The notes under the pieces were generated by a model, which saw only the letters and a list, made by a program, of their open reading frames with translations, was not told the DNA's origin and searched no databases. The position numbers were made by a program, and so were the translations under genes. This document shows, piece by piece, positions 1-64,000 of a stretch of 64,000 nucleotides of DNA; the stretch's first letter is position 1, and each line of letters opens with the position of its first letter. The stretch comes from Burkholderiaceae bacterium (GTDB lineage: Bacteria > Pseudomonadota > Gammaproteobacteria > Burkholderiales > Burkholderiaceae_B). The stretch is from positions 51,981 through 115,980 of the forward strand of contig JAGOAJ010000010.1 in assembly GCA_017983955.1 (NCBI GenBank), given 5' to 3'.

Positions 1-839
1 GCCTGAATCTGCAATTGCACGCCTTGCCCGACCAAGAGGTCGGTAAAGCAATCGCCCTGGACATTCTGCAACGGGGTATGGACAGACTGGCGCGCTGCGA
101 CTACACCGGACTTGCCCGCCAACTGAATTACACCGAAGAAGAAATTCACGCTGCCTGCTGCCTGCTGCGCACCCTGAATCCACGCCCGGGGGCACGGTAC
201 AAATCGCTGGACCCATCCTGCTACGTTATCCCCGATGTGGTGGTGCGTAAAGTCGGTAAATTATGGGTAGCCACTTCCAACCACGAGGCGGTACCACAAG
301 CGCGCCTGAACACGGTTTATGCTCAGCTATTTCGTCAAGCACGTAGTCAAGATAGAGCGCCTATGTCACAAGCCTTGCAAGAGGCGCGTTGGCTGATGCG
401 TAGCCTGGAACAACGCACGACGACCATACAGCTCGTCGCCCAAGCCATAGTGGCGCGACAGCAAACATTTTTCGATTATGGAGAGATTGCGCTTAGGCCG
501 ATGATGCTTAGCGAAATTGCCGACGAACTGGGCATGCATGAATCCACCATCTCGCGGGCCACCAGCAATAAATACCTGGCCTCGCCACGCGGAATTTTTG
601 AATTCAAGCTGTTTTTCTCGCGCGAGCTGACTACCCGTACAGGCGGCACGTGTTCGGCCGTATCGGTACGGGCCAGGATACAAGAGCTGATCACTGCAGA
701 AAACCCCAAGCAACCACTGTCTGATGTCGTGCTAACCAGCAAATTAGCTCTGGAGGGCATCATCGTTGCGCGCCGTACCGTATCAAAATACCGTACCCAG
801 ATCAATCAACCCCCTGCCGAAATGCGTAGGGCGCCTTAG
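1..839 (+). CDS. rpoN: RNA polymerase sigma-54 factor RpoN, 3' part (5' end outside window)
   Basis: C-terminal part of sigma-54, which directs RNA polymerase to -24/-12 promoters opened by enhancer-binding ATPases. The frame is open through the left edge, so the N-terminal activator-interaction region is missing from view. Visible are the core-binding region and a helix-turn-helix-like segment (ESTISRATSNKY), which in this family contacts the -12 element. The hallmark RpoN box, ARRTVSKYR, lies near the C-terminus and contacts the -24 element. The protein ends about 15 residues after the box, as usual, so the 3' end is intact. The usual downstream partners of rpoN (hpf, ptsN, hprK) do not follow. 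A family match this clear leaves no alternative identity. Confidence 0.97.
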   Translation, partial: LNLQLHALPDQEVGKAIALDILQRGMDRLARCDYTGLARQLNYTEEEIHAACCLLRTLNPRPGARYKSLDPSCYVIPDVVVRKVGKLWVATSNHEAVPQARLNTVYAQLFRQARSQDRAPMSQALQEARWLMRSLEQRTTTIQLVAQAIVARQQTFFDYGEIALRPMMLSEIADELGMHESTISRATSNKYLASPRGIFEFKLFFSRELTTRTGGTCSAVSVRARIQELITAENPKQPLSDVVLTSKLALEGIIVARRTVSKYRTQINQPPAEMRRAP

Positions 840-903
840 GTCCATGGCCTAGTCAGGCACAGCGCTTGCCGATACTAGCTGAAGACGGTATTAGGAGCAC
901 CAC

Positions 904-2340
904 ATGAACATTGCTATTGTCGGCACAGGCCACCTTGGTCTGGTCGTAGGCGCATGCCTAGCGTCCAATGGTAACCATGTCTGTTGCATTGATCATAATA
1001 TCGAAAAAACGCAGAATCTTAATGCTGGCCATCTACCCTTTCACGAGCCCGGTCTGACCGATCTCGTGTCTGAAGGTAGACAACAAGGCTTGCTGTGCTT
1101 CACCCATGACCTGGCCGCAGGCATTAAAAATGCAGAGCTGATTTTTCTGGCAATAGGCGTACCGGCTACCGATTATGGACGCGCTAATCTGAACGGCCTT
1201 TTAAGTTGCGCCAAGCAGCTAAGCCCTTTGCTACAAGAAGGGGCCATAGTCGTTATTGCCTCCACCGTACCGCCTGGCACTTGCGAGCTGCTGCATACCC
1301 TATTAAATAAAGCCAGACCTGCCCAACAGGCAGGCGCTATACATGTCGCAGCCAACCCGCAGTTTCTGTCGGCAGGGCATGCTATTACAGATTTTCAGCG
1401 ACCTACCCGTGTGGTGATAGGCAGCCCGGACACACATGTACAACAGGTGTTGGAAACACTGTATGAACCCTGCTCCGCCACGGGCGCGCCTGTTCTAGTG
1501 ATGGACACGCGTACAGCGGAGTTTGCGAAATATGCGTGCAGCGCCATGCTGGCAACACGTATCACCATGATGAATGAATTGGCCAGTATGGCTGGACAGA
1601 TGCAGGCCAGTGTCGCAGCTATGCGCCAAGTGATCGACCTGGAACCTGGCCTGCGCACGCCGCATCCCCAGCCCAGCGCCGGGTATGGCGGCCCCCATCT
1701 GCCAGCAGACTTGCTGGCGCTGATAAAAACCGCCCAGGATGTGGATGAGCCCGCCTACCTATTGCGCAGCGTAGAACGCGCTAACCATAGACAAGGTCGG
1801 CTGCTGTTCGAAGCCATACTCCAGCATTTTTCCCATGTATTGCGGGGACGTCGCCTGGCAGTGTGGGGGCTGTCCTATGCACCAGGCACCGATGATGTTC
1901 GCCAAGCACCCAGCATACGCCTGATTACTCAACTATTAGAGGCGGGTGCGCGTGTCCAGGCCTATGACCCTGTCGCATCTGACCAGGCCCAGCAAGCAAT
2001 TGCCAATCATCGTCTGGCCTTTGCACCAACAGCCTATGCCGCTTGTGCTGGCGCGGACGCCCTAGTCGTGATGACCGCAGGCGAAGAATTTCGTCACCCT
2101 GACTTCGCCATGCTGGCCAAGCTACTAAACACCGCTGCTGTGTTTGACGCCAGCACCTTATATGACACTGACACTGTAAATCACCATGGCCTACAGCATT
2201 ATCCACTATGGCAAAAACGACAACCTGTGCTACAACAACCCTTTAATCGGGTAAATTATCCTAATAATCAAATAGCCGACCCGGCCTTCAATAACCGGGA
2301 AATTATCCCATGTAGCCCGTCCAGACACGATCAGCCGTAG
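904..2340 (+). CDS. UDP-glucose/GDP-mannose dehydrogenase-family protein with degenerate active site
   Basis: 478-residue homologue of UDP-glucose 6-dehydrogenase (Ugd). Present: an N-terminal NAD fold starting MNIAIVGTGHLGLVVG, the STVPPGT turn, the central helix AEFAKYACSAMLATR with the conserved Lys (K209), and the C-terminal UDP-binding-type domain (GLSYAPGTDD). The catalytic residues are largely replaced. The motif GGSCFPKD reads GGPHLPAD, so the nucleophilic Cys is His265 and the motif Lys is Ala268. PEFLRE reads PQFLSA, so both Glu positions are lost (Q153, A157). The Asn four residues after the conserved Lys is Ser213. The frame is intact and full length, so this is a divergent protein rather than an obvious pseudogene. 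Family knowledge predicts it cannot carry out the normal two-step oxidation to UDP-glucuronate. It may bind nucleotide or sugar nucleotide or be regulatory (inference). A ribosome site, TAGGAGC, lies just upstream of the ATG. Confidence 0.85.
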   Translation: MNIAIVGTGHLGLVVGACLASNGNHVCCIDHNIEKTQNLNAGHLPFHEPGLTDLVSEGRQQGLLCFTHDLAAGIKNAELIFLAIGVPATDYGRANLNGLLSCAKQLSPLLQEGAIVVIASTVPPGTCELLHTLLNKARPAQQAGAIHVAANPQFLSAGHAITDFQRPTRVVIGSPDTHVQQVLETLYEPCSATGAPVLVMDTRTAEFAKYACSAMLATRITMMNELASMAGQMQASVAAMRQVIDLEPGLRTPHPQPSAGYGGPHLPADLLALIKTAQDVDEPAYLLRSVERANHRQGRLLFEAILQHFSHVLRGRRLAVWGLSYAPGTDDVRQAPSIRLITQLLEAGARVQAYDPVASDQAQQAIANHRLAFAPTAYAACAGADALVVMTAGEEFRHPDFAMLAKLLNTAAVFDASTLYDTDTVNHHGLQHYPLWQKRQPVLQQPFNRVNYPNNQIADPAFNNREIIPCSPSRHDQP

Positions 2341-2428
2341 CAGCAAGCCACATCGCATGATGCCTGGACGCCTGGGATGCTTCCCCCTGATGCATCAAGC
2401 TAATTTGCTTGCACGGAGAATAACGAAT

Positions 2429-3280
2429 ATGACAACGAATAACACCAGCACGGTTACCTTCCACGATGGTCGTAGCGCGCCCCAACTAGGGCTGGGCGTC
2501 TGGCAAATTGAGGATGATCAGGTCACCAGCGTAGTACGCACAGCTCTAGAACTGGGCTACCGCTCTATAGACACCGCCGCCGTTTACGCCAATGAAACAG
2601 GCGTAGGGCTGGGCATACGGGAATCCGGAATTCCCCGCGAAGAAATCTTCCTGACAACCAAACTTTGGAACGATAGGCACGGTCACGCAGCCAGCAAAGT
2701 GGCTTTCGAAGAAAGCCTGGAAAAACTGGGCGTGGATTACATCGATTTATATCTTATCCACTGGCCAGTACCAAAAAATGACCTTTATGTAGAGGCTTGG
2801 GAAACGCTGATCCAGTTACGTGATGAAGGCCTGATCAAGTCCATAGGCGTATCTAATTTTAAAATCAACCACTTGCAGAAACTGCTGGATAAAACGGGTG
2901 TACTTCCGGTAGTCAATCAGATAGAACTTAACCCCACCTTCCAGCAAGACGCCCTGCGCCTGTTCCATACCGAACAAGAGATCATTACCGCCGCCTGGAG
3001 CCCTCTGGGTCGAGGCCGCCTATGGGACGATGCTGTGCTGACCTCTATTGCCCACAAGCACCAGCGTTCTATCGCCCAAGTCGTTTTACGCTGGCACATA
3101 CAACTGGGCAATATGGTGCTGACCAAATCAGTCACGCCATCCCGGCTTCAAGAAAATAGCCTGGTGTTCGATTTCATGTTGGATGCCGATGATATGGCCG
3201 CGATCGCCACCCTGGACAACCCCGATGGCCGGCAAGGCCCAGATCCCGAATTGTTTCGCATGCCCAAGGAAACTATCTAA
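2429..3280 (+). CDS. Aldo/keto reductase (2,5-diketo-D-gluconate reductase type)
   Basis: 283-residue NADPH-dependent aldo/keto reductase with the (beta/alpha)8 fold. The family tetrad is visible: Asp in SIDTAAVY, Tyr in AVYANE, Lys in TTKLWND and His in LIHWP. The NADP-binding C-terminal segment (LTKSVTPSRLQEN) is also present. Closest in appearance to the DkgA/DkgB and YvgN group that reduces methylglyoxal, diketogluconate and other aldehydes; the real substrate is unknown. The start at 2429 is preferred over an in-frame ATG at 2357 because GGAG lies 10 bases before it and homologues begin near MTTNN. The gene ends tail to tail with the livM gene at 3273, the two stop regions overlapping by 8 bases. 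Confidence 0.9.
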   Translation: MTTNNTSTVTFHDGRSAPQLGLGVWQIEDDQVTSVVRTALELGYRSIDTAAVYANETGVGLGIRESGIPREEIFLTTKLWNDRHGHAASKVAFEESLEKLGVDYIDLYLIHWPVPKNDLYVEAWETLIQLRDEGLIKSIGVSNFKINHLQKLLDKTGVLPVVNQIELNPTFQQDALRLFHTEQEIITAAWSPLGRGRLWDDAVLTSIAHKHQRSIAQVVLRWHIQLGNMVLTKSVTPSRLQENSLVFDFMLDADDMAAIATLDNPDGRQGPDPELFRMPKETI

Positions 3281-4208
3281 GCAAGCCCATCAAGCCGCCG
3301 CGGCCAAACAAGGCCACGACGATCAACAGCACGCCCAGGCCCAGCATCCAGTACTCCGGGCTGGCGTCGGCTAACCAGCTATGCACGGTCATATAAGCGA
3401 TGGCCCCTATCAGGCCGCCGTAAAGGCGGCCTGTGCCACCCAGCACCAAAATAATCAGCACCTCGGCCGAGCGGTGAAAGCTTAGCGACTCTATACCCAC
3501 GAATTGTGTGGTCTGTGCCAGCAAGGCACCTGCCACGCCGGCAATCGCGGCAGATATGCAATACGCCATGCGCAAACGTCTATCCACTGGCGCGCCTAGT
3601 GCCTGCATACGCACACGGTTCTGGTGTATGCCACGCAAGGAAACGCCGAATGGCGATTGCACGATGCGACGAGTCACCAAAAACGCGACCAGCACCACGC
3701 CATAGGCATAGACAAAGCCGGTACGTCCATACAGGTCGAACTCGAAGCGGCCCAGCACATCCGCCATTTCTATGCCATGCAAGCCATCGCTGCCCCCGGT
3801 AATTCCAGAGTATTGGACGGCCAGCTCACCCAGCAACACGCAAACAGCAATCGTAATCATCAAACGCGTCAGGTCGGCTCCACGAACCACCAGCCAACTA
3901 AGCAAATAACCCAACACCGCGCAAACCACCAAGGCCGCCAGCACGCCTGAAAATGGCTCGGCCCAGCCATGCACCGCCAACCAACCTGCCGTATACGCGC
4001 CTGCGCCAAAAAAGGCAGCGTGGCCCACCGTCAGTATCCCCGCATAGCCCAACGCCAAGTCCAGCGATACGGCGAACAAGCCCACAATCAACATCTGGGT
4101 TAACAAAGGCAGTTTTTGTGGCAAGAAAAAATAGCACGAAGCCAGCGCCAGCCAAAAAACCACTTCCGCCAAGGTGGTACTCGCTGTGCCTAGCCTGGTC
4201 TTTTTCAT
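3273..4208 (-). CDS. livM: Liv-type ABC transporter permease, LivM family
   Basis: 311-residue integral membrane protein of the branched-chain amino acid (HAAT) ABC family, with about eight to ten hydrophobic helices. The LivM hallmarks are the early segment LALGYAGILTVGHAAFFGAG and the cytoplasmic coupling loop around SPFGVSLRGIHQNRVRMQALG, each quoted within its run. It would form the inner-membrane channel with the LivH gene just upstream; the two overlap by 4 bases, implying translational coupling. No LivF or LivG ATPase gene accompanies this set. Substrates of this family include branched-chain amino acids, urea, amides and aromatic acids, and the sequence does not say which applies here. 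Confidence 0.9.
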   Translation of the reverse strand: MKKTRLGTASTTLAEVVFWLALASCYFFLPQKLPLLTQMLIVGLFAVSLDLALGYAGILTVGHAAFFGAGAYTAGWLAVHGWAEPFSGVLAALVVCAVLGYLLSWLVVRGADLTRLMITIAVCVLLGELAVQYSGITGGSDGLHGIEMADVLGRFEFDLYGRTGFVYAYGVVLVAFLVTRRIVQSPFGVSLRGIHQNRVRMQALGAPVDRRLRMAYCISAAIAGVAGALLAQTTQFVGIESLSFHRSAEVLIILVLGGTGRLYGGLIGAIAYMTVHSWLADASPEYWMLGLGVLLIVVALFGRGGLMGLLR

Positions 4209-5065
4209 GCTTGCCCCTTGCGCGAAATCAGGCCGTTAGGACGCAGTAACAAAACCAGCACCATGAAGATGTACACGAGAAAAGCACCCATCTCGGGGAA
4301 GTAATACTTGCCCGTCATGTCGATAACACCGATTAGCAAGGCCGCAACAAAGGGCCCCACCAGCGTGCCTGCCCCACCTACCGCGACCACCATCAGAAAG
4401 TAAATCATGTACTTCAGGGCAAAGGCCGGCTCCATGCCCAGCAGCTCCAGGCTAAGTGCCCCACCCAAGCCTGCCAGTCCGCATCCCAGCGCAAAGGTCA
4501 GGAAAAAAAGCCGCTGTACATTAATGCCCATGCCATTGGCAGCCCTGGCATTATCCACTGCCGCCCTGACCCTGGCGCCGTAAGACGTTCTGGATAAGCC
4601 CAGCAACAGCAGCACCATAACGGCCAGGCCACTAAAGACCAATAAGGAGCGATAGCGTCCTAGACCTATCCCCATGAACTGATACTGTCCCTGCAGCCAA
4701 GCAGGCAAGGTAAACATCTGTATGGACGGTCCAAACAGCCAGCTTGCCACGGCGGTCGCAACAAATACCACGCCTATGGACAGCAATACCTGAGCCAGTG
4801 GATGGTCGCCGTATAAATGTCGAAACAACAGGACTTCCAGTAGCCCGCCGACCACAGCCGCCGCAACGAATGCGCAAACCAGAGCCATCACAAACCCTAA
4901 GCCCCAGCTATTCATGGCAACCAGCGCCGCATAGCCGCCTATCATGGCAAAAACACCATGGGCCAGGTTGACGAAACTCATCAAACCCAAGGTAATGGAC
5001 AGGCCTACGCTCATTAAAAACAGCAGCATGCCATAGGCAATACCATCAAAGATCACCGTGGCCAT
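4205..5065 (-). CDS. livH: Liv-type ABC transporter permease, LivH family
   Basis: 286-residue hydrophobic permease. LivH hallmarks are GLSITLGLMSFVNLAHG near the N-terminus, the coupling loop TSYGARVRAAVDNARAANG, and the late segment VVAVGGAGTLVGPFVAALL. It pairs with the downstream LivM gene (4-base overlap) and follows the periplasmic binding-protein gene (stop at 5141) with a 75-base gap. That gap holds only a weak 5-bp dyad (CAGCA/TGCTG). The cluster has no ATPase, so the pair must use ATPases from another locus or be non-functional (inference). Start ATG at 5065 precedes the first membrane helix by only a few residues, as is normal. Confidence 0.9.
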   Translation of the reverse strand: MATVIFDGIAYGMLLFLMSVGLSITLGLMSFVNLAHGVFAMIGGYAALVAMNSWGLGFVMALVCAFVAAAVVGGLLEVLLFRHLYGDHPLAQVLLSIGVVFVATAVASWLFGPSIQMFTLPAWLQGQYQFMGIGLGRYRSLLVFSGLAVMVLLLLGLSRTSYGARVRAAVDNARAANGMGINVQRLFFLTFALGCGLAGLGGALSLELLGMEPAFALKYMIYFLMVVAVGGAGTLVGPFVAALLIGVIDMTGKYYFPEMGAFLVYIFMVLVLLLRPNGLISRKGQA

Positions 5066-5140
5066 AAAGCACGCCGCGGTTTTTCGTCCATGACAGCAAG
5101 CTGCTGATGTTCAGTGTGTTTCACGGATCTGTACGTCTGT

Positions 5141-6334
5141 TTACTTGGTGGACAACGCCGGATCTTGCACCTGATCAAACTGGTCAAACTCCACATTCAC
5201 CAGCTTGCCAGCCACCTTTTCCACACGGCGTATATACACAGTCTGCACAATATCGCGCGTATCGGCAGCGATACGAATTGGACCACGCGGACTATCCAGT
5301 TCCAGCCCCTTCAACGCAGCCATGATGGCGTCAGCAGTCATATCGCCACTGGTCTTTTGCATGGCGGCATCCAGCGCCGCCAGCGCGTCATAGGCGGCCA
5401 CAGAGAAATAACTGGGCCGCATACTGGTACCGAACTCGGTTTCGAAATCTTGCACGAATTTTTTATTTTTAGCCGACGGATGCGCATAGGAGTAATGGTG
5501 ACTGGTCACCAGTCCCAGCGCCACGTCGCCGGTGGCTTCCAGATAGCTGTCATCTGTGGCTTCGCCCGTGGCGTACAAGGTGATTCCCGCCTTATCCAGG
5601 CCGCGTTCCTGCCACGCCTTCATAAAGGCAGGCGGCATGACCCCTGATGGGAAAAAGATAAAAGCAGCATCAGGGCGCGCATCCTTGATGCGTTGCACAT
5701 AGGCAGAAAAGTCTGGATTGCTCATGGGGATGCGAACCTGGTCCATGATCTGCCCGCCGCCTTTGGTGAAGGCATCTTTAAAAGCCACCTCGGCATCCAG
5801 TCCAGGCCCATAATTGGCCACCACGGTGTAGGCGTTTTTTACGCCGTTTTTTAGCATCCACAGCGCCATGGGTGCTGACACCTGCTGCACAGTAAACGCC
5901 ACGCGGGCCATATAGGGCGAACTGGCAGGTATGCCCGACGAGGCCGCGTTCATGATAATCGTGGGTATTTTCCCCTTGGTCACTACCGGCGCGACGGCAT
6001 AGGCATTGGGACTGAAGTCCAGCCCAGTCAGAAAGTTGACCTTATCATTAACGATCAATTCCTGAGCATAGCGTTTGGCCATATCTGGCGCCGCCCCTGC
6101 TGTGTCTTTGCGTATCAGTTGAACTTCGCGTCCACCCAACCGACCACCGTGTTCGTTAAGGTACAGCGCCATGCCCGCATCAAACTGCCTGCCATAGTCT
6201 GCATAAGGTCCTGACCAACTGGCAATCACGCCAATACGTATGGGGTCCTGTTGGTCGGCAGCCTGCACAGGCGCAACAGCCACTAATCCGGTAAGTGCCA
6301 GGGCGGCTATCGCAACAAACTTTTGTGTCTTCAT
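5141..6334 (-). CDS. Periplasmic substrate-binding protein of a Liv-type ABC transporter
   Basis: 397-residue type I periplasmic binding protein (peripla_BP_6/LivK family). The start at 6334 is chosen because it directly begins a signal peptide, MKTQKFVAIAALALTG, ending at a VQA cleavage site; a longer frame to 6448 would precede the signal with an unlikely tail. The mature protein begins with the lobe-1 signature PIRIGVIASWSGPYADYG. The upstream region lacks a good purine-rich ribosome site. It delivers ligand to the LivH/LivM pair immediately downstream. Sequence detail (NAASSGIPASSP, YFSVAAYDALAAL) resembles aromatic-acid or amide-type members more than LivJ/LivK, but the ligand is not predictable. 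Confidence 0.88.
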   Translation of the reverse strand: MKTQKFVAIAALALTGLVAVAPVQAADQQDPIRIGVIASWSGPYADYGRQFDAGMALYLNEHGGRLGGREVQLIRKDTAGAAPDMAKRYAQELIVNDKVNFLTGLDFSPNAYAVAPVVTKGKIPTIIMNAASSGIPASSPYMARVAFTVQQVSAPMALWMLKNGVKNAYTVVANYGPGLDAEVAFKDAFTKGGGQIMDQVRIPMSNPDFSAYVQRIKDARPDAAFIFFPSGVMPPAFMKAWQERGLDKAGITLYATGEATDDSYLEATGDVALGLVTSHHYSYAHPSAKNKKFVQDFETEFGTSMRPSYFSVAAYDALAALDAAMQKTSGDMTADAIMAALKGLELDSPRGPIRIAADTRDIVQTVYIRRVEKVAGKLVNVEFDQFDQVQDPALSTK

Positions 6335-6384
6335 AGGAAGGATATGTCCTGTATGGAGAAGCGCCGCTGTGGCACGTTCCTGTT

Positions 6385-7800
6385 TTAGAGCTGCGCCAAG
6401 GCCCGACGTGCCCCACCGCTTAAACATGCGGCCAAGGCCGGCGCGCAAGCAAATACCACGAACAGCGCGACGGCGGCGTACTGTGCGCCCTCCAGCCCGC
6501 CTGGCCGAGTAAACCCAGCTGCATTAGTGACCATGCCCGCAACGCTGGCGCCCAAGGCCATGGCATATAGCTGTAACGTAGTAATGGCGGCCGACGCTAC
6601 GTTTTCCTGGCCCACAGGCGCGCTTTTGAAGATACGCGTCAGCAAGTGCGGCCAGCATAGCCCTACCCCAAGTCCCACCCCGATCAAGGGCAGGGTCAGC
6701 CACCAATCGCTACCACCCAAGGTCAAGGCCGTCATAGGCATCAGCACCGCCAGCAACGCGGTAGACAGGGCGGAAATCAACGGCCCCACCATAATCAAGC
6801 GATTAGCCACGGCTTCAGAACGGCTGGAACTGATAAATGATCCCGTAGTCCAGCCAGCCGATAGCAAGGCCATCCAGTAACCGGCAATTAGCGGTGACTT
6901 GTTATGTATTACCTGCAGGAAGTAAGGAATGAATACTTCCGTGGTCACACCAGCGCTAAGCAGAAAAACACAGGCATACAAACTGCCCAAAGCGGTTTTC
7001 ATAGAATACGAACCGGTAGGCATAATGCGGGCAGTAGCACGGTTATCCGCACGGGCAATCAACACCGTCAGCAACAAGCCGCCCACCACGCCCGCCAGGT
7101 TCCAGCTCCATAGGTCAGACACGCTGCCCACAGACACCACCATTACCGACAAAATCAGCAAGAATATTTTGCCCAAAGGCGCTTTAACCGGCTGGCTGCC
7201 ACGGCCAGTGGTTTTAGCGGCTAACTGGGTATGCACCAGCCAGGCCAACACCGCCGCCAGCGGCAGGACGGCCCAGAAGGCCATGCGCCAGTGACCTGTT
7301 TGGGCAAAGATGCCGCCTATCGCCGGACCAGCCAGCGTCGCGATGCCCCACATGCTGGATACCAGCACCATGGCGCGCGGCCATAAGCGTTCTTCAAACA
7401 CCAGGCGTACCGACGAATAGCTTAGACCCAGCAACAAGCCACCACCCAAGCCTTGGGCAGTACGCCCTACCAGCAACCACGGCATGCTGGGCGCCAGGGC
7501 GCAACCTGCGGTTCCCACGACGAACATGGCGATAGCCAGCAGAAAGGCTTTTTGCGTACCCACCACATCCATGGCTTTGGGCGACAGGGCCGACCCCAAT
7601 ATGGACGCCGCCACAAACAAGGTAGTGTTCCAAGCGTAGTATTCCAGCCCGCCTATGTCTTTGACCACCGAAGGCAATATGGTGGTGACGATGTAAACAT
7701 TGACCGCGTGCAGCGCCACGCCACCGGCCAACGCCAAGGAACGTAGCCCGTTCTTACCTGACAGCAGTTCTGACCACGAACCTGATTGTCTTGTGCTCAT
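6385..7800 (-). CDS. MFS transporter (14-TM drug/organic anion exporter type)
   Basis: 471-residue major facilitator with 12 to 14 hydrophobic helices. Visible are the substrate-proton antiport-type segment LVGRTAQGLGGGLLLGLSY and the motif-C-like stretch LAGPAIGGIFAQ in the fifth helix, both typical of the DHA2/EmrB-like group. The start at 7800 (MSTRQ) is preferred over an upstream ATG at 7917 because the upstream frame overlaps slyX and homologues begin with a short hydrophilic lead. It lies between slyX (13-base gap) and the binding-protein gene (50-base gap) on the same strand, so it is probably co-transcribed. Substrate unknown. Confidence 0.88.
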   Translation of the reverse strand: MSTRQSGSWSELLSGKNGLRSLALAGGVALHAVNVYIVTTILPSVVKDIGGLEYYAWNTTLFVAASILGSALSPKAMDVVGTQKAFLLAIAMFVVGTAGCALAPSMPWLLVGRTAQGLGGGLLLGLSYSSVRLVFEERLWPRAMVLVSSMWGIATLAGPAIGGIFAQTGHWRMAFWAVLPLAAVLAWLVHTQLAAKTTGRGSQPVKAPLGKIFLLILSVMVVSVGSVSDLWSWNLAGVVGGLLLTVLIARADNRATARIMPTGSYSMKTALGSLYACVFLLSAGVTTEVFIPYFLQVIHNKSPLIAGYWMALLSAGWTTGSFISSSRSEAVANRLIMVGPLISALSTALLAVLMPMTALTLGGSDWWLTLPLIGVGLGVGLCWPHLLTRIFKSAPVGQENVASAAITTLQLYAMALGASVAGMVTNAAGFTRPGGLEGAQYAAVALFVVFACAPALAACLSGGARRALAQL

Positions 7801-7813
7801 AAATTCAACGTCA

Positions 7814-8020
7814 TCAATAGTGCGGCGGCCTTTCTTGCGTATAGGCATCGGCGCCACCGTCTGCGTCCCCTGCCCCCATGCGCTTTGCCAAAGACGCGCA
7901 GGTGGCGCGCAATTCATCTATCTGTTTCTGCTGTCTGTAAATGATGTCGCTGAGCTCCTGTGTCAGATCTTCCTGAGCCAGAACCTTCAGTTCAATATCC
8001 ACCAAACGCTTTTCTGTCAT
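7814..8020 (-). CDS. slyX: SlyX family protein
   Basis: 68-residue SlyX protein, a short coiled-coil protein of unknown biochemical role. The sequence shows a heptad-rich helix (RLVDIELKVLAQEDLTQELS followed by a second helical stretch) and the conserved C-terminal PPHY that ends nearly all SlyX proteins. The start at 8020 is taken because family members begin with a short MTEKRL-type lead; an in-frame ATG at 8050 would add ten atypical residues. First gene of the minus-strand run slyX, MFS, binding protein, livH, livM. Confidence 0.9.
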   Translation of the reverse strand: MTEKRLVDIELKVLAQEDLTQELSDIIYRQQKQIDELRATCASLAKRMGAGDADGGADAYTQERPPHY

Positions 8021-8317
8021 TGCTAAATGTTCCGTCGCCGCAAAAAACACTAGTTTAGTCGGTCATCGTGCTGCCCGACCCTGCTTGCCGCCATCCTGGT
8101 CCTGTCCCGTGCTGAATACCACACTATGCTAAATAATTGCCCTGATGGAAAACCCTTGTGATATCATAGTCTTGCTAAATGATGAAAAATGCGCTAGTAC
8201 CTGATGGTAGGGCTAACCAATTCCCACCATTACCTATTCCCACGACCTTTTAACCGAATCACTACGGTATCAAGAAGCCTATGGGCATTTATTTACTGAT
8301 TTTCAAGGAGTACACAC
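8021..8317. promoter_or_regulatory. Divergent intergenic region between slyX and the infA paralogue
   Basis: About 297 bases without a coding frame. The right half would form a long 5' leader for the IF-1-like gene, ending with a good ribosome site (CAAGGAG at 8305-8311). TTGTGATATCATAG near 8156 contains a plausible -10 (TATCAT), but no convincing -35 is at the right spacing. A long leader is known for cold-regulated translation genes; that use here is inference. No RNA gene recognised. Confidence 0.35.
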
Positions 8318-8578
8318 ATGGCTAAAGAAGAGCTGATCGAAATGGGCGGACTAGTTACAGAAGTTCTACCCGACTCTCGCTTTCGCGTCACCCTGGACAA
8401 CGGCCACCCCGTCGTCGCCTACACCGGCGGAAAAATGCGCAAGCACCATATCCGTATCTTGGCTGGCGACAAAGTCTCCCTGGAAATGTCGCCCTACGAC
8501 CTTAGTAAGGGCCGTATTACATTTCGCCATATTGCTGGCCGTCCGCCAGCGGGTCCACGTACCCAGCGCCGCCGCTAA
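8318..8578 (+). CDS. infA: Translation initiation factor IF-1, second (extended) paralogue
   Basis: 86-residue IF-1 homologue with one S1/OB-fold domain. It begins [19 protein letters not shown] and carries the conserved [18 protein letters not shown] and [20 protein letters not shown] stretches, each within the OB fold. Standard IF-1 is about 72 residues; this one has a basic proline/arginine C-terminal tail ending PRTQRRR. Burkholderiales commonly carry two infA genes, one in the ribosomal spc region and one solitary; this solitary gene matches the second type. A strong ribosome site lies upstream after a long leader. Expected to bind the 30S A site; whether it has a special condition-dependent role cannot be seen. 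Confidence 0.93.
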
Positions 8579-8676
8579 GCATTGCGAACGCGGGTGTCCC
8601 AGTGGTGCATCCGTTTTCTCACCGGCAAACCATTACAATCGGGCAAGTTCACTACTGCCTGTAAGGCATGCTTTTG

Positions 8677-10287
8677 ATGCGCACTCCGCCTATGCCCTAC
8701 CCGCCCACACTACCTGACAACGCTGATGCTATCAGTATGCCTGCCGAACTGACAGACATGCCACAGTGGTCGGAATTCGCTGACGCTGCCAAATCAGCCA
8801 GCATACAGACTCATGCCCTGCGCGTAATCAACGCTGCTGGCATCGCCCTGGATATCAGCGGCCAAGTCACCTCGCCACGCCTAATCAAAACCACCGCCGC
8901 ATTGCTGCAAGCACGCCACCTGGATCAGGCCCGAACCTGTTTACTTGATGGTGAAATCAGCAATCTGACCGAAGGCCGCGCCGCTTGGCATTCTGCCCTG
9001 CGTGCCCCCGCCCCCGCCGAAGAAATCGCCTTTGAGCGCGAACGCATGAATGCCTTTGTACGACAGGCGGATGCCGAACGACGCTGGCGCAATATCATTC
9101 ATATTGGCATAGGCGGCAGCGACTGGGGCGTGCGGCTATCCGTCAGCGCCTTCGGCTATGCCGGTGCCTGGCGCCAAGTACATTTCGTGGCCAATATTGA
9201 CGGCCACGCCATGCAAGGCTGCCTGGCTGGCCTGGACCCTCACGATACCTTGGTAGTGCTGGCATCCAAGTCGTTTTCGACCGCTGAAACCCTGCAAAAT
9301 GGCCAGCGTGCCATGGAGTGGTTGTTGGCCTCTGGTGTTAAAAATCCCTATAGCCAGGTCGTCGCCATTACCGCCAAACCCCAACTGGCTCGAAACTGGG
9401 GCATTCCTGACAGCAATATTTTTAAACTATGGGATTGGGTAGGCGGCCGCTTTTCACTATGGTCTGCCGTTAACCTGACGACGGCGCTGGCAATTAGCGC
9501 CGATATCGTCGCCGGCATGCAAGCTGGCGCCGCCGCCATGGACACCCACTTCAGTACAGCGCCCATCGCCGAAAACGCCCCCGTGCAGATGGCCGTAGCT
9601 GGGGTCATCAACCGTAGCCTGCTGGGCTATGGTTCACTAAATATTGCTCCCTATGATTTCCGGTTGGCCAATCTGGTGCCATATATCCAGCAACTGGAAA
9701 TGGAGTCTTTGGGGAAATCAGTCAATCTGGCGGGCAACCCAGTCGGCGTACCTACCGGCCCCGCCGTCTGGGGCATGCCGGGCACGGACGCCCAGCACAC
9801 ATTTTTTCAATGGTTGCACCAAGGCAGCGATGGCGCGCCCGTTGACTTCATCGTCTGCCAGCACCCCGACCATAATTGGGCAAACCACCATCAACGCCTG
9901 CTGGCCAACTGTCTGGCGCAGCGCGAAGCGCTGCTAAAAGGAAAGTCCTACGACACTGCTCTACAGGAAAACCTGCAAGCAGGCATGGCCTTGCCCCAAG
10001 CACAATGGCTGGCCAAACACCGCATGCACGCGGGCGGGCGGCCATCTAATTTGTTGGTGCTGTCACGCCTGTCGCCCTACACTCTGGGCGCCTTGCTGGC
10101 CCTGTATGAACACAAGGTCTTCGTCCAGGGACTGATCTGGGGCATCAACCCCTTTGACCAGTGGGGCGTGGAATACGGCAAGGTCCTGGCCAAGGGCATA
10201 CTGAAAGCGATGTCCGGTGGTGACGCCAGTAGCGACAGCCACGATGCATCTACGTCGCACTGGATAACGCAGTTTTCCCCAAAATAA
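8677..10287 (+). CDS. pgi: Glucose-6-phosphate isomerase
   Basis: 536-residue phosphoglucose isomerase, interconverting glucose-6-phosphate and fructose-6-phosphate in the cytoplasm. Family signatures are present: GIGGSDWGVRL (phosphate loop), ASKSFSTAETLQN, DWVGGRFSLWSAV (signature 1), CQHPDHN with the conserved His, and the C-terminal INPFDQWGVEYGK (signature 2, with the catalytic Lys). The site equivalent to the catalytic Glu of the animal and E. coli enzymes (WGEPGT) is Met here (WGMPGT, codon 9775-9777). The start at 8677 suits the TAAGG ribosome site at 8662-8666; an ATG at 8668 is the alternative. The 3' end overlaps the convergent GMC gene by 38 bases. Confidence 0.95.
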   Translation: MRTPPMPYPPTLPDNADAISMPAELTDMPQWSEFADAAKSASIQTHALRVINAAGIALDISGQVTSPRLIKTTAALLQARHLDQARTCLLDGEISNLTEGRAAWHSALRAPAPAEEIAFERERMNAFVRQADAERRWRNIIHIGIGGSDWGVRLSVSAFGYAGAWRQVHFVANIDGHAMQGCLAGLDPHDTLVVLASKSFSTAETLQNGQRAMEWLLASGVKNPYSQVVAITAKPQLARNWGIPDSNIFKLWDWVGGRFSLWSAVNLTTALAISADIVAGMQAGAAAMDTHFSTAPIAENAPVQMAVAGVINRSLLGYGSLNIAPYDFRLANLVPYIQQLEMESLGKSVNLAGNPVGVPTGPAVWGMPGTDAQHTFFQWLHQGSDGAPVDFIVCQHPDHNWANHHQRLLANCLAQREALLKGKSYDTALQENLQAGMALPQAQWLAKHRMHAGGRPSNLLVLSRLSPYTLGALLALYEHKVFVQGLIWGINPFDQWGVEYGKVLAKGILKAMSGGDASSDSHDASTSHWITQFSPK

Positions 10288-11860
10288 GGTCAGCGGCTTT
10301 TTCAGCAATCATCATGACCGCTGCCTGGGTGTTACCTGACACCATAGACGGCATCACCGATGCGTCTACAACACGCAGGCCTTGTAAGCCTTTAACCAGC
10401 AAATCGGGGGCAACGACGGCGTTAGCATCTGCACCCATGCGGCAGGTTCCAATCGGATGATAAATAGTCTGGCCATTATTACGTGCAAAATCCAACCACG
10501 CCTGTTGCGTAGTTATGGATTTACCCGGACTCAATTCGCTATCTACAAATGGACGCAAGGCGGGCTGGCCCACAATACGCCGCGCAATTTTCATGCCCTC
10601 GATCAGGCTATCCTGATCTTCGCTTGCCGCCAGCACATTAGGCCTGATCAGCGGCGCATCCAGCGGGTTGCCTGAACGTATATGGATGCTGCCTGTAGAC
10701 TGCGGGCGCAGTTGTGTGACCCCTATCGTCATACCGGGCTGGGTATCCAGCTTACGTTCTGCGGCATTGGCATAACTCGCGTGCACAAAGAAATACTGAA
10801 TATCCGGTGTGGCTAATTCGTGGCGTGTTTTTACAAAGCCAAAGTTCAAGCCTGTGCCTAAGGTAAGTATGCCGGTGCGCTTCAGGTAATACTGTGCCAC
10901 CTCGCGTCCCAAGCGCCAGCCTTGACTCATTTCGTTCAGGGTCACTGTGTTCTTGACCCGCCAGTTCATGCGTGTCGCAAAGTGATCTATGTAATTGGAG
11001 CCAACTGCAGGCAAAGCATGCTGAACCTTAAGGCCTGCAGCTTGAATGGTGGCGGGGTCACCTATGCCGGACAGTTCTAGTATTTGCGGTGTTTGTATCG
11101 TTCCTGCGGCCAATATGACTTCGGCGCGCGCCTTGATGCTGATGGTTTGCTGGCCCTGACGATACACCACGCCCGTGCAACGCTTATTGTCCAACAACAG
11201 GTGCTGCACATGCGCGCCGGTTCTGACAGTTAGGTTAGAGCGATGACGTGCAGGTGTTAAATACCCATCTACCACGCTCCAGCGACGCCCGGCCTTCTGT
11301 GACACCTGATAGTAGCCAAAGCCTTCTTGATCGTCCTGGTTGTAATCCGCGTTCAACACCTGCCCGTCTTCTTGCGCAGCGGCTAAAAAAGCGCTGGACA
11401 CAGGAAAGCGTTCTTTGACCTCTTCAATATGCATAGGACCATTAGTGCCGCGCCCTAGGCCACCTGGTGCGTAATTTTCTAGCTTTTCAAAATAAGGCTT
11501 GATGTCATCATAGCCCCAGCCGGTCGCCCCTTCGTCCTGCGCCCAGCGATCGAAATCTTGGGGCTGTCCACGCACATAGATCATTCCGTTGATCAAGGTA
11601 GATCCGCCTAAGCCTTTACCCCGGGGTATGGAAATAGTCCGGCCATGCACGTTATCTTCCGGCTCGGTTGCAAAGCGCCAGTTAAAACGTGGATGCGTCA
11701 ACAACTTGCTAAAGCCGGCAGGAATAGGCACCCAAAACCCTTTACCGTCGCCACCAGCCTCTAGTAACAGCACGGTGTGTTCACCAGAAGCCGTTAGCCG
11801 GTTTGCCAAAATACACCCTGCGGTACCTCCACCCACAATAATGTAGTCAAAGGTGTCCAT
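10250..11860 (-). CDS. GMC family oxidoreductase (choline/alcohol dehydrogenase type)
   Basis: 536-residue FAD-dependent glucose-methanol-choline oxidoreductase that oxidises a primary or secondary alcohol. Visible: the N-terminal FAD-binding fold DYIIVGGGTAGCILANRL, GMC signature 1 (GKGLGGSTLINGMIYVRG), signature 2 (AAGTIQTPQILELSGIG), and the C-terminal active site YHPIGTCRMG with the catalytic His plus SGNTQAAVMMIAE with the second catalytic Asn. Last gene of the long minus-strand unit, starting 2 bases after the AroE-like stop. It resembles BetA/AlkJ-type dehydrogenases that feed electrons to quinones, but its alcohol substrate is unknown. No signal peptide, so cytoplasmic or peripherally membrane-bound. 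Confidence 0.92.
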   Translation of the reverse strand: MDTFDYIIVGGGTAGCILANRLTASGEHTVLLLEAGGDGKGFWVPIPAGFSKLLTHPRFNWRFATEPEDNVHGRTISIPRGKGLGGSTLINGMIYVRGQPQDFDRWAQDEGATGWGYDDIKPYFEKLENYAPGGLGRGTNGPMHIEEVKERFPVSSAFLAAAQEDGQVLNADYNQDDQEGFGYYQVSQKAGRRWSVVDGYLTPARHRSNLTVRTGAHVQHLLLDNKRCTGVVYRQGQQTISIKARAEVILAAGTIQTPQILELSGIGDPATIQAAGLKVQHALPAVGSNYIDHFATRMNWRVKNTVTLNEMSQGWRLGREVAQYYLKRTGILTLGTGLNFGFVKTRHELATPDIQYFFVHASYANAAERKLDTQPGMTIGVTQLRPQSTGSIHIRSGNPLDAPLIRPNVLAASEDQDSLIEGMKIARRIVGQPALRPFVDSELSPGKSITTQQAWLDFARNNGQTIYHPIGTCRMGADANAVVAPDLLVKGLQGLRVVDASVMPSMVSGNTQAAVMMIAEKAADLILGKTALSSAT

Positions 11861-11862
11861 GA

Positions 11863-12675
11863 TTATTGGTCCTTACCCATCATGAACTGGGCCATCAGGC
11901 GTATTTGCTGGTCCAGCATATGCCGCCCGTAATGCACGACACAGCCTTTTTCTTGTGCGGCCAACAATAACGGCGTCTGCTCGGGCTTCATGATGATTTC
12001 AGCCACCACCATGCTGGGCTCCAGGTAGGCGGGATCCAAAGGATACGGATCTTCCGGCTTCATCCCCAAGGAAGTCGCATTGATGACCAGGTCATAGCCT
12101 TTATCGGCAGCCGGTTCAGCAGCCTGTATGACAGCGTTAGGGAAATGTGTTTTGGTTCGGTCCACCAGTTCCTGGGCCCGCGCCAGGGTACGGTTAAATA
12201 CGGTTAGCGATGCAACACCATCCTGAACCAACGCAAAGGCAATGGCCGCGGCAGCGCCTCCGGCACCCAATAACAGCACACGCTTGCCTGCGGGGTCGTG
12301 GCCCTGCTCTTTTAAGCCGTTTAAAAAGCCCACACCGTCGAGCATGTCGCCAACCAAGCGCCCATCGGCGGTACGTCTAACAGTATTGATCGCCCCTATC
12401 GCATTACCTGTATCGCCCAGTTCGTCGCACAGTGCGGCCGCGTCTGTTTTATGCGGAACCGTAACGACAAAGCCTTGCAGGTTCTTCATGGCACGCAAGG
12501 TCTGGAATACATTGCTTAGCTTATCTGCAGGTACCTGCATGGGGACCAAAACCCCGTTGATACCCTGCTGGGCAAAGTAATCATTGAGAACTTCGGGGGT
12601 TCTTACCTGCGCAATCGGATCTGCCAAAATTGCAAAAAGCTGGGTAGTGCCAGTTATGGCCGGTATCATTTTCAT
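11863..12675 (-). CDS. Shikimate dehydrogenase-like (AroE family) oxidoreductase, divergent
   Basis: About 270 residues with the two-domain AroE fold. The NADP-binding loop is LLLGAGGAAAAIAFAL. Conserved catalytic residues are Lys76 (VTVPHK), Asn97 (AINTV) and Asp113 (DGVGF). The substrate-anchoring SxS pair of true AroE, which binds the shikimate carboxylate (NPIAHSKSP), is replaced by V-R-T (DPIAQVRTP, residues 19-27). The usual GDNTDG is GDMLDG. It therefore probably oxidises a related polyol or cyclic hydroxy acid rather than serving aromatic amino acid synthesis (inference). It sits inside a catabolic unit, overlapping the upstream SDR stop and followed 2 bases later by the GMC gene. The start is ambiguous among 12687, 12675 and 12669. 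Confidence 0.85.
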   Translation of the reverse strand: MKMIPAITGTTQLFAILADPIAQVRTPEVLNDYFAQQGINGVLVPMQVPADKLSNVFQTLRAMKNLQGFVVTVPHKTDAAALCDELGDTGNAIGAINTVRRTADGRLVGDMLDGVGFLNGLKEQGHDPAGKRVLLLGAGGAAAAIAFALVQDGVASLTVFNRTLARAQELVDRTKTHFPNAVIQAAEPAADKGYDLVINATSLGMKPEDPYPLDPAYLEPSMVVAEIIMKPEQTPLLLAAQEKGCVVHYGRHMLDQQIRLMAQFMMGKDQ

Positions 12676-13433
12676 GTCATCATCCAACCGCCGGCCACGT
12701 CCACAACCTGCCCCGTTACAAACGAGGCTTGGCTAGATGTTAAGTAGCAACACACGTCCGCTACTTCTGTGGCAGTGCCTAGACGGCGTAAAGGGGTGTT
12801 ATCAATAACGGCCTGATTCGCCTGCGGCGCTACCGTTTTCAGCAAAGGCGTTGAGATACGACCAGGCGCCAGCGCATTCACCGTAATTCCATGCGGTCCT
12901 AATTCACCGGCCAGATGCCGCGTGAATCCAATCAAGGCGGCCTTGGTCGTGCTGTAATGCACGCCCACAAGATCCAAGTAAGCTTTGCCTGCGACCGAGG
13001 ATGTAGATACTATGCGCCCAAAGCCGCGCTCCACCATGCCCGGTGACAGGATGCGAACGAAATTAAATGCGCTGTGCAGATTCACGTCAGTGACGCGATG
13101 CCACTCGGCAGGGTCCATTTCATACACGGGAGCAGGCTGCCCATCGTGTTTGGGCGAGATGCCTGCATTGTTAACCAGCGTATCAATAGGCCCAAGCTCA
13201 GTTTCGATGGCTAGCGCCGCCGTTTGGCACGCAGAAAAATCAGCCACATCAGCGGCAGCAAAACATACAGCGTGGCCTTGCTGCTTCAAGGTGTGCGCCA
13301 GTTCCTGGCCCTGCTGCTGGTTAATATCAACAATACCTACAGCAGCACCTTCTTCAAGGTAACGCCTGACTATGGCTTCGCCTATACCACCAACACCGCC
13401 TGTGACCAGTACGACTCTATCTTTGTGACTCAA
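12672..13433 (-). CDS. SDR family NAD(P)-dependent oxidoreductase (FabG-like)
   Basis: 253-residue classical short-chain dehydrogenase. Rossmann motif TGGVGGIGEA, structural NNAGIS, and catalytic Ser in STSSVAG with Tyr and Lys in YSTTKAA are all in place; the C-terminus FVTGQVVDVAGGW is typical. Asp in VGIVDIN at the end of the second strand suggests NAD preference (family rule, inference). It starts one base after the stop of the truncated quinone-oxidoreductase remnant and overlaps the AroE-like gene, so it is tightly embedded in the minus-strand catabolic unit. Likely oxidises a hydroxyl of the pathway intermediate; substrate not predictable. Confidence 0.92.
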   Translation of the reverse strand: MSHKDRVVLVTGGVGGIGEAIVRRYLEEGAAVGIVDINQQQGQELAHTLKQQGHAVCFAAADVADFSACQTAALAIETELGPIDTLVNNAGISPKHDGQPAPVYEMDPAEWHRVTDVNLHSAFNFVRILSPGMVERGFGRIVSTSSVAGKAYLDLVGVHYSTTKAALIGFTRHLAGELGPHGITVNALAPGRISTPLLKTVAPQANQAVIDNTPLRRLGTATEVADVCCYLTSSQASFVTGQVVDVAGGWMMT

Positions 13434-13434
13434 T

Positions 13435-13695
13435 TTAGCGCTCCGCTATGGCCAGCATAATTTTGCCAATATGCTGGCTACTTTCCATTAGCGCATGTGC
13501 CTGACCCACTTCATCCATAGGGAAAACGGAATGAATCACGGGTAAGCAGCTGCCCTGTTCAAGCAAGGGCCATACCTTGGACTGCATAAGAGCAACCAAG
13601 TCGGCTTTTTGCTGACCGCTACGCGCCCTAAGGGTAGAGCCCGTGAAGGTCAAGCGCTTAAGCATAATGGGCATGGCGTCCAAGGACACGCGCTT
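13435..13695 (-). pseudogene. 3' remnant of a quinone oxidoreductase (zinc-free MDR/PIG3-like) gene
   Basis: An 86-codon open stretch whose translation matches the C-terminal end of NAD(P)H:quinone oxidoreductases of the medium-chain family: MLKRLTFTGSTLRARS, then PVIHSVFPMDEVGQAHALME and SQHIGKIMLAI. In intact homologues this follows about 240 residues with the Rossmann domain, which are absent. Similarity begins at the stop codon of the upstream gabD gene (13694) and the remnant ends 1 base before the next SDR start. The intact gene probably once sat coupled between the two. The frame continues upstream only as an out-of-phase reading of gabD. A deletion or recombination at the gabD end explains it best. 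Confidence 0.75.
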
Positions 13696-15148
13696 AAATA
13701 CCGCCCATGCACAAGTACTTGATAACCAGGTAGTCATCCAAGCCATACTTGGACCCTTCACGGCCAACGCCCGACTGTTTGACGCCGCCAAACGGCGCGG
13801 CTTCGTTGGACAAAATACCGGTATTAATACCGACCATGCCATACTCTAGCGCTTCGGCAATACGCCATACACGACCGATATCCCGGCTATAAAAATAGGC
13901 GGCAAGGCCGAACTCGGTATCGTTGGCCATGTTTACAACGTCGCTATCGTCCTTGAAGCGGAATAAAGGCGCCAGCGGCCCAAAGGTTTCTTCCTTGGCT
14001 ACTTTCATCTGCGACGTTACTCCGGCGATAACTGTAGGCTGGAAGAAGCTACCGCCCAGCGCATGTGCCTTACCGCCGGTTAACACCTTGCCGCCTTGCG
14101 CCAGCGCGTCGGCGATATGCTCTTCTATCTTCTGAACAGCATTGCCGTCGATCAGTGGACCTTGCGTCACGCCAGCTTCCAGGCCATTGCCTATCTTGAG
14201 CTTGCCCACCGCAGCAACCAACTTTTCCGCAAATGCGTCATAGACAGCGTCGTGTACGTAAAAGCGATTCGCGCAAACGCAGGTTTGCCCGCTATTGCGA
14301 TACTTACTGGCCATGGCGCCGTCAACAGCGGCATCAAGATCAGCATCGGCGAACACAATAAACGGCGCATTGCCGCCCAGTTCCATAGACACTTTCTTGA
14401 TAGAACTTGCGGTTTGCTCCATCAGCAAACGCCCCACTTCAGTCGACCCGGTAAAGGTCACTTTACGGACCGTGGGGTTGCTGGTCATTTCACCGTCGAT
14501 GGCGCTGGCCGAACCCGTCACTATCGAAAATACGCCTGCCGGCACGCCAGCTTGCTCAGCCAACACGGCCAAAGCCAGGGCCGAATACGGTGTTTGCGTG
14601 GCAGGTTTGACCACGATCGGGCAACCAGCGGCCAACGCAGCGGCGACCTTACGGGTAATCATGGACGACGGGAAGTTCCAGGGCGTGATGGCTGCGCACA
14701 CGCCTATAGGTTCTTTGATGACCACAATGCGACTATTGGGCGACGAGCTGGGTATGGTGTCACCATAAGCACGTTTACCTTCTTCGCCATACCATTCCAG
14801 GTAGGACGCGCCATAGGCGATTTCGCCGCGCGCCTCGGCCAGCGGCTTGCCTTGCTCTATCGTCATGATGATGGCCAGGTCGTCGGCGTTTAGCATCATC
14901 AGATCAAACCAGCGACGCAAAATTACAGCACGCTCTTTTGCCGTTTTTTGACGCCACCCAGCCCAGGCAAGGTCTGCCGCTTCAATGGCATGGCGGGTCT
15001 CACCCGCGCCCATTTTCGGAATGGTACCTATGACGTCGCCGGTAGCCGGGTTGGTGACATTGATGGTTGCGCCGTCGCTGGCGTCGCACCACTGGCCATC
15101 GATATAACATTGCTGACGGAACAGCTCTGGATTCTTTAACGAGAACAT
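13694..15148 (-). CDS. gabD: Succinate-semialdehyde dehydrogenase (NADP-type, GabD) family
   Basis: 484-residue aldehyde dehydrogenase closely resembling GabD, which oxidises succinate semialdehyde to succinate. Visible: ITPWNFPSSMITRKVAAAL, the general base Glu256 in SMELGGN, catalytic Cys290 with redox partner Cys292 in SGQTCVCANR, and the C-terminal NEAAPFGGVKQSGVGREGS that marks the GabD subfamily. The C-terminus IKYLCMGGI is family-typical, so the gene is complete although it abuts a gene remnant. It lies 53 bases after the E3 gene in the catabolic unit. In context it may oxidise a semialdehyde released by upstream steps, so true succinate semialdehyde is likely but not certain. Confidence 0.9.
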   Translation of the reverse strand: MFSLKNPELFRQQCYIDGQWCDASDGATINVTNPATGDVIGTIPKMGAGETRHAIEAADLAWAGWRQKTAKERAVILRRWFDLMMLNADDLAIIMTIEQGKPLAEARGEIAYGASYLEWYGEEGKRAYGDTIPSSSPNSRIVVIKEPIGVCAAITPWNFPSSMITRKVAAALAAGCPIVVKPATQTPYSALALAVLAEQAGVPAGVFSIVTGSASAIDGEMTSNPTVRKVTFTGSTEVGRLLMEQTASSIKKVSMELGGNAPFIVFADADLDAAVDGAMASKYRNSGQTCVCANRFYVHDAVYDAFAEKLVAAVGKLKIGNGLEAGVTQGPLIDGNAVQKIEEHIADALAQGGKVLTGGKAHALGGSFFQPTVIAGVTSQMKVAKEETFGPLAPLFRFKDDSDVVNMANDTEFGLAAYFYSRDIGRVWRIAEALEYGMVGINTGILSNEAAPFGGVKQSGVGREGSKYGLDDYLVIKYLCMGGI

Positions 15149-15201
15149 GCTGTCTTCCTTTGCGCACTACCGTGCTTATTTTGATTTACGTAAGCTACAT
15201 T

Positions 15202-16596
15202 TTATATATGTAAGGCTCTGTCGTATGCCGACAGTACTGCCTCGTGCATGGCTTCGGACTGGGTTGGATGCGGAAATATCGTGTGCATCAAATCAGCCTC
15301 GGTTGTTTCCAGCTCGGTAGCAATAACATAGCCCTGGATCATTTCGGTGACCTCGTCGCCCACCATATGGGCTCCTAGCAACTCACCGGACTGTGCATCC
15401 ATGACGACCTTTACAAACCCTTCAGTTGACCCCAGCGCAATCGCTTTACCATTAGCGGCAAACGGGAATTTGCCAACACGCACCGCACGTCCGTCTGCAC
15501 GTGCCTGCTTTTCCGTAAGGCCTATATGAGCAACTTGCGGGTAACTGTAGGTGCAGGCCGACACGCGGTTAACGTCTATGGGCTGCGGATCCAAACCTGC
15601 AATTTTTTCTATGCAAACTATGGCTTCGTGCGATGCCTTGTGCGCCAACCATGGCGCACCGGCCACATCACCGATAGCATATACCCCGGGCTCGTCAGTG
15701 GCGCCATAGCGATCAGTGACGATATGGGTATTTTCTACCTTTACCCGCGTCACATCTAGGCCCAAGTCTTCCACATTGCCGACGATACCAGCGGCAACCA
15801 GTATCACGTCTACCGTAATAGGAGCGGCCTGCGCATCCGCCAAGGTGACCTGCCAAGCATCGCCCAAGCGTTTTGTGCTGGCGATACGGCTACCCAGATG
15901 CAGATTGATACCTTGCTTGAGCAACGCGTCGCCTACGTAGGCGGAGATTTCTTCATCCTCGCCTGGCAGGACACGATCTGCCATTTCCACCACCTGCACC
16001 TGAGACCCCAAGGCATGATAGAAACTGGCGAACTCTATGCCTATTGCGCCAGCGCCTATAACCAGTATGCGCTTGGGCAGGCTGGCCGGGGTTAAGGCCT
16101 CACGGTAATACCAGACGCTTTGCGCATCGGCCTCTAGGCCGGGCAATGTGCGTGCGCGTGCACCAGTCGCCAGCACGATTTGCTTGGCCGCCAGTTCAGT
16201 CACACCTTTATCGCCATCCAGGAGCAAGCGTCCGTTCCCGCCCAGTTTGGCATGGGCATTGAAGACGGTAATGCCATTTTTTTTCATTAAATGCGTCACG
16301 CCGTGTTGCAACTGGGACGCCACGGCCCGCGAACGGGCCACCATGGCAGACAAGTCGACGGTAGGCGCGTCAACATTGACCCCAAACTGCGCAGCCCCGC
16401 GCACCAGGCGCAAAACATCGGCAGAACGCAACAACGCCTTGGTGGGAATACACCCCCAGTTCAGACAAATGCCGCCCATCTGCGCCTTTTCCACCAAGGC
16501 GGTACGCAGGCCCAATTGGGCGGATCGGATGGCAGCCACATACCCACCTGGCCCACCACCAACTACCACCACATCAAATTCAGTAGGGTTCATCAC
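15202..16596 (-). CDS. lpdA: Dihydrolipoyl dehydrogenase (E3)
   Basis: 464-residue FAD disulfide oxidoreductase that reoxidises dihydrolipoamide with NAD. It has the FAD fold VVVGGGPGGYVAAIRSAQLG, the redox disulfide Cys44/Cys49 in GGICLNWGCIPTK, the NAD-binding fold VIGAGAIGIEFASFY, the second FAD motif YAIGDVAGAPWLAHKASHE, and the C-terminal catalytic His443/Glu448 in HPTQSE. The gene starts 4 bases after the E2 stop, so it is the dedicated E3 of this 2-oxo-acid dehydrogenase complex. A separate housekeeping Lpd probably exists elsewhere (inference). Confidence 0.95.
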   Translation of the reverse strand: MMNPTEFDVVVVGGGPGGYVAAIRSAQLGLRTALVEKAQMGGICLNWGCIPTKALLRSADVLRLVRGAAQFGVNVDAPTVDLSAMVARSRAVASQLQHGVTHLMKKNGITVFNAHAKLGGNGRLLLDGDKGVTELAAKQIVLATGARARTLPGLEADAQSVWYYREALTPASLPKRILVIGAGAIGIEFASFYHALGSQVQVVEMADRVLPGEDEEISAYVGDALLKQGINLHLGSRIASTKRLGDAWQVTLADAQAAPITVDVILVAAGIVGNVEDLGLDVTRVKVENTHIVTDRYGATDEPGVYAIGDVAGAPWLAHKASHEAIVCIEKIAGLDPQPIDVNRVSACTYSYPQVAHIGLTEKQARADGRAVRVGKFPFAANGKAIALGSTEGFVKVVMDAQSGELLGAHMVGDEVTEMIQGYVIATELETTEADLMHTIFPHPTQSEAMHEAVLSAYDRALHI

Positions 16597-16600
16597 AGAC

Positions 16601-17851
16601 TCAAATCAGGGCAGACAAAGGGTTTTCGATAATGCGCTTAAAGACAGCCAGCCACTTCGCTGCAAGCGAGCCGTCAATGGCGCGGTGATCAACAGACAAG
16701 GTTACTGTCATGACCGATGCCACCTGCAGTGCCCCGTCAGTAACGACAGGACGCTGCTCGACCGCGCCCACAGCCAGTATGGCTGCCTGTGGCGGATTGA
16801 TAATGGCAGCAAATTCCTGCACGCCAAACATACCCAAATTACTAACGGTAAAGCTGCCGCCCTGGTATTCGTGCGGCGCCAGCTTGCCTGCGCGAGCGCG
16901 CGTGGCCAAATCAACAATGCTGGAAGCAATCAACGATATGGGCTTAGTATCTACGCCCAATACAACAGGTGTAATCAGCCCGGTATCGGTAGACACCGCC
17001 ACAGCGATATCAATGTTGCTGTACTGGCGCAAGGCGGCATCCGTCCAGCTGACATTCATTTCGGGTAGTTCGCGCAAGGCGGCGCCTACCGCCTTGACGA
17101 TAATGTCGTTGACCGACACTTTGCAGATTCCGCCTGCATTGACCTGAGCACGCAAGGCCAAAAGACTATCCATGCGGCAATCGGCACGCAAATAAAAATG
17201 CGGAATAGTGGCTTTGCTTTCGGACAAGCGACGCGCGATGGTGCGGCGCATACCGGAATGGGGTGTTTCCGTATAGGCGGCAGCAATGGCTGTAGACGTT
17301 ACAGGCACGGCCACAGCTGCCAATGGCGCCCCAGCAACATTAAACGACACGGCCTGAACGTCACGCTTGATGATGCGCCCACGCGGACCACTGCCGTTTA
17401 AGGTCGCCAGATCAATACCGGCGTCGCTGGCCAATCGGCGCGCCAGCGGACTGGCGAAAATACGCTGGCCGGTTTGCGCGACGGGTGCCGTTGCTTGTGC
17501 CGCCGGGGATGCTAGGGCGGCAGGCTGCTGCTCCGGTTCATCTGCAGCTTGAATCGCCAACCCCTCTTGGGCCAACAACGCATCAATATTTACGTCTTTT
17601 TCACCGGGTGCATACAACACGGCAATAGGTGCCCCGACGTCAATGTCTTTACCGGCAGCGCCTAGTATCTTGCCCAGCACACCGGCCTGATCAGCAGCGA
17701 ACTCAATCACCGCTTTTTCAGTTTCAATTTCAGCCAGGCAATCACCGATAGCAACAAGGTCACCTTCGTTTTTGCTCCAAGCCACTATGACCGCCGACGT
17801 GGTGTTGGCGGCGACTTCAGGCATACGGATAAGTGTCGCCATGTCAGTCAT
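16601..17851 (-). CDS. Dihydrolipoamide acyltransferase (E2) of a 2-oxo-acid or acetoin dehydrogenase complex
   Basis: 416-residue E2 core protein. Domain order: one lipoyl domain (residues 1-80) with lipoylated Lys46 in EIETEKAV; an Ala/Pro linker; a peripheral-subunit-binding domain at about 131-166 (IFASPLARRLASDAGIDL); and a catalytic domain ending with the active-site motif VDHRAIDG (His about 389). A single lipoyl domain is typical of accessory complexes (acetoin, branched-chain) rather than the main proteobacterial pyruvate dehydrogenase. It overlaps the VOC gene stop by 8 bases and is followed by E3. The acyl group transferred depends on the E1, whose substrate is unknown. Confidence 0.92.
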   Translation of the reverse strand: MTDMATLIRMPEVAANTTSAVIVAWSKNEGDLVAIGDCLAEIETEKAVIEFAADQAGVLGKILGAAGKDIDVGAPIAVLYAPGEKDVNIDALLAQEGLAIQAADEPEQQPAALASPAAQATAPVAQTGQRIFASPLARRLASDAGIDLATLNGSGPRGRIIKRDVQAVSFNVAGAPLAAVAVPVTSTAIAAAYTETPHSGMRRTIARRLSESKATIPHFYLRADCRMDSLLALRAQVNAGGICKVSVNDIIVKAVGAALRELPEMNVSWTDAALRQYSNIDIAVAVSTDTGLITPVVLGVDTKPISLIASSIVDLATRARAGKLAPHEYQGGSFTVSNLGMFGVQEFAAIINPPQAAILAVGAVEQRPVVTDGALQVASVMTVTLSVDHRAIDGSLAAKWLAVFKRIIENPLSALI

Positions 17852-18329
17852 TCCTTTTTTGCAGATCAGAACGATAGCTTGCTATATCTTCATACTCAAC
17901 CAGTTCCAGTATGTTGCCTTCAGGATCGCGGCAGAAGGCCAGATATACGCCAGGACGGACCTCGACACGTTCATTGCCGGTCATGAACTCGGTCCCTGCT
18001 TCAAGCAAGCGTGTAATCGCCGCGCTAATATCCGCAACGATAAACGTCAGGTAGACCGCGTTAGGCTGGTCCAATATGTAGGTTGGTGTCGGATTTGCGG
18101 CCACAGGCACATTCGGCGCCAGCAGTTTGATGCGCTCGCCAAACGAGGTTTGCAGGCGAACCACTGTGTAGCCGTCTGCAGACATAGCCGCTGCCGCTGA
18201 CTTTTCAGCGGGGACTACAAATTCGCTGACAAAAGTAAAATCTAAACACTCTTCATAAAAACGTCGTAAGCCGGGCAGGTCACGGCAGGCGATACCCAAC
18301 TCCAGGGGCGCGGTCATTTCAAATTTCAT
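17844..18329 (-). CDS. VOC superfamily (glyoxalase/dioxygenase-fold) protein
   Basis: 161-residue vicinal-oxygen-chelate protein. It shows the paired beta-alpha-beta modules: LGIACRDLPGLRRFYEECLD in the first, and VYLTFIVADISAAITRLLEAG with the terminal CRDPEGNILELVEY in the second. The conserved metal-ligand-type Glu is in the last strand. Such proteins act as glyoxalases, epimerases, isomerases or ring-cleavage enzymes, and the sequence alone does not decide. A clear ribosome site (AAGGAGAA) precedes the ATG. It lies between the E1 and E2 genes, so it probably handles the E1 substrate, for example isomerising it or detoxifying a 2-oxo aldehyde (inference). Confidence 0.85.
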   Translation of the reverse strand: MKFEMTAPLELGIACRDLPGLRRFYEECLDFTFVSEFVVPAEKSAAAAMSADGYTVVRLQTSFGERIKLLAPNVPVAANPTPTYILDQPNAVYLTFIVADISAAITRLLEAGTEFMTGNERVEVRPGVYLAFCRDPEGNILELVEYEDIASYRSDLQKRND

Positions 18330-18341
18330 GGCGTTCTCCTT

Positions 18342-20534
18342 TTAAGCGCTTGCGCCTTGATTGCGCATTGCCTGTTTCACACCTTCGGCCACTTCTTCGG
18401 TACGAGCGCAAGCAGCACGTTCTAGTACCTTGGAAATGCTAGGCGATGCTTCACCACCGGTAACACGCTGCACTGGCTGATCCAACCAATCAAAAAAGCG
18501 CTGCTGAATTTCGTCAGATAGCCAACCACCATAAGACGTACCCTGCGCACCCTGCTCTACGATCAAGACATTATTGGTCTTGCGTATGCTGTCGCCTATG
18601 GTGTCCCAGTCAATACTGGCCCGGTCAAGCCAGCGTAGATCGATTACATCGGCATCCACCCCGGTTTGTTCTACGGCTTCCAGCGAGTGCGCCACCATGG
18701 ACAGATAGGTCAAGATAGTCAGGTCTTTACCGCTGCGGCGCACAGCCGCCTTGCCAAAGGGGGTCTGGTAGTCCAGGTCGTCCACCGGGGCAGGTCCACT
18801 AGAGGCATAAAGATCTACGTGCTCTATGACCAGCACGGGATCTTTAAGCGCCAGTGCAGCGTTCATCAAGCCTACATAATCAAAAGGCGTAGACGCGGCA
18901 ACAATACGCCAGCCTGGGCTGGTCGCAAAAATGCCGGCTGGATCCATGGAGTGCTGCGAGCCATAGCCTGTGCCCATGGCCACCTTGGTGCGCAACACCA
19001 GCGGCATATCGATATCGCCGCCAAACATATGGCGTGCCTTGCCTATCTGGTTAAACACCTGATCGGCGGCAACCCACATGAAATCGGGATACATAAACTC
19101 GACCACGGGCTTGAAGCGCCCATCCATCGCCATTCCGCCGCCCAAACCTACAAATGCGTTTTCACTGATGGGCGTACCCAGAACACGGTCCGGAAACTTA
19201 TCTTTCAGGCCACGCGTAGCGCCGTTGGTGCCGCCCTTGAGTCGGTGTATATCTTCGCCCATGACGACAATACCGTTATCGGTTTGCATACGGCGGTCCA
19301 TGACATCGGCAACTAAATCAATGAATTTGCGATTTTCCAGCTTGCCCTTGAAGGTGTCCTGCTCTTCGGTGCGCGCCCCTGCCAGTTCACTGAGATCACC
19401 GCGCATACCTACATCTCGAAAACCCGGCTCGGGCCAAAGCTCAGGACGTATGCGTTTTTTACCTGCTTTACTGCTGGGATCGATTTCGGTCAGAGCAGCA
19501 ACAGCCTGCGCCATGGACGACTGCATGCGGGCGCGCAGATCAGCGATGTCTTGTTCGGTGATCAACCCGCGTTCCTGCATACGGCGCCCCAGAATATCCA
19601 GCGGATCACGTTGACGCCAAGCCTGTTCTTCTTCTTTGCTGCGGTAGCCAAAGGCGCTGCCCGGAAAACCGCCATTCTGGTGGAAAAAGCGGTAGACATC
19701 AGCTTCGATGATGGTTGGCCCATTACCAGCCCGCATATGCGCCAGCGCTTGTTCCATCGCAAGATGAACCGCCAACGGATCCATACCATCTACTTTCCAG
19801 CTAGGAATATTAAAGGCCGAACCACGCGCCGATAGCCGTGGCTCGGCGGTCGCTTCTTCGACATTCGTGGAAACAGCGTAACCATTGTTCTCGATAAAGA
19901 AACACAAGGGGAGCTTCCAGACTGCAGCCAGATTCATGGTTTCCAGCACCGAGCCGATATTCACTGCGCCATCGCCAAAATAGGTGACAGCGACTGCATC
20001 GGTACCGGCATGCTTGTGCGCCCAGGCGGCACCTGCCGCTAGCGGAACCCCGCCCCCGACGATCGCATTGGTGCCCAAGACTCCCGCGTCGTCCCAGCGC
20101 AAGTGCATAGAGCCGCCTCGACCCCGGCAAAAACCCTGTGACAGACCCAAAATTTCAGCCAAGGTACGCTGCAACAAAACGTCCACTTCAGACGAAAGTC
20201 CTGCCCTGGGGTCAATACCGGCGGGCGTGACATAGCCCAGCGCTTTACTTAAAAACTGATGGTGACCACGATGCGAACCGTTGATCTGGTCAGCCGCCGT
20301 CAAAGGCACGATGGAACCTGCCGCCCCGCCTTCTTGACCTATGCTGGAGTGCGCGGGCCCATGAACCAACCCTTCCATGGCAAGCTCGACCACGGTTTCT
20401 TCAAAGGCGCGAATCAAATGCAAATGCGACAACAAGGTGCCCAGTAACTTGGGGTCGGCCTGCTGCCAATCGGCTTCGGTAGTACGCAACTCCACCCATT
20501 TGGAAGCAGGGGACAGCGCAATAATTTCTGACAT
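18342..20534 (-). CDS. Fused E1 alpha-beta subunit, ThDP-dependent 2-oxo-acid/acetoin-type dehydrogenase
   Basis: 730-residue protein joining what are usually two E1 polypeptides. The alpha part (about residues 30-370) has GRGGSMHL and the ThDP-binding motif GDGAVNIG (from 187) to ENNGYAVS (217). The beta part (from about 400) has VMGEDIHRLKGGTNGATRGL, the TPISENAFVGLGGGMAM segment with the ThDP-activating Glu, VEFMYPDF, and a transketolase C-terminal domain (VLIVEQGAQGTSYGGWL). It decarboxylates or cleaves a 2-oxo acid or alpha-hydroxyketone and acylates E2 lipoate. The start at 20534 is set by CGGAGAT upstream; a longer frame to 20600 runs into the previous gene. Neighbours E2, E3 and VOC follow in order. 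Substrate class undetermined. Confidence 0.92.
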   Translation of the reverse strand: MSEIIALSPASKWVELRTTEADWQQADPKLLGTLLSHLHLIRAFEETVVELAMEGLVHGPAHSSIGQEGGAAGSIVPLTAADQINGSHRGHHQFLSKALGYVTPAGIDPRAGLSSEVDVLLQRTLAEILGLSQGFCRGRGGSMHLRWDDAGVLGTNAIVGGGVPLAAGAAWAHKHAGTDAVAVTYFGDGAVNIGSVLETMNLAAVWKLPLCFFIENNGYAVSTNVEEATAEPRLSARGSAFNIPSWKVDGMDPLAVHLAMEQALAHMRAGNGPTIIEADVYRFFHQNGGFPGSAFGYRSKEEEQAWRQRDPLDILGRRMQERGLITEQDIADLRARMQSSMAQAVAALTEIDPSSKAGKKRIRPELWPEPGFRDVGMRGDLSELAGARTEEQDTFKGKLENRKFIDLVADVMDRRMQTDNGIVVMGEDIHRLKGGTNGATRGLKDKFPDRVLGTPISENAFVGLGGGMAMDGRFKPVVEFMYPDFMWVAADQVFNQIGKARHMFGGDIDMPLVLRTKVAMGTGYGSQHSMDPAGIFATSPGWRIVAASTPFDYVGLMNAALALKDPVLVIEHVDLYASSGPAPVDDLDYQTPFGKAAVRRSGKDLTILTYLSMVAHSLEAVEQTGVDADVIDLRWLDRASIDWDTIGDSIRKTNNVLIVEQGAQGTSYGGWLSDEIQQRFFDWLDQPVQRVTGGEASPSISKVLERAACARTEEVAEGVKQAMRNQGASA

Positions 20535-20568
20535 GAGATTTATCTCCGGATGGGATAGATACGATGAT

Positions 20569-21393
20569 TTAGATATAGCTGTAGGCAGACCAGCCGCCAT
20601 CGGCCACGATGACTTGACCGTTGATGAACGAAGCGTGTTCTGACGCCAGAAACAAGGCTAAGGTCGCAATTTCATGAGACTCGCCCAACCGGCCTGACGG
20701 CGTGCGCTTGGTCAATGCATCAAGATCCATGCGTCCTGCAGCAACCAATTGGTCGACTAGCGCCGTATAGACATAGCCTGGCGCAATGGCATTGACCCGT
20801 ACTCCTCGCTTGCCCCATTCAATCGCCAACACTTTGGTCAGCATGCTGACTGCCGCCTTGCTGGTGCAATAAGCCGCGCGTTCGGGGGCCGCTACCTGGC
20901 CATACATGGAAGACATATTAAGAATGACGCCATGGCCCTGGTCCAGCATGCCCTGCGCCACAGCTTGGGCGCAGTAGAAAACCCCATTCACATTGATATC
21001 CATGGCCTTGCGCCAATCGGTGCACGACAGTTCCAGCGTAGGCTGATTCATGGAAATACCGGCATTGTTCAGCAGAATATCAATGCCGCCGAACGCTGCT
21101 TGGGCAGCCGCTATTGCGGCTTGCACGGCCTGCTCATCAGTAACTGAGGCAACATAGGTCTCTATAGACAGCCCAGGAAATGACGACAATAACGTTGCAC
21201 GGCAGTGCTCCAGGTCCTGCGCACTGATATCCAATAAAGCCAGCTTAGCGCCAGTGGCGGCGAAGGCTTGCGCCATGGCAAAGCCTATGCCATTGCCCGC
21301 ACCCGTAATAAATACCACCTTATTGGCAAGCTCCAAAAAAGACTTGCCTTGTGCCAAGCGCGCAAGCACGTCGGCAGACATGGTATTTGTCAT
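20569..21393 (-). CDS. SDR family oxidoreductase
   Basis: 274-residue classical short-chain dehydrogenase with an N-terminal lead of about 25 residues before the Rossmann motif TGAGNGIGFA. NNAGISMNQP, MSSMYGQ and catalytic YCTSKAA are intact, and the C-terminus INGQVIVADGGW is typical. LLDIS after the second strand places Asp for NAD preference (inference). The start at 21393 gives an ATGA overlap with the livF stop; the upstream ATG at 21405 is less likely. The gene is coupled to the importer on one side and lies 34 bases before the fused E1 on the other, so it likely forms the E1 substrate by oxidising a hydroxyl. Confidence 0.92.
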   Translation of the reverse strand: MTNTMSADVLARLAQGKSFLELANKVVFITGAGNGIGFAMAQAFAATGAKLALLDISAQDLEHCRATLLSSFPGLSIETYVASVTDEQAVQAAIAAAQAAFGGIDILLNNAGISMNQPTLELSCTDWRKAMDINVNGVFYCAQAVAQGMLDQGHGVILNMSSMYGQVAAPERAAYCTSKAAVSMLTKVLAIEWGKRGVRVNAIAPGYVYTALVDQLVAAGRMDLDALTKRTPSGRLGESHEIATLALFLASEHASFINGQVIVADGGWSAYSYI

Positions 21394-22115
21394 ACTGCTA
21401 ACCAATCCTTCAGTAATTGTGGGTTGCTGGTAAGCTCGTCAGGCGTGCCGCTAAAGACGACATGACCATGCCCCAGCAAGCAGACATGGGTGGAAATTTT
21501 CAAGGCTATGGTCAGCTTTTGCTCAACCAAAATGACCGACACGCCGCGCCTATGAATATCTTGGATGGCCTCGCCAACAATGGTCACGACTTTAGGCGCC
21601 AGGCCTTCGGTAGGCTCGTCAATCAATATGATGTTGGGGTTGCCCAGCAATGACCGACATATGGTCAGCATCTGCTGCTCGCCCCCAGACAGATTGCCCG
21701 CCTGGGTATTGCGCCTTTCTTTCAGCCGTGGAAAATAATCAAACATTTGTTCGATAGTCCACTCTGGCGCGTCGGCGCGCTTGGCCTGCATGCCCATGAC
21801 CAGGTTTTCATCAACAGTCAGGTTGCCAAACACTTCCCTTTCTTCGGGTACGTAGGCAACGCCAGCACGAGCAATGGTGTAGGGCTGAGTACCTGCAAGA
21901 TTCTTGCCGTTTAGCAACACCTGCCCGCCTGTGGGCGGCACCAAGCCCATAACGGCCTTGATAGTAGTGGAACGCCCCGAACCATTACGCCCTAGCAGAC
22001 TCATGACCTCACCCCTGGCCACATCGAAACTCACGCCCTGCAGAATATGACTTTTGCCATAATGCGCATGCAAATCACGTACCGATAACAACGGTGCTTT
22101 GGATGTCTGGCTCAT
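21390..22115 (-). CDS. livF: Liv-type ABC transporter ATPase, LivF family (Walker A Arg variant)
   Basis: 241-residue LivF-type ATPase energising the importer encoded here. The signature motif is NLSGGEQQMLTICRSLL and Walker B is IILIDEPTEGLAP. The Walker A loop reads GRNGSGRST, with Arg48 where ATPases normally have the phosphate-binding Lys. The same change occurs in the other LivF of this window, so it is not a sequencing slip. Its partner LivG (upstream, 4-base overlap) has a normal Lys, giving an asymmetric pair. The 3' end overlaps the SDR start (ATGA). Confidence 0.93.
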   Translation of the reverse strand: MSQTSKAPLLSVRDLHAHYGKSHILQGVSFDVARGEVMSLLGRNGSGRSTTIKAVMGLVPPTGGQVLLNGKNLAGTQPYTIARAGVAYVPEEREVFGNLTVDENLVMGMQAKRADAPEWTIEQMFDYFPRLKERRNTQAGNLSGGEQQMLTICRSLLGNPNIILIDEPTEGLAPKVVTIVGEAIQDIHRRGVSVILVEQKLTIALKISTHVCLLGHGHVVFSGTPDELTSNPQLLKDWLAV

Positions 22116-22891
22116 GCCGATACCTCCGTGCCCAAATAAGCTTCCTGTACTTGGGCATTGGCCCGTATTTCATCAGGCGTACCGGTGGCGATAATTTCGC
22201 CATATACCAAGACACTGATACGATCGCTCAAGGAAAAAACCACATCCATATCGTGTTCTACGATCATCAGAGATCGCCCCTTGGTCAGTTCACGGATCAG
22301 CCCTACGGTATATTCGGTTTCCTCGCGCGACATACCTGCCATGGGCTCATCCAGCAGCAGCACTTTCGGATCCGACGCCAAGGCCATGCCAATTTCCAGC
22401 GACCGCTGCTCCGAGTAAGACAGTTCCCCACCTAAGGTGTCGCTATGCTGAGTAAGGCGCAGTTGCTCGAGCAATTGCTCGGTTTCTTGCGTTACCTTTC
22501 TGGAGCGCGAAATTGGCCGCCAAAAGTTGTACTGCAAGCCATAGCGACGCATCACGCCAAAGCGCAAATTTTCAAATACGCTTAGGCCGGGGAAGATATT
22601 GGTGATCTGAAATGATCTAGCCATGCCCAGGCGGTTAATGTTGCGGGCCTCCAGTCCCTGTATAGGCTGATTCTCTAGCAAGATCTGACCGGACGAGGGA
22701 CGGAACTGGCCTGAAATCAAGTGAAACAAGGTCGATTTTCCAGCACCATTGGGACCAATGATGGCGTGGCGTTCACCCTCGCGAAGCTCTAAATTAACCC
22801 CGCGAATAATGTGCGATTCGCCAAACGACTTGTGCACATCGACCAATGTCAGTATCGACTTGCTATCAGATGGTGTTATTGGGGTATTCAT
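22112..22891 (-). CDS. livG: Liv-type ABC transporter ATPase, LivG family
   Basis: 259-residue LivG-type ATPase with normal Walker A (GPNGAGKST), signature LSYSEQRSLEIGMALA (the C-loop is LSYSE rather than LSGGQ, common in LivG) and Walker B LLLDEPMAGM with the His switch VEHDMDVVFS. The long insert between Walker A and the signature (SFQITNIFPGLSVFENLRFG) is characteristic of LivG. Four-base overlaps with both livF and livM show tight coupling. It pairs with LivF in the inner-membrane complex. Confidence 0.94.
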   Translation of the reverse strand: MNTPITPSDSKSILTLVDVHKSFGESHIIRGVNLELREGERHAIIGPNGAGKSTLFHLISGQFRPSSGQILLENQPIQGLEARNINRLGMARSFQITNIFPGLSVFENLRFGVMRRYGLQYNFWRPISRSRKVTQETEQLLEQLRLTQHSDTLGGELSYSEQRSLEIGMALASDPKVLLLDEPMAGMSREETEYTVGLIRELTKGRSLMIVEHDMDVVFSLSDRISVLVYGEIIATGTPDEIRANAQVQEAYLGTEVSA

Positions 22892-24123
22892 GCTGCTTGC
22901 TCCTCACGCAGAGACTGCCATTTCCGGCTACCAAAAAGCACCACCACCACACCGGCCACCAGCAGCAGCACAGGTAGCAGCCAGGTTGACACTGCGCCAG
23001 GTAGCCATTGCTGACCGAAAAGCGCAACAGCGGGCCAGTCAACGCCATCTGCCAACAACGACTGATAGTCCTGATCCAGTATGCGTGCCAAGAACTCAAC
23101 CAGAAACACAAAGCCGCCAGCGGCGATCAAGCAGCCCACTATCCATGTGGACAGTACCCGCAACAGGGTAGCCCGCGTATGCTTGCTTCGATTACTGTTC
23201 CACCAGCTGCCTATGCTAAATAACCCAGCGGGCATAAACATCATGACCAATACGAAAATAACGCCTTGGTAGAGCAGCCAGGTACGAGTCATATCGGACA
23301 CTGCGTATCCGAAGAAAGTCATCACTGCAGCGCCCAACGCCGGGCCGAAGAATGCACCTATCCCACCGATATACGAGTTAAGCACTACCTGCGCCGACAA
23401 GTGCATATCGAAAATGACATAGTTGGCCGCCTCGTTATTCAAGGCTAGCAAAGCACCCGCAACACCCGAAAAAGTGGCTGACACAGTGAACACCATCAGA
23501 CGTAAAACGTGCACGTTGTAGCCCATAAAACGCAGACGATGGCTGTTTTCACGCAAGCCTTGGCATAGACGTCCCAATGGCGTACGTGTCAAAAAATACA
23601 GCAAAGCCAGGGATACCAATACCCATGCCAAGGTCAGGTAGTAAACATCGGTAGCCGTGGCAAACTCAATGCCCCAAACAGGCATACGCATAGCTGACAC
23701 ACCACCTTCACCACCGAAAAAATCTTTCAGGTGAGGAGCAAGCGAATGCAGCAGCTCGGCCAATGCCAGCGTAATCATGGAAAAGTAAACACCGCTACGC
23801 TGCGTAGAGAACCAACCGGCTGCCAGACCCAGCAAGCAACCTGCGAAGGCGCCCACGAGTGGCAGCAAGGGTGCCGGAAACAAGCCTGCACCGCCCAACG
23901 CGTTCATGGCATGGATAGTGGCGAAGGTGCCTATGCCAAAATAAGCGGCATGACCGAACGACAGCATGCCGCCCTGCCCCGCCAGTACATTAAAAGCACT
24001 GGCGAACAAGGCTGCGATCAACATTTGAATGGCCGCATTGACTAGCGATGTCGACATAAATGTAGGCACAGCCAACAAAAACGCCACCAGCAGCAATAAG
24101 ACCCATATACGTAAAAATTTCAT
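22888..24123 (-). CDS. livM: Liv-type ABC transporter permease, LivM family, with C-terminal extension
   Basis: 411-residue LivM permease. The core matches the family: LAGQGGMLSFGHAAYFGIG, coupling loop TPLGRLCQGLRENSHRLRFM, and GGIGAFFGPALGAAVMTFFG. It is about 90-100 residues longer than the two other LivM proteins of the window (311 and 323). After residue about 310 it adds a basic loop (SNRSKHTRATLLR) and two further hydrophobic segments (WIVGCLIAAGGFVFLVEFLA; LLPVLLLVAGVVVVLFG) around a periplasmic-looking stretch. The extension might contact the binding protein or a partner (inference). It overlaps livG by 4 bases and follows livH by 5. Confidence 0.92.
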   Translation of the reverse strand: MKFLRIWVLLLLVAFLLAVPTFMSTSLVNAAIQMLIAALFASAFNVLAGQGGMLSFGHAAYFGIGTFATIHAMNALGGAGLFPAPLLPLVGAFAGCLLGLAAGWFSTQRSGVYFSMITLALAELLHSLAPHLKDFFGGEGGVSAMRMPVWGIEFATATDVYYLTLAWVLVSLALLYFLTRTPLGRLCQGLRENSHRLRFMGYNVHVLRLMVFTVSATFSGVAGALLALNNEAANYVIFDMHLSAQVVLNSYIGGIGAFFGPALGAAVMTFFGYAVSDMTRTWLLYQGVIFVLVMMFMPAGLFSIGSWWNSNRSKHTRATLLRVLSTWIVGCLIAAGGFVFLVEFLARILDQDYQSLLADGVDWPAVALFGQQWLPGAVSTWLLPVLLLVAGVVVVLFGSRKWQSLREEQAA

Positions 24124-24128
24124 AGCGA

Positions 24129-25070
24129 CTACTCCCTGTTGCCCATCAAGCCTTGAGGCCTGAACAGCAATACCAGCAGCATCAACACGAACGGTATTGT
24201 GGCCGCCAGCGATGACACTTTCAGGGTTAGTAAGCCACCGATCTGCTCAGCCCAATCCCGAACTCCGAATACGCCAAATACATCGGCAAGGCTGTAGTCG
24301 ACACCCACTGCAAATGAAGAAATCAAGCCTATGAGTAAAGAAGACAACATGGCGCCTTCCAGGGAACCCAGACCACCGACCACCACAACCACGAACACCA
24401 ACACGCCTAGTTCCAGCGCCATATTGGGATTGGTGGTGTAGAAAGCACCGGCTACCGCGCCAGCCAGGCCGGCCAGGGCGGCGCCAACGCCAAACACGCC
24501 CATGAAAACCATGGGTACGTTGTGACCTAGCGCCTCGACCATACGTGGACGGTAAATTGCCGAACGAACCACAATGCCGACTCGGGTCTTGGTCAGCAGC
24601 AAATAGATCAGCACAAACATCAGTATTGAAGTACCGCCGATCAACAGCCGATAAAAGGGATAGTCCGCGCCAAATAGCGGGAACGCCGAGAAGCTTAATG
24701 ACTCGGGCACACGATAATCAACGGGGTAATTACCGTAGAAAAGCTTGATCACTTCCGTGATGATGAATGACAAGCCAAAGGTCAGGAGCAACTGGTGACC
24801 ATGTCCATACCGATGAACACGACGCAACATATAGCGCTCAACTAACGCACCTAAAACACCAACGATCAATGGCGAAATAATGATGGCAGGCCAGAAACCC
24901 ATAACCTTCTGAAGACTGTACGCCAGGTAGGCGCCAACCATATAGAACGACGTATGGGCAAAGTTAAGTACGCCCATCATCCCGAAAATCAGGGTCAGGC
25001 CGGCCGAAACCATGAACAGCAGCAATCCATAGATCGTGCCGTTCAATAAAGAGACTGTAAAAAATTCCAT
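24129..25070 (-). CDS. livH: Liv-type ABC transporter permease, LivH family
   Basis: 313-residue LivH permease with eight or so hydrophobic helices. Hallmarks: AGLTLIFGMMGVLNFAHTSF near the N-terminus, the coupling loop TRVGIVVRSAIYRPRMVEAL, and VVVVVGGLGSLEGAMLSSLL. The C-terminus LLFRPQGLMGNRE is typical. It follows the binding-protein gene by 69 bases, which contain a strong hairpin at 25096-25125. It forms the membrane channel with LivM. Confidence 0.93.
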   Translation of the reverse strand: MEFFTVSLLNGTIYGLLLFMVSAGLTLIFGMMGVLNFAHTSFYMVGAYLAYSLQKVMGFWPAIIISPLIVGVLGALVERYMLRRVHRYGHGHQLLLTFGLSFIITEVIKLFYGNYPVDYRVPESLSFSAFPLFGADYPFYRLLIGGTSILMFVLIYLLLTKTRVGIVVRSAIYRPRMVEALGHNVPMVFMGVFGVGAALAGLAGAVAGAFYTTNPNMALELGVLVFVVVVVGGLGSLEGAMLSSLLIGLISSFAVGVDYSLADVFGVFGVRDWAEQIGGLLTLKVSSLAATIPFVLMLLVLLFRPQGLMGNRE

Positions 25071-25095
25071 AATTGCACCATATAGGCAATCGGGA

Positions 25096-25125
25096 CGGCA
25101 GCACTGGCCGAATGCCAGGCTGCCG
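25096..25125 (-). promoter_or_regulatory. Strong hairpin between binding-protein and livH genes
   Basis: The two arms CGGCAGC and GCTGCCG enclose an inner stem CTGGC/GCCAG with a CGAAT loop and a single bulged A, giving 12 base pairs in 30 bases. No U-run follows on the minus strand, so it is more like an mRNA-protecting or partial-termination hairpin than a full terminator. Such structures after binding-protein genes are known to raise the binding-protein message over the membrane genes, as in malE-malF. Confidence 0.6.
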
Positions 25126-25139
25126 CTGCGTGCCCGTTG

Positions 25140-26378
25140 TTAGGCAGGACGCTTCATTTTGCAGGTAGCTTCGACCGGATTGGCGGCCTCTTCACCCGTA
25201 AAGCGCTTGACGACCTCGAAACCCATATCGGTACCGTCGACTTTGTATTTCACGTCGCGAGATACTTTAGAAACCACGATAGGCAGCAATACCTGGTGGT
25301 CATCATTACGTATGATGGTCTCACCCATGGGGGTGTCAATTTTTACGTTTTCCAGATTCAACGCCAGCTTGGTCACATTCAGCTTGCCGTCCTCAGGCTG
25401 GGTTGCCTTCAGTGCTTCACCCAGCATTTGCAGGCCAAATACTGTTTGTGGCTCAATAAATGTGGGGTAATGACCAGTTTTAGCCTTGTAGTCTTCAGCG
25501 AACTGCTCGGCTTCGGGGCTGACTGCAATGTTGTAGGCATGCGAAATGTAGTGGCCTAAAGCGATGTCGCCAGCGTTGGCCAAGTTACCGACCTGATCCA
25601 GGAACACGGTACCAAAACGCACTTTCAGGCCTGCATCACGAGTGGCTTTCATCAACAGCAGCAGGTCATTGGACCAGTTGCCGGTCAAGACAGTTTCGGC
25701 GCCACTGGCTTTGATTTTGCTGACGTAAGGGGAAAAGTCCTGGACTCTATTGACGTCATGCAAGGTGCTTTCTACTACCTTGTAGTTACCAATCGAGGCG
25801 AAGTCCTGGATGGATTTCTCCATGTCCGCACCCCATGAATAGTTCTGGTTCATGGAATAGACTTTAGTGCCCAGCTCGTTGGCCTCTTGCATTGCCATGA
25901 CCAGGGTCTTGACCCGGATAGGAGCATTGGTCGTAAAGCGGAAATGGTAAAAGTGGCATTTGTCGCCAGTCAGTTCCAGCGCTTCACCACCCATATTCAG
26001 AAAGAGGACTTCCTTACCAGGGTTGCGTATATTGTATTTACGTACATCCTCGGTAATTTGGCCTGATACAGCCGACGAGGAACCCTGAATAATAATCTGG
26101 GCACCATCGGCAATAGCTGCTTTGACCTTGTCGGACGCGCCAGCGGGGCCACCCTGGTTATCGTATTCAGCCACTTCAATGGCTTCGCCATTCCAGCCGC
26201 CGGCATCATTGAGATTACCGATTTGATATTTAGCCGCGGCGCGATACATCAACCCTGTTGAAGCCTGTGGCCCCGACAAGGTTTCTACTAGCGCCACCTT
26301 AAGAGGGGCGGCTTGGGCGGAAGTTACCGCAACAAGTCCACACGCCGATAGCAGCAAGGCAAGTTTTGTCTTATTCAC
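25140..26378 (-). CDS. Periplasmic substrate-binding protein of the Liv-type importer
   Basis: 412-residue type I periplasmic binding protein. A GTG start at 26378 is chosen: GGAG lies 8 bases before it and it directly begins a signal peptide (NKTKLALLLSACGLVAV, cleavage after AQA). An ATG at 26417 would put a polar stretch in front. The mature part begins PLKVALVETLSGPQASTG and contains FLNMGGEALELTGDKCHFYH and YISHAYNIAVSP. The resemblance is to binding proteins of aromatic or aliphatic carboxylate importers, but the ligand cannot be assigned. First gene of the 16 kb minus-strand unit; its promoter region holds the paired GntR-type palindromes. Confidence 0.9.
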   Translation of the reverse strand: MNKTKLALLLSACGLVAVTSAQAAPLKVALVETLSGPQASTGLMYRAAAKYQIGNLNDAGGWNGEAIEVAEYDNQGGPAGASDKVKAAIADGAQIIIQGSSSAVSGQITEDVRKYNIRNPGKEVLFLNMGGEALELTGDKCHFYHFRFTTNAPIRVKTLVMAMQEANELGTKVYSMNQNYSWGADMEKSIQDFASIGNYKVVESTLHDVNRVQDFSPYVSKIKASGAETVLTGNWSNDLLLLMKATRDAGLKVRFGTVFLDQVGNLANAGDIALGHYISHAYNIAVSPEAEQFAEDYKAKTGHYPTFIEPQTVFGLQMLGEALKATQPEDGKLNVTKLALNLENVKIDTPMGETIIRNDDHQVLLPIVVSKVSRDVKYKVDGTDMGFEVVKRFTGEEAANPVEATCKMKRPA

Positions 26379-26442
26379 TCCAACATCTCCTAGTTTGTAA
26401 TGAGAATGTTCAACCAAGGCTGATAAGCCCTTCTATTTTTTT

Positions 26443-26480
26443 AACTTGTCTGATAACATTTTTAACTTATCAGACAAGTT
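26443..26480. promoter_or_regulatory. Paired operator-like palindromes for a FadR-type GntR regulator
   Basis: A perfect 14-base inverted repeat, AACTTGTCTGATAA (26443-26456) and TTATCAGACAAGTT (26467-26480), separated by 10 bases. Each arm also contains an imperfect palindrome of its own, TTGTC-T-GATAA, which fits the TTGTCnGACAA type of site used by FCD-domain GntR proteins. It lies between the divergent binding-protein gene (26378) and SDR gene (26619), with the FCD GntR gene right behind. Two dimer sites 24 bases apart centre to centre would allow cooperative repression of both directions (inference). The surrounding 200 bases are clearly AT-rich. Confidence 0.7.
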
Positions 26481-26618
26481 GGCAGGAAATTCTACTCAAG
26501 CAAAAAAACAGTGTCAACAAACTCTGTGGAAAACTCGGACGACAACTCAAGAAAACCAAACAAACCATTTAAAATCAACAAATTACGGACGATAGGGGTA
26601 AACCCTAGAGGGAAAGTT

Positions 26619-27356
26619 ATGATTTCATTCGCACAAAAAACCTTTCTGATTACTGGCGCTGCTGGTGGAATTGGACGCGCCACCGCCCTTAACGTCGCCA
26701 AGCATGGCGCACGTGTCGCGTTAAGCGATATCAATATGGATGCGCTGATTAAAGTACGTGATGAGCTGGCTGAGAGCGGCGCTAACATCACCTGCCACCA
26801 AACGGATGTTTCAGACCCAGACTCTTGCACGCAAACGGTAAAGGAAGTCGTAGCGCATTTCGGCCAAATAGATCACTTGGTGCACTCGGCTGGTATATAC
26901 CCAGAGGTCAAGGTCGCCGACATGACCGACGACAACTGGCGGCAGTTAATGTGTATCAACCTGGATGGGACTTTCCATATTTGTCGGGCCGTCATTCCCT
27001 ACCTTGGTCAGAATAGCTCTATCGTCAACCTTGCCTCTCTGGCAGGCAGTCGCGGCAGCTATTCGCATGCCCACTATTCAGCATCCAAAGGCGCAGTGTC
27101 CAGTTTCAGCAAAAGCCTGGCGCTGGAACTGGCTCCCAATACTCGCGTAAACATAGTGGCCCCTGGCATTATTGAAACCCCCATGACGTCCAGCCTGCTA
27201 GAACAAAAAGGTCAGTCGCTGCTAGACAGCACGCCGCTTAAGCGTTTCGGCACAGCCGACGAAGTTGCTGGGGCGATTATCTTTTTATGCTCAGACCTGG
27301 CAAGCTTTGTAAGCGGGGAAACCATACATGTAAATGGTGGCCTGTATATCGTTTAA
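26619..27356 (+). CDS. SDR family oxidoreductase
   Basis: 245-residue classical SDR: TGAAGGIGRA Rossmann motif, LSDIN (NAD-type Asp), NLASLAGS with catalytic Ser, YSASKGA with Tyr and Lys, and the C-terminus SFVSGETIHVNGG. The usual NNAG is HSAG here (HSAGIYPE), a tolerated variation. The start at 26619 is supported by AGAGGGA upstream; a frame from 26511 would overlap the operator region. Divergent from the long catabolic unit and 68 bases ahead of the GntR gene, so probably in the same regulon and an enzyme of the same pathway. Confidence 0.9.
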   Translation: MISFAQKTFLITGAAGGIGRATALNVAKHGARVALSDINMDALIKVRDELAESGANITCHQTDVSDPDSCTQTVKEVVAHFGQIDHLVHSAGIYPEVKVADMTDDNWRQLMCINLDGTFHICRAVIPYLGQNSSIVNLASLAGSRGSYSHAHYSASKGAVSSFSKSLALELAPNTRVNIVAPGIIETPMTSSLLEQKGQSLLDSTPLKRFGTADEVAGAIIFLCSDLASFVSGETIHVNGGLYIV

Positions 27357-27424
27357 ACGACGGTATCTCTGTCACAAGATTAGCAAGCTAGCCTGCTTAT
27401 GTTTAATAACGCAAAATACACATC

Positions 27425-28141
27425 ATGAATGCCCTAGATACTCTGCCTCAGACCGAGTCACTGACCGATATGGTTGCGCACTGGCTCACCCAAGAAATCA
27501 CACAAAAAAGGCTATTGCCAGGCGCCAAGCTGCCCAGCGAAAAGCAGTTGTGTGAACAGTTCTCAGTAAGCCGCTCGGTAGTGCGCGAAGCGGTGTCGCA
27601 GCTCAAATCCGAAGGCCTGGTCAGTTCCCACCAAGGCCGCGGAGTTTTCGTCAATGAGCGCGGCACACGCCAAACATTCAGGCTGCAAACCACGGCGCTA
27701 GACGACACGCAAAGCATCGCCCAAGTTATAGAGCTGTTGGTCACCATTGAAGGCGGAGCAGCACGTTATGCCGCCTTGCGACACACCCCAGAAGACCTCA
27801 AGCGTATCAAGCGTGCACTGATAGGCATGGAATATGCCATTGCCAACGAACAATTAGGCGACGAAGAGGACTTCGCTTTTCATCAGGCCATCGTTGACGC
27901 AACCCATAACCCCCACTTCATCACCCTTAACGAGTACCTGGAGCAACATGTCAGGCGACTGATCCGGCAAGCACGCAGCAATACGGCCACCTATCACCAC
28001 AACCTGGTCCAATTCGTGCAGCAAGAACACTTGGCTATAGTGCGCGCTATAGAAGATCGCGATCCAGTTGCCGCATCACAGGCTGCTGAAACCCACTTGC
28101 GCAACGCCGCCAAGCGTCTGAATACCTATATCAAAGTTTAG
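27425..28141 (+). CDS. GntR family transcriptional regulator, FadR/FCD subfamily
   Basis: 238-residue regulator. The N-terminal winged helix (residues about 15-75) has LPSEKQLCEQFSVSRSVVRE followed by the wing SHQGRGVFV. The C-terminal FCD ligand domain has the metal- or acid-binding His/Asp pattern EDFAFHQAIVDATHNPHF, QEHLAIVRAIEDRD and ETHLRNA. FCD proteins bind organic-acid effectors and usually repress adjacent catabolic genes. It lies behind the divergent SDR, and operator-like repeats matching its subfamily lie at 26443-26480. No such repeat is seen directly upstream of this gene, so it may be read through from the SDR promoter. It ends 11 bases from the convergent thiolase. Confidence 0.93.
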   Translation: MNALDTLPQTESLTDMVAHWLTQEITQKRLLPGAKLPSEKQLCEQFSVSRSVVREAVSQLKSEGLVSSHQGRGVFVNERGTRQTFRLQTTALDDTQSIAQVIELLVTIEGGAARYAALRHTPEDLKRIKRALIGMEYAIANEQLGDEEDFAFHQAIVDATHNPHFITLNEYLEQHVRRLIRQARSNTATYHHNLVQFVQQEHLAIVRAIEDRDPVAASQAAETHLRNAAKRLNTYIKV

Positions 28142-28152
28142 CCAGGAGCCAA

Positions 28153-29349
28153 TTAAACTCGCTGAAAAATACCCGCGGCGCCCATGCCCGTACCCACGCA
28201 CATCGTCACCATGCCGTAATCCAGCTTGTGACGTTGCAAGGCATGGACTACCGTCGCGGAACGTATAGCACCGGTCGCACCCAGCGGATGACCCAGGGCA
28301 ATGGCGCCGCCCATAGGGTTGACCACGGCAGGGTTCAGGCCCAGGTCGCGGATCACCGCCAGCGACTGGGCCGCGAAGGCCTCGTTCAATTCTATCCAGC
28401 CCATTTGGTCCAGGGTCAGGCCCGCCAGTTTCAGCACCTGGGGTATCGCGAACTTTGGACCTATACCCATGATTTCGGGCGGGACACCGCGCACGGCAAA
28501 AGCCACAAAGCGTGCCAGCGGGGTCAGATTGTGCTGCTTCAGCGCCCGTTCAGACATCAGTAGCAAGGCCCCTGAGCCGTCTGATGTTTGGGAACTATTT
28601 CCTGCTGTCACGCTACCCCGCGCAGCAAACACAGGACGCAACTTAGCCAAGACTTCCAGGCTGGTGTCCAGCCTAGGGCCTTCGTCCAAACTGACTGTTT
28701 GATGGCTGACCACCACCTGGCCGGTTTGCAGGTCGGGCAAACGACGGCTGATTTGTATAGGCAGAATTTCATCGGTGAATTCACCTGCCTGCTGGGCAGC
28801 CAGGGCGCGGTGGTGGGATTGCAAGGCAAAGGCGTCCTGGTCTTCGCGCGATACCTGCCATTGTTTAGCCACCTGTTCTGCCGTCAGACCCATGCCGTAG
28901 GCTATGCCCAGATTTTCATCACGCGCAAATAAAGACGGGCTGAAGCTGGTGTTGACGCCCATGATGGGAACCATACTCATGGACTCTGTGCCTGCCGCAA
29001 TCATGACATCTGCCTCGCCCACTCGGATACGGTCTGCGGCCATGGCAATGGCTGTCAAACCAGACGCGCAAAAGCGGTTGACCGTAACGCCAGCTACCGA
29101 GGTGGGTAACCCCGCCAACAAGGCCCCGATACGACCCACATTCAGTCCTTGAGGGCCTTCGGGCATGGCGCAGCCCACAATGGCGTCCTCGATCGCCGCG
29201 GGGTCCAAGCCTGGCACCTGGGCCAGCAAGCCCTGGATAACCGTAGCCAGCAGATCGTCCGGGCGCAGATGCGAAAATACACCCCGCGGCGCTTTGCCTA
29301 TGGGACTGCGCGTAGCAGCGACTATATAGGCGTCTTGCAGTGCAACCAT
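28153..29349 (-). CDS. Acetyl-CoA acyltransferase (thiolase)
   Basis: 398-residue thiolase catalysing CoA-dependent cleavage (or condensation) of 3-oxoacyl-CoA. Active-site Cys is in NRFCASGLTAIAMAA; GHPLGATG and CVGTGMGAAG carry the catalytic His and second Cys. The length and the NVGRIGALLAGLP segment fit the FadA/FadI-like degradative class. The start at 29349 (MVALQDAYIV) matches family N-termini; an upstream ATG at 29400 would overlap the neighbouring gene. It follows the multifunctional beta-oxidation gene by 13 bases on the same strand, so the two act in succession. Confidence 0.94.
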   Translation of the reverse strand: MVALQDAYIVAATRSPIGKAPRGVFSHLRPDDLLATVIQGLLAQVPGLDPAAIEDAIVGCAMPEGPQGLNVGRIGALLAGLPTSVAGVTVNRFCASGLTAIAMAADRIRVGEADVMIAAGTESMSMVPIMGVNTSFSPSLFARDENLGIAYGMGLTAEQVAKQWQVSREDQDAFALQSHHRALAAQQAGEFTDEILPIQISRRLPDLQTGQVVVSHQTVSLDEGPRLDTSLEVLAKLRPVFAARGSVTAGNSSQTSDGSGALLLMSERALKQHNLTPLARFVAFAVRGVPPEIMGIGPKFAIPQVLKLAGLTLDQMGWIELNEAFAAQSLAVIRDLGLNPAVVNPMGGAIALGHPLGATGAIRSATVVHALQRHKLDYGMVTMCVGTGMGAAGIFQRV

Positions 29350-29362
29350 GTCTGACTCCTGA

Positions 29363-31798
29363 TCAATTACGCACCGGCTTGCCCGTCTTGAGCATGCCAA
29401 TGATGCGTTCCTGGGTTTTGGGTTGCTGCAGCAAGGTGCAAAACGCCTTGCGCTCCTGGGCCTGTACCCAGCGCTCGTCCACCAGCGAACCAGGGTCCAG
29501 GTCGCCAGCGCACATCACATTCGCTACATGTTCAGCCACCAAAAAATCATATTCCGAGATGTAGCCACCTATGTGCATATTGACCAGTTGCACTTTCAAG
29601 GTGGCCAAGCCATCACGACCCGCCACTGGGAAACGCCTGGGCACGGGTGCCCGCCAGCCTGCATCCGCCAAGGTTGCGGCCTGGCGCGCCGCCACATACA
29701 GCAGTTCGTTGCGATTCATGACGATGGTGTCTGACGGCAGTAAATAGCCCATATGCTGTGCATCGAGCGCGGATGTTGATACCTGAGCACTGGCCACAGC
29801 CAGTGCAAATTTCTTCACGAAAGCCAACAATGGCGCATCTGGCGCCGCTTCGGCCTGCAATTCAGCAGCCCGCCGAGCGCAATACGTTAAACCGCCTGCG
29901 CTAGGCACCAAACCCACCCCGACCTCGACCAGACCGATATAGGTTTCAAAGTAGGCTACCCGGTGTGCACAATGCAGGGCCAGTTCGCAGCCTCCGCCCA
30001 AGGCCAGGCCGGCAACTGCCGCCACCACTGGCACACGCGCATAACGCAAGCGCATCACCATGTCCTGCATGTCCCGCACCATCGGCTCCATGGCTGCCGC
30101 GCCACCAGCAGCAAATGCTGGCATCATGGCGTTTAGGTCAGCCCCGGCCGAAAACGGATCATTGATATGGCCTATGACCAGCGCTTTATAAGAGCCTTCA
30201 GCCAAATCTACGCTGCGCATAATACCGCTTACTACCTGCGGGTTTAGAGTATGCATCTTGGTTTTAAAGGACAGTAGTAATACGTCGGACGGATGCGGCG
30301 CAGGCAAGGTCCAGCAACGTACGGCTTCGTCCTCGAATACCACCTGAGCACGCAAGGTGTCGGCCTCGCCCACCAGGCGCGGCGCACCCACCTGACGCTG
30401 ATACACCGGCAAGGCGCTGCGCCCCTGAAAACTTAGCGTGTGTGGATTCCACGACCCGAGATCTGTTTGCACCCCTTGCGCCTCCCAGACCGGACCGCTG
30501 GTCACCCAGCCAGGCAACGGTGCAGACGACAAGGTTTTACCCGACTTGATATCGTCCGCTATCCACCCAGCGACTTCGCGCCAACCCGCCGCCTGCCAGA
30601 TTTCAAACGGCCCCTGACGATGGCCAAATCCCCATATCATGGCCAGATCGATTTGACTGGCGGTATCCGCGATATCGGCCAAATGCACCGCGCTGTAATG
30701 GAAGCAATCACGCAATACCGACCACACAAACTGAGCCTGCGGGTGGGATGAAGCGCGCAAGCCACGCAAACGAGCGGCAGGATCACGTTCTGCCAATAAT
30801 GCCGTCACGCTGTCATCCACGCTGGCCTGCGCCGGGACATAGCCAAGTGTGGCCGGGTCCAAATGTAAAATCGCTTTACCCTGCTTGCGGTAGTAGCCAG
30901 CACCACTTTTTTGCCCCAACGCCCCCTGGGCGATCAAAGCGTCCAATACCGGCGGTACGGCATAATTCGCATGGAAGGGGTCACCCGCCAACTGGTCCTG
31001 CATAGTGTGTATGACCAAAGCCAGTGTATCCAGACCGACCACATCGGCCGTTCTATAGGTACCCGACTTGGCACGCCCCAGGCGCACCCCGGTTAGTTCG
31101 TCAACCAGATCGACACTAAGCCCAAAAGCCTGGGTTTGCGCAAACACCGACAAAATGCCAAAAACACCAATACGGTTAGCGATGAAGTTAGGCGTATCCC
31201 TGGCTCGCAACACACCCTTGCCCAGACGCGACACCAAAAAGGTTTCCAACGTGTCCAGCACGCCCGCGTCGGTATCTGCCGTAGGGATAAGCTCTACCAA
31301 ATGCATGTAACGGGGTGGATTAAAGAAATGCACACCACAAAAGCGGTGGCGTAAGGCGTCTGGCAAGGCCTGCGACAACTGGGTAATGGACAAGCCCGAC
31401 GTGTTACTGGCGATGATGGCGTGGGCTGCAATGGCTGGCGCCAGCTTTTCATACAGCGAGCTCTTCCAGTCCAAACGTTCGGCGATGGCCTCGATGACCA
31501 GATCGCAATCCGCCAGCAGGTGCAGATCATCGTCATAGTTAGCCGGCACAATGACATCGGCCAAGTCAGCATCGCCCAGGGGCGCAGGCTTCATTTTCTT
31601 TAACTGTGCGATAGCACGCTTAGCAATACTGTTTTTATCGCCTTGATCAGTAGGCAGATCAAACAGCACCACAGACATGCCAGCATTGATGCAATGGGCC
31701 GCAATCTGGGCTCCCATAACGCCGGCGCCGCACACCGCCACGCGATTTATACGCGGGCTGACGCCCACTGCAGAGGAAGCCGATGAAGTTATCTGCAT
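29363..31798 (-). CDS. 3-hydroxyacyl-CoA dehydrogenase / enoyl-CoA hydratase, FadN type
   Basis: 811-residue two-activity beta-oxidation enzyme. The dehydrogenase module comes first: NAD motif VAVCGAGVMGAQIAAHCINA, SNTSGLSITQLSQ and HFFNPPRYMHLVELI, then 3HCDH C-terminal helical repeats. The hydratase/isomerase module follows from about residue 500: AGADLNAMM and VAGLALGGGCELALHCAH with a catalytic Glu. This order is the reverse of FadB/FadJ and matches FadN of Bacillus and similar Burkholderiales proteins. It oxidises trans-2-enoyl-CoA to 3-oxoacyl-CoA for the thiolase just downstream. No acyl-CoA dehydrogenase or ligase is adjacent. A ribosome site, AGGGG, lies ahead of the ATG. Confidence 0.93.
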   Translation of the reverse strand: MQITSSASSAVGVSPRINRVAVCGAGVMGAQIAAHCINAGMSVVLFDLPTDQGDKNSIAKRAIAQLKKMKPAPLGDADLADVIVPANYDDDLHLLADCDLVIEAIAERLDWKSSLYEKLAPAIAAHAIIASNTSGLSITQLSQALPDALRHRFCGVHFFNPPRYMHLVELIPTADTDAGVLDTLETFLVSRLGKGVLRARDTPNFIANRIGVFGILSVFAQTQAFGLSVDLVDELTGVRLGRAKSGTYRTADVVGLDTLALVIHTMQDQLAGDPFHANYAVPPVLDALIAQGALGQKSGAGYYRKQGKAILHLDPATLGYVPAQASVDDSVTALLAERDPAARLRGLRASSHPQAQFVWSVLRDCFHYSAVHLADIADTASQIDLAMIWGFGHRQGPFEIWQAAGWREVAGWIADDIKSGKTLSSAPLPGWVTSGPVWEAQGVQTDLGSWNPHTLSFQGRSALPVYQRQVGAPRLVGEADTLRAQVVFEDEAVRCWTLPAPHPSDVLLLSFKTKMHTLNPQVVSGIMRSVDLAEGSYKALVIGHINDPFSAGADLNAMMPAFAAGGAAAMEPMVRDMQDMVMRLRYARVPVVAAVAGLALGGGCELALHCAHRVAYFETYIGLVEVGVGLVPSAGGLTYCARRAAELQAEAAPDAPLLAFVKKFALAVASAQVSTSALDAQHMGYLLPSDTIVMNRNELLYVAARQAATLADAGWRAPVPRRFPVAGRDGLATLKVQLVNMHIGGYISEYDFLVAEHVANVMCAGDLDPGSLVDERWVQAQERKAFCTLLQQPKTQERIIGMLKTGKPVRN

Positions 31799-32082
31799 CT
31801 ATTTTGCCCCTATTTGACGATGATATCGCTAACGACGCACTGTCGCTATAGCAGGTAAAAATTGCTTTTTGTATCCCACTTTCGAACGAGAGTTGTTGCA
31901 TCAATCATCGTAAATAACTTCATTGCTACCGTATCTGTTTTGCAAAATCGGTCCACCTAGCGAGACATCGGTTTGTTTTATTGCGATTTAAATTCATCAT
32001 CCATAAAATTGCTTGCAAGAAGGCCCTGTCAACAAGAGCCAATCACCGTTCAGTTCCCCATCGAACAATCTTGGAGTAGACA
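31799..32082. promoter_or_regulatory. Divergent intergenic region, fadN-type gene / binding-protein gene
   Basis: About 284 bases, AT-richer than the genes, carrying promoters for both directions by position. I find no strong palindrome and no copy of the TTGTCTGATAA site seen at 26443. The right end has TGGAG at 32072-32076, the ribosome site for the TTG-started gene. No RNA gene recognised. Confidence 0.4.
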
Positions 32083-33288
32083 TTGAAATCACTACATAAA
32101 TTCACACTGAGCATCGCTGCCGCCACCCTTGCTCTGTATAGCTATACGGCTGTAGCACAAGAACCTCCCTTTCGGATCGGTATTTCTAACGATCAGTCAG
32201 GCCCATATGCTGACCAGGGAGGCGCCGGCTCTGTGCTTGCCGCCAAAATGGCTGCCGAAGATTTCGGCGGTCAGGTACTAGGCCGCACCATAGAAATTTT
32301 AGTGGCAGACAATCAGAACAAGCCTGATATTGCAGGCCAAATTGCACGTCGTTGGTTTGATGTGGACGGCGTCAGCGCCATCGCAGATGGCGGTTCCAGC
32401 GCCGCCGGGATAGCTGCGCAGTTGGCCGCCGCAGAACGCAAAAAAGTCACTCTGATTTCTGCTGGTACCGCACCCGACTTCAGCGGCAAGCACTGCTCGC
32501 CATATGGCACACAGTGGGCTTCCAGCTCTTACTCTTTAGCAAACACTGTTGTGAAAGATCTAGTCAACAATGGCGGCAAGAAATGGTATTTCTTAACCAC
32601 TGACTTTGTCTTCGGACACGCCTTAGAAGCCGAGACCACCAAAGCCATCAAAGCCGCTGGCGGTACTGTTCTGGGCAGTGTGAAACACCCCATCAACAGC
32701 TCGGACTTTTCGTCCTACTTGCTACAGGCTCAAAGCTCAGGCGCCGATGTGGTGGCTCTGGCTGCTGGCGGCTCCGATATGATTGCCGCCGTCAAGCAGG
32801 CACAGGAATTCCAGATTCCGGGCAAGCTCGTTGCCCTGTATGTCAGCCAACCCGAAATAGATGCCATGGGTCTGGAAGCAGCCCAGGGCTTATCCTTTGC
32901 GACGCCGTTTTACTGGAATCTGAACGACACTACACGCGCCTGGTCGCTACGTTTTCAGGAAAAGCATAAAAAAATGCCTAGCATGATACATGCCAATACC
33001 TACGCAGCGGTCAGCCATTATCTGAAGGCCGTCGCTGCGGCAGGCGTAGACGATGCCGCAGCAGTTAGCGCAAAAATGCGTGAACTGCCCATAGGCCCTG
33101 ATACCTTGATACAAAACGCATCCATTTTGGCCAACGGCCGGGTGATTATGGACATGTATGTGGCACAAGCGAAAAAACCTCAAGACTCTAAGTTTGCTGG
33201 TGATTCCTTCGACATCGTTGCAACCTTGGCTGCCAAAGATGTTTATGAAGATATCAGCAAAACTGACTGTCCATTAGTCCAGCATTAA
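32083..33288 (+). CDS. Periplasmic substrate-binding protein of a Liv-type importer
   Basis: 401-residue type I periplasmic binding protein with a TTG start. TTG at 32083 is the only in-phase start that gives an intact signal peptide (KSLHKFTLSIAAATLALYSY, cleavage after AVA), and GGAG lies 6 bases ahead. The mature region begins PPFRIGISNDQSGPYADQGG and includes WYFLTTDFVFGHALE, a feature of binding proteins for aromatic or amide-like ligands. First gene of a plus-strand island with LivG, F, H and M genes further down; enzyme genes are inserted between it and the rest of the transporter. Confidence 0.92.
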   Translation: MKSLHKFTLSIAAATLALYSYTAVAQEPPFRIGISNDQSGPYADQGGAGSVLAAKMAAEDFGGQVLGRTIEILVADNQNKPDIAGQIARRWFDVDGVSAIADGGSSAAGIAAQLAAAERKKVTLISAGTAPDFSGKHCSPYGTQWASSSYSLANTVVKDLVNNGGKKWYFLTTDFVFGHALEAETTKAIKAAGGTVLGSVKHPINSSDFSSYLLQAQSSGADVVALAAGGSDMIAAVKQAQEFQIPGKLVALYVSQPEIDAMGLEAAQGLSFATPFYWNLNDTTRAWSLRFQEKHKKMPSMIHANTYAAVSHYLKAVAAAGVDDAAAVSAKMRELPIGPDTLIQNASILANGRVIMDMYVAQAKKPQDSKFAGDSFDIVATLAAKDVYEDISKTDCPLVQH

Positions 33289-33302
33289 GGAAGTTAGCAC
33301 CC

Positions 33303-34742
33303 ATGCAGAACGGAATTTTTATCAACGGTCAATGGCTAAACCACGGCCCAGAGGTTCCCAATATTAATCCGTCGGATACCGATGATGTATTGGGTAGCTA
33401 TAACTGGGGCAGCGTCAGCGACATTGACGCTGCGGCTGATGCCGCCCGGGCAGCTGAAGGTGCCTGGGCCGAAGTCTTGCCCGAAGCCAGGGCACATATA
33501 CTACGTCGGGCAGGCGATGAACTAATTGCTCGCTCCGAGGAACTAGGCCGGGTTCTGTCGCGTGAGCAAGGAAAAACCTTGCGTGAGGGCCGGGCGGAAG
33601 TCATACGGAGCGGTGAGATTTTCCACTACTACGCTGGTGAAACCGTCCGCAACCATGGTTTTTTCACGCCTGGATTACGCAGTGGCTTTACCATCAGTGT
33701 CAGCCGAGAGCCTGTAGGCTTGATCGGTGTGATTACGCCGTGGAACTTGCCACTGGCAATTCCCGTCTGGAAAATTGCACCTGCTCTGGCCTATGGCAAC
33801 ACTGTAATTTATAAGCCTAGCGAACTCACACCAGCTTGCGCGTGGGTCTTGGTCGACATCCTGGAGCGCGCAGGTGTTCCCCCTGGTGTGCTCAATATGG
33901 TTATGGGCAATGGCCGCGAACTGGGCCAGGCGCTAATTGATCGCAGCGATGCCATCAGTTTTACGGGTTCGGGGCCTACAGGCAGCATTATCGTCGAGGC
34001 CGCTGCACGCCAAATGAAAAAGGTGCAGGCCGAGCTAGGCGGTAAAAGCGGACTAATTATCGACAACGACTGCAACATAGAGCTAGCGGTCGAAGTGGCT
34101 TTTCAAGGTGCCTACCATGGCACAGGCCAGCGCTGCACTGCCTCCACCCGCATTATCGCCTTAGACAGCGTACGCGACGAATTTCTGGAGCGGCTGGTGC
34201 AACGCATGGCCTCGTCCAAAGTGGGACATGCTCTGGACGCAACCACAGAAATAGGTCCAGTGGTTGATGACAGACAGCTCTTAAAAAACCTGGAATATAT
34301 CGATATAGCACGCAACGAAGGTGCCGAATTGCTATTTGGAGGTCAAAGGGTAGAGCGCAGCCACCCTGGCTATTACTTTGAGCCCGGACTGTTCATCAAC
34401 ACCACCAACCAGATGCGCATTAACCAGGAAGAAGTCTTCGGCCCGGTCGCCAGCGTACTGGCCGCCCATGATATGGACGAAGCTATTGCCATCGCCAACG
34501 ATGTGCATTTTGCCTTATCCAGCGGCATAATGACCAACAACCTGATCAACGCCGAAAACTTTCGTCGGCGCTCCAAGGCCGCTATGGTGACCATAAACGC
34601 CACCACCGCCGGACTAGACTTTCACGTGCCCTTTGGCGGTCGGTCGCCTTCAGGATATGGCGCCAGGGAACAAGGCATGGCAGCACAAGAATTCTTTACT
34701 GAATACAAAAGCTGCTACACCAACGTATCGGGCCGCTTGTAA
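33303..34742 (+). CDS. Aldehyde dehydrogenase family protein
   Basis: 479-residue NAD(P)-dependent aldehyde dehydrogenase. ITPWNLPLAIPVWKIAPAL, general base Glu244 in AELGGKS and nucleophile Cys278 in GTGQRCTAS are in place. The C-terminal FHVPFGGRSPSGYGAREQG is like that of 2-oxoglutarate semialdehyde and related dehydrogenases. LGGKS replaces the usual LGGKN. It starts 14 bases after the binding-protein gene and its stop overlaps the CoA-transferase start by one base (TAATG). The aldehyde substrate is not predictable; context suggests an intermediate of the imported compound. Confidence 0.92.
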   Translation: MQNGIFINGQWLNHGPEVPNINPSDTDDVLGSYNWGSVSDIDAAADAARAAEGAWAEVLPEARAHILRRAGDELIARSEELGRVLSREQGKTLREGRAEVIRSGEIFHYYAGETVRNHGFFTPGLRSGFTISVSREPVGLIGVITPWNLPLAIPVWKIAPALAYGNTVIYKPSELTPACAWVLVDILERAGVPPGVLNMVMGNGRELGQALIDRSDAISFTGSGPTGSIIVEAAARQMKKVQAELGGKSGLIIDNDCNIELAVEVAFQGAYHGTGQRCTASTRIIALDSVRDEFLERLVQRMASSKVGHALDATTEIGPVVDDRQLLKNLEYIDIARNEGAELLFGGQRVERSHPGYYFEPGLFINTTNQMRINQEEVFGPVASVLAAHDMDEAIAIANDVHFALSSGIMTNNLINAENFRRRSKAAMVTINATTAGLDFHVPFGGRSPSGYGAREQGMAAQEFFTEYKSCYTNVSGRL

Positions 34743-35884
34743 TGGCCGGCCCACTGGATGGCATCCGAGTACTGGATCTAAGTACCGTCATTGCGGGGCC
34801 TTACGCCACTCAGATACTAGGCGACATGGGTGCTGAAGTCATCAAGATAGAGCCTCCACAAGGCGATATCATGCGCGCGCCCGGTCCTGCTCGCTCACCG
34901 GGCATGGGTGCCTCATTTCTGAACTGCAATCGCAATAAGAGCAGCCTGGTCCTGGATCTGAAACAGCCTGAAAACCGTCAAACTCTGCTGGAGATGGTGG
35001 CTACAGCTCACGTCCTGGTGCACAATATGCGCCCTAAAGCCGCGGCAAGACTGGGCCTGTCATATCAGGACATTCAGTCAATTAATCCCGCGCTGGTCTA
35101 TTGCGCGATTGTGGGTTACGGCCAGGACGGCCCTTATCGTGACCACCCTGCTTACGACGACATTATCCAGGCAGCCTCTGGCTGGGCTGGCCTCGAGCAG
35201 CAGTTAGGTAACGAACCTCGTTATGCCCCTACCGTCGTGGCCGACAAAACAGCCTCCTTGTATGCCGTTAGCGCCATTAATGCGGCACTGCTATATGCGG
35301 AACGCAATGGCGTCGGCCAGTACGTTGAAGTGCCTATGTTTGAAATCATGGCGTCTTACTTGTTAGTAGATCAATTAGGCGGTCGCACTTTCTCTCCGCC
35401 CGAAGGGCCTGCTGGCTATTCCCGCCTGCTTTCACCTCACCGCCAGCCCCACCGCACACGGGATGGCTATATCAGTGTACTGCCGTATAACGCGACACAT
35501 TGGCAGCGTTTTTTTCAAGTAGCTGGCGACACGGCATGGGCAACCGACCCACGCCTGGAGTCCAGCGCCCTACGCACCGAAATCATTGATGAACTCTACC
35601 AACAACTGGCAATATTGCTTTTAGAGCGTAATACCGCCGACTGGCTGGACACGCTCTCCGAGGCGGATATTCCCTGTTCGGCAGTGAACTCTATTGACGA
35701 TCTGCTAACAGACCGACATCTACAGGAAGTAGGATTTTTCATCCCTCTGACTCATCCTACTGAAGGAGATATCCTGACCACGCGACCGCCCGTCCGCTTC
35801 TCGCTCACGCCGTGCAGCATTGACAGCCACGCACCCAACTTGATAACACCAGACGCTGTAAGTCTACAAGCTGACACATGCTAA
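34742..35884 (+). CDS. CaiB/BaiF (class III) CoA-transferase family protein
   Basis: 380-residue class III CoA-transferase. The N-terminal LDGIRVLDLSTVIAGPYATQ, GDMGAEVIKIEPP and NRNKSSLVLDLK, and the catalytic Asp139 in AYDDIIQAASG, are diagnostic. It moves CoA from a donor thioester onto a carboxylic acid, so the pathway probably activates an acid formed by the preceding aldehyde dehydrogenase (inference). Its one-base overlap with that gene indicates coupling. The sequence does not distinguish formyl-, succinyl- or other CoA donors. Confidence 0.93.
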   Translation: MAGPLDGIRVLDLSTVIAGPYATQILGDMGAEVIKIEPPQGDIMRAPGPARSPGMGASFLNCNRNKSSLVLDLKQPENRQTLLEMVATAHVLVHNMRPKAAARLGLSYQDIQSINPALVYCAIVGYGQDGPYRDHPAYDDIIQAASGWAGLEQQLGNEPRYAPTVVADKTASLYAVSAINAALLYAERNGVGQYVEVPMFEIMASYLLVDQLGGRTFSPPEGPAGYSRLLSPHRQPHRTRDGYISVLPYNATHWQRFFQVAGDTAWATDPRLESSALRTEIIDELYQQLAILLLERNTADWLDTLSEADIPCSAVNSIDDLLTDRHLQEVGFFIPLTHPTEGDILTTRPPVRFSLTPCSIDSHAPNLITPDAVSLQADTC

Positions 35885-35906
35885 TCACCTGGACCATGGG
35901 CACCTC

Positions 35907-36527
35907 ATGAAATTATTCTATTCCACGGCGTCGCCCTTCGTGCGTAAGGTAATGGTGCTGGCCCACGAAACGCAGTTAATAAGCCGTATTAGCTTAGTTC
36001 ATGCGGTCGTTAACCCGATCAATCGCGCTTTGGAAGTGGCCGCGCACAACCCAAGCGGGCACATACCCACCTTATTGCTTGATGATGGGACCGCACTGTT
36101 TGACAGCGTAGTGATCTGCCAGTACTTGGACACCCTGCATCTGCAGCCGCGACTACACCCCACCGAGCCGCTGCCGCTGGCCCGAGCACTGTGCCTGCAG
36201 TCCTTGGCTGACGGCATCCTGGATGCGGGGGTGCTATTACGCTACGAAACCGTATTACGGCCTGCGGCCTTACGCTGGACCGACTGGGAGCAAGGGCAAT
36301 GGTCAAAAATCTTATCCAGCCTGAACACCCTTTCAGCCACAGGGCTGCCCTCTCTGCAAGACTCGCTAAACATTGGGGTGATTGCCGTCGGATGTGCTTT
36401 AGGCTATCTGGACTTTCGTTTCCCCCAGTTTGACTGGCGCAACAATCACCCTGGATTAGCACACTGGTATTTAGCGTTTGAGCAAAGACCATCCATGCAA
36501 GCCACCCAGCTGCGTCAGCTCACTTGA
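35907..36527 (+). CDS. Glutathione S-transferase family protein
   Basis: 206-residue GST-fold protein. The N-terminal thioredoxin-like domain has MKLFYSTASPFVRKVMVLA, with Ser where many bacterial GSTs place the catalytic Ser or Cys, and SGHIPTLLLDDG carrying the cis-Pro. DSVVICQYLD fits the glutathione-binding turn. The C-terminal half is helical. Such proteins in catabolic islands isomerise or dehalogenate intermediates with glutathione or act as detoxifiers; which applies is unknown. It lies 22 bases after the CoA-transferase gene and 49 before the SDR, in the same direction. Confidence 0.88.
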   Translation: MKLFYSTASPFVRKVMVLAHETQLISRISLVHAVVNPINRALEVAAHNPSGHIPTLLLDDGTALFDSVVICQYLDTLHLQPRLHPTEPLPLARALCLQSLADGILDAGVLLRYETVLRPAALRWTDWEQGQWSKILSSLNTLSATGLPSLQDSLNIGVIAVGCALGYLDFRFPQFDWRNNHPGLAHWYLAFEQRPSMQATQLRQLT

Positions 36528-36576
36528 CCATGATGTCGCAGTGTCAAACTCGCAATAAAAGATAAGGATTAGATAA

Positions 36577-37311
36577 ATGGGTAAAGAATTCAACCAAAGC
36601 GTAGTGTTCATCACGGGTGGCGGCGCTGGTATAGGCAAGGCCGCCGCCGAACTCTTCCTTAGCAAAGGAGCCCGCGTCGCTGTGCTGGATCTGAATGTTG
36701 ACCACGTCGCACCAGGTTGCGATGCGTATTCGGGCAGCGTTACTGACGACGAGGCCGTTAATCAAGCCATAGCTGCAGTCGCTCAGAAGCATGGACGTAT
36801 CGACATACTCGTGAACAATGCAGGCATCAGCTTCTATGGCCCCGTGGAAGAAGGGACACTGGCCGATTGGCACCGCATACTTGATATCAACCTGCTGGGT
36901 GTAGTGCGTGCCACACGTAGCGCCCTTCCCCATCTGCGCCAGTCATCGCACGGCGCCATCGTCAATATTTCCTCGTGCCTGGCCCAAACCGGGTTGGCAA
37001 ATCGAGCCTTGTATTCAGCCACAAAAGGTGCTGTCGAAGCATTAAGCCGAGCCATGGCGGTCGACCTGATTTCCGAAGGCATTCGTGTCAACTGCGTCAA
37101 TCCAGGAACGGTAGATACCGCATTCGTCCATGGTTTGGCGGCTTCTATAGGTCGCAGCACCTCTGAGTTTGCTGCCCGACAAGTGACCGGTCAGATGGTG
37201 CAGGCAACCGAAGTTGCACAAGCGATTGCGTATCTAGCGCACCCCGAGGCACGCTCAACCATAGGTACCGTGCTATCGGTTGACGGCGGCTTTAGCAGCT
37301 TACGCTCTTAG
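36577..37311 (+). CDS. SDR family oxidoreductase
   Basis: 244-residue classical SDR. TGGGAGIGKA Rossmann motif, LDLN with an Asp favouring NAD, NNAGISF, NISSCLAQ with the catalytic Ser, YSATKGA with Tyr and Lys, and the C-terminal GTVLSVDGGFSS are all present. Resembles 3-oxoacyl reductase or 2-keto-3-deoxy-fuconate-type dehydrogenases, but no substrate can be named. Ribosome site GATAAGGAT precedes the ATG. It sits between the GST and livG genes in the plus-strand island. Confidence 0.92.
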   Translation: MGKEFNQSVVFITGGGAGIGKAAAELFLSKGARVAVLDLNVDHVAPGCDAYSGSVTDDEAVNQAIAAVAQKHGRIDILVNNAGISFYGPVEEGTLADWHRILDINLLGVVRATRSALPHLRQSSHGAIVNISSCLAQTGLANRALYSATKGAVEALSRAMAVDLISEGIRVNCVNPGTVDTAFVHGLAASIGRSTSEFAARQVTGQMVQATEVAQAIAYLAHPEARSTIGTVLSVDGGFSSLRS

Positions 37312-37354
37312 CACATCTATCCAACACCACCTACTAAAACTATAAGAGACAGGC

Positions 37355-38128
37355 ATGAGCGACTACATTCTTCAAACCAAAAACTTGAGAAAAGAGTTCA
37401 AGGGATTCGTGGCGGTCAACAATGTCAACCTGCAAGTGAAGCGCGGTAGTATCCATGCACTGATAGGCCCCAATGGCGCAGGCAAAACCACCTGCTTCAA
37501 CTTGCTGACCAAATTCCTAACCCCCACCGCTGGAAAAATTCTATTCGACGATATTGAGATTACGCGTGAACAGCCTGCCGACATCGCCGGGCGAGGCATC
37601 ATCCGGTCTTTCCAGATATCTGCTGTTTTCCCACAACTGACGCTGCTAGAAAATGTACGTATAGGCTTGCAGCGCAGCACTGGCCTGTCCATGAACTTCT
37701 GGCGCAGCGACCGCGTGCTGAATCGCTTAAACGACCAGGCCATGGCCTTACTGGCCGAAGTAGACCTAAGCGAATTAGCGCATGAGCATACCGTCAATCT
37801 GCCTTATGGCCGTAAACGGGCTCTGGAAATAGCGACCACCCTAGCCATGAATCCACAACTTATGTTGCTTGACGAGCCCACCCAAGGGATGGGACATGAA
37901 GACGTTGATCGCGTCACGCAACTAATTAAACGGGTCAGCAAAGGCCGCACTATCCTGATGGTGGAACATAATATGAACGTTATTGCATCAATCGCCGATA
38001 GAATCAGTGTACTGGCGCGCGGTGCCATCCTGGCAGAAGGCAGCTACCACGAGGTCTCAAGCAATCCGGATGTCATGCAGGCCTATATGGGTACGACGGC
38101 AAGCGATCCTGAGGGAGTGCAAACATGA
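37355..38128 (+). CDS. livG: Liv-type ABC transporter ATPase, LivG family
   Basis: 257-residue LivG-type ATPase: Walker A GPNGAGKTT, LivG insert SFQISAVFPQLTLLENVRIG, C-loop LPYGRKRALEIATTLA, Walker B LMLLDEPTQGM and His switch VEHNMNVIAS. It overlaps the next gene (livF) by 4 bases. With livF, livH and livM it makes a complete importer for the ligand bound by the 32083 protein. GGCATGAGC at the start is preceded by an AGAGAC ribosome site. Confidence 0.94.
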   Translation: MSDYILQTKNLRKEFKGFVAVNNVNLQVKRGSIHALIGPNGAGKTTCFNLLTKFLTPTAGKILFDDIEITREQPADIAGRGIIRSFQISAVFPQLTLLENVRIGLQRSTGLSMNFWRSDRVLNRLNDQAMALLAEVDLSELAHEHTVNLPYGRKRALEIATTLAMNPQLMLLDEPTQGMGHEDVDRVTQLIKRVSKGRTILMVEHNMNVIASIADRISVLARGAILAEGSYHEVSSNPDVMQAYMGTTASDPEGVQT

Positions 38129-38835
38129 TGCACGCCTTGGAAATAACAGACTTACACGCCTGGTACGGCGAATCCCATGTGCTGCACGGCGTCAATCTGA
38201 CGGTCGCCAAGGGTGAAGTGGTTACGCTGTTAGGCCGTAATGGCGCAGGCCGTACAAGCACCCTACGCGCCATTCTAGGACTTACCGGTAGCCGCAAAGG
38301 CTCGGTACGCATACAGGGAACGGAAGCCATAGCTCTGCCCACCTACCGCATCGCGCACTTAGGCATAGGCTATTGTCCCGAAGAGCGCGGGATATTCACC
38401 AGTCTGTCCTGTGAGGAAAATTTGCTGCTGACGCCAAAAATCGCCAACACGCAAAACACGGGCATGTCGCTAGAAGAAATCTACGCTATGTTTCCGAACC
38501 TGGAAGAGCGTAAGGCTTCCCCCGGCGGTCGCTTATCTGGCGGTGAACAACAGATGTTAGCGGTAGCCCGCATACTGCGCACGGGCGCCAGCCTGCTGCT
38601 GTTGGACGAAATATCCGAAGGCCTGGCTCCCGTCATTGTCCAGGCTCTGGCTCGCATGATAAATACCTTAAAGGCGAAAGGCTACACCATCGTCATGGTA
38701 GAGCAAAACTTCCATTTTGCCGCGCCCTTAGCCGATCGTTTCTATGTCATGGAACACGGTCGGATTGTTGAACAGTTCACAGCGGACGAGCTGCCAGCCA
38801 AACGCGAAGGGCTGAACCAGCTACTCGGAGTCTAG
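38125..38835 (+). CDS. livF: Liv-type ABC transporter ATPase, LivF family (Walker A Arg variant)
   Basis: 236-residue LivF-type ATPase. Walker A reads GRNGAGRTS, with Arg43 in place of the catalytic Lys, the same replacement as in the livF at 21390. The signature is RLSGGEQQMLAVARIL; Walker B is LLLLDEISEGLAP, with DEIS replacing DEPT. The His switch region is VEQNFHFA, with Gln-Asn where LivG has Glu-His. The pair is thus asymmetric, with the normal nucleotide site contributed by LivG (inference from ABC dimer geometry). Spaced 4 bases before livH. Confidence 0.93.
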   Translation: MMHALEITDLHAWYGESHVLHGVNLTVAKGEVVTLLGRNGAGRTSTLRAILGLTGSRKGSVRIQGTEAIALPTYRIAHLGIGYCPEERGIFTSLSCEENLLLTPKIANTQNTGMSLEEIYAMFPNLEERKASPGGRLSGGEQQMLAVARILRTGASLLLLDEISEGLAPVIVQALARMINTLKAKGYTIVMVEQNFHFAAPLADRFYVMEHGRIVEQFTADELPAKREGLNQLLGV

Positions 38836-38839
38836 CCAT

Positions 38840-39727
38840 ATGACCACTTTATTTGGTATCCCCATACAAGCACTATTTGGCCAATTGCTATTAGGCTTAG
38901 TAAACGGGTCCTTCTATGCTGTCCTCTCGCTGGGACTCGCCGTAATTTTTGGTCTGCTGAACGTAATTAATTTTGCGCATGGTGCCCTGTATATGCTGGG
39001 CGCCTTCATTGCCTGGATAGGCTTGCAATACTTAGGACTCGGCTACTGGACCATGATGCTGTTAGCCCCGATTACCGTCGGGCTATTTGGCATAATTCTG
39101 GAGCGTTTACTTATACGCCGCCTGTATAAGCTTGATCACTTATACGGCTTACTTCTCACCTTTGGATTTACCTTAGTGATTGAAGGTGTATTCCGTGGCC
39201 TGTATGGCGTATCCGGAAAGCCCTACCCCACGCCCGCTCTGCTCCAGGGTGGTGTACATCTGGGTTTTATGTATTTACCTACCTACCGCATGTGGGTCGT
39301 GATTGCTGCACTCATAGCCTGTTTTAGCACATGGTTTGTGATCGAAAAAACACGACTAGGAGCCCTGTTGCGCGCGGGCACCGAGAACCCAAAACTGGTC
39401 GAGGCTTTCGGTGTCAACGTCCCTTTGATGATCACCCTGACTTATGGATTTGGCGTGGGCTTAGCTGGCTTTGCTGGTGTCCTAGCAGCCCCCATACTGC
39501 AAGTCTCGCCGCTGATGGGATCGAATCTTATTATCGTGGTTTTTGCAGTGGTAGTTATCGGCGGCATGGGCTCTATCATGGGCTCTATTTTGACGGGGCT
39601 GGGACTAGGCATCGTTGAAGGCTTGACCAAAGTATTCTGGCCCGAAGCCTCTAGCACCGTAGTCTTCATCATCATGGTTGTTGTTTTACTGATACGCCCC
39701 AACGGCCTTTTTGGAAAAGAGACATGA
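38840..39727 (+). CDS. livH: Liv-type ABC transporter permease, LivH family
   Basis: 295-residue hydrophobic LivH permease: GLAVIFGLLNVINFAHGALY near the N-terminus, coupling loop TRLGALLRAGTENPKLVEAF, and VVIGGMGSIMGSILTGLGLG late. The C-terminus LLIRPNGLFGKET is family-typical. Its last 4 bases overlap livM (ATGA). It forms the channel of the second complete importer in the window. Confidence 0.94.
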   Translation: MTTLFGIPIQALFGQLLLGLVNGSFYAVLSLGLAVIFGLLNVINFAHGALYMLGAFIAWIGLQYLGLGYWTMMLLAPITVGLFGIILERLLIRRLYKLDHLYGLLLTFGFTLVIEGVFRGLYGVSGKPYPTPALLQGGVHLGFMYLPTYRMWVVIAALIACFSTWFVIEKTRLGALLRAGTENPKLVEAFGVNVPLMITLTYGFGVGLAGFAGVLAAPILQVSPLMGSNLIIVVFAVVVIGGMGSIMGSILTGLGLGIVEGLTKVFWPEASSTVVFIIMVVVLLIRPNGLFGKET

Positions 39728-40695
39728 AGCACCATTTACTTGGCTACCTAGCGGCGGCATTGCTTATTGCATTACTTCCCGCCTTAGGCGCTTACCCCGT
39801 CTTTGTCATGAAAATCATGTGCTACGCGCTGTTTGCATGCGCTTTCAACCTGCTGTTGGGCTACACCGGCTTGCTGTCATTTGGGCATGCAGCGTTTCTG
39901 GGAGGCGCCGCCTATGCTACCGGCTATGCGTTAACCGAGTGGGGCTGGAGCACGGCCACCGGCCTGGCCTTCGGAACCGCGCTGGCGGCTGTCATGGGAC
40001 TGCTAATTGGTGCATTGGCGATACGGCGTAGCGGCATTTACTTTGCAATGATCACTTTAGCCATGGCACAAATGGTGTTCTTTTTCTTTCTACAAGCAAA
40101 ATTCACCGGCGGAGAAGATGGTCTACAAGGCATCCCACGCGGCGCCATCTTCGGTATAGACCTAAACAGCGATATCAATCTTTACTACGTGATTATGTTG
40201 ATTACGTTTGGTGCCTACGGCTTGATCTGGCGCGTAGTGCACTCACCTTTTGGCCATGTTCTGAATGCCATACGCGAAAACGAACCCCGCGCTATATCTT
40301 TAGGCTACAAGGTCGAGCACTTCAAGCTGCTGGTTTTTGTACTATCGGCTGCCTTAGCAGGATTGGCCGGGTCCTTAAAAGCACTGCTCTTTGTATCCGC
40401 CACCCTGACCGATGCCGCCTGGCAAATGTCCGGATTGGTTATTCTGATGACATTAATAGGGGGCATGGGGACTCTGACAGGCCCAGTGATTGGCGCCTTC
40501 ATTATTGTCATGTTGGAAAACAAGGTGGGGGCTTTTGGTGATTTCCTAGCGAGAACAACCAATATAGAATCATTCAAAATACTGGGTGAGTCGGTGACCA
40601 TAGTTATAGGCTTGATATTTATTATTTGTGTCATGGCATTTAGACGCGGCATAGTGGGTGAGTTTTTTCACTTAATTAAGTCTCGTCGAGCCTAA
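39724..40695 (+). CDS. livM: Liv-type ABC transporter permease, LivM family
   Basis: 323-residue LivM permease of normal length: LLGYTGLLSFGHAAFLGGAA, RRSGIYFAMITLAMAQMVFF, coupling loop SPFGHVLNAIRENEPRAISL, and LIGGMGTLTGPVIGAFIIVM. Last of the G-F-H-M set. Downstream there are 179 AT-rich bases before the cupin gene, with no clear terminator. Confidence 0.94.
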   Translation: MKHHLLGYLAAALLIALLPALGAYPVFVMKIMCYALFACAFNLLLGYTGLLSFGHAAFLGGAAYATGYALTEWGWSTATGLAFGTALAAVMGLLIGALAIRRSGIYFAMITLAMAQMVFFFFLQAKFTGGEDGLQGIPRGAIFGIDLNSDINLYYVIMLITFGAYGLIWRVVHSPFGHVLNAIRENEPRAISLGYKVEHFKLLVFVLSAALAGLAGSLKALLFVSATLTDAAWQMSGLVILMTLIGGMGTLTGPVIGAFIIVMLENKVGAFGDFLARTTNIESFKILGESVTIVIGLIFIICVMAFRRGIVGEFFHLIKSRRA

Positions 40696-40874
40696 AATTG
40701 ACCCTTGCCAGATAAACATAAAATGATTACCACTGACTAAGAATTAATAAAAAATTAAATACTGTTATTTACAGAGTATTGATTATTTTATTTTCTCAAT
40801 TAAAAGCACAATAAAGCATTGGGTATACTCAGATATTCACTGTCTTCATAAATCACTAAAATTATAGATATGCC
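40696..40874. promoter_or_regulatory. AT-rich spacer before the cupin gene
   Basis: 179 bases, strikingly A/T-rich, with no coding frame and no clear hairpin terminator for livM. It could hold a separate promoter for the cupin gene (TTGGGTATACTCAGATATTC around 40819 looks promoter-like but is not consensus). Nothing further supported. Confidence 0.3.
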
Positions 40875-41252
40875 ATGAAAAAAAGCCATTTTATTCGTAT
40901 GGAAGACGTTACCCCTTATCAGCCAGCCAATCATCACGGAACCAATAACTATCGTTTAATCTCAGAAGAAACGGTGGGCGCAAAGCATGTAGAAATGCTA
41001 ATAGGAATTATCGAAAAGAACCAAGGGGCTCTACCACATGCACATCCCGGCATCGAGCAAATCTGCTATTTGCTTGAGGGTACCGCCACAGCAGAAGTCA
41101 TGGGCGAGCGCCGCGACATGGTTGCCGGGGACTGCTGTTTCTTCCCTGCCGGAGAACCCCATGTGTTCACTGCAACTAGCGATACACCCGTCAAGCTAAT
41201 GGTTATTTATTCACCGCCGTATGGTGAAGACCCTAAGAAAGTTATTCGTTAG
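40875..41252 (+). CDS. Cupin domain-containing protein
   Basis: 125-residue single-domain cupin. Motif 1 is seen as ALPHAHPGIEQICYLLEGTA, with metal-ligand His, His and Glu; motif 2 as DCCFFPAGEPHVFTATSDTP with the last His. A metal is therefore expected. Small cupins of this sort act as isomerases, lyases or dioxygenases of sugar or aromatic intermediates, or as sensors. The ATG lacks a good ribosome site. Tail to tail with the IclR gene (5-base gap) and downstream of the importer, so probably a pathway enzyme. Confidence 0.88.
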   Translation: MKKSHFIRMEDVTPYQPANHHGTNNYRLISEETVGAKHVEMLIGIIEKNQGALPHAHPGIEQICYLLEGTATAEVMGERRDMVAGDCCFFPAGEPHVFTATSDTPVKLMVIYSPPYGEDPKKVIR

Positions 41253-41257
41253 GCGGA

Positions 41258-42109
41258 TTATTTTTTGACAAAAGACCGGGTCAAACCGCTAGCAGAATGC
41301 CGCGTCACCATAAGCATATTGTCTTTTCTAAGTGGAAAGCGCTGCAGTAGGTCTTCCAGTTCGGCCTTGGCCTTCAGCAGCATAGGGACGTAGCGCTGTT
41401 CGACCTCTTCCAGGCTGATTACGGTGGCAATGACAATAAAATTTATGACACACACCACCGTGTCGCAATGCATAACCGCCACAGCGGCACCCCGATTTGT
41501 TTTCAGAAACTCTTGATCTGATAGGGCATAGCCGCGACTGGCCGTTTCATCCAACAGCTGGTCTGTCGCCGAGATATCCTTGGCGAGTTGTTCGAATGGG
41601 TCCGTGCTAAGGCGAAGTTCGCCCAGCAGTTTTTCACGCTCTGAGGCACCAATACTAGCAAGATAAACACGGCCTGTGGCCGAGGCCATCATGGGAACTC
41701 GTGAACCTATGCTGCGGTTTGCCGACAACATGCCCGGTTGGCGATTGGTGTCTACAATTACCATTTTGTCATGCTGAAACACAGCCAGATCAGATGGCCA
41801 TCCTAAGGTTTCCCTGAAGCCCGTCATAACCGGAGCTGACATCTGCAACAACTGTCGTTCATACGATACGTTGTTTGACAAGGCAAGGGTACGCAAACCC
41901 ACCTGATAGGTTTGTGCTTTTTCGTCATAAACCAAATAGCCGGTCGCACGCAAGCTTTCCAATAAACGAAACACCGTAGCCTTAGGCAAGCCAGTAGACC
42001 GCCATATTTGCGACAGGCCCGCAGGCCCCTGCGTATTAACAGCTTCGAGAACTAATAAACCGCGTATTAAAGCATTCACTGGTAAGGTGTCGACCATAGC
42101 CCCATCCAT
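41258..42109 (-). CDS. IclR family transcriptional regulator
   Basis: About 283 residues: an N-terminal winged helix (LIRGLLVLEAVN, LPKATVFRLLESLRATGYL) and a C-terminal IclR effector domain (MMASATGRVYLAS, ETASRGYALSDQEF). IclR proteins control catabolic operons, often for aromatic or organic acids, with small-molecule effectors. It is divergent from the nitrilase gene and convergent with the cupin gene, so either or both neighbours are likely targets. The start is uncertain among 42160, 42109 and 42097; none has a strong ribosome site, and family N-termini start shortly before the helix. Confidence 0.9.
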   Translation of the reverse strand: MDGAMVDTLPVNALIRGLLVLEAVNTQGPAGLSQIWRSTGLPKATVFRLLESLRATGYLVYDEKAQTYQVGLRTLALSNNVSYERQLLQMSAPVMTGFRETLGWPSDLAVFQHDKMVIVDTNRQPGMLSANRSIGSRVPMMASATGRVYLASIGASEREKLLGELRLSTDPFEQLAKDISATDQLLDETASRGYALSDQEFLKTNRGAAVAVMHCDTVVCVINFIVIATVISLEEVEQRYVPMLLKAKAELEDLLQRFPLRKDNMLMVTRHSASGLTRSFVKK

Positions 42110-42349
42110 ACATGATAGCAACGTAAATTCTACCACCGTAACGCAGGCAAAACAAACCAATTTAACATAATAAATTTTGCCTTAGAAAACTCAATAAAAA
42201 ACAAAATACGTCACAATAAATTAGTTTGATTGGCGCTACTACTCAAACAACTAAAGGGCTTAAGTTACAAACTATGAACCAGTGATTGCTCTACTTAAAA
42301 AGCTCATTTAATATGAAAACCCCCAATATCTACAGAGCATATTAATATT
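42110..42349. promoter_or_regulatory. Divergent promoter region, iclR-type gene / nitrilase
   Basis: About 240 very AT-rich bases between the IclR and nitrilase starts. TTTAACATAATAAATTTT near 42158 is partly symmetric, the kind of site IclR proteins use, but I cannot define an operator. Nothing else recognised. Confidence 0.4.
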
Positions 42350-43390
42350 ATGAAAGCAAAGCGATACCCAATATATACGGCTGCTGCCATTCAGGCGGCG
42401 CCTGTTTTTCTGGACACCGTAGCAACCACAGAAAAAGCATGCTCCCTTATCCGGGAAGCAGCAGGTAATGGAGCCACACTTATTGCCTTCCCAGAGGTAT
42501 TCATCGCAGGGTACGCCTATTGGAACTGGATAATGAGCCCGCTAGAGGGCAGCGCTTGGTTCAAGCGCCTATTTCTTGCCTCCATTGATGTCCCCGGCCC
42601 CGAAGTGCAGGCACTGCAACGCACGGCGCAGGCGTGCGGGGTTACGGTAGTTATAGGCGTCAACGAACGCAGCCCTGTCAGCATGGGTACCATATACAAC
42701 ACTACCTTGATTATTGGGGCCGATGGCACCTTGCTAGGACGCCACAGAAAAACCGTCCCCACCTTTGCCGAGAAACTTACCTGGGGTAGCGGTGATGGCA
42801 GCTCCATACGCACCTACGACACTCCAGGTGGCAAGTTGGGCACACTCGCTTGCGGCGAAAACACCAACACCCTGGCCAGGTTTGCGTTGCTGGCCCAAGG
42901 CGAACAAGTACACGTGGCGAACTATATTGCCTACCCTTTCAGAAACAGCTACGACATCATTGAACCAATAAAGATTCGTGCCAGCGCACACTCCCTTGAA
43001 GGCAAGGTCTTTACCATTGTGTCGTCGTCCGCCATGTCACAGGAAATTATTGACCTACTGGGAACCACCCCCGAACGCTTGGAGGCGTTGTCTGGCTCAC
43101 CGAACGCATTCTCTGGCATCTTTGGTCCTGATGGGCTATTAATTTCCACACCCCTGATAGACTCCGAAGGCATCGTCTATGGGGAAATTGATCTGGAAAA
43201 AAGCATAGAGCCCAAGCAGTTCCACGACATCATCGGTCACTATAATCGCTTCGATATTTTCGAACTGCGCCTGCATCAGCGGCCGCTGAACCCTCTGAAT
43301 ATCGTCGATACCGCCATGCCCATACCATTGGCTACCGCCCCAATGGATCCTAGCGCCACACATCCGGCTCCCGAACTCTCCCGGGATTAA
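42350..43390 (+). CDS. Nitrilase / carbon-nitrogen hydrolase family protein
   Basis: 346-residue member of the nitrilase superfamily (branch 1 size). The Glu-Lys-Cys triad is complete: Glu49 in IAFPEVFIAGY, Lys134 in GRHRKTVPTFAEKL and Cys168 in LACGENTNTLARFAL. The CGENTN context and length indicate a true nitrilase or cyanide-hydrolysing enzyme (CWEN or CGEN type) rather than an amidase. It would convert a nitrile to the carboxylic acid and ammonia. The start ATG has only a weak ribosome site in an AT-rich leader. Divergent IclR gene probably regulates it. Near a CoA-transferase island, the acid product could be activated there (inference). Confidence 0.92.
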   Translation: MKAKRYPIYTAAAIQAAPVFLDTVATTEKACSLIREAAGNGATLIAFPEVFIAGYAYWNWIMSPLEGSAWFKRLFLASIDVPGPEVQALQRTAQACGVTVVIGVNERSPVSMGTIYNTTLIIGADGTLLGRHRKTVPTFAEKLTWGSGDGSSIRTYDTPGGKLGTLACGENTNTLARFALLAQGEQVHVANYIAYPFRNSYDIIEPIKIRASAHSLEGKVFTIVSSSAMSQEIIDLLGTTPERLEALSGSPNAFSGIFGPDGLLISTPLIDSEGIVYGEIDLEKSIEPKQFHDIIGHYNRFDIFELRLHQRPLNPLNIVDTAMPIPLATAPMDPSATHPAPELSRD

Positions 43391-43587
43391 GCTGTAGTGC
43401 AAGACTGCGCAACCATCCTAAGCAATACGCCCTCCCGGATGGATGCGCACTTGGTCCCCGCCTAACGGCGCACCCACAGCTCCCATAGGCCAGCATTTAC
43501 CGCCATGCTACGCGCCAAGTTACGCACGCGATACAATATCAAGCCTGCATCTATAAATTGATTGCGCCTACTAATGTATAAATTGCC
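43391..43587. promoter_or_regulatory. Intergenic region upstream of mla operon
   Basis: 197 bases between nitrilase and mlaF. The right end is AT-rich with TATAAATTG occurring twice (near 43552 and 43576), and GATACAATATC offers a possible -10. By position it contains the mla promoter. No convincing terminator for the nitrilase gene is visible. Confidence 0.4.
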
Positions 43588-44421
43588 ATGAACCCGACCT
43601 CAGCCGTCAGCCCCACGCCCGTCGTAACCTTTACCGACGTTACGCTGGGCTATGGCGACTACACCGTCCTGCAAGGCATCAGTATTGATGTCCATCGCGG
43701 ACAGGTTGTCGCCATGATGGGCGGCTCCGGATCGGGCAAAACCACGCTACTGCGGGCGGCCACGGGGCAGATCAAACCCACCCACGGCACCATACGCGTC
43801 TTTGGCGACGACATCACCACGTTATCGGCCGAACACTTGCGGCTTACACGCCAGCGCATGGGCGTGCTGTTTCAACAAGGCGCACTGTTTACCGATCTGA
43901 ATGTCTTTGAAAACGTCGCCTTCCCTTTGCGCGAGCATGCCAAGGTGTCGGAAAGCCAAATTGTCGAGCGCGTGCTGGACAAGCTGGATGCCGTCGGCCT
44001 GCGCGCCGCTGCACATTTGGGCATTTCGGAAATATCCGGCGGTATGGCCAGGCGCGTGGCTCTGGCGCGCGCCATCGTCCTGGAGCCTGAACTGATCCTG
44101 TATGACGAACCGTTTGCCGGGTTGGATCCTATTTCGCTAGGGATTACCGCACAGCTTATACGGCGCTTAACTGACCAGCTTAACTGTGCGTCAGTGCTAA
44201 TCACTCATGATGTGGCTGAGTCTTTCGCCATCGCAGACCAGGTGTATATGGTGGGACAGGGCAAGTTAATTGCCTCGGGGTCGCCCCAGCAACTGTCCGA
44301 GTCGCAAGACCCTTATGTGCAACAGTTCCTTAATGGCCAGCCCGATGGCCCCATTGCCTTTCACTACCCCAGTTCGCCAGCATTTTCGGCATGGCTGGAA
44401 AACCACTCGGGCCGACTATGA
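43588..44421 (+). CDS. mlaF: Mla phospholipid transport ATPase MlaF
   Basis: 277-residue ABC ATPase of the Mla system, which moves phospholipids between inner and outer membranes to keep outer-leaflet asymmetry. Walker A GGSGSGKTT, the QQGALFTDLNVFENVAFPLR segment typical of MlaF, signature ISGGMARRVALARA (the SGGM variant is diagnostic), Walker B LILYDEPFAGLDP and His in LITHDV are all visible. The stop overlaps the mlaE start (ATGA). First gene of the long plus-strand run. Confidence 0.96.
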   Translation: MNPTSAVSPTPVVTFTDVTLGYGDYTVLQGISIDVHRGQVVAMMGGSGSGKTTLLRAATGQIKPTHGTIRVFGDDITTLSAEHLRLTRQRMGVLFQQGALFTDLNVFENVAFPLREHAKVSESQIVERVLDKLDAVGLRAAAHLGISEISGGMARRVALARAIVLEPELILYDEPFAGLDPISLGITAQLIRRLTDQLNCASVLITHDVAESFAIADQVYMVGQGKLIASGSPQQLSESQDPYVQQFLNGQPDGPIAFHYPSSPAFSAWLENHSGRL

Positions 44422-45206
44422 TCAGCTTGATCAAAAAAATCGCTCAGTTAGGCGCCCGGATACGCACTGGACTCAGCACGCTGGGTGACTTTGTCCGTCT
44501 GTCGCTGGCCATCATAGGTAGCAGCGGCATTATTTTGCGACGTCCCGGCCTGGTCGCCCAGCAAGTCCATTTCATCGGCAACCACTCCGTGCTTATTATC
44601 GGGGTGTCCGGGCTGTTTGTTGGGTTCGTGCTGGGGCTGCAGGGGTACTACACGCTTAGCCGCTATGGTTCTGAAGAAGCCCTGGGCCTGTTGGTGGCGC
44701 TGTCCTTAACCCGCGAATTGGGCCCCGTGGTCACCGCCTTACTGTTTGCAGGCCGTGCTGGCACCTCGCTGACAGCAGAAATTGGCCTGATGAAGGCTGG
44801 CGAACAGCTTACCGCCATGGAAATCATGGCAGTTGACCCGATACGTCGGGTACTGACACCACGCTTCTGGGGCGGCGTCATCGCTATGCCCATATTGGCC
44901 GCCATTTTCTCTATGGTGGGTGTTATCGGCGGCTGGATAGTCGGCGTATTGTTGATAGGCGTCGATCCTGGCGCCTTCTGGTCACAAATGCAAAACGGCG
45001 TGGATATCTTCAACGACATCGCCAACGGCGTTATCAAAAGCCTGGTATTTGGGGTGGCCGTTACTCTTATCGCCCTGCATGCGGGCTTCACCGCCAAGGC
45101 CACGCCTGAAGGCGTATCGCGGGCTACAACCCGCACCGTCGTGCATGGCTCACTGACAGTACTGGGTCTGGACTTCCTGCTGACTGCATTAATGTTTAGC
45201 AATTAA
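44418..45206 (+). CDS. mlaE: Mla phospholipid transport permease MlaE
   Basis: 262-residue MlaE permease with about five hydrophobic helices. Hallmarks: GVSGLFVGFVLGLQGYYTL, LGPVVTALLFAGRAGTSLTA (the EQ-loop region), EIGLMKAGEQLTAMEIMAVD and KSLVFGVAVTLIALHAGF. The ATG at 44418 overlaps the mlaF stop and is preferred over 44391 for that coupling. It forms the inner-membrane core of the MlaFEDB complex. Confidence 0.96.
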   Translation: MISLIKKIAQLGARIRTGLSTLGDFVRLSLAIIGSSGIILRRPGLVAQQVHFIGNHSVLIIGVSGLFVGFVLGLQGYYTLSRYGSEEALGLLVALSLTRELGPVVTALLFAGRAGTSLTAEIGLMKAGEQLTAMEIMAVDPIRRVLTPRFWGGVIAMPILAAIFSMVGVIGGWIVGVLLIGVDPGAFWSQMQNGVDIFNDIANGVIKSLVFGVAVTLIALHAGFTAKATPEGVSRATTRTVVHGSLTVLGLDFLLTALMFSN

Positions 45207-45220
45207 CTACGAGATTAACT

Positions 45221-45754
45221 ATGTCGCGTGAAAGAACCGATTTCTGGGTAGGACTTTTTGTACTGCTAGGCCTGCTGGCGCTGGCTTTCCTGGCCTTGCG
45301 CGCAGGCAACCTCAGTTCATTTTCATTTGCACCCACCTATCAGATACAGGCCCACTTCGACAACATAGGCGGCCTTAAAATACGTGCACCGGTCAAAAGC
45401 AGCGGTGTGGTAGTGGGTCGGGTGTCTAAAGTCGCCTTCGACAACCAGCGTTACCAAGCCGTGGCCACGCTGGATCTGGATAATGGCTTTGAGTTCCCAC
45501 TGGATTCATCGGCCTCAATACTGACCTCGGGTTTGCTGGGCGAACAATATATAGGCCTGACTCCCGGCGGCGACGACAGTATGCTGGTCGATGGTAGCGA
45601 AGTGCAGTTCACCCAAAGCGCCGTTGTTCTGGAAGAACTAATCAGTAAGTTCCTGTACAGTTCAGCTGACAAAGAAGGTGCCAACACGACAGTGGCGCCT
45701 GAACACCATACATCTACCGATGCAGCGCCAGTCGCTGCGCCGTCTAACCACTAA
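45221..45754 (+). CDS. mlaD: Mla MCE-domain protein MlaD
   Basis: 177-residue MlaD: a single N-terminal helix (WVGLFVLLGLLALAFLALRA) anchors it in the inner membrane, and an MCE domain follows (FDNIGGLKIRAPVKSSGVVV, SGLLGEQYIGLTPGG). It forms the hexameric lipid channel on top of MlaE. The C-terminal tail is Thr/Ala/Pro-rich and low complexity. Normal length for the family. Confidence 0.95.
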   Translation: MSRERTDFWVGLFVLLGLLALAFLALRAGNLSSFSFAPTYQIQAHFDNIGGLKIRAPVKSSGVVVGRVSKVAFDNQRYQAVATLDLDNGFEFPLDSSASILTSGLLGEQYIGLTPGGDDSMLVDGSEVQFTQSAVVLEELISKFLYSSADKEGANTTVAPEHHTSTDAAPVAAPSNH

Positions 45755-45804
45755 CGTGTTACCTGCGGTTTACAATTCGATTCACCGCACTCCAGGCTGC
45801 CATC

Positions 45805-46653
45805 ATGACAAGTTATGCTACATCCACAGTACAAAAAACGTCCCCGCGCTGGGCTCGCGTCGCACTGCTCTCGACCGCTACTGTGCTAGCTGCAGGCTGT
45901 GCCTCTGTACCCAACCCCAGCCCTAACGACCCCCTGGAAAGCTATAACCGCGGCATGTTCGCCGTGAATGAAGCCGTAGATAACGCCTTATTCAAGCCTA
46001 TCGCCAACGGCTATGTGGCCCTGACACCCCAGCCCCTGCGCACCTGTGTCGGCAATATTTTCAACAACCTGGGTGATGTGTGGTCAGCCGCCAATAGCTT
46101 TTTGCAGGCGCGCGGGCACGATTTTTTCAATACCCTGGGCCGGGTAATGTTCAACACCACCATGGGATTAGGCGGTTGTATCGACGTGGCTTCCATGAAC
46201 GGCTCCAAGCGTATTGTTAACGACTTCGGCATCACACTGGGTGTCTGGGGCATAAGCTCAGGGCCTTACATCGTGCTGCCCATATTGGGTGCCAGCGATC
46301 TCAGGGATGGCACTGCCAGATTAGGCACATTCGCCGCTGATTTCTCTGCCCTTACGCCCGTATTCGCCATTGACAACGTACCCGTGCGCAACTCGATACT
46401 GGGTCTGTACGCGGTCGATACGCGCGCAAATCTGCTGGACGCTGACAAACTAGTGGATGAAATCGCCCTGGACCGCTACAGCTTCATACGCGATGCCTAT
46501 CTGCAGCGACGCGACGCGCAAGTCAATAGCCGCCGCAACACCGACACCCAATTGCCAGACTACGGCGACGACGAACTGCCTGACTATTCCGACCCTGACG
46601 CCGCCGATACCGGCACGCTACCTGCTACGCCTGTGGCTAACCCCGCACAGTAA
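45805..46653 (+). CDS. mlaA: Outer-membrane lipoprotein MlaA (VacJ)
   Basis: 282-residue lipoprotein of the outer membrane that extracts mislocalised phospholipids for MlaC. A signal peptide ends in the lipobox LAAGC. Mature hallmarks are NDPLESYNRGMFAVNEAVD, GNIFNNLGDVWSAANSFLQ and GVWGISSGPYIVLPILGAS. The acidic, Asp/Tyr-rich C-terminal extension (after residue about 245) is variable in the family. Placement between mlaD and mlaC is typical of betaproteobacteria. Confidence 0.95.
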   Translation: MTSYATSTVQKTSPRWARVALLSTATVLAAGCASVPNPSPNDPLESYNRGMFAVNEAVDNALFKPIANGYVALTPQPLRTCVGNIFNNLGDVWSAANSFLQARGHDFFNTLGRVMFNTTMGLGGCIDVASMNGSKRIVNDFGITLGVWGISSGPYIVLPILGASDLRDGTARLGTFAADFSALTPVFAIDNVPVRNSILGLYAVDTRANLLDADKLVDEIALDRYSFIRDAYLQRRDAQVNSRRNTDTQLPDYGDDELPDYSDPDAADTGTLPATPVANPAQ

Positions 46654-46667
46654 AGGGCTATACCTCT

Positions 46668-47321
46668 ATGTTTAAAACCTTGATTTCCCTACTTCCCCTG
46701 GCCCAAGCGCGTAAGCTGCTGGTCGCTAGCGCGCTGGGTCTGATGGCCTGCGCTACAACTACCCTGGCCCACGCCGCCATAGACCCCATGGGCAACCCAA
46801 ACGACTTTGTGCTTGCTGTAGGCACTGAAGCCCTGGATGCCATCAAGGCGGACCAAAGCATCAAGTCCGGCGACATGAGCAAAATCAATCAGGTCGTGAA
46901 CGATCATGTGCTGCCCTATACCAACCTGGAAAAAACTACCCGGCTGGCCGCAGGCCGTTACTGGCGTCAAGCGACCCCTGAACAACAAAAGCGATTGGTA
47001 CAGGCCTTTACCGGCACCCTGATACGCACCTACAGCGGCGCATTCACCAAGGTCGATCAGTACTCCGCCCTGTCCATGCAGCCGTTTCGCGGCGATGCCA
47101 ATGCCAATGACGTCGTGGTGCGCTCTACCCTGACGCAACGCAACTCACCCTCGGTCAACATAGACTATCGCCTGGAAAAAACACCTCAGGGCTGGAAGAT
47201 CTACGACCTGAACGTCGAAGGCATTTGGCTGATACAAAACTATCGTAATCAGTTTGCTCAGCAAATTTCGCAAAACGGCGTAGACGGCCTGATCAACGCC
47301 CTGAACCAGCGCAATCAGTAA
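46668..47321 (+). CDS. mlaC: Mla periplasmic phospholipid-binding protein MlaC
   Basis: 217-residue periplasmic carrier (Tol_Tol_Ttg2 family). A signal peptide (LLVASALGLMACATTTLAHA) precedes the mature domain with YTNLEKTTRLAAGRYWRQA, TPEQQKRLVQAFTGTLIRTY and KIYDLNVEGIWLIQNYRNQF. It shuttles lipid between MlaA and MlaD. In many relatives a STAS protein gene (mlaB) follows; here an ABC exporter gene comes instead after 64 bases. Confidence 0.95.
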   Translation: MFKTLISLLPLAQARKLLVASALGLMACATTTLAHAAIDPMGNPNDFVLAVGTEALDAIKADQSIKSGDMSKINQVVNDHVLPYTNLEKTTRLAAGRYWRQATPEQQKRLVQAFTGTLIRTYSGAFTKVDQYSALSMQPFRGDANANDVVVRSTLTQRNSPSVNIDYRLEKTPQGWKIYDLNVEGIWLIQNYRNQFAQQISQNGVDGLINALNQRNQ

Positions 47322-47338
47322 ATCTTCGGGTGTGCGAC

Positions 47339-47344
47339 TATAAT
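47339..47344 (+). promoter_or_regulatory. Perfect -10 hexamer between mlaC and the ABC exporter
   Basis: TATAAT occurs in the 64-base gap after mlaC. The -35 position (about 47316-47321) has no good TTGACA match, so promoter activity is only possible. It would drive the downstream ABC, murA and his genes. Confidence 0.35.
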
Positions 47345-47346
47345 AC

Positions 47347-47376
47347 GAAGTCCGGCTCAATTTCGGGCCGGGCTTT
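47347..47376 (+). terminator. Hairpin after mlaC (possible terminator or leader structure)
   Basis: A stem of 9-10 pairs centred on CCGGC (47352-47356) and GCCGG (47367-47371), extended outward by GAAGT/GCTTT including G-U pairs, with a 10-base loop and a modest T-rich tail (CTTTCTGTTT). It could end part of the mla transcript. Alternatively, as it lies after the TATAAT, it could shape the 5' leader of the next message. Confidence 0.5.
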
Positions 47377-47385
47377 CTGTTTACC

Positions 47386-48177
47386 ATGCCTGCACTCTCT
47401 TTAGAACATATATCAAAAATCTACGCGCCACGCGCCCGTAGCTGGAAAGACTGGCTTCCTTCCGCCCCCAAAAGACACGGCTTTCAAGCCCTAGATGACG
47501 TCAGCCTCACTATCGAGCACGGCGAATTCTTTGGTTTGCTGGGTCCTAACGGCGCAGGCAAGACTTCTCTCATTTCCATCATTGCCGGTCTGGCTCAAGC
47601 CACTACCGGAAGCGCTCGCGTCTGCGGCCACGATGTCGTCACTGACTTCCGTCTAGCCCGCCAATCGCTGGGCGTCGTGCCCCAGGAAATTGTCTACGAT
47701 CCGTTTTTTACGGTGCGCGAAACGCTACGCTTGCAGTCCGGCTATTTCGGCCTTCGCAATAACGATGACTGGATAGACGAAATCCTTGCCAACCTGGGCT
47801 TGGACGACAAGGCCAATACCAATATGCGCGCCCTGTCTGGCGGCATGAAGCGCCGCGTGCTGGTCGCCCAGGCGCTGGTACACCGCCCACCCGTTATTAT
47901 TCTGGACGAACCCACCGCTGGGGTGGATGTGGATCTGCGCCGCACGCTGTGGGAATTCATCTCGCGCCTGAACAAAGCGGGTCACACCATCTTGCTAACC
48001 ACCCACTACCTGGAAGAAGCCGAAGCCCTGTGCGGCCGCATCGCCATGCTGAAAAACGGCCAGGTTGTGGCGTTAGACACCACCCAGGCGTTATTAGCAC
48101 GGGTAGGCGGCAACGATCTTGAAGACGCTTTCGTGCGCATCATGCACAACGAAGACCTACAAAGGGCCACAGCATGA
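47386..48177 (+). CDS. ABC transporter ATPase (YadG type)
   Basis: 263-residue ABC-2 exporter ATPase. Walker A GPNGAGKTS, Q-loop VPQEIVYDP, signature ALSGGMKRRVLVAQALV, Walker B VIILDEPTAGVDVDLR and His in LTTHYLEEAE are clear. An insert of about 20 residues near the N-terminus (PRARSWKDWLPSAPKR) is a feature of the YadG group. It overlaps the permease gene by 4 bases. The pair is usually found between mla and bolA-murA in betaproteobacteria; its substrate is unknown. Confidence 0.93.
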   Translation: MPALSLEHISKIYAPRARSWKDWLPSAPKRHGFQALDDVSLTIEHGEFFGLLGPNGAGKTSLISIIAGLAQATTGSARVCGHDVVTDFRLARQSLGVVPQEIVYDPFFTVRETLRLQSGYFGLRNNDDWIDEILANLGLDDKANTNMRALSGGMKRRVLVAQALVHRPPVIILDEPTAGVDVDLRRTLWEFISRLNKAGHTILLTTHYLEEAEALCGRIAMLKNGQVVALDTTQALLARVGGNDLEDAFVRIMHNEDLQRATA

Positions 48178-48968
48178 GCACTGTCCCAGTTATCCAACCA
48201 CGTACCGATATGGGTTCAGGCTTTCCTACGCTATTGCGCAAGGAACTGACACGTTTCTGGAAGGTCGCTTTCCAAACCATAGCTGCACCGGTAATCACTG
48301 CACTGCTGTATCTGCTGATCTTCGCGCATGTGCTTGAAGGAAGGGTACAAGTCTATGGCAGCATTCCCTATACCGCCTTCCTGATACCCGGCCTGATGAT
48401 GATGAGCATGCTGCAAAATGCATTCGCTAATCCATCGTCCTCGCTGATACAAAGCCGTATTACCGGTAATCTGGTCTTTATCCTGCTACCGCCGCTGTCA
48501 CATAGGGAAATTTTCAGCGCCTATGTCCTGGCATCAATTGCGCGTGGCTTGTGCGTGGGCTTTTTCGTCTGGCTGGTGGCCTTGTATTTCGCGCCGCTGC
48601 AGATAGCCAACCTGGTCTGGGTGCTGGTCTTCGCCGTATTGGCCTGCGGCATCATGGCCTCGCTAGGCCTAATTGCCGGGCTATGGTCCGAGAAATTCGA
48701 CCAACTCGCGGCCTTTCAAAACTTTCTGATCATGCCTGCCACCTTCCTGTCTGGCGTGTTCTATTCAATACACAGCCTACCGCCCTTCTGGCAGGCCGTT
48801 TCGCGCTGGAACCCGATCTTCTACACCATAGACGGCTTTCGGTATGGTTTCTTCCACGTCTCTGACGTTTCGCCCTGGCACAGCCTGGCCGTCGTAAGCG
48901 GCGTCTTTGTTGTGTTGTGCGCCTTGGCATTACGCCTGCTGGCCAGCGGCTACAAACTCCGGAATTAA
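48174..48968 (+). CDS. ABC-2 type transporter permease (YadH type)
   Basis: 264-residue ABC-2 membrane subunit with six hydrophobic segments: TIAAPVITALLYLLIFAHVL, GLMMMSMLQNAFANPSSSLI, RGLCVGFFVWLVALYF and others. The family segment LIMPATFLSGVFYSIHSLPP is present before the last helix. Works with the ATPase just upstream in export of an unknown compound, possibly an envelope component. Confidence 0.92.
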   Translation: MSTVPVIQPRTDMGSGFPTLLRKELTRFWKVAFQTIAAPVITALLYLLIFAHVLEGRVQVYGSIPYTAFLIPGLMMMSMLQNAFANPSSSLIQSRITGNLVFILLPPLSHREIFSAYVLASIARGLCVGFFVWLVALYFAPLQIANLVWVLVFAVLACGIMASLGLIAGLWSEKFDQLAAFQNFLIMPATFLSGVFYSIHSLPPFWQAVSRWNPIFYTIDGFRYGFFHVSDVSPWHSLAVVSGVFVVLCALALRLLASGYKLRN

Positions 48969-48973
48969 TTGCT

Positions 48974-49222
48974 ATGTTGCCTACCCCAGAAAACGTTCAT
49001 CAGTACATTGCCGACAACCTGGCCTGCCAGCACCTCGAAGTGCAAGGCGACGGCTCGCATTTCGAAGCCCTGATTGTCAGCGACGCCTTTGAAGGTAAAC
49101 GCTTGATCGCCCGCCACCAGTTGGTTTACGCCGCATTGGGCGAACGCATGAAAGCGGAAATTCACGCCCTGTCCATGCGCACACTGACACCCGCAGAATA
49201 CAAGGCGAACCCCAATGGATAA
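48974..49222 (+). CDS. ibaG: BolA family protein (IbaG type)
   Basis: 82-residue BolA-like protein. The fold is marked by [20 protein letters not shown], the invariant region [20 protein letters not shown] with the Fe-S-ligand-type His, and [20 protein letters not shown]. BolA/IbaG proteins partner with monothiol glutaredoxins in iron-sulfur handling. The genomic link to murA is conserved across proteobacteria; the gene overlaps murA by 8 bases. Confidence 0.93.
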
Positions 49223-50480
49223 GCTGCTGATTACCGGTGGCCAACGCCTGAACGGCGAAATCACGGTATCAGGGGCCAAAAATGCTGCCTTGCCCATACT
49301 GTGCGCCAGTCTGCTGACCGCCGACACGCTCACCCTGGAAAATGTACCTAGTCTGAACGACATAGGCACTACCTTGCGTTTGCTGGGTCAGTTGGGCGTA
49401 CAGTCCGAACGGGGCGATGACAACACCGTCAGCCTGTCAGCCGCTCAGATCACCAGCGTTGAAGCGCCCTACGAGCTGGTGAAAACCATGCGCGCTTCCA
49501 TCCTGGTGCTGGGTCCCTTGCTAACCCGCTTTGGCGAGGCGCGTGTCAGCCTGCCTGGCGGCTGTGCCATAGGCCAGCGGCCAGTGGATCAGCACATCAA
49601 GGGACTGGAAGCTATGGGCGCCCAGATCCATATCGAACACGGTTTTGTGGTGGCCAAGGCCACCCGCCTGAAAGGCACGTCCATACGCACTGATATGGTC
49701 ACCGTAACGGGCACAGAAAACCTGATGATGGCTGCGGTGTTGGCCGAAGGCCGCACCACTCTTGAAAATGCCGCTCGCGAACCAGAGATCAGCGATCTGG
49801 CTGAACTATTGAACAAAATGGGCGCGCGCATTTCCGGCCATGGCACTGACCGCATCGTCATTGATGGCGTGGAACGTCTACATGGCGCCACCCACCGCGT
49901 GGTGGCCGACCGTATCGAAGCCGGCACCTTTCTATGTGCCGTCGGCGCCACCGGCGGCGACATCATGCTGCGCCAGGCAGCCCCGGACACCATGGGGGCC
50001 GTTATCGACAAACTGCGCGACGCTGGCCTGACCATAGAGTGCGGCGACGACTGGATACGCGCCAGCATGAACCAACGGCCTCGCGCCACCGGTTTTCGCA
50101 CCCAGGAATACCCCGGCTTCCCTACCGACATGCAGGCCCAGCTAATGGCCCTGAACACAATCGCCGAAGGGACGGCCCTGATTACCGAAAACATCTTCGA
50201 AAACCGCTATATGCACGTCCAGGAACTGGTGCGCATGGGCGCCCAAATCGACATCGACGGCCATACTGCCGTAGTCACAGGCGTCCCCCAACTGTTGGGC
50301 GCCACCGTCATGGCCACCGACCTGCGGGCATCTGCCAGCCTGGTCATTGCCGGACTAGCCGCCACAGGCGACACCACCATAGAGCGCATCTACCATCTGG
50401 ATCGCGGCTACGAACGCATGGAAGAAAAGCTGCGCTCGGTAGGCGCCGACATCCAACGCATACGCCGGAGCACCCCATGA
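49215..50480 (+). CDS. murA: UDP-N-acetylglucosamine 1-carboxyvinyltransferase
   Basis: 421-residue MurA, adding enolpyruvate to UDP-GlcNAc, the first committed step of peptidoglycan synthesis. N-terminal [20 protein letters not shown] includes the catalytic Lys and Asn; Cys117 in [20 protein letters not shown] is the PEP- and fosfomycin-reactive residue; Asp in [14 protein letters not shown] and [14 protein letters not shown] complete the site. Full length. Overlaps hisG by 4 bases (50477-50480). Confidence 0.97.
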
Positions 50481-51160
50481 GTCCCGCTAGCCACTCCAAG
50501 CCGCTGACCCTAGCGCTGTCCAAAGGCCGCATCTTTGACGAAACCATGCCTTTGCTGGCCGCCGCTGGCGTGCATGTTGCGGAAAATCCTGAAACTTCGC
50601 GCAAGCTGATACTGACCACCAGCAACCCAGACCTGCAACTGATTATCGTGCGTGCCTCGGATGTGCCCACCTATGTGCAATACGGTGCTGCCGACTTCGG
50701 TATCGCCGGCAAAGACGTGCTCAACGAACACACCGCTCAGGAACTGGGTGGTCTGTACCAGCCCATAGACTTGAACATTGCGCAGTGCCGTTTGTGTGTT
50801 GCCGTACGCGAAGGCTACGACTACGAAGCCGCCGTGCGTCAAGGCTCGCGCCTGCGCATCGCCACCAAATATGTACAAGCGGCCCGCGAACACTTTGCTC
50901 GCAAGGGCGTCTACGTGGATATCATCAAACTGTACGGTTCTATGGAACTGGCGCCCTTGGTGGGCCTGGCCGATGCCATCGTCGACCTGGTCTCTACCGG
51001 CAACACCCTGAAGGCCAACCACCTGGTCGCCGTCGAAGATGTCGCCTATATTTCGTCGCGCCTCATCATCAACCAGGCCTCGCTTAAAACCCGTGGTCAG
51101 CGCCTACAGCCTTTTATTGATGCCTTCGCACGCGCCTCTACGACCAACCCCGTGAATTAA
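50477..51160 (+). CDS. hisG: ATP phosphoribosyltransferase, short form
   Basis: 227-residue HisG(S), catalysing the first step of histidine synthesis. The N-terminal [18 protein letters not shown], the [20 protein letters not shown] region and the PRPP-binding [14 protein letters not shown] are visible. The regulatory C-terminal domain of long HisG is absent, so a HisZ subunit is required and must be encoded elsewhere. The start at 50477 overlaps the murA stop (ATGA). A longer same-frame reading back to 49934 is a shadow of murA. Confidence 0.96.
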
Positions 51161-51213
51161 GCGCGTTACGGTATACACTTGTTGAATACGCTTGTTATTG
51201 CCACACCATCATC

Positions 51214-52521
51214 ATGCCTGTCATTAAACGTCTAAGTTCCGCCTCCGACCAGTTCAACAGCACACTGCGCCAGTTGCTGGCTTTCGATGCCTCGCAAGAC
51301 GAGTCCATCGAGCTGGCTACGGCCGCCATCCTGAAGGATGTCCAGGCGCGTGGCGACCAGGCAGTGCTGGAATATACCCAACGCTTTGATGGCGCCACGG
51401 CTACCTCTATGGCGGCGCTGGAAATTACGCAACAACAATGTCAGCAAGCATTGGATACTTTACCCAAGGACCAGCGCCTGGCGTTGGAAACCTCGGCGCA
51501 ACGCGTACGCGACTACCACCAGCGACAGCGTGCTGAAAGCTGGAGCTACACCGAAGCCGATGGCACGGTGCTGGGCCAGAAAATTACCCCGCTGGATAGA
51601 GTGGGGCTGTATGTGCCGGGCGGCAAAGCCGCCTATCCATCGTCCGTACTGATGAACGCCCTACCGGCCAAAGTCGCCGGTGTAGCTGACATTATCATGG
51701 TCACCCCTACGCCCGATGGCGTGCACAACCCCATGGTGCTGGCCGCTGCCGCCATCTGCGGTGTCAATCAAGTCTGGGGCATAGGTGGCGCACAGGCCGT
51801 TGGCGCATTGGCCTATGGCACTGACAGCATCAATCCCGTCGACAAAATTGTCGGCCCTGGCAACGCTTATGTCGCTGCCGCCAAGCGCCGTGTGTTTGGC
51901 GTAGTTGGCATAGACATGATCGCTGGTCCCAGCGAAATCCTGGTCATCTGTGACGGCAGCACGCCTGCCGACTGGATCGCCATGGATTTATTCTCGCAGG
52001 CCGAGCACGACGAGCTGGCCCAGGCCATATTGCTATGCCCAGATGCGGCCTATCTGGACCAGGTCGAAGCCGCCATCGTCCGCCTGCTGCCCAGCATGCC
52101 ACGCGCCGACATCATACGCGCCAGCCTTAGCCAGCGTGGCGCGTTAATTCAGGTTAAAGACCTGGACGAGGCCTGCGAAATCGCGAATAACATCGCCCCT
52201 GAACACCTGGAAATTTCCACCGAAAATCCGCAGCAATGGGCGGACAAAATCCGCCATGCTGGCGCCATTTTCCTGGGTCGCTACAGTTCTGAAGCCCTGG
52301 GCGACTACTGCGCCGGCCCTAACCATGTTTTACCCACCTCGCGCACAGCCCGGTTCTCGTCACCGTTGGGCGTGTATGATTTCCAGAAGCGCAGCAGTCT
52401 TATTCATGTATCTCAAGACGGCGCCCAAACCCTGGGGCGTATCGCGGCCACATTGGCGCACGGCGAGGGGCTACATGCCCACGCCGCCAGCGCCAGCTAC
52501 CGCCTTAACCCCACTGATTAA
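51214..52521 (+). CDS. hisD: Histidinol dehydrogenase
   Basis: 435-residue zinc enzyme oxidising L-histidinol to L-histidine in two NAD-dependent steps. Family segments: [67 protein letters not shown] with zinc-ligand Gln/His, IAPEHLEI with the catalytic Glu-His, and [15 protein letters not shown]. Complete. Followed after only 9 bases by hisB, so hisC is not in its common position. Confidence 0.97.
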
Positions 52522-52530
52522 GTTTTCATT

Positions 52531-53118
52531 ATGCGTACAGCAGACATTACCCGTAATACCAATGAAACGCGCGTGCGCGTTTCCATCAATCTGGATGGCA
52601 CTGGCCAACAGACCATCAATACCGGCGTCCCCTTCCTGGACCACATGCTGGACCAGATCGCCCGCCACGGCCTGATAGACCTGGACATACACTGCGATGG
52701 CGACACCCACATTGATGACCACCACACCGTCGAAGACGTAGGCATCACCCTGGGTCAGGCCTTTGCCGCCGCCGTAGGCGACAAAGCCGGTCTGCGTCGC
52801 TATGGACATTCCTATGTGCCACTGGACGAAGCATTATCACGTGTAGTTATCGACTTCTCGGGTCGCCCTGGCCTGTTCTACAACTTGCCTTTCACACGCT
52901 CGCATATCGGTAAATTCGACGTGGACCTGACCCGTGAATTCTTTCAGGGCTTCGTCAACCACGCCTTGGCCACCATACACATAGACAACCTCAAGGGCGA
53001 GAACGCACACCACCAGTGCGAAACCGTGTTCAAAGCCTTCGGACGTGCCCTGCGCATAGCGACTGAATTCGACCCACGCAACGTCGGCGTGATTCCGTCC
53101 ACCAAGGGCGTGCTCTAA
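52531..53118 (+). CDS. hisB: Imidazoleglycerol-phosphate dehydratase
   Basis: 195-residue monofunctional HisB. The manganese-binding His-rich motifs are visible: [48 protein letters not shown] and [19 protein letters not shown]. There is no N-terminal phosphatase domain, so histidinol-phosphate phosphatase is encoded elsewhere. Confidence 0.97.
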
Positions 53119-53143
53119 ACCTGCGTTTTTATAACGGCTTACC

Positions 53144-53797
53144 GTGAATACTATCGCCATTGTTGATTACGGCATGGGAAATTTCCATTCGGTCGCGCGC
53201 GCTTTGCAGGCCGCTGCGCCCGACGCCAACATTCGTATTTGTCGCACTGCGGCAGATATTGACCGGGCATCCCGGGTAGTATTCCCTGGTCAGGGCGCCA
53301 TGCGCGATTGCATGCGCACCCTGAACGATTCTGGCATGCGCGATGCCCTGCTACGCGCTGCTCGCAACAAGCCACTGCTTGGCGTGTGCGTGGGCGAACA
53401 AATCCTGTTCGACCATAGCGACGAAGGCAACGTCAGTTGCCTGCAAGTACTACCCGGCAGGATCAAGCAGTTTGCTGGCCCACAATTTGCCACGGCCAGC
53501 ACGGGCAACACCCCCACCGAATTACTGAAAGTGCCGCACATGGGCTGGAACCGTGTCATGCAGCAGATGGCTCACCCCTTATGGGCTCAGATACCGGATC
53601 AGTCTTACTTTTATTTTGTGCATAGTTATTACGCCCAGCCTGATGAGGACAGCCTTAGCGCTGGCCTGACCCAATATGGGGTAAGCTTTACCTGTGCCGT
53701 AGCACGCGATAATATTTTTGCTGTGCAGTTTCACCCAGAAAAAAGCGCGCACTACGGTTTACAGCTGTATCGTAATTTTGTTGACTGGCATCCTTAA
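53144..53797 (+). CDS. hisH: Imidazole glycerol phosphate synthase, glutaminase subunit
   Basis: 217-residue class I glutaminase supplying ammonia to HisF. The GTG start (53144) immediately begins the family N-terminus NTIAIVDYGMGNFHSV. The triad is Cys82 (GVCVGEQILF), His197 and Glu199 (VQFHPEKS). The residue after the nucleophile loop is Glu where most have Met (GMQ to GEQ), a mild change. Slightly longer than the E. coli protein. Confidence 0.96.
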   Translation: MNTIAIVDYGMGNFHSVARALQAAAPDANIRICRTAADIDRASRVVFPGQGAMRDCMRTLNDSGMRDALLRAARNKPLLGVCVGEQILFDHSDEGNVSCLQVLPGRIKQFAGPQFATASTGNTPTELLKVPHMGWNRVMQQMAHPLWAQIPDQSYFYFVHSYYAQPDEDSLSAGLTQYGVSFTCAVARDNIFAVQFHPEKSAHYGLQLYRNFVDWHP

Positions 53798-53873
53798 AAA
53801 AATACCAACGTGCCTGCTACACCAGGCAATCTATACTCCCTTCCACATTATCTGACTTTACCGGCTTATCGAC

Positions 53874-54617
53874 ATGCTACTCATCCCCGCTATCGACCTT
53901 CAGGACGGACATTGCGTACGTCTGCGCCAGGGAGACCTGGACGACGCGACTATTTTTTCTGACGACCCGGCTGCCATGGCTACTCAATGGCTAGATCAAG
54001 GCGCACGCCGACTGCACTTGGTCGACTTGAACGGCGCCGTGGCCGGCAAGCCCAAAAACGAGGCCGCCATACGCGCCATCGTCAACGCCGTGGCTGACGA
54101 CATCCCGGTACAAATCGGGGGCGGCATACGCGACCTGGACACCATAGAGCGCTACCTGGATAACGGCATTACCTACGTCATCATAGGTACGGCCGCCGTC
54201 AAAGACCCTGGTTTCCTACATGACGCCTGCAGCGCCTTTCCTGGCAACATCATTGTTGGCCTGGACGCCCGCGACGGCAAAGTCGCCACCGACGGCTGGA
54301 GCAAACTAACCCGCCACGATGTCCTGGATATGGCCCGTAAATTCGAAGACTATGGCTGCGAAGCCATCATCTATACCGATATAGGCCGCGATGGCATGCT
54401 GACCGGCGTCAATATCGAAGCTACGGTTGCGCTGGCCCGCCATGTACGCATCCCCGTGATTGCTTCGGGCGGTGTCACCGACCTTAGTGACATCAAAGCG
54501 CTGTGCGCGGTCGAACATGAAGGCATAGAAGGCGCCATATTGGGTCGTAGCATCTACGAAGGCACTATAGACTTCGCCACTGCCCAGCAGTTGGCCGACG
54601 ACTTGAGGGTCGAGTAA
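53874..54617 (+). CDS. hisA: Phosphoribosylformimino-5-aminoimidazole carboxamide ribotide isomerase
   Basis: 247-residue TIM-barrel isomerase. The N-terminal [20 protein letters not shown] has the catalytic Asp; [36 protein letters not shown] and [16 protein letters not shown] with the second Asp, and [13 protein letters not shown], are present. A 76-base gap separates it from hisH, the largest within the his set. Eight of its 25 Ile codons are ATA. One-base overlap with hisF (TAATG). Confidence 0.97.
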
Positions 54618-55423
54618 TGACTGCCAACATCACCGCGCCCGCCAGCGGGCTGGCCCGCCGCATCATCCCTTGCCTGGATGTCACGGCCGGACGCGTGGTC
54701 AAAGGGGTCAATTTTGTTGACCTGGTGGATGCAGGCGACCCCGTAGAAATCGCCCAGCGCTACAACGAACAAGGCGCCGATGAACTGACATTTCTGGACA
54801 TCACCGCCACCACCGATGGTCGCGACCTGATACTGCCGATTATCGAAGCCGTAGCCAAGCAAATTTTCATCCCCCTGACCGTAGGTGGTGGAGTGCGTCA
54901 AGTCGCCGATATCCAGCGCTTGCTGAATGCCGGTGCCGATAAAATCTCCATCAATAGCGCCGCTGTCAGCAATCCTGAACTGGTACGCGAGGCTGCAGAC
55001 TTCCACGGCTCGCAGTGCATCGTCGTGGCCATAGACGCCCGCAAGGTGTCCGCCCCCGGTCAGCCCGATCAGTGGGAAGTCTTCACTCATGGCGGTCGCA
55101 AGGCCACCGGGTTGGACGTCATCGCCTGGGCACGCCAAATGGCTGAATACGGCGCGGGTGAACTTCTGCTGACCAGCATGGATCGGGACGGCACCAAGGC
55201 CGGCTTCGATTTGGAACTTACCCGCGCGGTCGCCGATGCCGTTGCTGTGCCCGTGATTGCTTCAGGCGGCGTAGGCAATTTGCAGCATCTGGCCGATGGC
55301 GTACTACTGGGCCGAGCCAGCGGCGTGCTGGCCGCCAGTATTTTCCACTATGGCGAATACACCGTGCAGCAGGCCAAGGAATTCATGGCGGCTCAGGGCA
55401 TTAACGTCAGGCTGCCCGCATGA
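54617..55423 (+). CDS. hisF: Imidazole glycerol phosphate synthase, cyclase subunit
   Basis: 268-residue TIM-barrel cyclase, partner of HisH. The N-terminal [20 protein letters not shown] carries the catalytic Asp21, and [11 protein letters not shown] the second Asp. [43 protein letters not shown]-type [15 protein letters not shown] and [14 protein letters not shown] complete the barrel. Slightly longer at the N-terminus than the Thermotoga protein. Overlaps hisI by 4 bases. Confidence 0.97.
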
Positions 55424-55824
55424 ACACCAGCACTGCCTGGATCGATGCTGTGGTGTATGACAGCCAAGGCTTGATCCCCGCCATCGCCCAGGACGCTGCC
55501 AGCGGCACCGTCCTGATGGTGGCGTGGATGAATGCAACAGCCTTGGCCGAAACCGCGGCCACAGGCCGTGCCGTCTACTGGTCGCGGTCGCGCCAACGCT
55601 TATGGCGCAAGGGCGAAGAGTCCGGCCATGTCCAGCACGTTCAGGAAATTCGCCTGGATTGCGATGGCGACGTGATCTTGCTGAAGGTCACCCAAGTGGG
55701 CGATATTGCCTGCCATACGGGCCGCACCAGCTGTTTCTACCGTCGGCTGGATGGCCAAGCCGATGACCCACACTGGGTTGTCGTGGACCCCGTCCTCAAA
55801 GACCCCGAGCTTATCTACAAATGA
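55420..55824 (+). CDS. hisI: Phosphoribosyl-AMP cyclohydrolase
   Basis: 134-residue monofunctional HisI. Hallmarks are [38 protein letters not shown], and the zinc/magnesium-binding [12 protein letters not shown] and [11 protein letters not shown]. HisI and HisE are separate polypeptides here, as in other betaproteobacteria. Overlaps hisE by 4 bases. Confidence 0.96.
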
Positions 55825-56165
55825 CCACAGATTTCACCCTGCACACCCTGTCCCGCTTAGCTGATACACTGCAAACCCGTTTGCCTCAGCACGGCGGTGA
55901 TCCTGGTACATCCTATGCTGCCAAGCTCTTGGCCAATGGCCCGGACTCCTTCCTGAAGAAAATCGGCGAAGAAGCCACCGAACTGGTCATGGCAGCCAAG
56001 GACAACACCCCCCAGCGCATCGTCAGCGAAACCGCCGACCTGTGGTTTCACTGTGTAGTAGCGCTGGTTCATTATGGCCTGCGTCCCGAAGATGTCCTGG
56101 CCGAACTGGCACGCCGCGAAGGCATTTCAGGACTGGACGAAAAAGCCAGCCGCACCAAGGACTAA
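55821..56165 (+). CDS. hisE: Phosphoribosyl-ATP pyrophosphatase
   Basis: 114-residue MazG-fold pyrophosphatase. [20 protein letters not shown] and [12 protein letters not shown] hold the metal-binding Glu residues, and [18 protein letters not shown] completes the helical core. Last of the his genes; the HIT gene begins one base after its stop. Confidence 0.96.
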
Positions 56166-56166
56166 C

Positions 56167-56535
56167 ATGAGTGATCACTGCTTATTCTGCAAAATCGCCA
56201 AGGGCGATATTCCTGCAAAAAAAGTCTATGAAGACGATGAATTCTTGGCGTTTCACGACATAAATCCTGCCGCTCCCGTACACTTACTATTGATACCCAA
56301 GCACCATATTGTGTCAATGAACGAAATTCAACCCGACGACTCTCTGTGGTTAGGTAGAATGCTAAGTCTGGTACCTAAATTAGCAATAGATAATGGCTGC
56401 CGTCCAGGGTCCGAAGGCGGTTACCGACTTCTGACCAATACCGGCGCCGATGGCGGGCAAGAAATTGCTCACTTACACTTTCATATTATCGGGGGCCCGC
56501 GCCCCTGGGATTTACGCGCGGCAAATGCCGCTTAA
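56167..56535 (+). CDS. hinT: HIT family purine nucleoside phosphoramidase (HinT type)
   Basis: 122-residue histidine-triad hydrolase. CLFCKIAKGDIPAKKVYEDD at the N-terminus, FHDINPAAPVHLLLIPKHHI, and the catalytic triad HLHFHI (His-x-His-x-His) near the C-terminus are diagnostic. It hydrolyses adenosine phosphoramidates. The start at 56167 matches the family N-terminus. Its position between his and tat genes is conserved in this group. Confidence 0.95.
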   Translation: MSDHCLFCKIAKGDIPAKKVYEDDEFLAFHDINPAAPVHLLLIPKHHIVSMNEIQPDDSLWLGRMLSLVPKLAIDNGCRPGSEGGYRLLTNTGADGGQEIAHLHFHIIGGPRPWDLRAANAA

Positions 56536-56547
56536 CGGAGATACATT

Positions 56548-56784
56548 ATGGGCAGTTTCAGTATTTGGCACTGGCTTATCGTGCTGGTCATTGTTGCACT
56601 GATTTTCGGTACTAAAAAACTACGTAACATGGGCGAAGACCTGGGCGGCGCCGTCAAGGGCTTCAAGAAAGGCATGAAAGACGCCACCGCCGACGACAGC
56701 ACCACTCCTGACGCAGTTACTCAGAAACAAGTGCACACCGACGACACCATAGACGTTCAGGCCAAAGAAAAGACCGACGTCTAA
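56548..56784 (+). CDS. tatA: Sec-independent translocase TatA
   Basis: 78-residue TatA: a short N-terminal membrane helix ([20 protein letters not shown]) with the conserved Phe-Gly hinge, the amphipathic helix ([19 protein letters not shown]) and an acidic polar tail. It oligomerises to form the pore for folded twin-arginine proteins. A GGAG ribosome site precedes the ATG. First of tatABC. Confidence 0.96.
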
Positions 56785-56810
56785 ACGCTTTTTATACGAG
56801 CCCCTGATAC

Positions 56811-57323
56811 ATGTTTGATGTAAGCCTTAGTGAACTTATGCTGATCGGCGTTATTGCGCTGATCGTCATCGGCCCCGAACGCCTGCCCAAAGTGGCGCGC
56901 ACTGTAGGCCATCTGCTTGGCCGTGCTCAGCGCTACGTAAGCGACGTCAAAACCGACATCAAGCGCGAAATGGATCTGGAAGAATTCTCCAGTATCAAGG
57001 GGCAAATGGAAGATGCGGCCAAATCGGTCAAGGATTCCATGCAGCAGGCTGGTGACACCCTGCGCAACCCCCTGGAAGAGGCCCAAAAAGCCCTGAAAGA
57101 CGCCTCGGCATCTATGGGCAGCCTAATCGATGAGGTCAAGCAGGAAGCCGCTACGCTTCCGGTAACGGACGCCGCGACGCCTGACACAGCCGCACCAGCA
57201 GCCCCTGCCGCCGACACGGCCACCTTGCCACTACCTGGCATGCCTATACCTCACCAAGGCGCTGCCAGCCCTGCTGCTGACCCTGTCAAGCAGCCTGATC
57301 AATCCACTGGGACGCCCACGTGA
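56811..57323 (+). CDS. tatB: Sec-independent translocase TatB
   Basis: 170-residue TatB: N-terminal helix MFDVSLSELMLIGVIALIVI, hinge GPERLPKVART, a long amphipathic/coiled helix (residues 25-100) and an Ala/Pro-rich tail. With TatC it recognises signal peptides. Its stop overlaps the GTG start of tatC by 4 bases. Confidence 0.95.
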   Translation: MFDVSLSELMLIGVIALIVIGPERLPKVARTVGHLLGRAQRYVSDVKTDIKREMDLEEFSSIKGQMEDAAKSVKDSMQQAGDTLRNPLEEAQKALKDASASMGSLIDEVKQEAATLPVTDAATPDTAAPAAPAADTATLPLPGMPIPHQGAASPAADPVKQPDQSTGTPT

Positions 57324-58090
57324 CAACAGACGCCCCCCAAGAAGGTTTTATCTCGCACCTGATCGAGCTGCGCACGCGACTCTTGCGCGCCGTCATGGCC
57401 ATACTGGTCGTCTTTGTGGTGCTGTTTTTATACCCTGGGCCTTCAGCGATCTACGACTTGCTGGCCCAGCCCATGCTGGCGTCCTTACCCGAAGGCACCC
57501 GCATGATAGCCACTGGGGTCATCACGCCCTTTATGGTGCCGGTCAAGGTAACAATGATGGCCGCCTTTGTGTTGGCGTTGCCTGTAGTGCTATACCAAGC
57601 CTGGGCTTTCGTTGCTCCAGGGTTATACAAGCACGAGCAACGCCTAGCCTTGCCCCTGATCGCATCCAGCACCTTGCTGTTCATCCTGGGCATGGCGTTT
57701 TGCTATTTTGTGGTGTTCCGCACGGTATTTCACTTCATCGCTGGCTTTGCACCACAATCCATCACACCCGCACCTGACATCGAAGCCTATGTCAGCTTTG
57801 TCATGACCATGTTCGTGGCATTTGGCGTGACCTTCGAAGTCCCTATCGCGGTTATTTTGCTGGTTAAAAGCGGCGTGGTTACGGTGCAAAAATTACGCGC
57901 TGCGCGTGGCTATGTCATTGTTGGCGCATTCGTCATTGCCGCCGTGGTCACCCCGCCCGACGTACTTAGCCAGTTCATGCTGGCCGTGCCGTTATGCCTA
58001 CTGTTTGAAGTGGGCGTCTTGGTGGCCAGCACCATGAAAAAGCGCGAACCTAAGCCGGAAGACAGCGACAGCCAGGAAATCGCCCCCTAA
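57320..58090 (+). CDS. tatC: Sec-independent translocase TatC
   Basis: 256-residue TatC with six membrane helices. Conserved segments: FISHLIELRTRLLRAVMAIL at the N-terminus, VLYQAWAFVAPGLYKHEQRL, FGVTFEVPIAVILLVKSGVV and VVTPPDVLSQFMLAVPLCLL. GTG start at 57320 coupled to tatB. It binds the twin-arginine motif; the Rieske protein at 60763 in this window is a likely client. Confidence 0.97.
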   Translation: MTTDAPQEGFISHLIELRTRLLRAVMAILVVFVVLFLYPGPSAIYDLLAQPMLASLPEGTRMIATGVITPFMVPVKVTMMAAFVLALPVVLYQAWAFVAPGLYKHEQRLALPLIASSTLLFILGMAFCYFVVFRTVFHFIAGFAPQSITPAPDIEAYVSFVMTMFVAFGVTFEVPIAVILLVKSGVVTVQKLRAARGYVIVGAFVIAAVVTPPDVLSQFMLAVPLCLLFEVGVLVASTMKKREPKPEDSDSQEIAP

Positions 58091-58102
58091 TCCCTGATCG
58101 CG

Positions 58103-58123
58103 ACGCACCCTTAACGGGTGCGT
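58103..58123. terminator. Hairpin between convergent tatC and protease genes
   Basis: Perfect 8-bp stem ACGCACCC/GGGTGCGT with a 5-base loop, lying 12 bases after the tatC stop and covering the stop codon of the minus-strand protease gene. No U-run is evident, so it may act bidirectionally as a weak terminator or 3' stabiliser. Confidence 0.45.
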
Positions 58124-59301
58124 GCCCTGGGGCGAGCACCCGCCACCACGCTGACCTTACGTTGCTTACCATCACGCACCACCGTCAGCGTCAATACTTC
58201 GCCAGGTCGAAATGGCGCAATCTGATTAAGAAATCCTATTGCGTCCTCGACTGGCTGATTATCTATTTTCAGCACGATATCGCCCACACGCAAGCCCGCC
58301 TGCCAGGCCGGTCCGTTACGCAAGACATGGGCCACGATCACACCATCCTGCTGCTTTAGTCCAAAAGCCTTGGCCAAGTCGGCATTCAGGTCTTGTGGCT
58401 CCATGCCCAGCCAACCGCGGGTGACCTCGCCCGTATCAATGATTTGCTCCATGATGGTGTGCGCCGCCGCAGCCGGAATGGCAAAACCTATCCCCATAGA
58501 ACCACCGGTTTCAGAATAAATTGCGGTATTCACCCCGACCAATTGACCAGCGGTATCCACCAAGGCGCCACCAGAATTGCCTGGGTTAATGGCGGCATCA
58601 GTCTGTATGAAGTTTTCATAGATGTTGATGCCCAACCGATTGCGCCCCAGCGCCGACACTATCCCCATGGTGGTGGTCTGGCCCACGCCAAACGGGTTAC
58701 CTATGGCCAAAACCACCTCGCCCACCTGTAAAACCTGGTCGCCAAAACGTATGGCGGTTAAATCCGTCATGTCGATCTTGAGCACGGCTAGATCGCTTTC
58801 GGGGTCGGCCCCCACCAAGCTGGCCTTGCCCTGCCTGCCATCGCTTAAAGCAACCTCTATGGCGTCAGCTGCTTCGATCACATGGTAATTCGTCAGAATG
58901 TAGCCGCTGTGGCGCACTATGACCCCAGAGCCCAGACTAGTGGTTTCCTTGCGACGGCTAAAACCAGGCAATTCCCGAAACAGCTTATCCAGTGCTGGAT
59001 CCCCTTGAGACGGCAAAAGCGGTACATTGACGTGTTTGCGAGTATAAATATTCACCACAGAAGGGGCCGCCTGCGCCACCGCCTGTGCATATGAAGACAC
59101 TGCGGCCACCGTCGATTGCTCAATAGGGGCCTGCGCCACAGGCGTGTCAACTACGGATGATACTGGCAAGGTAGGCGCAAGCTGTATCCAGCCTGGCCTT
59201 AAGGTCGCTACGATAAACAGCACGCCCAGGCAGACGGTTACCGTCTGCGCAAACAGCAGCCACAATCTATGCATGAATCCCGGAGGGTTTAAGTCAGTCA
59301 T
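58111..59301 (-). CDS. Trypsin-like serine protease with one PDZ domain (DegS/HtrA type)
   Basis: 396-residue HtrA-family protease. An N-terminal membrane anchor (residues 11-34, LWLLFAQTVTVCLGVLFIVA) is followed by the protease domain with triad His140 (LTNYHVIE), Asp170 (ESDLAVLKI) and Ser243 (NPGNSGGALVD), then a single PDZ domain (GVIVAHVLRNGPAWQAGLRV). One PDZ plus an anchor is the DegS-like arrangement; it probably acts at the periplasmic face in envelope stress control or quality control. The C-terminus is Arg-rich (ARPRARTR). The ATG overlaps the divergent Nif3 ATG; an internal ATG at 59274 is an alternative start. Confidence 0.93.
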   Translation of the reverse strand: MTDLNPPGFMHRLWLLFAQTVTVCLGVLFIVATLRPGWIQLAPTLPVSSVVDTPVAQAPIEQSTVAAVSSYAQAVAQAAPSVVNIYTRKHVNVPLLPSQGDPALDKLFRELPGFSRRKETTSLGSGVIVRHSGYILTNYHVIEAADAIEVALSDGRQGKASLVGADPESDLAVLKIDMTDLTAIRFGDQVLQVGEVVLAIGNPFGVGQTTTMGIVSALGRNRLGINIYENFIQTDAAINPGNSGGALVDTAGQLVGVNTAIYSETGGSMGIGFAIPAAAAHTIMEQIIDTGEVTRGWLGMEPQDLNADLAKAFGLKQQDGVIVAHVLRNGPAWQAGLRVGDIVLKIDNQPVEDAIGFLNQIAPFRPGEVLTLTVVRDGKQRKVSVVAGARPRARTR

Positions 59302-60091
59302 GAGTCAAATTTCCACACAAAAGCGCATTGCCACACAAGAGCTCGTTAACTGGCTGGATGCCACGCTAAATACCGCACGTTTCAAGGATTATTGCCCCAA
59401 TGGCCTACAAGTGGAAGGCAAGTCATCCATAGGCCATATAGTATGCGGCGTCACGGCATCACTGGCACTACTGGAACATGCCGTGGCCAGCGGTGCCGAC
59501 GCCGTATTGGTGCATCATGGCTGGTTCTGGAAAAACGAAAACCCCTGCGTACGCGGCCCCAAGCGTCGTCGCTTGGCCCTGACCTTACAGCATCAGCTGA
59601 ATCTACTGGCCTACCACCTGCCTTTGGATGCCCATCCCGTACTGGGTAACAACGCCCAATTGGCTAGGGTATTGGGGCTAGAGCCAGATCGCAACGACGA
59701 TGGTACGCCCATCACCTGCGGCCCCGATGGACTGGTGTGGTTGGGTTCCTGCAGCCCACGCAGCCTGCAAGAACTGGGTACGACTATTACAGATGCCTTA
59801 CATCGCCCGGCGACTGTTGTTGGCAATTTGCAACAATCGGTACAACGCGTAGCCTGGTGTACCGGTGGCGCGCAAGGCATGATGGAAGCCGCCGTCGCCG
59901 CGGGCGCCGATGTCTACATCACTGGCGAGGCCTCGGAACCCAATTTTCATTTAGCCCAGGAAACCGGCGTGGGCTTTATTGCCGCAGGCCACCATGCTAC
60001 CGAACGCTATGGTGTTCAGGCACTGGGCTTGGCCATCGCCGACACCTTTGGCATACGGGTAGAGTTTATTGATATCGACAACCCGATTTAA
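59300..60091 (+). CDS. Nif3-like dinuclear metal center hexameric protein (YbgI family)
   Basis: 263-residue Nif3/YbgI protein. DYCPNGLQVEGKSSIGHIVC, ALVHHGWFW-type ADAVLVHHGWFWKNE with metal-ligand His residues, YHLPLDAHPVLGNNAQLARV, VYITGEASEPNFHLAQETGV and FIAAGHHATERYGV are family hallmarks. These proteins form toroidal hexamers with paired metal ions; the physiological role is uncertain, though some are annotated GTP cyclohydrolase I type 2. GGAGG lies 12 bases before the ATG. Divergent from the protease with overlapping start codons. Confidence 0.94.
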   Translation: MSQISTQKRIATQELVNWLDATLNTARFKDYCPNGLQVEGKSSIGHIVCGVTASLALLEHAVASGADAVLVHHGWFWKNENPCVRGPKRRRLALTLQHQLNLLAYHLPLDAHPVLGNNAQLARVLGLEPDRNDDGTPITCGPDGLVWLGSCSPRSLQELGTTITDALHRPATVVGNLQQSVQRVAWCTGGAQGMMEAAVAAGADVYITGEASEPNFHLAQETGVGFIAAGHHATERYGVQALGLAIADTFGIRVEFIDIDNPI

Positions 60092-60096
60092 CTACA

Positions 60097-60137
60097 CCTT
60101 AAGCCGCCGCCTAGCTAATCGCAGGGGCGGCTTAAGG
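60097..60137. terminator. Perfect 12-bp inverted repeat between convergent nif3-like and mscL genes
   Basis: CCTTAAGCCGCC (60097-60108) and GGCGGCTTAAGG (60126-60137) form a perfect 12-bp stem with a 17-base loop, located between two stop codons of facing genes. Position and symmetry indicate a shared bidirectional terminator, although neither side has a long U-run. Confidence 0.65.
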
Positions 60138-60155
60138 CTAAAAACCACCTATAAC

Positions 60156-60638
60156 TTATAACTGCCCGGTGGCCTGGTTCTTAAGCAGGTCACGGATTTC
60201 CTTCAGCAACACCACATCATCAGGCGTAGGAGCCGGTGGTGCTTCGGCCGCCACCACTGCCTCGCGATGCATGACACGATTGCGCGCTGCATTCACCATC
60301 TTTACCAGCATAAACACCACCAAAGCCAACAGCACAAAGTTAATCAAAATGGTAATGAAGTTTCCCCATGACAAGACCACCGCGCCTGCGGCAACCAGCG
60401 CTTCGTGGGTCATAGGACCGGCATAACCCGCGGGGGAACGCAACACCAGGAACTGGTTGGTGAAATCCACATCGCCACCCAGAATAAAGCTGATTAGCGG
60501 CATGACGATATCACCTACCAACGAATCAATAATCTTGCCAAATGCTGCCCCAATAATTACACCGACGGCCAGGTCTATCATGTTCCCCTTGACGGCGAAC
60601 TCCTGGAATTCTTGCAGGAAATTTTTTGCTTTGCTCAT
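60156..60638 (-). CDS. mscL: Large-conductance mechanosensitive channel MscL
   Basis: 160-residue MscL, an inner-membrane channel that opens under hypo-osmotic stress. The N-terminal amphipathic helix [20 protein letters not shown] leads into TM1 ([20 protein letters not shown], the gate). A periplasmic loop and TM2 ([20 protein letters not shown]) follow, and the C-terminal helix is [10 protein letters not shown]. Start at 60638 matches the family; an upstream ATG at 60701 would run into the divergent promoter. Slightly longer than the 136-residue E. coli protein owing to an Ala/Pro linker. Confidence 0.96.
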
Positions 60639-60679
60639 GTCTTCTATCCTAGGTCGTGTACCCCGAATCGGGCAGGCGC

Positions 60680-60685
60680 TATAAT
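60680..60685 (+). promoter_or_regulatory. Putative -10 hexamer of the petABC promoter
   Basis: A perfect TATAAT lies 78 bases before petA in the divergent mscL-petA gap. The -35 (about 60657-60662) is poor. Downstream of it ATGCTC-aacgc-GAGCAT (60730-60746) can form a small leader hairpin just before the ribosome site. Confidence 0.45.
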
Positions 60686-60762
60686 ACGCGGTTAATAACA
60701 TACTACACAGCTAAAAACAGTGAAATGGTATGCTCAACGCGAGCATGAATAAGGATACTAGA

Positions 60763-61401
60763 ATGAGTCAGATTACGACACAGCTCGATGACAACGGTGC
60801 AGTTGATCCCAACTTGCCACCCGATCCATCGCGCCGTTTCTGGGTGGGTACGGCCTGTGCCGTGGGCGGCGTGGCAGGTGTGGCTACAGTGGTTCCACTG
60901 GTCGGCTCATTTGCTCCTTCGGAAAAAGCCCGTGCGGCAGGCGCTCCAGTGGAAGTCGATATCTCCGGCATTGCAGCTGGTCAGATGCGTACCGTGGAAT
61001 GGCGCGGCAAGCCCGTATGGCTGCTGCATCGCACCGAAGAACAGATTAAAACCCTGAAGGATAATGATCCTTACTTGGCGGACCCTCATTCGGACCGCCC
61101 AGGCTTCACCCCAGAGTTCGCCAAAAACGAATATCGTTCGCGCAAGCCGGAACTGATGGTTGCTGTGGGTATCTGTACTCATTTGGGCTGCTCGCCCACG
61201 CCCCATTTTGAAAGCGGCCCCCAACCAGGCGCGCCAACCGATTGGCATGGCGGCTTTTTCTGCCCATGTCACGGTTCATATTTCGACCTCGCCGGTCGTG
61301 TGTACAGCAACGTACCCGCGCCCGACAACCTTGAAGTTCCACCCTATGCGTTTTCGGCCGACGGCACCCACGTCACCATCGGCGTAGACGACCAGGCATA
61401 A
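60763..61401 (+). CDS. petA: Ubiquinol-cytochrome c reductase, Rieske iron-sulfur subunit
   Basis: 212-residue Rieske protein of the cytochrome bc1 complex. A twin-arginine motif (SRRFWV, residues 23-28) precedes the single membrane helix, so insertion is Tat-dependent. The 2Fe-2S ligands are in box 1 (Cys138, His140, Cys143 in CTHLGC) and box 2 (Cys167, His170 in CPCHGS). The start at 60763 is set by AAGGAT upstream; upstream in-frame ATGs are less likely. First gene of petABC. Confidence 0.96.
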   Translation: MSQITTQLDDNGAVDPNLPPDPSRRFWVGTACAVGGVAGVATVVPLVGSFAPSEKARAAGAPVEVDISGIAAGQMRTVEWRGKPVWLLHRTEEQIKTLKDNDPYLADPHSDRPGFTPEFAKNEYRSRKPELMVAVGICTHLGCSPTPHFESGPQPGAPTDWHGGFFCPCHGSYFDLAGRVYSNVPAPDNLEVPPYAFSADGTHVTIGVDDQA

Positions 61402-61482
61402 AATCTGGACCCCGGCTGTCTAAACACAGCCACCAAACCGAATCCGTTATACGCCTTGTAAGATAGAATAAGGAGCCGTTTC

Positions 61483-62871
61483 ATGGCTGGCGAGAAAACC
61501 GTCGAAACAACAGGGCTCTTGGGCTGGATAGATAAGCGCTTTCCGCTGTCTACCCTGTTCAAAGAGCACATGTCCGAATATTACGCACCAAAAAACTTCA
61601 ACTTTTGGTATTTCTTTGGATCGCTTGCACTATTAGTGCTGGTCATTCAGATCGTGACGGGTATTTTCCTGGTCATGAACTACAAACCGGACGCCAAGCT
61701 GGCATTCGACTCTGTCGAATACATCATGCGCGAAGTCCCGTTTGGCTGGATGATACGTTACATGCACTCTACAGGTGCCTCCATGTTCTTCGTGGTGGTT
61801 TACCTGCACATGCTACGTGGCCTGTTCTATGGTTCTTACCGCAAACCCCGTGAATTGGTGTGGATTTTTGGCGTTGCCATTTTCCTGTGCCTAATGGGCG
61901 AAGCCTTCTTCGGCTATCTGCTACCTTGGGGACAAATGTCCTTCTGGGGCGCTCAGGTGATCGTCAACCTGTTCTCTGCCATTCCTTTTATCGGTCCTGA
62001 ATTAGCTATCTGGATACGCGGCGACTATGTGGTCTCTGACGCCACCCTGAACCGCTTCTTTGCCTTCCACGTCATTGCCATTCCCTTGGTACTGATAGGT
62101 CTGGTTGTTGCACACATCATCGCTTTGCACGAAGTGGGCTCCAACAACCCTGACGGTGTTGAAATCAAAGACGGCCCCAAAGACCGCTATGGCCGTCCCA
62201 AAGATGGCATCCCCTTCCACCCTTACTACTCGGTGCACGACATCGTAGGCGTGGCTGGCTTCCTGATCGTCTTTGCAGCCATTATGTTCTTTGGCCCCGA
62301 AATGGGCGGCTACTTCCTGGAATACAACAACTTTATTCCAGCTGACCCCATGAAGACCCCACCGCATATTGCGCCGGTCTGGTACTTCACGCCCTTCTAT
62401 TCCATGCTGCGTGCCACTACCGCAGACTTCACTTGGATACTGGCAGGCTCGGCCGTGCTGGCAGCCATAGTGCTATTCGCCAAGGGCAACCTGAAAGGTT
62501 TATGGCGCCTGGGTGTACCAGTTATCCTGCTGGTCGTGGCTGTTGCCTTCCGTGTTATCGACGCCAAGTTCTGGGGTGTGGTTGCCATGGGCGGCGCCGT
62601 GGTTATTCTGTTCTTCCTGCCATGGCTGGATTACTCACCGGTCAAGTCCATACGCTATCGTCCTACCTGGCACAAATACCTATACGGCATCTTTATCGTT
62701 AACTTCCTGATACTGGGTTATCTTGGCACGCAGCCGCCCAGTCCAGTCTTTAACGTGATGAGCCAAATCGGCACCGTTATTTATCTGGCGTTCTTCCTAG
62801 CCATGCCCGTCTGGAGCCGGCTAGGTACCTTCAAGCCAGTGCCTGACCGCGTCACGTTTAACGCTCACTAA
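61483..62871 (+). CDS. petB: Ubiquinol-cytochrome c reductase, cytochrome b subunit
   Basis: 462-residue cytochrome b with eight or nine membrane helices. Heme-ligand His residues lie in RYMHSTGASMFFVVVYLHML and FFAFHVIAIPLVLIGLVVAH. The Qo-site region GQMSFWGAQVIVNLFSAIP and the later PEW-equivalent region (APVWYFTPFYSMLR, with PVW in place of PEW) are visible. It oxidises ubiquinol and pumps protons with PetA and PetC. The 81-base gap after petA contains a 6-bp hairpin (GGCTGT/ACAGCC, 61414-61431). Confidence 0.96.
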   Translation: MAGEKTVETTGLLGWIDKRFPLSTLFKEHMSEYYAPKNFNFWYFFGSLALLVLVIQIVTGIFLVMNYKPDAKLAFDSVEYIMREVPFGWMIRYMHSTGASMFFVVVYLHMLRGLFYGSYRKPRELVWIFGVAIFLCLMGEAFFGYLLPWGQMSFWGAQVIVNLFSAIPFIGPELAIWIRGDYVVSDATLNRFFAFHVIAIPLVLIGLVVAHIIALHEVGSNNPDGVEIKDGPKDRYGRPKDGIPFHPYYSVHDIVGVAGFLIVFAAIMFFGPEMGGYFLEYNNFIPADPMKTPPHIAPVWYFTPFYSMLRATTADFTWILAGSAVLAAIVLFAKGNLKGLWRLGVPVILLVVAVAFRVIDAKFWGVVAMGGAVVILFFLPWLDYSPVKSIRYRPTWHKYLYGIFIVNFLILGYLGTQPPSPVFNVMSQIGTVIYLAFFLAMPVWSRLGTFKPVPDRVTFNAH

Positions 62872-62901
62872 GGTATTATAAAAATACGTTACGGAATGAT
62901 C

Positions 62902-63750
62902 ATGATTAAAAAGCTGCTCGGTGTTGTTGCGTTATCCCTGACCTGCGCGCTTTCGGTTGCCGCCGAAGGCGGATACAGGCTGGAATCCGCACCTAATCGC
63001 ATCAACGACATGGCTGCCCTGCAAAACGGCGCCAAGCTCTTCGTCAACTATTGCCTAAGCTGTCATAGCGCTACTTCCATGCGCTATAACAAGCTTACGG
63101 ACATAGGCCTCACCGAAGAGGAAATCAAGCGTAACCTGCTGTTCACCACCGACAAGGTCGGTGATCTCATGCAGATCGCCATGACCCCTGCCGATGCACA
63201 GAAATGGTTTGGCGCTCCACCACCCGACCTATCGGTGATAGCACGTGCTAAATCCACCACCATGGGTCCATCGGGTGTTGACTACGTCTATACCTTCCTG
63301 CGCTCTTTCTACCGCGATGCCTCACGCCCCAGCGGCTGGGACAACCTGGTATTCCCCAGCGTCGGTATGCCCAACGTTTTGTGGCAACTGCAGGGCGAAC
63401 ATGGCCTGAACCACGTTAAAATCGCTGAAAGCACGTTGGCTGATGGCACCAAACAATGGATGCGCACCACCGCCGACTACGATGCCCAGGGTTTTTCCGT
63501 CATTTCGACCGAAGCACTGAATGGCTACAACGGCAGCCCTGTCAACAAAGCCACCATGATTCCGGCCAACGCCAGTCAATCTGCAGTCTTTGATAGCAAC
63601 GTTGCCGACCTCAGTAACTTTCTAGGCTGGATGGCCGAACCCGTGCAACTACTGCGCAAGCAGATAGGCGTTTGGGTCTTGCTGTTCTTGTCTATCTTCT
63701 TTGCCGTAGCATGGCGTCTAAACGCTGTCTTCTGGAAAGACGTCAAGTAA
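62902..63750 (+). CDS. petC: Ubiquinol-cytochrome c reductase, cytochrome c1 subunit
   Basis: 282-residue cytochrome c1. A signal peptide (KKLLGVVALSLTCALSVAAE) precedes the mature domain; heme c attaches at CLSCH (Cys51, Cys54, His55) and the Met ligand is probably in VGMPNVLWQ. A C-terminal helix (VWVLLFLSIFFAVAWRLNAV) anchors it in the inner membrane. The start at 62902 has better ribosome spacing than an ATG two codons earlier. Last gene of petABC. Confidence 0.96.
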   Translation: MIKKLLGVVALSLTCALSVAAEGGYRLESAPNRINDMAALQNGAKLFVNYCLSCHSATSMRYNKLTDIGLTEEEIKRNLLFTTDKVGDLMQIAMTPADAQKWFGAPPPDLSVIARAKSTTMGPSGVDYVYTFLRSFYRDASRPSGWDNLVFPSVGMPNVLWQLQGEHGLNHVKIAESTLADGTKQWMRTTADYDAQGFSVISTEALNGYNGSPVNKATMIPANASQSAVFDSNVADLSNFLGWMAEPVQLLRKQIGVWVLLFLSIFFAVAWRLNAVFWKDVK

Positions 63751-63809
63751 TACTTATCTACCGGTAGTGCCGCTACACTAGGCACAGTCTCAATACCACC
63801 GGTCCGGAG

Positions 63810-63842
63810 CAGGCGTAATCTACTACGCCTGTTTCCCTTTTC
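63810..63842 (+). terminator. Rho-independent terminator after petC
   Basis: Perfect 8-bp stem CAGGCGTA (63810-63817) / TACGCCTG (63824-63831) with a 6-base loop, followed by TTTCCCTTTT. It lies 60 bases after the petC stop and well before sspA, ending the petABC message. Confidence 0.8.
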
Positions 63843-63899
63843 GGAGCCGCCGCCTTGCGGCGTGCTCTTGTCTTTATTTCTACGATTGGAAACTGCGAC

Positions 63900-64000
63900 A
63901 TGATGGTGCTCTATTCTGGAACGACTTGCCCGTTCTCCCAACGCTGCCGCTTTGTGTTGTTTGAAAAAGGCATGGATTTTGAAATCCGCGATATCGACCT
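63900..64000 (+). CDS. sspA: Stringent starvation protein A, 5' part (runs off window)
   Basis: The first 33 codons of an SspA-type protein: VLYSGTTCPFSQRCRFVLFE, KGMDFEIRDIDL, matching the N-terminal GST-like thioredoxin fold of SspA. SspA binds RNA polymerase under starvation and acid stress. The position right after petABC is conserved in beta- and gammaproteobacteria, which supports the call more than the short sequence does. Two adjacent ATG codons (63900, 63903) are possible starts. Confidence 0.9.
   Translation, partial: MMVLYSGTTCPFSQRCRFVLFEKGMDFEIRDID

Follow-up and report, generated by a model that had tools for sequence, protein, structure and literature searches.

Gene organization of the unit

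The window, a 64,000-nucleotide stretch of a Burkholderiaceae contig, carries a run of genes that combines a Liv-type importer, a 2-oxo acid dehydrogenase complex and several oxidoreductases. The question raised by this locus is whether these genes serve one catabolic pathway and, if so, which substrate it breaks down.

Open reading frames and family models confirmed all the genes, the order and the single strand given in the original prediction: the minus-strand unit (10250-26378) contains 14 genes, from SBP through GMC, plus the tail of a qor gene (Table 1). With the best start codons, successive gaps are 69, 5, -4, -4, -16 and 34 bases from SBP to E1, and 12, -8, 4, 53, 0, 1, -4 and 2 bases from E1 to GMC. 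Most junctions had been described as overlapping or under 60 bases, which holds throughout except at SBP-LivH, the largest gap in the unit when the qor tail is counted as a gene. The tail directly abuts GabD; if it is ignored, GabD and SDR2 are 260 bases apart. The unit also extends further than first described, to include SDR3 and GntR, which are divergently oriented (26619-28141).

Table 1. Features of the unit and of its upstream region in the window
Feature	Position	Strand	Basis or remark
GMC-family FAD oxidoreductase	10250..11860	-	family models
AroE-like dehydrogenase	11863..12675	-	ATG at 12675
SDR2, FabG-type dehydrogenase	12672..13433	-	family models
qor remnant, last quarter of quinone oxidoreductase gene	13435..13693	-	homology; uninterrupted in L135, L160-L163
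GabD-type semialdehyde dehydrogenase	13694..15148	-	NF008415, 847.3 bits vs cut-off 828
E3, dihydrolipoyl dehydrogenase	15202..16596	-	TIGR01350, 526.7 bits vs cut-off 408.8
E2	16601..17851	-	three Pfam domains: lipoyl, E3-binding, acyltransferase
VOC-fold protein	17844..18329	-	usual metal ligands apparently absent
Fused alpha-beta E1, ThDP-dependent dehydrogenase	18342..20534	-	ORF reaches 20600; ATG 20534 likelier
SDR1, short-chain dehydrogenase	20569..21405	-	family models; 46/50 full loci
LivF ATPase	21390..22115	-	PF00005, 110.5 bits
LivG ATPase	22112..22891	-	PF00005 111.2, PF12399 47.2 bits
LivM permease	22888..24123	-	PF02653, 91.1 bits
LivH permease	24129..25070	-	PF02653, 109.5 bits
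SBP, periplasmic binding protein	25140..26378	-	PF13458, 221.3 bits; GTG 26378 probable start
Candidate GntR operator	26443..26480		perfect 14-base inverted repeat
Sigma-70-like promoter, TTGACA-17-TAGAAT	26489..26517	-	11/12 matches
SDR3, short-chain dehydrogenase	26619..27356	+	listed ORF from GTG 26511; ATG 26619 likelier
FadR/GntR-family regulator, FCD domain	27425..28141	+	GntR 78.2, FCD 83.5 bits

The qor homology begins at the GabD stop codon. The remnant (13692-13444, minus strand) shares 65% identity with residues 243-325 of the Qor of relative L135 (331 residues, counted from a chosen Met), and residues 1-242 gave no significant match within 13001-16000. As relatives have the whole gene and the tail matches solely its C-terminal quarter, the tail was rightly labelled a remnant.

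The upstream region

A candidate operator and a promoter-like site both lie between SBP and the divergent SDR3-GntR pair. The operator arms, AACTTGTCTGATAA and TTATCAGACAAGTT, are separated by a 10-base spacer, and 17 of 54 loci have a site of this type 5' of SBP, against an overall frequency in all loci of about 0.027 hits per 490 bases. The sequence TNGTNNNACNA, which we take to be the general GntR operator consensus, matches the candidate inexactly and is not enriched in the window (6 hits versus 9.4 expected). The putative promoter, proposed on score and position, ranks first among the 7 hits obtained there. As shuffled sequences gave 15.1 on average, the scan was uninformative on internal starts; the terminator scan for internal stops was likewise uninformative (29 terminator-like hits versus 20.9 expected). 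We infer that the unit is co-transcribed as a single transcript under GntR control.

The importer and the fused-E1 complex

Two PF02653 permeases, two ABC ATPases and an adjacent Peripla_BP protein, all above the Pfam cut-offs, identify an importer of the Liv/HAAT type. The closest solved relative of SBP is 4xfk/7jfn (E 3.2e-166). The Pseudomonas PA4907-PA4913 cluster, initially taken as a characterised relative, was rejected: 4xfk is a Brucella ovis protein according to its paper, and the PA4913 data were therefore set aside.

Like the pyruvate and branched-chain complexes, the complex of the unit has an E1 with ThDP domains, an E2 with lipoyl, E3-binding and acyltransferase domains, and a dedicated E3. 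It differs from them in that the alpha and beta parts of E1 are fused and that the complex adjoins an importer and polyol-type dehydrogenases. The active-site loop of 2-oxo acid dehydrogenase E1 is usually of the GHS type; the present E1 has a loop HQ[NS]...GS.F.YR, found in 62 of 63 non-redundant family sequences, and a 34% relative (L011) has DHS at this loop. Moreover, E1 falls below every listed NCBIfam E1 cut-off (TIGR03182, 257.5 vs 393.85; TIGR03181, 201.1 vs 411.35; NF008854, 222.5 vs 454; NF006667, 221 vs 321). Record names for E1 are misleading, being either pyruvate dehydrogenase or MFS transporter.

These features bear on whether the unit takes up and breaks down branched-chain amino acids, as the Liv-type importer and the similarity of E1 to pyruvate and branched-chain E1s could suggest. 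We consider this highly improbable: beyond the missed E1 cut-offs, family models found no aminotransferase in the unit, and E1 alpha and beta are also encoded elsewhere in the genome as an unfused pair (L117). In addition, the closest solved SBP relative, 4xfk/7jfn, is reported not to have bound threonine in soaks, a result that the authors note could be due to buffer ions.

E2 passes the pyruvate-type model TIGR01349 (462.7 vs 445 bits), a score that would fit an acetyl product but also plain 2-oxo acid chemistry. Catabolism of acetoin or 2,3-butanediol by an Aco-type system would share the E1/E2/E3 architecture and the expected C-C cleavage, in which an alpha-hydroxyketone would yield acyl-CoA and an aldehyde. 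SDR1 and SDR3 also score sizeably against the meso-2,3-butanediol dehydrogenase model (213.5 and 216.5 bits, below its cut-off of 270), as they do against more than 100 other SDR models. However, E2 is far from AcoC-like (NF011457, 81.1 vs 307 bits), and the unit has more oxidoreductases than AcoABC as well as an importer; as the AroE-like enzyme, GMC and the importer would have no evident role, this assignment is unlikely. GabD passes TIGR01780 (740.1 vs 646.35) in addition to NF008415.

The oxidoreductases

The AroE-like enzyme belongs to the fold family of AroE, YdiB and 5-ketofructose reductase, and K80 and D117, corresponding to the Lys/Asp catalytic pair of shikimate dehydrogenase AroE, are present in all 42 sequences. 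In AroE, two serines of an HSxS motif bind the carboxylate. By contrast with the shikimate/quinate dehydrogenase family, the AroE-like proteins mostly lack these serines and have H-V-K/R-T at this position (V28 in 40 and T30 in 39 of 42; QVRT in the window), and the enzyme scores below the AroE cut-off (TIGR00507, 188.4 vs 200.2). Its relatives at about 50% identity are located in sugar-acid-type clusters. The suggested cyclic substrate is thus not established; given the missing carboxylate motif and these clusters, a linear polyhydroxy substrate is as likely as a cyclic one. The record name, shikimate dehydrogenase, is misleading.

The AroE-like gene occurs at varying positions in E1 cassettes of Achromobacter, Herbaspirillum, Pseudomonas, Cupriavidus, Acinetobacter and Phaeobacter, which argues that it was retained through rearrangement. 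GMC scores below the choline dehydrogenase BetA cut-offs (TIGR01810, 476.3 vs 732.1; NF002550, 565.9 vs 605).

Conservation and co-occurrence

Among 80 contig loci around E1 relatives, 50 were at least 21 kb long (full loci), and a neighbour was counted as present at an identity of at least 40% over half the length. E2 was found in all 50, followed by SDR3 (48), SDR1 (46), E3 (44), the GntR gene divergent from the unit (43), VOC (36), SBP and LivHMGF (33 each) and AroE-like (30), then GabD (12), SDR2 (8), GMC (7) and the qor tail (6). The neighbouring genes pgi and MFS were each found once. On these counts, the association of the unit's genes exceeds chance.

Five genomes of another genus, g30 (L135 and L160-L163), have the 13-gene order SBP-LivHMGF-SDR1-E1-E2-E3-Qor-SDR2-AroE-like-GMC on one strand, with an uninterrupted qor and no VOC at the window's VOC position; GabD was not found in these loci. 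Three further g30 genomes (G133, G168 and G183) lack E1 at threshold, which, like the patchy presence of GabD and VOC, speaks against a single unit. The shared g30 gene order led us to drop the idea that two modules had recently fused and that a second importer had been lost. On one strand, G092 (L158) has E1-E2-E3, a second Liv importer (importer B), Qor, SDR2, a further SDR, AroE-like and GMC, and G010 (L137) has E1-E2, importer B, Qor and SDR2, then AroE-like and GMC. The source genome has a second, diverged set, with GMC (45%), GabD (57%), E1 (46%), E2 (44%), two SDRs (38% each), LivG (38%) and LivF (41%); its GntR, SBP and LivH were recognised by eye.

We surveyed 200 genomes of one family, from 43 genera, for E1 (E ≤ 1e-250) and GMC (E ≤ 1e-180). 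E1 was present in 49, GMC in 61 and both in 47 genomes (Fisher p 1.4e-30), and both occur in the same 16 genera (chance 3.8e-12), p values that overstate independence because the genomes sampled are related. The two genes lie within 25 kb in 29 of the 47 genomes, always on the same strand. In 60 of the 61 genomes with GMC, AroE-like lies no more than 2 kb upstream of it on the same strand, and in 58 no more than 115 bases upstream.

A serious, if clearly less probable, alternative to a single operon is that two pathways were joined by rearrangement and merely share a strand: an E1-complex set (importer A, SDR1, SDR3, VOC and E1-E3) and a polyol/acid oxidation set (SDR2, AroE-like and GMC, found elsewhere with Qor and importer B). 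In relatives, the latter comes with a separate Liv importer, the binding protein of importer B being found in 22 of 31 stretches examined, and it adjoins its own GntR in Rhodovulum, P. albus and Pacificitalea. It occurs on three plasmids in stretches of 25-28 kb with no annotated E1, and the qor remnant is a mark of deletion or rearrangement. As GMC lies near E1 (within about 10 kb) in only 7 of the 50 full loci, which cover wider taxa, and E1 is missing from 14 of the 61 genomes with GMC, the two halves can exist separately. Loss of importer B from the source genome is possible, since no close copy of its binding protein was found there (best 27%). On the other side, the genus sets are identical, and E1 and GMC co-occur even when more than 25 kb apart (6/47) or on other contigs (12/47, some of them short). 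Moreover, AroE-like and GMC stand directly upstream of SDR1-E1 in five loci (L151-L153, L042 and L052).

A proposed catabolic pathway

We therefore favour, with a probability of about 0.6, a single GntR-regulated catabolic operon encoding an inducible pathway of import, hydroxyl oxidation, CoA-forming cleavage and semialdehyde oxidation. Its observed basis is the gene content, conservation, co-occurrence, the candidate operator and the complete E1/E2/E3 domain set. The presumed order and direction of the steps are as follows. The importer would take up a small hydroxylated compound, whose hydroxyls SDR1, SDR2, SDR3, the AroE-like enzyme and the GMC flavoenzyme, joined in relatives by the quinone oxidoreductase, would oxidise to an alpha-hydroxyketone or 2-oxo acid. 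The fused-E1/E2/E3 complex would then cleave the adjacent C-C bond and pass the acyl group via lipoate to CoA, forming NADH, and GabD would oxidise the leftover aldehyde or semialdehyde.

The neighbourhood comparison called for in the original prediction thus recovered the same order in five g30 genomes and most of the set in other relatives. The pathway first proposed is supported in part: genes for the importer and the fused-E1 complex tend to co-occur with AroE-like, GMC, SDR2 and Qor, in several genera in one same-strand run, and the proposed oxidation and CoA-forming cleavage are compatible with the sequences.

The enzyme set suggests a polyhydroxylated compound over shikimate, branched-chain amino acids or acetoin, and we tentatively propose such a substrate, possibly an acid. 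The presence of E1 and GMC in 16 of 43 genera, with E1 relatives extending to other proteobacteria and actinobacteria, suggests that the substrate is common in the environment, and its putative breakdown is absent from the literature searched. Searches by gene-set names, chemistry, 5-ketofructose reductase, structure codes and Pseudomonas genes surfaced no description of the pathway. Two protein families also stand out through this set: a fused-E1 family distinguished by its loop, and an AroE-like family that is not of the shikimate type.

More speculatively, the unit could encode an oxidative route, so far undescribed, for a substrate that is polyhydroxylated and perhaps cyclic, in which an AroE-fold enzyme was recruited as a polyol dehydrogenase and the fused-E1 complex cuts an alpha-hydroxyketone to a CoA product. 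This product would be an omega-oxo acyl-CoA, by ring opening if the substrate is cyclic, or an acyl-CoA plus a semialdehyde. An alphaproteobacterial version might make the same cut with an acetolactate-synthase-family ThDP enzyme. Such a counterpart may be the S. meliloti plasmid module L109 (ADH-Qor-acetolactate-synthase-like-Liv-FabG-AroE-GlcD-GMC), which shares Qor, a Liv importer, a FabG-type SDR, AroE-like and GMC with the unit family. It differs in that its 27.6 kb stretch has this ThDP enzyme and no annotated E1 complex; its ADH is weakly similar to threonine and scyllo-inosose dehydrogenases.

Organization of the cassette and its divergent region

The cassette is a conserved gene set, probably a catabolic operon, for which we found no published description, a literature search for the gene set by name, with most subscription papers outside its scope, having returned no fitting account. 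It had been predicted to be a single-direction unit, and ORF and family searches agreed, placing all 14 open genes and one remnant on the minus strand. The genome (3.3 Mb) is 94.5% complete. The end of the GMC gene overlaps that of the convergent pgi, and the SDR3 and GntR/FCD regulator genes lie upstream of the cassette in the opposite direction. The Liv-type permease family PF02653 has 53 matches across this genome, which we judge to be rich in importers.

Positions of the cassette, its surroundings and the second gene set
Feature	Position	Strand	Content
Window	G000:C36:51981-115980		
Cassette	window 26378 to 10250	minus	14 open genes, one remnant
qor remnant	window, Qor homology from 13692 (at the GabD stop)	minus	homology to Qor residues 243-325
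Genes adjoining GntR	window 28153-31798	opposite to GntR	thiolase, 3-hydroxyacyl-CoA dehydrogenase/enoyl-CoA hydratase
Second set (L115)	C6:243000-262900		GMC, GabD, SDR, fused E1, SDR, E2, Liv importer
L115 genes called by eye			hydroxymethylglutaryl-CoA-type lyase, CaiB-like, GntR

Between the cassette and the divergent SDR3/GntR genes, the top-scoring promoter-like site of the region is TTGACA-17-TAGAAT, just downstream of which lies a perfect 14-base inverted repeat containing two TTGTCTGATAA-type sites, a motif picked after the repeat had been seen. With each site counted on both strands, such sites stand upstream of the SBP gene in 17/54 loci, compared with a rate of about 0.027 hits per 490 bases across the loci as a whole; two of the 54 (L116 and L134, both with a site) duplicate the genomes of L016 and L093, making 15/52 the fairer count. 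Three Achromobacter loci (L062, L092 and L093) carry the site. It is absent upstream of SBP in the remaining Achromobacter, all four Herbaspirillum and all four Pseudomonas loci; in Herbaspirillum and most Achromobacter an AroE-like gene precedes SBP, and the stretch tested there is not the divergent region.

Conservation around E1 and co-occurrence with GMC

An E1 search of genome contigs gave 533 relatives, of which the best 80 were taken; among these, the nearest named ones are Alcaligenaceae bacterium CGII-43 (94%) and Pollutimonas bauzanensis (91%). Neighbours were counted in the 50 of these loci spanning at least 21 kb, a match being 40% identity over half the length. E2 was found in all 50, SDR3 in 48, SDR1 in 46, E3 in 44, GntR in 43, VOC in 36, the five importer genes in 33 apiece, AroE-like in 30, GabD in 12, SDR2 in 8, GMC in 7 and the qor tail in 6; the neighbouring pgi and MFS genes were found once each. 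A neighbourhood search of this kind had been proposed in the original prediction; it found the window's combination of importer, GabD, AroE-like and GMC in 0/50 full loci. Parts of the set reside on annotated plasmids of Caballeronia, P. oryzihabitans, Phaeobacter, Rhodovulum and Paracoccus albus. In a Paenarthrobacter plasmid (L097), Salipiger (L103) and Streptomyces (L105), fused E1-E2 genes have an amidase, RidA, an Xaa-Pro-peptidase-type protein or a flavin reductase encoded nearby, a hint of a role there in the breakdown of N-containing compounds.

The main rival to one catabolic operon is that the cassette splits into two pathways. Since GMC is rare within 10 kb of E1, 200 genomes of the family were surveyed, and E1 was found in 49, GMC in 61 and AroE-like in 70 (64 when the weakest 10 of 78 rows are left out). 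E1 and GMC occur together in 47 genomes (Fisher p 1.4e-30); two genomes (G001 and G209) have E1 without GMC, and 14 the reverse. Both occupy the same 16/43 genera, a coincidence with a chance of 3.8e-12 if genera are assumed independent. In 29/47 the two share a contig at a distance of up to 25 kb, never on opposite strands (0/29), with GMC downstream of E1 in 19 and upstream in 10; in 6/47 they are farther apart (five on opposite strands, >1 Mb away), and in 12/47 on different contigs. AroE-like lies within 2 kb upstream of GMC in 60/61 genomes (exception G179), and within 115 bases in 58/61. In five MAG loci (L042, L049, L051, L052 and L058), AroE-like and GMC lie upstream of E1 on one strand, and the same stretch holds a second Liv importer (clusters 1, 2, 3 and 6). 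The binding protein of this importer was found in 22/31 fetched stretches of relatives; the window's genome lacks a close copy (best 27%).

The one-strand order SBP-LivHMGF-SDR1-E1-E2-E3-Qor-SDR2-AroE-like-GMC is present in five genomes of another genus, g30 (G030, locus L135; G086, G152, G197 and G208, loci L160-L163), with SDR3 and GntR adjoining the SBP end. At least three more g30 genomes (G133, G168 and G183) have no E1 at threshold. Qor is whole in L160-L163 (325-334 codons matched, no stop) and forms a 373-residue frame in L135. GabD was not found in these five loci, nor VOC in L135, L160, L161 and L163; in L162 VOC separates LivF from SDR1. E3 and the qor tail flank GabD in the window, where either the qor start may have been lost by deletion or GabD may have arrived later; the closest Qor relative elsewhere in the genome shares 51% identity. 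The sister genome G001 (L116) has the order E3-AroE-like-pgi, without GabD, SDR2 and GMC at that place.

Enzymes and the proposed route

The gene content is observed, and we infer the chemistry as follows. The Liv importer would take up the compound, the SDRs, AroE-like and GMC enzymes would oxidise its hydroxyls, and E1 would cleave next to the new carbonyl; E2 would transfer the acyl group to CoA, E3 would make NADH and GabD would oxidise the aldehyde.

The loop HQ[NS]...GS.F.YR is common to 62/63 non-redundant E1 sequences, 46 to 100% identical, and absent from the one relative at 34% identity. As E1 also misses the NCBIfam E1 cut-offs and the genome carries a separate unfused E1 pair, the fused E1 is, judged by sequence, a distinct group. 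E2 and E3 pass the TIGR01349 and TIGR01350 cut-offs, respectively, and the complex thus appears complete. The cassette is unlikely to serve acetoin use or the breakdown of branched-chain amino acids.

K80 and D117 are present in 42/42 AroE-like sequences; in place of the serine pair that we take to bind the shikimate carboxylate, V stands in 40/42 and T in 39/42. Relatives at ~50% identity in Paracoccus denitrificans and Azospirillum adjoin altronate-dehydratase-family and dihydrodipicolinate-synthase-family genes, a sugar-acid context. According to one study, the substrate of a relative in the same family, 5-ketofructose reductase, is a keto sugar on which another putative shikimate dehydrogenase was inactive (PMC7954740; chain 7cok). 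Altogether, the serine replacement, the gene context and this relative favour a polyhydroxy compound over shikimate as the substrate. In a 51-row tree the window copy, a long branch, pairs with that of the sister genome (support 100/99). In L109 (S. meliloti plasmid), L107 and L113, a ThDP enzyme of the acetolactate-synthase family belongs to a related module that also has Qor, Liv, FabG, AroE-like and GMC; the L109 ADH weakly resembles threonine and scyllo-inosose dehydrogenases.

At the VOC positions where we expect H/E/H/E metal ligands, placed by eye, 26 orthologues have invariant E10, K68, Y93 and E142, which makes a metal enzyme unlikely. Actinobacterial VOC proteins adjoining E1 (L094, L095, L097 and L102) retain H/E/H/E, again by eye.

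The closest solved relative of SBP is 4xfk/7jfn of Brucella ovis, whose cleft is reported to have been filled by acetate or nitrate of the crystallization medium, with no binding of threonine on soaking (PMC11376275). This is weakly consistent with an anionic SBP ligand. In five Pseudomonas versions (L034, L044, L047, L056 and L098) a related porin gene, OprD-family in L098, lies upstream of E1; its preference, presumably for a small acid, points weakly to such a substrate.

The same genome holds a diverged second set (L115), and the importer and E1-complex design is thus used more than once.
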